Of a stretch of 28,461 bases of DNA, positions 1-28,461 are shown piece by piece. Position 1 is the stretch's first letter. Each line of letters starts with the position of its first letter. The DNA is taken from the NCBI RefSeq assembly GCF_000003605.2, contig NW_003105942.1, positions 1 to 28,461 on the forward strand, read 5' to 3'. Under the pieces are notes generated by a model, which ran no database searches, was not told the DNA's origin, and worked only from the letters and a program-made list of their open reading frames with translations. The position numbers and the translations under genes were made by a program. This stretch comes from Saccoglossus kowalevskii. Lineage: Eukaryota; Hemichordata; Enteropneusta; Harrimaniidae.

Positions 1-3000
1 CATACAACTCACCAGTACAATTGTAATCATCTACCAGTAAATAACCATCCATACATTCACAATAGTATGACCCATTAGTATTAATGCAATTATGATCGCA
101 TTCATGCGTGCCAGGTTGGCATTCATCAATATCTATTATAGACAAAGAATAGTAAAGAGATATAAAAGCAATGAAGTGTAACTTGCAAAGGGCAGGATAT
201 GCATGTATTACGTTGCTAAATTGTAGAATGGTGAAGCTTTGTTTAGGATGGCATTAACACTCACCAGTGCAATTGTAATCATCTGCCAGTAAATAACCAT
301 CCATACATTCACAATAATACGACCCATTAGTATTAATGCAATTATGATCACATTCATGCGTGCCAAGTTGGCATTCATCAATATCTATTATAGACAGAGA
401 ATAGTAAACAGATATAAAAGCAATTAAATGTAACTTCCAAAAAGCAAGCAATTATGATCACATTCATGCGTGCCAAGTTGACATTCATCATTATCTATAA
501 TAGACAAAGCAATGTTATGAGATATAAAAGCAATGAAATGTAACTTGCAGAGTGCATGATATGCATGTATTAGGTTGCTAAGGAGTAGAATGTTGAAGCA
601 ATGTTTAGGATGGCATTAACACTCACTCACCAGTACAATTGTAATCATCTGCCAGTAAATAACCATCCATACATTCACAATAATACGACCCATTAGTATT
701 AATGCAATTATGATCACATTCATGCGTGCCAAGTTTGCATTCATCAATATCTATTATAGACAATGAATAGTAAAGAGATATAAAAGCAATTAAATGTAAC
801 TTGCAAAGGGCAGGATATGCATGTATTACGTTGCTATATTGTAGAACGTTAAAGCAATATTTAGGATGACATTAACACTCACCAGTGCAATTGTAATCAT
901 CTACCAGTAAATAACCATCCATACATTCACAATAGTATGACCCATTAGTATTAATGCAATTATGATCACATTCATTTGTGCCAAGTTGACATTCATCATT
1001 ATCTATAATAGACAAAGCAATGTTATGAGATATAAAAGCAATGAAATGTAGCTTGCAGAGCGCATGGTAGGCATGTATTAGGTTGCTAAGGTGTAGAATG
1101 TTGAAGCAATGTTTAGGATGGCATTACAACTCACCAGTACAATTGTAATCATCTACCAGTAAATAACCATCCATACATTCACAATAATACGACCCATTAG
1201 TATTAATGCAATTATGATCACATTCATGCGTGCCAAGTTGGCATTCATCAATATCTATTATAGACAAAGAATAGTAAACAGATATAAAAGCAATTAAATG
1301 TAACTTGCAAAAAGCAAGCAATTATGATCACATTCATGTGTGCCAAGTTGACATTCATCATTATCTATAATAGACAAAGCAATGTTATGAGATATAAAAG
1401 CAATGAAATGTAACTTGCAGAGTGCATGATATGCATGTATTAGGTTGCTAAGGAGTAGAATGTTGAAGCAATGTTTAGGATGGCATTAACACTCACTCAC
1501 CAGTACAATTGTAATCATCTACCAGTAAATAACCATGCATACATGCACAATAATATGACCCATTTGTATTAATGCAATTATGATCACATTCATTTGTGCC
1601 AAGTTGACATTCATCATTATCTATAATAGACAAAGCAATGTTATGAGATATAAAAGCAATGAAATGTAACTTGCAGAGCGCATGGTAGGCATGTATTAGG
1701 TTGCTAAGGTGTAGAATGTTGAAGCAATGTTTAGGATGGCATTACAACTCACCAGTACAATTGTAATCATCTACCAGTAAATAACCATCCATACATTCAC
1801 AATAGTATGACCCATTAGTATTAATGCAATTATGATCGCATTCATGCGTGCCAGGTTGGCATTCATCAATATCTATTATAGACAAAGAATAGTAAAGAGA
1901 TATAAAAGCAATGAAGTGTAACTTGCAAAGGGCAGGATATGCATGTATTACGTTGCTAAATTGTAGAATGGTGAAGCTTTGTTTAGGATGGCATTAACAC
2001 TCACCAGTGCAATTGTAATCATCTGCCAGTAAATAACCATCCATACATTCACAATAATACGACCCATTAGTATTAATGCAATTATGATCACATTCATGCG
2101 TGCCAAGTTGGCATTCATCAATATCTATTATAGACAGAGAATAGTAAACAGATATAAAAGCAATTAAATGTAACTTCCAAAAAGCAAGCAATTATGATCA
2201 CATTCATGCGTGCCAAGTTGACATTCATCATTATCTATAATAGACAAAGCAATGTTATGAGATATAAAAGCAATGAAATGTAACTTGCAGAGTGCATGAT
2301 ATGCATGTATTAGGTTGCTAAGGAGTAGAATGTTGAAGCAATGTTTAGGATGGCATTAACACTCACTCACCAGTACAATTGTAATCATCTACCAGTAAAT
2401 AACCATGCATACATTCACAATAATATGACCCATTTGTATTAATGCAATTATGATCACATTCATTTGTGCCAAGTTGACATTCATCATTATCTATAATAGA
2501 CAAAGCAATGTTATGAGATATAAAAGCAATGAAATGTAACTTGCAGAGCGCATGGTAGGCATGTATTAGGTTGCTAAGGTGTAGAATGTTGAAGCAATGT
2601 TTAGGATGGCATTACAACTCACCAGTACAATTGTAATCATCTACCAGTAAATAACCATCCATACATTCACAATAGTATGACCCATTAGTATTAATGCAAT
2701 TATGATCGCATTCATGCGTGCCAGGTTGGCATTCATCAATATCTATTATAGACAAAGAATAGTAAAGAGATATAAAAGCAATGAAGTGTAACTTGCAAAG
2801 GGCAGGATATGCATGTATTACGTTGCTAAATTGTAGAATGGTGAAGCTTTGTTTAGGATGGCATTAACACTCACCAGTGCAATTGTAATCATCTGCCAGT
2901 AAATAACCATCCATACATTCACAATAATACGACCCATTAGTATTAATGCAATTATGATCACATTCATGCGTGCCAAGTTGGCATTCATCAATATCTATTA

Positions 3001-6000
3001 TAGACAGAGAATAGTAAACAGATATAAAAGCAATTAAATGTAACTTCCAAAAAGCAAGCAATTATGATCACATTCATGCGTGCCAAGTTGACATTCATCA
3101 TTATCTATAATAGACAACACAATGTTATGAGATATAAAAGCAATGAAATGTAACTTGCAGAGTGCATGATATGCATGTATTAGGTTGCTAAGGAGTAGAA
3201 TGTTGAAGCAATGTTTAGGATGGCATTAACACTCACTCACCAGTACAATTGTAATCATCTACCAGTAAATAACCATCCATACATTCACAATAATATGACC
3301 CATTTGTATTAATGCAATTATGATCACATTCATTTGTGCCAAGTTGACATTCATCATTATCTACAATAGACAAAGCAAGGTTATGAGATATAAAAGCATT
3401 GAAATGTTACTTGCAGAGGGCAGGATATGCATGCATTACGTTGCCAATGTGTAGAATGTTGAAGCAATGTTTAGGATGACATTAACACTCACCAGTGCAA
3501 TAATAATCACCCACCAGTAAATAACCATGCATACATTCACAATAATATGACCCATTTGTATTAATGCAATTATGATCACATTCATGTGTGCCAAGTTGAC
3601 ATTCATCATTATCTATAATAGACAACACAATGTAATGAGATATAAAAGCAATGAAATGTAACTTGCAGAGTGCATGATATGCATGTATTAGGTTGCTAAG
3701 GAGTAGAATGTTGAAACAATTATTAGGATGGCATTAACACTGACTCACCAGTACAATTGTAATCATCTACCAGTAAATAACCATCCATACATTCACAATA
3801 ATATGACCCATTTGTATTAATGCAATTATGATCACATTCATGTGTGCCAAGTTGACATTCATCATTATCTATAATAGACATCACAATGTTATGAGATATA
3901 AAAGCAATGAAATGTAACTTGCAGAGTGCATGATATGCATGTATTAGGTTGCTAAGGAGTAGAATGTTGAAGCAATGATTAGGATGGCATTAACACTGAC
4001 TCACCAGTGCAATTGTAATCATCTACCAGTAAATAACCATCCATACATTCACAATAATACGACCCATTTGTATTAATGCAATTATGATCACATTCATGCG
4101 TGCCAAGTTGACATTCATCAGTATCTATAATAGACAAAGCAATGTTATGAGATATAAAAGCAAGGAAATGTAACTAGCAGAGTGCATGATATGCATGTAT
4201 TACGTTGTTTAGGTGTAGAATGTTGAAGCTATGTTTAGGATGGCATTAACACTCACCAGTGCAATTGTAATCATCCACCAGTAAATAACCATCCATACAT
4301 TCACAATAATACGACCCATTTGTATTAATGCAATTATGATCACATTCATGCGTGCCAAGTTGGCATTCATCAATATCTATTACAGACAAAGAATAGTAAA
4401 GAGATACAAAAGCAATGAAGTGTAACTTGCAAAGGGCAGGATATGCATGTATTACGTTGCTATATTGCAGAATGTAAAGCAATATTTAGGATGACATTAA
4501 CACTCACCAGTACAATTGTAATCATCTACCAGTAAATAACCATCCATACATTCACAATAATACGACCCATTAGTATTAATGCAATTATGATCACATTCAT
4601 GCGTGCCAAGTTGGCATTCATCAATATCTATTATAGACAAAGAATAGAAAACAGATATAAAAGCAATTAAATGTAACTTGCAAAAAGCAAGCAATTATGA
4701 TCACATTCATGTGTGCCAAGTTGACATTCATCATTATCTATAATAGACAAAGCAATGTTATGAGATATAAAAGCAATGAAATGTAACATGCAGAGCGCAT
4801 GGTAGGCATGTATTAGGTTGCTAAGGTGTAGAATGTTGAAGCAATGTTTAGGACTGCATTAACACTCACTCACCAGTACAATTGTAATCATCTGCCAGTA
4901 AATAACCATCCATACATTCACAATAATACGACCCATTAGTATTAATGCAATTATGATCACATTCATGCGTGCCAAGTTTGCATTCATCAATATCTATTAT
5001 AGACAATGAATAGTAAAGAGATATAAAAGCAATTAAATGTAACTTGCAAAGGGCAGGATATGCATGTATTACGTTGTTATATTGTAGAACGTTAAAGCAA
5101 TATTTAGGATGACATTAACACTCACCAGTGCAATTGTAATCATCTACCAGTAAATAACCATCCATACATTCACAATAGTATGACCCATTAGTATTAATGC
5201 AATTATGATCACATTCATTTTTGCCAAGTTGACATTCATCATTATCTATAATAGACAAAGCAATGTTATGAGATATAAAAGCAATGAAACGTAACTTGCA
5301 GAGCGCATGATATGCATGCATTACGTTGCTAAGGTGTAGAATGTTGAAGCAATGTTTAGGATGGCATTAACACTCACTCACCAGTACAATTGTAATCATC
5401 TGCCAGTAAATAACCATCCATACATTCACAATAATACGACCCATTAGTATTAATGCAATTATGATCACATTCATGCGTGCCAAGTTGGCATTCATCAATA
5501 TCTATTATATACAAAGAATAGTAAACAGATATAAAGCAATTAAATGTAACTTGCAAAAAGCAAGCAATTATGATCACATTCATGTGTGCCAAGTTGACAT
5601 TCATCATTATCTATAATAGCCAAAGCAATGTTATGAGATATAAAAGCAATGAAATGTAACTTGCAGAGTGCATGATATGCATGTATTAGGTTGCTAAGGA
5701 GTAGAATGTTGAAGCAATGTTTAGGATGGCATTAACACTCACTCACCAGTACAATTGTAATCATCTACCAGTAAATAACCATCCATACATTCACAATAAT
5801 ATGACCCATTTGTATTAATGCAATTATGATCACATTCATTTGTGCCAAGTTGACATTCATCATTATCTATAATAGACAAAGCAATGTTATGAGATATAAA
5901 AGCAATGAAATGTAACTTGCAGAGCGCATGGTAGGCATGTATTAGGTTGCTAAGGTGTAGAATGTTAAAGCAATGTTTAGGATGGCATTACAACTCACCA

Positions 6001-9000
6001 GTACAATTGTAATCATCTACCAGTAAATAACCATCCATACATTCACAATAATACGACCAATTAGTATTAATGCAATTATGATCACATTCATGCGTGCCAA
6101 GTTGACATTCATCATTATCTATAATAGACAAAGCAATGTTATGAGATATAAAAGCAATGAAATGTAACTTACAGAGCGCATGATATGCATGCATTACGTT
6201 GCTAAGGTGTAGAATGTTAAAGCAATGTTTAGGATGGCATTAACACTCACCAGTACAATTGTAATCATCTACCAGTAAATAACCATCCATACATTCACAA
6301 TAGTATGACCCATTAGTATTAATGCAATTATGATCACATTCATGCGTGCCAAGTTGGCATTCATCAATATCTATTATAGACAAAGAATAGTACAGAGATA
6401 TAAAAGCAATGAAGTGTAACTTGCAAAGGGCAGGATATGCATGTATTACGTTGCTAAATTGTAGAATGTTGAAGCTTTGTTTAGGATGACATTAACACTC
6501 ACCAGTGCAATTGTAATCATCTGCCAGTAAATAACCATCCATACATTCACAATAATACGACCCATTAGTATTAAAGCAAGTATGATCACATTCATGCGTG
6601 CCAAGTTGGCATTCATCAATATCTATTATAGACAAAGAATAGTAAACAGATATAAAAGCAATTAAATGTAACTTGCAAAAAGCATGCAATTATGATCACA
6701 TTCATGCGTGCCAAGTTGACATTCATCATTAACTATAATAGACAACACAATGTTATGAGATATAAAAGCAATGTAATGTTAATTGTAGAGTGCATGATAT
6801 GCATGTATTACGTTGCTGAGGAGTAGAATGTTGAAGCAATGTTTAGGATGGCATTAACACTCGCTCACCAGTACAATTGTAATTATCTACCAGTAAATAA
6901 CCATCCATACATTCACAATAGTATGACCCGTTTGTATTAATGCAATTATGATCACATTCATGCGTGCCAAGTTGACATTCGTCATTATCTATAATAGACA
7001 AAGCAATGTTATGAGATATAAAAGCAATGAAATGTAACTGGCAGAGTGCATGATATGCATGTATTAGGTTGCTAAGGCGTAGAATGTTGAAGCAATGTTT
7101 AGGATGGCATTAACACTCACTCACCAGTACAATTGTAATCATCTGCCAGTAAATAACCATCCATACATTCACAATAATACGACCCATTAGTATTAATGCA
7201 ATTATGATCACATTCATGCGTGCCAAGTTTGCATTCATCAATATCTATTATAGACAATGAATAGTAAAGAGATATAAAAGCAATTAAATGTAACTTGCAA
7301 AGGGCAGGATATGCATGTATTACGTTGCTATATTGTAGAACGTTAAAGCAATATTTAGGATGACATTAACACTCACCAGTGCAATTGTAATCATCTACCA
7401 GTAAATAACCATTCATACATTCACAATAGTATGACCCATTAGTATTAATGCAATTATGATCACATTCATTTGTGCCAAGTTGACATTCATCATTATCTAT
7501 AATAGACAAAGCAATGTTATGAGATATAAAAGCAATGAAATGTAACTTGCAGAGCGCATGGTAAGCATGTATTAGGTTGCTAAGGCGTGGAATGTTGAAG
7601 CAATGTTTAGAATGACATTAACACTCACCAGTGCAATTGTAATCATCTACCAGTAAATAACCATCCATACATTCACAATAGTATGACCCATTAGTATTAG
7701 TGCAATTATGATCACATTCATGCGTGCCAAGTTGGCATTCATCAATATCTATTATAGACAAAGAATAGAAAACAGATATAAAAGCAATTAAATGTAACTT
7801 GCAAAAAGCAAGCAATTATGATCACATTCATGTGTGCCAAGTTGACATTCATCATTATCTATAATAGACAAAGCAATGTTATGAGATATAAAAGCAATGA
7901 AATGTAACTTGCAGAGCGCATGGTAGGCATGTATTAGGTTGCTAAGGTGTAGAATGTTGAAGCAATGTTTAGGATGGCATTACAACTCACCAGTACAATT
8001 GTAATCATCTACCAGTAAATAACCATCCATACATTCACAATAATACGACCCATTAGTATTAATGCAATTATGATCACATTCATGCGTGCCAAGTTGGCAT
8101 TCATCAATATCTATTATAGACAAAGAATAGTAAACAGATATAAAAGCAATTAAATGTAACTTGTAAAAAGCAAGCAATTATGATCACATTCATGTGTGCC
8201 AAGTTGACATTCATCATTATCTATAATAGACAAAGCAATGTTATGAGATATAAAAGCAATGAAATGTAACTTGCAGAGTGCATGATATGCATGTATTAGG
8301 TTGCTAAGGCGTAGGATGTTGAAGCAATGTTTAGGATGGCATTAACACTCACTCACCAGTACAATTGTAATCATCTACCAGTAAATAACCATGCATACAG
8401 TCACAATAGTATGACCCATTTGTATTAATGCAATTATGATCACATTCATTTGTGCCAAGTTGGCATTCATCATTATCTATAATAGACAAAGCAATGTTAT
8501 GAGATATAAAAGCAATGTAATGTAAATTGTAGAGTGCATGATATGCATGTATTAGGTTGCTAAGGAGTAGAATGTTGAAGCAATGTTTAGGATGGCATTA
8601 ACACTCACTCACCAGTACAATTGTAATTATCTACCAGTAAATAACCATCCATACATTCACAATAGTATGACCCGTTTGTATTAATGCAATTATGATCACA
8701 TTCATGCGTGCCAAGTTGACATTCGTCATTATCTATAATAGACAAAGCAATGTTATGAGATATAAAAGCAATGACATGTAACTGGCAGAGTGCATGATAT
8801 GCATGTATTAGGTTGCTAAGGCGTAGAATGTTGAAGCAATGTTTAGGATGGCATTAACACTCACTCACCAGTACAATTGTAATCATCTGCCAGTAAATAA
8901 CCATCCATACATTCACAATAATACGACCCATTAGTATTAATGCAATTATGATCACATTCATGCGTGCCAAGTTTGCATTCATCAATATCTATTATAGACA

Positions 9001-12000
9001 ATGAATAGTAAAAAGATATAAAAGCAATTAAATGTAACTTGCAAAGGGCAGGATATGCATGTATTACGTTGTTATATTGTAGAACGTTAAAGCAATATTT
9101 AGGATGACATTAACACTCACCAGTGCAATTGTAATCATCTACCAGTAAATAACCATCCATACATTCACAATAGTATGACCCATTAGTATTAATGCAATTA
9201 TGATCACATTCATTTGTGCCAAGTTGACATTCATCATTATCTATAATAGACAAAGCAATGTTATGAGATATAAAAGCAATGAAATGTAGCTTGCAGAGCG
9301 CATGGTAGGCATGTATTAGGTTGCTAAGGTGTAGAATGTTGAAGCAATGTTTAGGATGGCATTAACACTCACCAGTGCAATTGTAATCATCTGCCAGTAA
9401 ATAACCATCCATACATTCACAATAATACGACCCATTAGTATTAATGCAATTATGATCACATTCATGCGTGCCAAGTTGGCATTCATCAATATCTATTATA
9501 GACAGAGAATAGTAAACAGATATAAAAGCAATTAAATGTAACTTCCAAAAAGCAAGCAATTATGATCACATTCATGCGTGCCAAGTTGACATTCATCATT
9601 ATCTATAATAGACAACACAATGTTATGAGATATAAAAGCAATGAAATGTAACTTGCAGAGTGCATGATATGCATGTATTAGGTTGCTAAGGAGTAGAATG
9701 TTGAAGCAATGTTTAGGATGGCATTAACACTCACTCACCAGTACAATTGTAATCATCTACCAGTAAATAACCATGCATACATTCACAATAATATGACCCA
9801 TTTGTATTAATGCAATTATGATCACATTCATTTGTGCCAAGTTGACATTCATCATTATCTATAATAGACAAAGCAATGTTATGAGATATAAAAGCAATGA
9901 AATGTAACTTGCAGAGCGCATGGTAGGCATGTATTAGGTTGCTAAGGTGTAGAATGTTGAAGCAATGTTTAGGATGGCATTACAACTCACCAGTACAATT
10001 GTAATCATCTACCAGTAAATAACCATCCATACATTCACAATAGTATGACCCATTAGTATTAATGCAATTATGATCACATTCATGCGTGCCAGGTTGGCAT
10101 TCATCAATATCTATTATAGACAAAGAATAGTAAAGAGATATAAAAGCAATGAAGTGTAACTTGCAAAGGGCAGGATATGCATGTATTACGTTGCTAAATG
10201 TTTAATGTTAAAGCAGTGTTTAGGATGACATTAACACTCACCAGTGCAATTGTAATCATCTACCAGTAAATAACCATCCATACATTCACAATAATACGAC
10301 CCATTTGTATTAATGCAATTATGATCACATTCATGCGTGCCAAGTTGGCATTCATCAATATATATTATATACAAAGAATAGTAAAGAGATATAAAAGCAA
10401 TGAAGTGTAACTTGCAAAGGGCAGGATATGCATGTATTACGTTGCTAAATTGTAGAATGTTGAAGCTTTGTTTAGGATGACATTAACACTCACCAGTGCA
10501 ATTGTAATCATCTGCCAGTAAATAACCATCCATACATTCACAATAATACGACCCATTAGTATTAATGCAAGTATGATCACATTCATGCGTGCCAAGTTGG
10601 CATTCATCAATATCTATTATAGACAAAGAATAGTAAACAGATATAAAAGCAATTAAATGTAACTTGCAAAAAGCATGCAATTATGATCACATTCATGCGT
10701 GCCAAGTTGACATTCATCATTATCTATAATAGACAACACAATGTTATGAGATATAAAAGCAATGTAATGTAACTTGTAGAGTGCATGATATGCATGTATT
10801 AGGATGCTAAGGAGTAGAATGTTGAAGCAATGTTTAGGATGGCATTAACACTCACTCACCAGTACAATTGTAATTATCTACCAGTAAATAACCATCCATA
10901 CATTCACAATAGTATGACCCGTTTGTATTAATGCAATTATGATCACATTCATGCGTGCCAAGTTGACATTCGTCATTATCTATAATAGACAAAGCAATGT
11001 TATGAGATATAAAAGCAATAAAATGTAACTGGCAGAGTGCATGATATGCATGTATTAGGTTGCTAAGGCGTAGAATGTTGAAGCAATGTTTAGGATGGCA
11101 TTAACACTCACTCACCAGTACAATTGTAATCATCTGCCAGTAAATAACCATCCATACATTCACAATAATACGACCCATTAGTATTAATGCAATTATGATC
11201 ACATTCATGCGTGCCAAGTTTGCATTCATCAATATCTATTATAGACAATGAATAGTAAAGAGATATAAAAGCAATTAAATGTAACTTGCAAAGGGCAGGA
11301 TATGCATGTATTACGTTGTTATATTGTAGAACGTTAAAGCAATATTTAGGATGACATTAACACTCACCAGTGCAATTGTAATCATCTACCAGTAAATAAC
11401 CATCCATACATTCACAATAGTATGACCCATTAGTAGTAATGCAATTATGATCACATTCATTTGTTCCAAGTTGACATTCATCATTATCTATAATAGACAA
11501 AGCAATGTTATGAGATATAAAAGCAATGAAATGTAACTTGCAGAGCGCATGGTAGGCATGTATTAGGTTGCTAAGGTGTAGAATGTTGAAGCAATGTTTA
11601 GGATGGCATTACAACTCACCAGTACAATTGTAATCATCTACCAGTAAATAACCATCCATACATTCACAATAGTATGACCCATTAGTATTAATGCAATTAT
11701 GATCGCATTCATGCGTGCCAGGTTGGCATTCATCAATATCTATTATAGACAAAGAATAGTAAAGATATATAAAAGCAATGAAGTGTAACTTGCAAAGGGC
11801 AGGATATGCATGTATTACGTTGCTAAATTGTAGAATGGTGAAGCTTTGTTTAGGATGGCATTAACACTCACCAGTGCAATTGTAATCATCTGCCAGTAAA
11901 TAACCATCCATACATTCACAATAATACGACCCATTAGTATTAATGCAATTATGATCACATTCATGCGTGCCAAGTTGGCATTCATCAATATCTATTATAG

Positions 12001-15000
12001 ACAGAGAATAGTAAACAGATATAAAAGCAATTAAATGTAACTTCCAAAAAGCAAGCAATTATGATCACATTCATGCGTGCCAAGTTGACATTCATCATTA
12101 TCTATAATAGACAAAGCAATGTTATGAGATATAAAAGCAATGAAATGTAACTTGCAGAGTGCATGATATGCATGTATTAGGTTGCTAAGGAGTAGAATGT
12201 TGAAGCAATGTTTAGGATGGCATTAACACTCACTCACCAGTACAATTGTAATCATCTGCCAGTAAATAACCATCCATACATTCACAATAATACGACCCAT
12301 TAGTATTAATGCAATTATGATCACATTCATGCGTGCCAAGTTTGCATTCATCAATATCTATTATAGACAATGAATAGTAAAGAGATATAAAAGCAATTAA
12401 ATGTAACTTGCAAAGGGCAGGATATGCATGTATTACGTTGCTATATTGTAGAACGTTAAAGCAATATTTAGGATGACATTAACACTCACCAGTGCAATTG
12501 TAATCATCTACCAGTAAATAACCATTCATACATTCACAATAGTATGACCCATTAGTATTAATGCAATTATGATCACATTCATTTGTGCCAAGTTGACATT
12601 CATCATTATCTATAATAGACAAAGCAATGTTATGAGATATAAAAGCAATGAAATGTAACTTGCAGAGCGCATGGTAAGCATGTATTAGGTTGCTAAGGCG
12701 TGGAATGTTGAAGCAATGTTTAGAATGACATTAACACTCACCAGTGCAATTGTAATCATCTACCAGTAAATAACCATCCATACATTCACAATAGTATGAC
12801 CCATTAGTATTAGTGCAATTATGATCACATTCATGCGTGCCAAGTTGGCATTCATCAATATCTATTATAGACAAAGAATAGAAAACAGATATAAAAGCAA
12901 TTAAATGTAACTTGCAAAAAGCAAGCAATTATGATCACATTCATGTGTGCCAAGTTGACATTCATCATTATCTATAATAGACAAAGCAATGTTATGAGAT
13001 ATAAAAGCAATGAAATGTAACTTGCAGAGCGCATGGTAGGCATGTATTAGGTTGCTAAGGTGTAGAATGTTGAAGCAATGTTTAGGATGGCATTACAACT
13101 CACCAGTACAATTGTAATCATCTACCAGTAAATAACCATCCATACATTCACAATAATACGACCCATTAGTATTAATGCAATTATGATCACATTCATGCGT
13201 GCCAAGTTGGCATTCATCAATATCTATTATAGACAAAGAATAGTAAACAGATATAAAAGCAATTAAATGTAACTTGCAAAAAGCAAGCAATTATGATCAC
13301 ATTCATGTGTGCCAAGTTGACATTCATCATTATCTATAATAGACAAAGCAATGTTATGAGATATAAAAGCAATGAAATGTAACTTGCAGAGTGCATGATA
13401 TGCATGTATTAGGTTGCTAAGGCGTAGGATATTGAAGCAATGTTTAGGATGGCATTAACACTCACTCACCAGTACAATTGTAATCATCTACCAGTAAATA
13501 ACCATGCATACAGTCACAATAGTATGACCCATTTGTATTAATGCAATTATGATCACATTCATTTGTGCCAAGTTGGCATTCATCATTATCTATAATAGAC
13601 AAAGCAATGTTATGAGATATAAAAGCAATGTAATGTAAATTGTAGAGTGCATGATATGCATGTATTAGGTTGCTAAGGAGTAGAATGTTGAAGCAATGTT
13701 TAGGATGGCATTAACACTCACTCACCAGTACAATTGTAATTATCTACCAGTAAATAACCATCCATACATTCACAATAGTATGACCCGTTTGTATTAATGC
13801 AATTATGATCACATTCATGCGTGCCAAGTTGACATTCGTCATTATCTATAATAGACAAAGCAATGTTATGAGATATAAAAGCAATGACATGTAACTGGCA
13901 GAGTGCATGATATGCATGTATTAGGTTGCTAAGGCGTAGAATGTTGAAGCAATGTTTAGGATGGCATTAACACTCACTCACCAGTACAATTGTAATCATC
14001 TGCCAGTAAATAACCATCCATACATTCACAATAATACGACCCATTAGTATTAATGCAATTATGATCACATTCATGCGTGCCAAGTTTGCATTCATCAATA
14101 TCTATTATAGACAATGAATAGTAAAAAGATATAAAAGCAATTAAATGTAACTTGCAAAGGGCAGGATATGCATGTATTACGTTGTTATATTGTAGAACGT
14201 TAAAGCAATATTTAGGATGACATTAACACTCACCAGTGCAATTGTAATCATCTACCAGTAAATAACCATCCATACATTCACAATAGTATGACCCATTAGT
14301 ATTAATGCAATTATGATCACATTCATGCGTGCCAAGTTGGCATTCATCAATATCTATTATAGACAAAGAATAGTAAACAGATATGAAAGCAATTAAATGT
14401 AACTTGCAAAAAGCAAGCAATTATGATCACATTCATGTGTGCCAAGTTGACATTCATCATTATCTATAATAGACAAAGCAATGTTATGAGATATAAAAGC
14501 AATGAAATGTAGCTTGCAGAGCGCATGGTAGGCATGTATTAGGTTGCTAAGGTGTAGAATGTTGAAGCAATGTTTAGGATGGCATTACAACTCACCAGTA
14601 CAATTGTAATCATCTACCAGTAAATAACCATCCATACATTCACAATAATACGACCCATTAGTATTAATGCAATTATGATCACATTCATGCGTGCCAAGTT
14701 GGCATTCATCAATATCTATTATAGACAAAGAATAGTAAACAGATATGAAAGCAATTAAATGTAACTTGCAAAAAGCAAGCAATTATGATCACATTCATGT
14801 GTGCCAAGTTGACATTCATCATTATCTATAATAGACAAAGCAATGTTATGAGATATAAAAGCAATGAAATGTAACTTGCAGAGTGCATGATATGCATGTA
14901 TTAGGTTGCTAAGAAGTAGAATGTTGAAGAAATGTTTAGGATGGCATTAACACTCACTCACCAGTACAATTGTAATCATCTACCAGTAAATAACCATGCA

Positions 15001-18000
15001 TACATTCACAATAGTATGACCCATTAGTATTAATGCAATTATGATCACATTCATGTGTGCCAAGTTGGCATTCATCAATATCTATTATAGACAAAGAATA
15101 GTAAACAGATATAAAAGCAATTAAATGTAACTTGCAAAAAGCAAGCAATTATGATCACATTCATGTGTGCCAAGTTGACATTCATCATTATCTATAATAG
15201 ACAAAGCAATGTTATGAGATATAAAAGCAATGAAATGTAACTTGCAGAGTGCATGATATGCATGTATTAGGTTGCTAAGGAGTAGAATGTTGAAGCAATG
15301 TTTAGGATGGCATTAACACTCACTCACCAGTACAATTGTAATCATCTACCAGTAAATAACCATGCATACATTCACAATAATATGACCCATTTGTATTAAT
15401 GCAATTATGATCACATTCATTTGTGCCAAGTTGACATTCATCATTATCTATAATAGACAAAGCAATGTTATGAGATATAAAAGCAATGAAATGTAACTTG
15501 CAGAGCGCATGGTAGGCATGTATTAGGTTGCTAAGGTGTAGAATGTTGAAGCAATGTTTAGGATGGCATTACAACTCACCAGTACAATTGTAATCATCTA
15601 CCAGTAAATAACCATCCATACATTCACAATAGTATGACCCATTAGTATTAATGCAATTATGATCGCATTCATGCGTGCCAGGTTGGCATTCATCAATATC
15701 TATTATAGACAAAGAATAGTAAAGAGATATAAAAGCAATGAAGTGTAACTTGCAAAGGGCAGGATATGCATGTATTACGTTGCTAAATTGTAGAATGGTG
15801 AAGCTTTGTTTAGGATGGCATTAACACTCACCAGTGCAATTGTAATCATCTGCCAGTAAATAACCATCCATACATTCACAATAATACGACCCATTAGTAT
15901 TAATGCAATTATGATCACATTCATGCGTGCCAAGTTGGCATTCATCAATATCTATTATAGACAGAGAATAGTAAACAGATATAAAAGCAATTAAATGTAA
16001 CTTCCAAAAAGCAAGCAATTATGATCACATTCATGCGTGCCAAGTTGACATTCATCATTATCTATAATAGACAACACAATGTTATGAGATATAAAAGCAA
16101 TGAAATGTAACTTGCAGAGTGCATGATATGCATGTATTAGATTGCTAAGGAGTAGAATGTTGAAGCAATGTTTAGGATGGCATTAACACTCACTCACCAG
16201 TACAATTGTAATCATCTACCAGTAAATAACCATCCATACATTCACAATAATATGACCCATTTGTATTAATGCAATTATGATCACATTCATTTGTGCCAAG
16301 TTGACATTCATCATTATCTATAATAGACAAAGCAATGTTATGAGATATAAAAGCAATGAAATGTAACTTGCAGAGCGCATGGTAGGCATGTATTAGGTTG
16401 CTAAGGCGTAGAATGTTGAAGCAATGTTTAGGATGGCATTAACACTCACTCACCAGTACAATTGTAATCATCTGCCAGTAAATAACCATCCATACATTCA
16501 CAATAATACGACCCATTAGTATTAATGCAATTATGATCACATTCATGCGTGCCAAGTTTGCATTCATCAATATCTATTATAGACAATGAATAGTAAAAAG
16601 ATATAAAAGCAATTAAATGTAACTTGCAAAGGGCAGGATATGCATGTATTACGTTGTTATATTGTAGAACGTTAAAGCAATATTTAGGATGACATTAACA
16701 CTCACCAGTGCAATTGTAATCATCTACCAGTAAATAACCATCCATACATTCACAATAGTATGACCCATTAGTATTAATGCAATTATGATCACATTCATTT
16801 GTGCCAAGTTGACATTCATCATTATCTATAATAGACAAAGCAATGTTATGAGATATAAAAGCAATGAAATGTAGCTTGCAGAGCGCATGGTAGGCATGTA
16901 TTAGGTTGCTAAGGTGTAGAATGTTGAAGCAATGTTTAGGATGGCATTACAACTCACCAGTACAATTGTAATCATCTACCAGTAAATAACCATCCATACA
17001 TTCACAATAATACGACCCATTAGTATTAATGCAATTATGATCACATTCATGCGTGCCAAGTTGGCATTCATCAATATCTATTATAGACAAAGAATAGTAA
17101 ACAGATATTAAAGCAATTAAATGTAACTTGCAAAAAGCAAGCAATTATGATCACATTCATGTGTGCCAAGTTGACATTCATCATTATCTATAATAGACAA
17201 ACCAATGTTATGAGATATAAAAGCAATGAAATGTAACTTGCAGAGTGCATGATATGCATGTATTAGGTTGCTAAGGAGTAGAATGTTGAAGAAATGTTTA
17301 GGATGGCATTAACACTCACTGACCAGTACAATTGTAATCATCTACCAGTAAATAACCATGCATACATTCACAATAGTATGACCCATTAGTATTAATGCAA
17401 TTATGATCACATTCATGTGTGCCAAGTTGGCATTCATCAATATCTATTATAGACAAAGAATAGTAAACAGATATAAAAGCAATTAAATGTAACTTGCAAA
17501 AAGCAAGCAATTATGATCACATTCATGTGTGCCAAGTTGACATTCATCATTATCTATAATAGACAAAGCAATGTTATGAGATATAAAAGCAAGGAAATGT
17601 AACTAGCAGAGTGCATGATATGTATGTATTACGTTGCTATATTGTAGAATGTAAAGCAATATTTAGGATGACATTAACACTCACCAGTACAATTGTAATC
17701 ATCTACCAGTAAATAACCATCCATACATTCACAATAGTATGACCCATTTGTGTTAATGCAATTATGATCACATTCATGCGTGCCAAGTTGACATTCATCA
17801 TTATCTATAATAGACAAAGCAATGTTATGAGATATAAAATCAATGAAATGTAACTTGCAGAGCGCATGATATGCATGCATTACGAAGCTAAGGTGTAGAA
17901 TATTAAAGCAATGTTTACGAACACATTAACACACACCAGTACAATTGTAATCATCTACCAGTAAATAACCATCCATACATTCACAATAGTATGATCCATT

Positions 18001-21000
18001 TGTATTAATGCAATTATGATCACATTCATGTGTGCCAAGTTGACATTCATCATTATCTATAATAGACAAAGCAATGTTATGAGATATAAAAGCAATGAAA
18101 TGTAACTTGCAGAGCGCATGGTAGGCATGTATTAGGTTGCAAAGGTGTAGAATGTTGAAGCAATGTTTAGGATGGCATTAATACTCACTCACCAGTACAA
18201 TTGTAATCATCTACCAGTAAATAACCATTCATACATTCACAATAGTATGACCCATTTGTATTAATGCAATTATGATCACATTCATTTGTGCCAAGTTGAC
18301 ATTCATCAGTATCTATAATAGACAAAGCAATGTTATGAGATATAAAAGCAATGAAATGTTACTTGCAAAGTGCATTATGCATGCATTACGTTGCTAAGAT
18401 GTAGAATGTTAAAGCAATGTTTAGGATGGCGTTAACACGCACCGGTGCAATTGTAATCATCTACAAGTAAATAACCATCCATGCATTCACAATAATATGA
18501 CCCATTTGTATTAATGCAATTTTGATAACATTCATGCAGGTCAAGTTGACATTCATCATTATCTACAATAGACAAAGCAAGGTTATGAGATATAAAAGCA
18601 TTGAAATGTTACTTGCAGAGGGCAGGATATGCATGCATTACGTTGCCAATGTGTAGAATGTTGAAGCAATGTTTAGGATGACATTAACACTCACCAGTGC
18701 AATAATAATCACCCACCAGTAAATAACCATGCATACATTCACAATAATATGACCCATTTGTATTAATGCAATTATGATCACATTCATGTGTGCCAAGTTG
18801 ACATTCATCATTATCTATAATAGACAACACAATGTAATGAGATATAAAAGCAATGAAATGTAACTTGCAGAGTGCATGATATGCATGTATTAGGTTGCTA
18901 AGGAGTAGAATGTTGAAACAATTATTAGGATGGCATTAACACTGACTCACCAGTACAATTGTAATCATCTACCAGTAAATAACCATCCATACATTCACAA
19001 TAATATGACCCATTTGTATTAATGCAATTATGATCACATTCATGTGTGCCAAGTTGACATTCATCATTATCTATAATAGACATCACAATGTTATGAGATA
19101 TAAAAGCAATGAAATGTAACTTGCAGAGTGCATGATATGCATGTATTAGGTTGCTAAGGAGTAGAATGTTGAAGCAATGATTAGGATGGCATTAACACTG
19201 ACTCACCAGTGCAATTGTAATCATCTATCAGTAAATAACCATCCATACATTCACAATAATACGACCCATTTGTATTAATGCAATTATGATCACATTCATG
19301 CGTGCCAAGTTGACATTCATCAATATCTATAATAGACAAAGCAATGTTATGAGATATAAAAGCAAGGAAATGTAACTAGCAGAGTGCATGATATGCATGT
19401 ATTACGTTGCTATATTGTAGAATGTAAAGCAATATTTAGGATGACATTAACACTCACCAGTACAATTGTAATCATCTACCAGTAAATAACCATCCATACA
19501 TTCACAATAGTATGACCCATTTGTGTTAATGCAATTATGATCACATTCATGCGTGCCAAGTTGACATTCATCATTATCTATAATAGACAAAGCAATGTTA
19601 TGAGATATAAAATCAATGAAATGTAACTTGCAGAGCGCATGATATGCATGCATTACGAAGCTAAGGTGTAGAATATTAAAGCAATGTTTACGAACACATT
19701 AACACACACCAGTACAATTGTAATCATCTACCAGTAAATAAACATCCATACATTCACAATAGTATGATCCATTTGTATTAATGCAATTATGATCACATTC
19801 ATGTGTGCCAAGTTGACATTCATCATTATCTATAATAGACAAAGCAATGTTATGAGATATAAAAGCAATGAAATGTAACTTGCAGAGCGCATGGTAGGCA
19901 TGTATTAGGTTGCAAAGGTGTAGAATGTTGAAGCAATGTTTAGGATGGCATTAACACTCACTCACCAGTACAATTGTAATCATCTACCAGTAAATAACCA
20001 TTCATACATTCACAATAGTATGACCCATTTGTATTAATGCAATTATGATCACATTCATTTGTGCCAAGTTGACATTCATCAGTATCTATAATAGACAAAG
20101 CAATGTTATGAGATATAAAAGCAATGAAATGTTACTTGCAGAGTGCATTATGCATGCATTACGTTGCTAAGATGTAGAATGTTAAAGCAATGTTTAGGAT
20201 GGCGTTAACACGCACCGGTGCAATTGTAATCATCTACAAGTAAATAACCATCCATGCATTCACAATAATATGACCCATTTGTATTAATGCAATTTTGATA
20301 ACATTCATGCAGGTCAAGTTGACATTCATCATTATCTACAATAGACAAAGCAAGGTTATGAGATATAAAAGCATTGAAATGTTACTTGCAGAGGGCAGGA
20401 TATGCATGCATTACGTTGGCAATGTGTAGAATGTTAAAGCAATGTTTAGGATGGCATTAACTCTCACCAGTGCAATTGTATTCTTCTATCAGTAAATAAC
20501 CATCCATACATTCACAATAATACGACACATTAGTATTAATGCAATTATGATCACATTCATGCGTGCCAAGTTGACATTCATCATTGTCTATAATAGACAA
20601 AGCAATGTTATGAGATATAAAATCAATGAAATGTAACTTGCAGAGTGCATGATATGCATGCATTACGTTGCTAATGTGTAGAATGTTAAAGCAATGTTTA
20701 GGATGGCATTAACACTCACCAGTGCAATTGTAATCATCAATCAGTAAATAACCATCCATACATTCACAATAGTATGACCCATTTGTATTAATGCAATTAT
20801 GATCACATTCATGCGTGCCAAGTTTGCATTCATCAATATCTATTGTAGACAATGAATAGTAAAGAGATATAAAAGCAATTAAATGTAACTTGCAAAGGGC
20901 AGGATATGCATGTATTACGTTGTTATATTGTAGAACGTTAAAGCAATATTTAGGATGACATTAACACTCACCAGTGCAATTGTAATCATCTACCAGTAAA

Positions 21001-24000
21001 TAACCATCCATACATTCACAATAGTATGACCCATTAGTATTAATGCAATTATGATCACATTCATGCGTGCCAAGTTGGCATTCATCAATATCTATTATAG
21101 ACAAAGAATAGTAAAGAGATATAAAAGCAATGAAGTGTAACTTGCAAAGGGCAGGATATGCATGTATTACGTTGCTAAATTGTAGAATGTTGAAGCTTTG
21201 TTTAGGATGGCATTAACACTCACCAGTGCAATTGTAATCATCTACCAGTAAATAACCATCCATACATTCACAATAGTATGACCCATTAGTATTAGTGCAA
21301 TTATGATCACATTCATGCGTGCCAAGTTGGCATTCATCAATATCTATTATAGACAAAGAATAGTAAACAGATATAAAAGCAATTAAATGTAACTTGCAAA
21401 CAGCATGAAATTATGATCACATTCATGCGTGCCAAGTTGACATTCATCATTATCTATAATAGACAAAGCAATGTTATGAGATATAAAAGCAATGAAATGT
21501 AACTTGCAGAGTGCAAGATATGCATGCATTACGTTGTTATATTGTAGAACGTTAAAGCAATATTTAGGATGACATTAACATTCACCAGTGCAATTGTAAT
21601 CATCTACCAGTAAATAACCATCCATACATTCACAATAATACGACCCATTAGTATTAATGCAATTATGATCACATTCATGCGTGCCAAGTTGACATTCATC
21701 ATTATCTATAATAGACAAAGCAATGTTATGAGATATAAAAGCAATGAAATGTAACTTGCAGAGCGCATGATATGCATGCATTACGTTGCTAAGGTGTAGA
21801 ATGTTAATGCAATGTTTAGGATGGCATTAACACTCACTCACCAGTACAATTGTAATCATCTACCAGTAAATAACCATCCATACATTCACAATAGTATGAC
21901 CCATTAGTATTAGTGCAATTATGATCACATTCATGCGTGCCAAGTTGGCATTCATCAATATCTATTATAGACAAAGAATAGTAAACAGATATAAAAGCAA
22001 TTAAATGTAACTTGCAAAGGGCAGGATATGCATGTATTACGTTGCTAAATTGTAGAATGTTGAAGCTTTGTTTAGGATGACATTAACACTCACCAGTGCA
22101 ATTGTAATCATCTGCCAGTAAATAACCATCCATACATTCACAATAATACGACCCATTAGTATTAATGCAAGTATGATCACATTCATGCGTGCCAAGTTGG
22201 CATTCATCAATATCTATTATAGACAAAGAATAGTAAACAGATATAAAAGCAATTAAATGTAACTTGCAAAAAGCATGCAATTATGATCACATTCATGCGT
22301 GCCAAGTTGACATTCATCATTATCTATAATAGACAACACAATGTTATGAGATATAAAAGCAATGTAATGTAACTTGTAGAGTGCATGATATGCATGTATT
22401 AGGATGCTAAGGAGTAGAATGTTGAAGCAATGTTTAGGATGGCATTAACACTCACTCACCAGTACAATTGTAATTATCTACCAGTAAATAACCATCCATA
22501 CATTCACAATAGTATGACCCGTTTGTATTAATGCAATTATGATCACATTCATGCGTGCCAAGTTGACATTCGTCATTATCTATAATAGACAAAGCAATGT
22601 TATGAGATATAAAAGCAATGAAATGTAACTGGCAGAGTGCATGATATGCATGTATTAGGTTGCTAAGGCGTAGAATGTTGAAGCAATGTTTAGGATGGCA
22701 TTAACACTCACTCACCAGTACAATTGTAATCATCTGCCAGTAAATAACCATCCATACATTCACAATAATACGACCCATTAGTATTAATGCAAATTATGAT
22801 CACATTCATTTGTGCCAAGTTGACATTCATCATTATCTATAATAGACAAAGCAATGTTATGAGATATAAAAGCAATGAAATGTAACTTGCAGAGCGCATG
22901 GTAGGCATGTATTAGGTTGCTAAGGTGTAGAATGTTGAAGCAATGTTTAGGATGGCATTACAACTCACCAGTACAATTGTAATCATCTACCAGTAAATAA
23001 CCATCCATACATTCACAATAATACGACCCATTGGTATTAATGCAATTATGATCACATTCATGCGTGCCAAGTTGACATTCATCATTATCTATAATAGACA
23101 AAGCAATGTTATGAGATATAAAAGCAATGAAATGTAACTTGCAGAGCGCATGATATGCATGCATTACGTTGCTAAGGTGTAGAATGTTAAAGCAATGTTT
23201 AGGATGGCATTAACACTCACCAGTACAATTGTAATCATCTACCAGTAAATAACCATCCATACATTCACAATAGTATGACCCATTAGTATTAATGCAATTA
23301 TGATCACATTCATGCGTGCCAAGTTGGCATTCATCAATATATATTATAGACAAAGAATAGTAAAGAGATATAAAAGCAATGAAGTGTAACTTGCAAAGGG
23401 CAGGATATACATGTATTACGTTGCTAAATTGTAGAATGTTGAAGCTTTGTTTAGGATGACATTAACACTCACCAGTGCAATTGTAATCATCTGCCAGTAA
23501 ATAACCATCCATACATTCACAATAATACGACCCATTAGTATTAATGCAAGTATGATCACATTCATGCGTGCCAAGTTGGCATTCATCAATATCTATTATA
23601 GACAAAGAATGGTAAACAGATATGAAAGCAATTAAATGTAACTTGCAAAAAGCATGCAATTATGATCACATTCATGTGTGCCAAGTTGACATTCATCATT
23701 ATCTATAATAGACAACACAATGTTATGAGATATAAAAGCAATGAAATGTAACTGGCAGAGTGCATGATATGCATGTATTAGGTTGCTAAGGCGTAGAATG
23801 TTGAAGCAATGTTTAGGATTGCATTAACACTCACTCACCAGTACAATTGTAATCATCTGCCAGTAAATAACCATCCATACATTCACAATAATACGACCCA
23901 TTAGTATTAATGCAATTATGATCACATTCATGCGTGCCAAGTTTGCATTCATCAATATCTATTGTAGACAATGAATAGTAAAGAGATATAAAAGCAATTA

Positions 24001-27000
24001 AATGTAACTTGCAAAGGGCAGGATATGCATGTATTACGTTGTTATATTGTAGAACGTTAAAGCAATATTTAGGATGACATTAACACTCACCAGTGCAATT
24101 GTAATCATCTACCAGTAAATAACCATCCATACATTCACAATAGTATGACCCATTAGTATTAATGCAATTATGATCACATTCATTTGTGCCAAGTTGACAT
24201 TCATCATTATCTATAATAGACAAAGCAATGTTATGAGATATAAAAGCAATGAAATGTAACTTGCAGAGCGCATGATATGCATGCATTACGTTGCTAAGGT
24301 GTAGAATGTTGAAGCAATGTTTAGGATGGCATTAACACTCACTCACCAGTACAATTGTAATCATCTGCCAGTAAATAACCATCCATACATTCACAATAAT
24401 ACGACCCATTAGTATTAATGCAATTATGATCACATTCATGCGTGCCAAGTTGGCATTCATCAATATCTATTATAGACAAAGAATAGTAAACAGATATAAA
24501 GCAATTAAATGTAACTTGCAAAAAGCAAGCAATTATGATCACATTCATGTGTGCCAAGTTGACATTCATCATTATCTATAATAGCCAAAGCAATGTTATG
24601 AGATATAAAAGCAATGAAATGTAACTTACAGAGTGCATGATATGCATGTATTAGGTTGCTAAGGAGTAGAATGTTGAAGCAATGTTTAGGATGGCATTAA
24701 CACTCACTCACCAGTGCAATTGTAATCATCTACCAGTAAATAACCATCCATACATTCACAATAGTATGACCCATTAGTATTAATGCAATTATGATCACAT
24801 TCATTTGTGCCAAGTTGACATTCATCATTATCTATAATAGACAAAGCAATGTTATGAGATATAAAAGCAATGAAACGTAACTTGCAGAGCGCATGATATG
24901 CATGCATTACGTTGCTAAGGTGTAGAATGTTGAAGCAATGTTTAGGATGGCATTAACACTCACTCACCAGTACAATTGTAATCATCTGCCAGTAAATAAC
25001 CATCCATACATTCACAATAATACGACCCGTTTGTATTAATGCAATTATGATCACATTCATGCGTGCCAAGTTGACATTCGTCATTATCTATAATAGACAA
25101 AGCAATGTTATGAGATATAAAAGCAATGAAATGTAACTGGCAGAGTGCATGATATGCATGTATTAGGTTGCTAAGGAGTAGAATGTTGAAACAATTATTA
25201 GGATGGCATTAACACTGACTCACCAGTACAATTGTAATCATCTACCAGTAAATAACCATCCATACATTCACAATAATATGACCCATTTGTATTAATGCAA
25301 TTATGATCACATTCATGTGTGCCAAGTTGACATTCATCATTATCTATAATAGACATCACAATGTTATGAGATATAAAAGCAATGAAATGTAACTTGCAGA
25401 GTGCATGATATGCATGTATTAGGTTGCTAAGGAGTAGAATGTTGAAGCAATGATTAGGATGGCATTAACACTGACTCACCAGTGCAATTGTAATCATCTA
25501 CCAGTAAATAACCATCCATACATTCACAATAATACGACCCATTTGTATTAATGCAATTATGATCACATTCATGCGTGCCAAGTTGACATTCATCAGTATC
25601 TATAATAGACAAAGCAATGTTATGAGATATAAAAGCAGGGAAATGTAACTAGCAGAGTGCATGATATGTATGTATTACGTTGCTATATTGTAGAATGTAA
25701 AGCAATATTTAGGATGACATTAACACTCACCAGTACAATTGTAATCATCTACCAGTAAATAACCATCCATACATTCACAATAGTATGACCCATTTGTGTT
25801 AATGCAATTATGATCACATTCATGCGTGCCAAGTTGACATTCATCATTATCTATAATAGACAAAGCAATGTTATGAGATATAAAATCAATGAAATGTAAC
25901 TTGCAGAGCGCATGATATGCATGCATTACGAAGCTAAGGTGTAGAATATTAAAGCAATGTTTACGAACACATTAACACACACCAGTACAATTGTAATCAT
26001 CTACCAGTAAGTAACCATCCATACATTCACAATAGTATGATCCATTTGTATTAATGCAATTATGATCACATTCATGTGTGCCAAGTTGACATTCATCATT
26101 ATCTATAATAGACAAAGCAATGTTATGAGATATAAAAGCAATGAAATGTAACTTGCAGAGCGCATGGTAGGCATGTATTAGGTTGCAAAGGTGTAGAATG
26201 TTGAAGCAATGTTTAGGATGGCATTAACACTCACTCACCAGTACAATTGTAATCATCTACCAGTAAATAACCATTCATACATTCACAATAGTATGACCCA
26301 TTTGTATTAATGCAATTATGATCACATTCATTTGTGCCAAGTTGACATTCATCAGTATCTATAATAGACAAAGCAATGTTATGAGATATAAAAGCAATGA
26401 AATGTTACTTGCAAAGTGCATTATGCATGCATTACGTTGCTAAGATGTAGAATGTTAAAGCAATGTTTAGGATGGCGTTAACACGCACCGGTGCAATTGT
26501 AATCATCTACAAGTAAATAACCATCCATGCATTCACAATAATATGACCCATTTGTATTAATGCAATTTTGATAACATTCATGCAGGTCAAGTTGACATCA
26601 TCATTATCTACATAGACAAAGCAAGGTTATGAGATATAAAAGCATGAAATGTACTTGCAGAGGGCAGGATATGCATGCATTACGTTGCCAATGTGTAGAA
26701 TGTTGAAGCAATGTTTAGGATGACATTAACACTCACCAGTGCAATAATAATCACCCACCAGTAAATAACCATGCATACATTCACAATAATATGACCCATT
26801 TGTATTAATGCAATTATGATCACATTCATGTGTGCCAAGTTGACATTCATCATTATCTATAATAGACAACACAATGTAATGAGATATAAAAGCAATGAAA
26901 TGTAACTTGCAGAGTGCATGATATGCATGTATTAGGTTGCTAAGGAGTAGAATGTTGAAACAATTATTAGGATAGCATTAACACTGACTCACCAGTACAA

Positions 27001-28461
27001 TTGTAATCATCTACCAGTAAATAACCATCCATACATTCACAATAATATGACCCATTTGTATTAATGCAATTATGATCACATTCATGTGTGCCAAGTTGAC
27101 ATTCATCATTATCTATAATAGACATCACAATGTTATGAGATATAAAAGCAATGAAATGTAACTTGCAGAGTGCATGATATGCATGTATTAGGTTGCTAAG
27201 GAGTAGAATGTTGAAGCAATGATTAGGATGGCATTAACACTGACTCACCAGTGCAATTGTAATCATCTACCAGTAAATAACCATCCATACATTCACAATA
27301 ATACGACCCATTTGTATTAATGCAATTATGATCACATTCATGCGTGCCAAGTTGACATTCATCAGTATCTATAATAGACAAAGCAATGTTATGAGATATA
27401 AAAGCAAGGAAATGTAACTAGCAGAGTGCATTATATGCATGTATTACGTTGCTATATTGTAGAATGTAAAGCAATATTTAGGATGACAATAACACTCACC
27501 AGTACAATTGTAATCATCTACCAGTAAATAACCATCCATACATTCACAATAGTATGACCCATTTGTGTTAATGCAATTATGATCACATTCATGCGTGCCA
27601 AGTTGACATTCATCATTATCTAGAATAGACAAAGCAATGTTATGAGATATAAAATCAATGAAATGTAACTTGCAGAGCGCATGATATGCATGCATTACGA
27701 AGCTAAGGTGTAGAATATTAAAGCAATGTTTACGAACACATTAACACACACCAGTACAATTGTAATCATCTACCAGTAAATAACCATCCATACATTCACA
27801 ATAGTATGATCCATTTGTATTAATGCAATTATGATCACATTCATGTGTGCCAAGTTGACATTCATCATTATCTATAATAGTCAAAGCAATGTTATGAGAT
27901 ATAAAAGCAATGAAATGTAACTTGCAGAGCGCATGGTAGGCATGTATTAGGTTGCAAAGGTGTAGAATGTTGAAGCAATGTTTAGGATGGCATTAACACT
28001 CACTCACCAGTACAATTGTAATCATCTACCAGTAAATAACCATTCATACATTCACAATAGTATGACCCATTTGTATTAATGCAATTATGATCACATTCAT
28101 TTGTGCCAAGTTGACATTCATCAGTATCTATAATAGACAAAGCAATGTTATGAGATATAAAAGCAATGAAATGTTACTTGCAGAGTGCATTATGCATGCA
28201 TTACGTTGCTAAGATGTAGAATGTTAAAGCAATGTTTAGGATGGCGTTAACACGCACCGGTGCAATTGTAATCATCTACAAGTAAATAACCATCCATGCA
28301 TTCACAATAATATGACCCATTTGTATTAATGCAATTATGATCACATTCGTGCGTGCCAAGTTGACATTCATCATTATCTATAATAGACAAAGCAATGTTA
28401 TGAGATATAAAATCAATGAAATGTAACTTGCAGAGCGCATGATATGCATGCATTACGTTGC
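1..28461 (-). CDS. Internal part of a giant multi-exon gene of tandem EGF_CA domains (98 usable exons)
   Basis: Seen: 102 full-length exon copies, each a 40-residue six-cysteine domain opening with D-x-D-E-C and carrying C16-x-N18-x4-Y23-x-C25. All but a few have AG acceptors and GT donors, and both ends are phase 1, so splicing rebuilds Asp (G|AT) at each junction. Known: EGF_CA domains in tandem bind calcium at the domain interface and form stiff extracellular rods (fibrillin, fibulin and Notch type). Inferred: a secreted or cell-surface acidic, calcium-stiffened, heavily N-glycosylated rod of at least about 3,900 residues. Notch-type O-fucose and O-glucose consensus sites are absent: only three residues lie between C12 and C16, and there is no C-x-S-x-P-C. 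No signal peptide, transmembrane segment or other domain falls in the window, so the family cannot be named. The whole could instead be a decaying coding-derived satellite; conservation of all cysteines argues against that. Confidence 0.8.
13..750 (-). CDS. EGF_CA exons, 870-bp repeat copy 1
   Basis: Full exons: 13-132 (P7, V34), 265-384 (A34), 631-750 (K6, A34). The relic at 448-494 lies between the second and third. P7 and K6 are the marks of two recurring exon types. The intron after 631-750 starts GTGAGTGAGT, a doubled donor. Bases 3-650 match 1743-2390 without a difference that I can see. Confidence 0.87.
448..494 (-). pseudogene. Truncated EGF_CA exon relic (CTTCC junction form)
   Basis: It keeps the acceptor and the first 47 bases of the exon (residues 1-16), then jumps straight into the middle of an intron. 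The exon's second half, its donor and the intron start are missing, and reading on meets a stop. It is probably skipped, which leaves a 246-bp intron (385-630). All 24 relics have this same structure. Confidence 0.85.
883..1620 (-). CDS. EGF_CA exons, 870-bp repeat copy 2 (divergent)
   Basis: Full exons: 883-1002 (N2, N10, V34), 1135-1254 (V34), 1501-1620 (N2, N10, A26, H29, V34). The relic at 1318-1364 lies before the last one. Spacing is as in copies 1, 3 and 4, but the first exon is an N2/N10 type instead of P7. Exon 1501-1620 is the only one with Ala26 between C25 and C27; all six cysteines remain. Confidence 0.86.
1318..1364 (-). pseudogene. Truncated EGF_CA exon relic (CTTGC-AGCAAG form)
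   Basis: Same breakpoint as the relic at 448-494, but with the commoner intron junction form, which 12 of the 24 relics share. Confidence 0.85.
1753..2490 (-). CDS. EGF_CA exons, 870-bp repeat copy 3
   Basis: Full exons: 1753-1872 (P7, V34), 2005-2124 (A34), 2371-2490 (N2, N10, H29, V34). The relic is at 2188-2234. The cassette is the same as copy 1 except that its third exon is an N10/H29 type, so the exchange point lies inside that exon, after about base 2390. Confidence 0.87.
2188..2234 (-). pseudogene. Truncated EGF_CA exon relic (CTTCC form)
   Basis: Identical to the relic at 448-494, inside 870-bp repeat copy 3. Confidence 0.85.
2623..3360 (-). CDS. EGF_CA exons, 870-bp repeat copy 4
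   Basis: Full exons: 2623-2742 (P7, V34), 2875-2994 (A34), 3241-3360 (N2, N10, V34). The relic is at 3058-3104. About 500 bp (2611-3115) match 1741-2245 exactly by eye; the first difference is in the intron just right of the relic (ACAACAC against ACAAAGC). Confidence 0.87.
3058..3104 (-). pseudogene. Truncated EGF_CA exon relic (CTTCC form)
   Basis: Inside 870-bp repeat copy 4. The intron to its right carries the ACAACAC variant also found near 9602 and 16061. Confidence 0.85.
3493..4124 (-). CDS. EGF_CA exons, three-exon block shared with two distant sites
   Basis: Full exons: 3493-3612 (N2, H29, V34, G35, Y38), 3749-3868 (N2, V34), 4005-4124 (T2, V34). The first loses the usual Asp35 and Asn38, giving G-D-Y-Y before C39. 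The same three exons with their introns recur at 18695-19326 (offset 15202) and 26737-27368. The donor of the second and third is GTGAGTCAGT. Confidence 0.87.
4257..4993 (-). CDS. EGF_CA exons, mixed block
   Basis: Full exons: 4257-4376 (V34), 4508-4627 (V34), 4874-4993 (K6, A34). The relic is at 4691-4737. The step from 4257 to 4508 is 251 bp, one base short in the intron. The K6 exon has the same surroundings as nine other K6 exons in the window and pairs with 23839-23958 at offset 18965. Confidence 0.86.
4691..4737 (-). pseudogene. Truncated EGF_CA exon relic (CTTGC-AGCAAG form)
   Basis: Lies between full exons 4508-4627 and 4874-4993; acceptor intact, donor absent. Confidence 0.85.
5126..5866 (-). 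CDS. EGF_CA exons, copy of the 24.1-24.8 kb block
   Basis: Full exons: 5126-5245 (N2, K9, N10, V34), 5382-5501 (A34), 5747-5866 (N2, N10, V34). The relic is at 5564-5610. Each pairs with 24091, 24347 and 24712 at a constant offset of 18965, including an unusual shortened intron stretch (ATATAAAGC) and a base change in the relic's acceptor tract (ATAGCC). Lys9 is found only in 5126-5245. Confidence 0.86.
5564..5610 (-). pseudogene. Truncated EGF_CA exon relic with altered acceptor tract
   Basis: The acceptor tract reads ATAGCC on the + strand rather than ATAGAC, a mark shared only with the relic at 24529-24575. Confidence 0.85.
5999..6988 (-). CDS. EGF_CA exons, copy of the 22.9-23.7 kb block
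   Basis: Full exons: 5999-6118 (N2, W21, V34), 6251-6370 (V34), 6503-6622 (T15, F17, A34), 6869-6988 (N2, V34, N36). The relic is at 6686-6732. Trp21 keeps an N-x-S sequon. The first three exons and the relic pair with 22969, 23221, 23473 and 23656 at offset 16970. Donor of the last exon is GTGAGC. Confidence 0.86.
6686..6732 (-). pseudogene. Truncated EGF_CA exon relic (AGCATG form)
   Basis: The junction reads AGCATGCAATT, two bases closer to the intact exon than the AGCAAG form. The first exon base is changed next to the acceptor (TTAAC in place of TTATC on the + strand). Confidence 0.83.
7125..9240 (-). CDS. EGF_CA exons, first copy of a 2.1-kb segmental duplication
   Basis: Full exons: 7125-7244 (K6, A34), 7377-7496 (N2, N10, N29, V34), 7629-7748 (T17, V34), 7991-8110 (V34), 8357-8476 (N2, N10, D26, H29, V34), 8613-8732 (N2, V34, N36), 8869-8988 (K6, A34), 9121-9240 (N2, N10, V34). 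Relics are at 7812-7858 and 8174-8220. Every exon start has a partner 5113 bp to the right (12238 to 14234). Confidence 0.87.
7812..7858 (-). pseudogene. Truncated EGF_CA exon relic (CTTGC-AGCAAG form)
   Basis: First of two relics in the 7.1-9.2 kb duplicated segment; its partner is 12925-12971. Confidence 0.85.
8174..8220 (-). pseudogene. Truncated EGF_CA exon relic (CTTGT form)
   Basis: Its neighbouring intron has a unique T at 8164, one of only two differences seen from the partner copy at 13287-13333. Confidence 0.85.
9373..10979 (-). CDS. EGF_CA exons, mosaic block with one acceptor-less exon
   Basis: Full exons: 9373-9492 (A34), 9739-9858 (N2, N10, H29, V34), 9991-10110 (P7, V34), 10242-10361 (V34, no acceptor), 10494-10613 (T15, A34), 10860-10979 (N2, V34, N36). 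Relics are at 9556-9602 and 10677-10723. The last two exons and their relic pair with 22094, 22277 and 22460 at offset 11600. The intron left of 10242 carries a short variant stretch (AAATGTTTAATG) seen nowhere else. Confidence 0.84.
9556..9602 (-). pseudogene. Truncated EGF_CA exon relic (CTTCC form)
   Basis: Belongs with full exon 9373-9492. It is a fragment of the P7 cassette that lacks the P7 exon itself on its left. Confidence 0.85.
10242..10361 (-). pseudogene. Full-length EGF_CA exon without a splice acceptor
   Basis: The coding frame and donor are normal. The + strand right of the exon reads ATATTATAT where other copies read CTATTATAG, so the minus-strand acceptor AG has become AT. 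No other AG lies in the exon's first 25 bases or so. As written it should be skipped, which keeps the frame because the exon is phase 1-1. Confidence 0.75.
10677..10723 (-). pseudogene. Truncated EGF_CA exon relic (AGCATG form)
   Basis: Follows the T15 exon 10494-10613. All AGCATG relics but one (21407) sit next to a T15 exon. Confidence 0.85.
11116..11991 (-). CDS. EGF_CA exons, K6 pair joined to the P7 cassette
   Basis: Full exons: 11116-11235 (K6, A34), 11368-11487 (N2, N10, T18, V34), 11620-11739 (P7, V34), 11872-11991 (A34). The relic at 12055-12101 follows. Exon 11368 has Thr in place of Asn18, so it alone lacks the beta-hydroxylation and calcium-ligand Asn. The P7 cassette matches those at 1, 1741, 2611 and 15568. 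Confidence 0.86.
12055..12101 (-). pseudogene. Truncated EGF_CA exon relic (CTTCC form)
   Basis: Part of the P7 cassette at 11608-12237. Confidence 0.85.
12238..14101 (-). CDS. EGF_CA exons, second copy of the 2.1-kb segmental duplication
   Basis: Full exons: 12238-12357 (K6, A34), 12490-12609 (N2, N10, N29, V34), 12742-12861 (T17, V34), 13104-13223 (V34), 13470-13589 (N2, N10, D26, H29, V34), 13726-13845 (N2, V34, N36), 13982-14101 (K6, A34). Relics are at 12925-12971 and 13287-13333. I see two base differences from the copy at 7.1-9.2 kb (8164 against 13277, 8318 against 13431), both intronic. Confidence 0.87.
12925..12971 (-). pseudogene. Truncated EGF_CA exon relic (CTTGC-AGCAAG form)
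   Basis: Duplicate of 7812-7858 at offset 5113. Confidence 0.85.
13287..13333 (-). pseudogene. Truncated EGF_CA exon relic (CTTGC-AGCAAG form)
   Basis: Duplicate of 8174-8220 at offset 5113. Confidence 0.85.
14234..15447 (-). CDS. EGF_CA exons, run of three relic-bearing composites
   Basis: Full exons: 14234-14353 (V34), 14596-14715 (V34), 14962-15081 (H29, V34), 15328-15447 (N2, N10, H29, V34). Each of the first three is followed by a relic (14417-14463, 14779-14825, 15145-15191), the densest run of relics in the window. The stretch from 14596 pairs with 16958-17553 at offset 2362. Confidence 0.87.
14417..14463 (-). pseudogene. Truncated EGF_CA exon relic (CTTGC-AGCAAG form)
   Basis: First of three relics that alternate with full exons between 14.2 and 15.2 kb. 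Confidence 0.85.
14779..14825 (-). pseudogene. Truncated EGF_CA exon relic (CTTGC-AGCAAG form)
   Basis: Pairs with 17141-17187 at offset 2362. Confidence 0.85.
15145..15191 (-). pseudogene. Truncated EGF_CA exon relic (CTTGC-AGCAAG form)
   Basis: Pairs with 17507-17553 at offset 2362. Confidence 0.85.
15580..16317 (-). CDS. EGF_CA exons, P7 cassette
   Basis: Full exons: 15580-15699 (P7, V34), 15832-15951 (A34), 16198-16317 (N2, N10, V34). The relic is at 16015-16061. Intron markers (GAATGGTGAAGCTTT and CTTCCAAAAA on the + strand) tie it to the 870-bp repeats at the left end of the window. Confidence 0.87.
16015..16061 (-). pseudogene. Truncated EGF_CA exon relic (CTTCC form)
   Basis: Part of the P7 cassette at 15568-16197. 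Confidence 0.85.
16454..17443 (-). CDS. EGF_CA exons, K6 pair plus relic composites
   Basis: Full exons: 16454-16573 (K6, A34), 16706-16825 (N2, N10, V34), 16958-17077 (V34), 17324-17443 (H29, V34). Relics are at 17141-17187 and 17507-17553. The donor of 17324-17443 is GTCAGT rather than GTGAGT, from a single base change inside the doubled-donor form. Confidence 0.86.
17141..17187 (-). pseudogene. Truncated EGF_CA exon relic (CTTGC-AGCAAG form)
   Basis: Right-hand intron carries a unique ACAAACC in place of ACAAAGC. Confidence 0.85.
17507..17553 (-). pseudogene. Truncated EGF_CA exon relic (CTTGC-AGCAAG form)
   Basis: The last relic before the relic-free seven-exon repeats that begin at 17673. 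The intron to its right is already of the seven-exon-repeat kind (AAGGAAATG). Confidence 0.85.
17640..20440. repeat. Seven-unit 1773-bp higher-order repeat, 1.6 copies
   Basis: Exon starts 17685, 17937, 18193 and 18443 repeat at 19458, 19710, 19966 and 20216 (all +1773). Marks are TACGAAGCTAAGG, TTTACGAACACATT and GGCGTTAACACGCACCGG on the + strand. The second copy breaks off after its fourth exon. Confidence 0.9.
17685..19326 (-). CDS. EGF_CA exons, seven-exon higher-order repeat, copy 1
   Basis: Full exons: 17685-17804 (N2, V34), 17937-18056 (N2, V34; donor GTGTGT), 18193-18312 (T2, N10, N29, V34), 18443-18562 (N2, D8, L9, Y13, Q14, V34; donor GTGCGT), 18695-18814 (N2, H29, V34, G35, Y38), 18951-19070 (N2, V34), 19207-19326 (I34). 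There are no relics. All exons but the last have N2 or T2. Y13-Q14 replaces the D-H found in nearly all other domains. Confidence 0.87.
19458..20839 (-). CDS. EGF_CA exons, partial second copy of the seven-exon repeat, then divergent exons
   Basis: Full exons: 19458-19577 (N2, V34), 19710-19829 (N2, V30, V34; donor GTGTGT), 19966-20085 (T2, N10, N29, V34), 20216-20335 (N2, D8, L9, Y13, Q14, V34; donor GTGCGT), 20468-20587 (N2, V21, I34, E35, E36; donor GTGAGA), 20720-20839 (K6, I34). The first four sit 1773 bp from those at 17685-18443. Exon 20468 is the most divergent in the acidic loop. Val30 removes the Gly of the usual C-x-x-G-Y. Confidence 0.86.
20972..22579 (-). CDS. EGF_CA exons, mosaic block
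   Basis: Full exons: 20972-21091 (V34), 21224-21343 (T17, V34), 21586-21705 (N2, V34; donor GTGAAT), 21842-21961 (T17, V34), 22094-22213 (T15, A34), 22460-22579 (N2, V34, N36). Relics are at 21407-21453 and 22277-22323. The run 22094-22460 equals 10494-10860 at offset 11600. Confidence 0.86.
21407..21453 (-). pseudogene. Truncated EGF_CA exon relic (AGCATG form, further mutated)
   Basis: The junction reads AGCATGAAATT. C16 of the residual half-domain would be changed, consistent with a relic that is no longer under constraint. Confidence 0.82.
22277..22323 (-). pseudogene. Truncated EGF_CA exon relic (AGCATG form)
   Basis: Duplicate of 10677-10723 at offset 11600. Confidence 0.85.
22716..22836 (-). 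pseudogene. Frameshifted 121-bp EGF_CA exon
   Basis: One extra A in GCAAATTATG (other copies GCAATTATG). On the minus strand the frame breaks after N15 and meets TAA two codons later. The left part is of the K6/A34 kind and the right part of the N2/N10 kind, so the extra base sits at the join of two exon types. Skipping it would keep the gene in frame. Confidence 0.8.
22969..23592 (-). CDS. EGF_CA exons, copy of the 6.0-6.7 kb block
   Basis: Full exons: 22969-23088 (N2, V34), 23221-23340 (V34, acceptor lost), 23473-23592 (T15, A34). The relic at 23656-23702 follows. The partner of 23221 at 6251-6370 keeps its acceptor, so the loss either arose after this duplication or was brought in by exchange with the 10.2-kb copy. 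Confidence 0.85.
23221..23340 (-). pseudogene. Full-length EGF_CA exon without a splice acceptor (second case)
   Basis: The + strand at 23341 begins ATATTATAG, so the acceptor AG is AT. This is the same base change as at 10362, but without the second change (final AG to AT) found there. The coding sequence is otherwise ordinary (I2, V34). Confidence 0.75.
23656..23702 (-). pseudogene. Truncated EGF_CA exon relic (AGCATG form)
   Basis: Pairs with 6686-6732 at offset 16970 but has the normal TTATC first exon bases. Confidence 0.85.
23839..25087 (-). CDS. EGF_CA exons, copy of the 4.9-5.9 kb block
   Basis: Full exons: 23839-23958 (K6, A34), 24091-24210 (N2, N10, V34), 24347-24466 (A34), 24712-24831 (N2, N10, V34), 24968-25087 (N2, A34). 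The relic is at 24529-24575. The first four exons pair with 4874, 5126, 5382 and 5747 at offset 18965. Exon 24968 is a chimera: its left part is the A34 form, its right part the form with the GTCATTAT end. Confidence 0.86.
24529..24575 (-). pseudogene. Truncated EGF_CA exon relic with altered acceptor tract
   Basis: Shares the ATAGCC acceptor mark and offset 18965 with 5564-5610. Confidence 0.85.
25224..25599 (-). CDS. EGF_CA exons, two-exon lead-in to the seven-exon repeat
   Basis: Full exons: 25224-25343 (N2, V34) and 25480-25599 (T2, V34). They match the last two exons of the seven-exon repeat (18951 and 19207; 26993 and 27249), with the same 507-bp distance to the next repeat start. They therefore look like the tail of a further repeat copy whose other exons were lost or replaced. 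Confidence 0.86.
25731..27368 (-). CDS. EGF_CA exons, seven-exon higher-order repeat in the right-hand block
   Basis: Full exons: 25731-25850 (N2, V34), 25983-26102 (N2, V34; donor GTGTGT), 26239-26358 (T2, N10, N29, V34), 26489-26607 (119 bp, frameshifted), 26737-26856 (N2, H29, V34, G35, Y38), 26993-27112 (N2, V34), 27249-27368 (T2, V34). The repeat length is 1769 bp, four less than the copy at 17685, accounted for by four single-base deletions near 26.6 kb. Confidence 0.86.
26489..26607 (-). pseudogene. Frameshifted 119-bp EGF_CA exon of the Y13-Q14 type
   Basis: Against 18443-18562 and 20216-20335, one T is missing in the CATTCATC stretch that encodes E4-C5, so the frame breaks at the first cysteine and ends in a stop. 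Three more single-base losses lie in the adjacent intron up to about 26655, so this may be a local sequence error rather than a true mutation. Confidence 0.75.
27500..28377 (-). CDS. EGF_CA exons, start of another seven-exon repeat copy
   Basis: Full exons: 27500-27619 (N2, V34), 27752-27871 (N2, V34; donor GTGTGT), 28008-28127 (T2, N10, N29, V34), 28258-28377 (N2, V34; donor GTGCGT). They pair with 19458 to 20216 at offset 8042. The last exon keeps the left half and donor of the Y13-Q14 type but has the common D13-H14 right half, so an exchange point lies near 28340. Past 28377 only intron remains. Confidence 0.86.

Follow-up and report, generated by a model that had tools for sequence, protein, structure and literature searches.

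Satellite-like arrays are usually deemed non-coding, and gene-finding and assembly programs often mask them or break them up. The present locus of Saccoglossus kowalevskii raises the question of whether a sequence with this architecture can be part of a gene. The window, i.e., the whole stretch of DNA analyzed here, is the complete contig C85 (28,461 bp) of a genome of 572,110,611 bases in 4,830 contigs. A blastn search with the exon as the query identified 126 units on its minus strand, 102 full-length and 24 truncated. Each full-length unit consists of a 120-nt EGF_CA exon and an intron of approximately 130 bp. Since the window spans an entire contig, it is filled by the array from end to end, and both of its ends are assembly breaks inside the array. 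A preliminary description had the array leaving the window at both ends; it does reach both, but these ends are merely where the contig breaks off.

The units are spaced by 252 bp (47 times), 256 bp (42 times), or 110 bp (22 times), with 14 other values between 109 and 257 bp; the spacing of 110 bp follows truncated units. Self-identity of the window peaks at shifts of 252, 256, and 870 bp. Recent copying of larger segments is evident from 19 ungapped pairs (score threshold 600), each with more than 99.3% identity and jointly covering 70% of the window, the longest of which extends over 2,135 bp with 99.9% identity. The shifts among these pairs include 870, 1,769, and 1,773 bp. The satellite-like array of exon–intron monomers that had been described is thus confirmed. 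As usable, we counted exons with an AG acceptor, a GT donor, exactly 120 nt, six cysteines, and no stop, and 98 of the 102 full-length copies qualify, which makes the earlier "about 98 of 102" exact. Among these 102 copies, 43 different exon sequences occur, which translate into 29 different peptide readings, of which two are broken; the 27 usable peptides share 85–98% identity with the first one. A long antisense reading frame was considered and rejected, since all four ORFs of at least 75 amino acids in the window lie on the minus strand. A phage and plasmid search over the first 8,000 of the 28,461 window bases gave no match, nor did Rfam at its gathering thresholds.

Table 1. Positions of array features in the window (C85) and of the exons at the 5′ junction in C216.
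Feature	Contig	Position	Strand	Remarks
Tandem array of EGF_CA exon–intron units	C85	1..28461	-	102 full-length + 24 truncated; whole contig filled
Typical usable exon	C85	24347..24466	-	120 nt, phase 1-1, AG/GT, 40-residue calcium-binding EGF domain
Truncated unit, 1 of 24	C85	24529..24575	-	acceptor + first 47 exon nt fused to 3′ part of next intron
Broken copy	C85	26489..26608	-	altered exon start with stops; no AG
Acceptor AT instead of AG	C85	23221..23340	-	full-length copy
Frameshift copy, 1-nt insertion	C85	22716..22836	-	one extra base
Acceptor AT instead of AG	C85	10242..10361	-	full-length copy
Longest recent segmental copy, 2,135 bp	C85	7079..9213		99.9% identical to 12192-14326
870-bp higher-order repeat	C85	1156..2493		99.5% identical to 2026-3363
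Four sushi exons	C216	277,282-279,573	same strand as array	upstream of array
EGF exons 1 and 2	C216	280,515-280,634 and 280,823-280,936	same strand as array	upstream of array
Array exon 1	C216	281,345-281,464	strand as sushi/EGF exons	directly after EGF exons

Two further contigs carry the array. C216 (286,956 bp) runs into it at about base 281,203 and breaks off within it, with 23 full-length exons, and C2146 (48,895 bp) shows it at both ends. The figures for C2146 cover 31,014 of its 48,895 bases, both ends included, with three gaps between; this part contains 125 full-length exon matches, whose spacings are all 251–257 bp except across the three gaps. The full-length exons counted in C85, C216, and C2146 amount to 250 (102 + 23 + 125). 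Scaling C2146 from the part covered to the whole contig yields 194–197 exons there, and hence an estimated total of about 320 exons in about 83 kb. Usable exons make up 21 of the 22 assessable copies in C216 and 109 of the 118 in the covered part of C2146, where a GC donor was scored as broken and one C216 match cut by the contig end and seven C2146 matches (gap bases or contig end) were set aside. A 35-place pattern occurs at 294 places genome-wide, while its reversed control occurs at none; C216 holds 21 and C85 holds 100, and the remaining 173 agree with the ~180 scaled for C2146, so that very little of the array is probably located outside these three contigs. Among the matches listed (the best 1 of 4, 150 of 695, and 2 of 4 candidates, and the first 100 of the 294 pattern places), the search for a 3′ flank gave no contig beyond these three, and a unique flank beside the array is present only in C216. 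The whole of C85 and the 31,014 bases of C2146 contain none.

The exon–intron nature of the monomer, as previously proposed, was borne out by its phase 1-1 organization, its AG/GT boundaries, and a Pfam match. With one exon peptide joined three times as the query, EGF_CA is recognized in three stretches (107 bits; cut-off, 27 bits; E = 5.6e-31). The peptide follows the pattern D-x-D-E-C...C...C-x-N-x4-Y-x-C-x-C...C-T, and the calcium consensus of EGF_CA domains is [DN]-x-[DN]-[EQ] ... [DN]-x4-[YF]. This consensus together with six cysteines is found in 98 of 100 copies in C85, 22 of 22 in C216, and 115 of 116 in C2146, a count that omits 2 of 102, 1 of 23, and 9 of 125 copies, respectively, because of wrong length, gap bases, or their position as the last unit of a contig. 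Among 237 stop-free copies, the residues D1 (237), D3 (235), E4 (237), N18 (236), and Y23 (237) are almost invariant, and cysteines are kept in 1,420 of 1,422 places. An N-x-S site at residues 20–22 is kept in 226 of 238 copies (100, 22, and 104 by contig). A single residue separates the last cysteine from the first ligand of the next domain. In fibrillin, this one-residue linker spacing gives rise to stiff rods with nearly 3 nm per domain. By this analogy, the 98 usable exons of the window would add ~3,900 residues, roughly a quarter of a micrometre. A phmmer search against the chains of solved structures placed NELL2, NEL, ADGRE5, and LRP2 closest to the window domain, with fibrillin-1 further down.

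Satellites are recognized by a long head-to-tail array with higher-order repeats, which the window has, and by a non-coding sequence free of protein-level constraint, which it does not have: the ratio of nonsynonymous to synonymous diversity (piN/piS) in C85 is 0.150 (block bootstrap 0.131–0.169), as opposed to 1.92 and 0.83 in the shifted frames. The underlying nonsynonymous, synonymous, and intron diversities are 0.0273, 0.1824, and 0.1145 in C85 (99 stop-free exons and 75 simple introns), 0.0321, 0.2084, and 0.1092 in C216 (22 exons), and 0.0274, 0.1117, and 0.0791 in the part of C2146 covered (116 exons). Copies of wrong length, with a stop or gap bases, or forming the last unit of a contig were excluded (3 of 102, 1 of 23, and 9 of 125, respectively). 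C216 gives nearly the same ratio (0.154 vs. 1.54 and 0.81 in the shifted frames), and C2146 shows a weaker signal (0.245, with an interval of 0.196–0.280, vs. 0.974 and 0.462). When every distinct variant enters the count only once, so that shared history weighs less, the ratios are 0.27 in C85 (1.26 and 1.29 in the shifted frames), 0.27 in C216 (0.97 and 1.03), 0.54 in C2146 (0.84 and 0.61), and 0.47 for the three contigs pooled (0.78 and 0.86).

The introns provide a yardstick. The preliminary description considered them to be as near-identical as the exons, which is incorrect: the mean pairwise difference in the window is 11.5% for introns (75) and 5.4% for exons (99), and intron diversity is about four times the nonsynonymous diversity. 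This mismatch is the best evidence that selection, and not only homogenization, makes the protein uniform. In a neutral simulation in which the exons drift at the intron rate, 13% of the copies remain usable and protein identity to the consensus is 83%, as compared with the observed 96% (98/102) and 95.5%; the simulation models the copies as independent, so that only its mean is informative. Together with the selection ratios and the invariant ligands and cysteines, these values indicate that the array copies still code for protein or did so until very recently. Judging from its sequence, the window is thus a coding array that is subject to selection at the protein level and contains segments of recent duplication. 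Of the expansion and homogenization previously suggested, the recent copying of large segments stands, while homogenization alone does not suffice, since selection keeps the protein uniform. Overall, the earlier observation is confirmed, and its interpretation is partly supported.

A link to a gene is provided by C216, in which the array is preceded by sushi and EGF exons (Table 1). All seven exons at this junction (Sushi1–4, EGF1–2, and array exon 1) have a length divisible by three, AG/GT boundaries, and phase 1-1; hence, the frame runs straight into the array. The junction therefore presents one defining feature of a coding exon VNTR, namely a coding exon plus intron repeated in frame inside a gene. 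In the joined C216 exon peptides, Pfam identifies Sushi in four stretches (3.4e-23), along with EGF and EGF_CA, and gives no match to a TB domain. Sushi3–4 with EGF1–2 match at at least 89% only in C216, the next best being 64% (among the best 150 of 1,170 candidates). Neither the exon expected before sushi1, with the signal peptide, nor any part of the gene beyond the array was found. Detachment of the array from any gene with a start and an end had been named as the outcome that would speak against the coding interpretation; at the 5′ end the array is not detached, and this half of the concern is removed. We infer that C85 belongs to the C216 gene.

Further upstream, C216 contains two ORFs (C216:250769-251098 and C216:257021-257332) that, by eye, resemble a transmembrane segment followed by a cytoplasmic tail; they share 45% identity over the matched part and have no Pfam match. 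A genome search with these ORFs as a guide to the 3′ end of the gene returned these two and no third. At C216:272882-273379, overlapping open frames encode short peptide repeats in tandem (in one frame similar to YRHIRYIVI), which probably represent a simple minisatellite.

The divergence among units is informative about how the array evolves. The 76 simple-intron units of C85 are ~9.5% apart on average at any separation (0.090–0.105 in all bins). Such a flat relationship, combined with long blocks of more than 99% identity, suggests that multi-unit blocks were moved by segment duplication rather than by exchange mainly between neighbours. The truncated units retain 47–49 of the 120 nt, one being trimmed to 45 by the aligner. 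They were considered as usable mini-exons and rejected: AG is kept in all 24, but the exon's own donor end is missing. Their junction is of one kind, with five close variants (12, 6, 4, 1, and 1), and is confined to C85, with no truncated unit in the array sequence of C216 or in the covered part of C2146. The simplest explanation for these units is a single deletion that multiplied when it was copied together with adjacent units.

Other EGF-like sequences were observed elsewhere in the genome. At C4174:57578-57811 (minus strand), an EGF-like match lies in a frame that, according to the search output, stays open for 19,801 residues (~59 kb), and those at C175:55165-55485 lie in an open frame of 6,010 residues. 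At C1295:180735-191415, EGF-like matches recur at ~3.82-kb steps, which suggests a second tandem block of EGF exons. In the mitochondrial contig C4830 (17,037 bp), COX1 lies on the minus strand; it reads TGA as Trp, contains neither AGA nor AGG, and has a single AAA codon, located at a conserved Lys. Its eight ATA codons align with Ile (five) and with Leu or Val (three), and none with Met, in two vertebrate-type chains. PMC3121625 gives the mitochondrial code of S. kowalevskii with AUA as Ile, AAA as Lys, and AGG absent, and describes a COX1 inversion in the gene order. On the opposite strand, an ND1-like C-terminus, recognized by eye, stops right next to the 3′ end of COX1. The two frames have opposite orientations, in agreement with the inversion as reported there (PMC3121625). 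The mitochondrial code and the orientation of COX1 together suggest a Saccoglossus-like acorn worm.

Taken as a whole, the window is probably an internal piece of one very repetitive gene, in which a sushi/EGF 5′ part is followed by a selected EGF_CA exon–intron array. Such a gene would begin with sushi and ordinary EGF exons and continue, presumably in one transcript, with array units of mostly 252–256 bp. Each unit could be added, lost, or skipped without a frame shift, so that unequal crossing over and segmental duplication would be free to change the copy number, while purifying selection would eliminate copies in which the cysteines, the calcium ligands, or the frame are damaged. The predicted product is a long, calcium-stiffened, and probably N-glycosylated extracellular rod or spacer behind a sushi–EGF head.

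How far this gene extends depends on the relation among the three contigs. The array of C216 could be coding while C85 and C2146 are separate blocks elsewhere, either paralogous genes or a detached ex-coding satellite. Such an arrangement would account for the lack of a unique flank in C85 and in the covered part of C2146, for the character of C2146 as a distinct, more uniform subfamily (units 6.4% apart on average, and no compared unit closer than 4.8% to C85), and for the lack of a confident end overlap between contigs. Indeed, joining C216 to C85 by overlap was rejected as proof of contiguity, the best end-to-end match between the 5′ end of C85 and the end of C216 being 93.7% over 1,677 bp. 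Yet, for 18 of the 22 C216 units, the most similar unit is located in C85, for which reason C85 most likely continues the C216 gene, as far as unit similarity can tell. The two contigs also have exact stretches of 862, 656, and 516 bp in common and about equal selection ratios, and a unique flank beside the array is found, among the matches listed, only in C216; we therefore regard separate blocks as unlikely. C2146 could lie further inside this array or represent a different locus, and the three contigs, which come from one assembly, may include alleles. The contig boundaries also invite the suspicion that a few real copies were expanded or rearranged by the assembler, since C85 and C2146 start and end inside the array, C216 ends in it, and repeats of more than 99% identity are hard to assemble. 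The 43 distinct exon sequences among 102 copies and the occurrence of block-specific markers, for instance the truncated units, point instead to real long arrays and render an artefact quite improbable.

Two other interpretations concern the function of the copies. The higher-order, satellite-like architecture, the 24 truncated units, and the few broken ones would suit a non-coding satellite in an intron of the sushi/EGF gene, its units being unused fossils of a former EGF exon. This is extremely improbable in view of the low piN/piS in the coding frame but not in the control frames, the 96% of usable copies where 13% would be expected without selection, and an intron diversity four times the nonsynonymous one. 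Alternatively, the usable exons might form a cassette of alternative exons that varies the length or sequence of a recognition protein between tissues or individuals. Any subset of symmetric phase 1-1 exons stays in frame, and sushi domains, which are common in recognition proteins, occur in the N-terminal part. However, the copies encode 29 peptides among 102, with the usable ones all close to the first, so that variation at the protein level is suppressed, the opposite of diversifying selection, and we consider a cassette improbable. We return, then, to the repetitive sushi/EGF gene. In its fullest form, it would be one gene with ~320 tandem units in ~83 kb, encoding a rod that exceeds 10,000 residues and becomes longer or shorter through unequal crossing over; to this form we give slightly less than an even chance. 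If true, it would rank with the largest intragenic exon–intron repeats, and natural populations would carry alleles of different length. If the copy number varies between individuals, the length of an extracellular protein would be linked directly to satellite-style turnover. As every one of the hundreds of copies comes with an intron for comparison, purifying selection and inter-copy exchange become measurable within one gene.

The literature searched, which leaves most subscription journals outside, contains no description of this array, and nothing on S. kowalevskii together with calcium-binding EGF; comparable systems are nevertheless known. Each unit of human LPA kringle IV type 2 (KIV-2) holds exons with their introns. 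Its coding units lie in tandem inside one gene and vary in copy number, as may those of the present array; reported there, however, are kringle units of 5.6 kb in at most ~40 copies, whereas here a cbEGF exon forms units of mostly 252–256 bp, in an estimated ~320 copies, with an intron barely longer than the exon. Fibrillin-type proteins also contain runs of cbEGF domains, and the window domain matches fibrillin-1 chains in phmmer; however, its best matches are NELL2, NEL, ADGRE5, and LRP2. Fibrillin modules are diverged rather than near-copies, and in fibrillin and LTBP the cbEGF runs are interrupted by TB (8-Cys) domains. Higher-order satellite arrays share the monomers, the higher-order repeats, and the segments of more than 99% identity, but most monomers here carry a usable exon kept by selection. 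Drosophila dumpy is likewise a giant EGF-rich extracellular protein, with more than 300 EGF modules, although the repeats reported to evolve in concert are non-EGF and lie in one large exon, whereas in the present array every EGF domain has an exon and an intron to itself. Precedents thus exist both for the repetition of coding units (LPA KIV-2) and for concerted evolution in giant EGF proteins (dumpy); the present array combines both at the scale of hundreds of 250-bp units, in which a satellite-like sequence seems to hold a gene's main exon.
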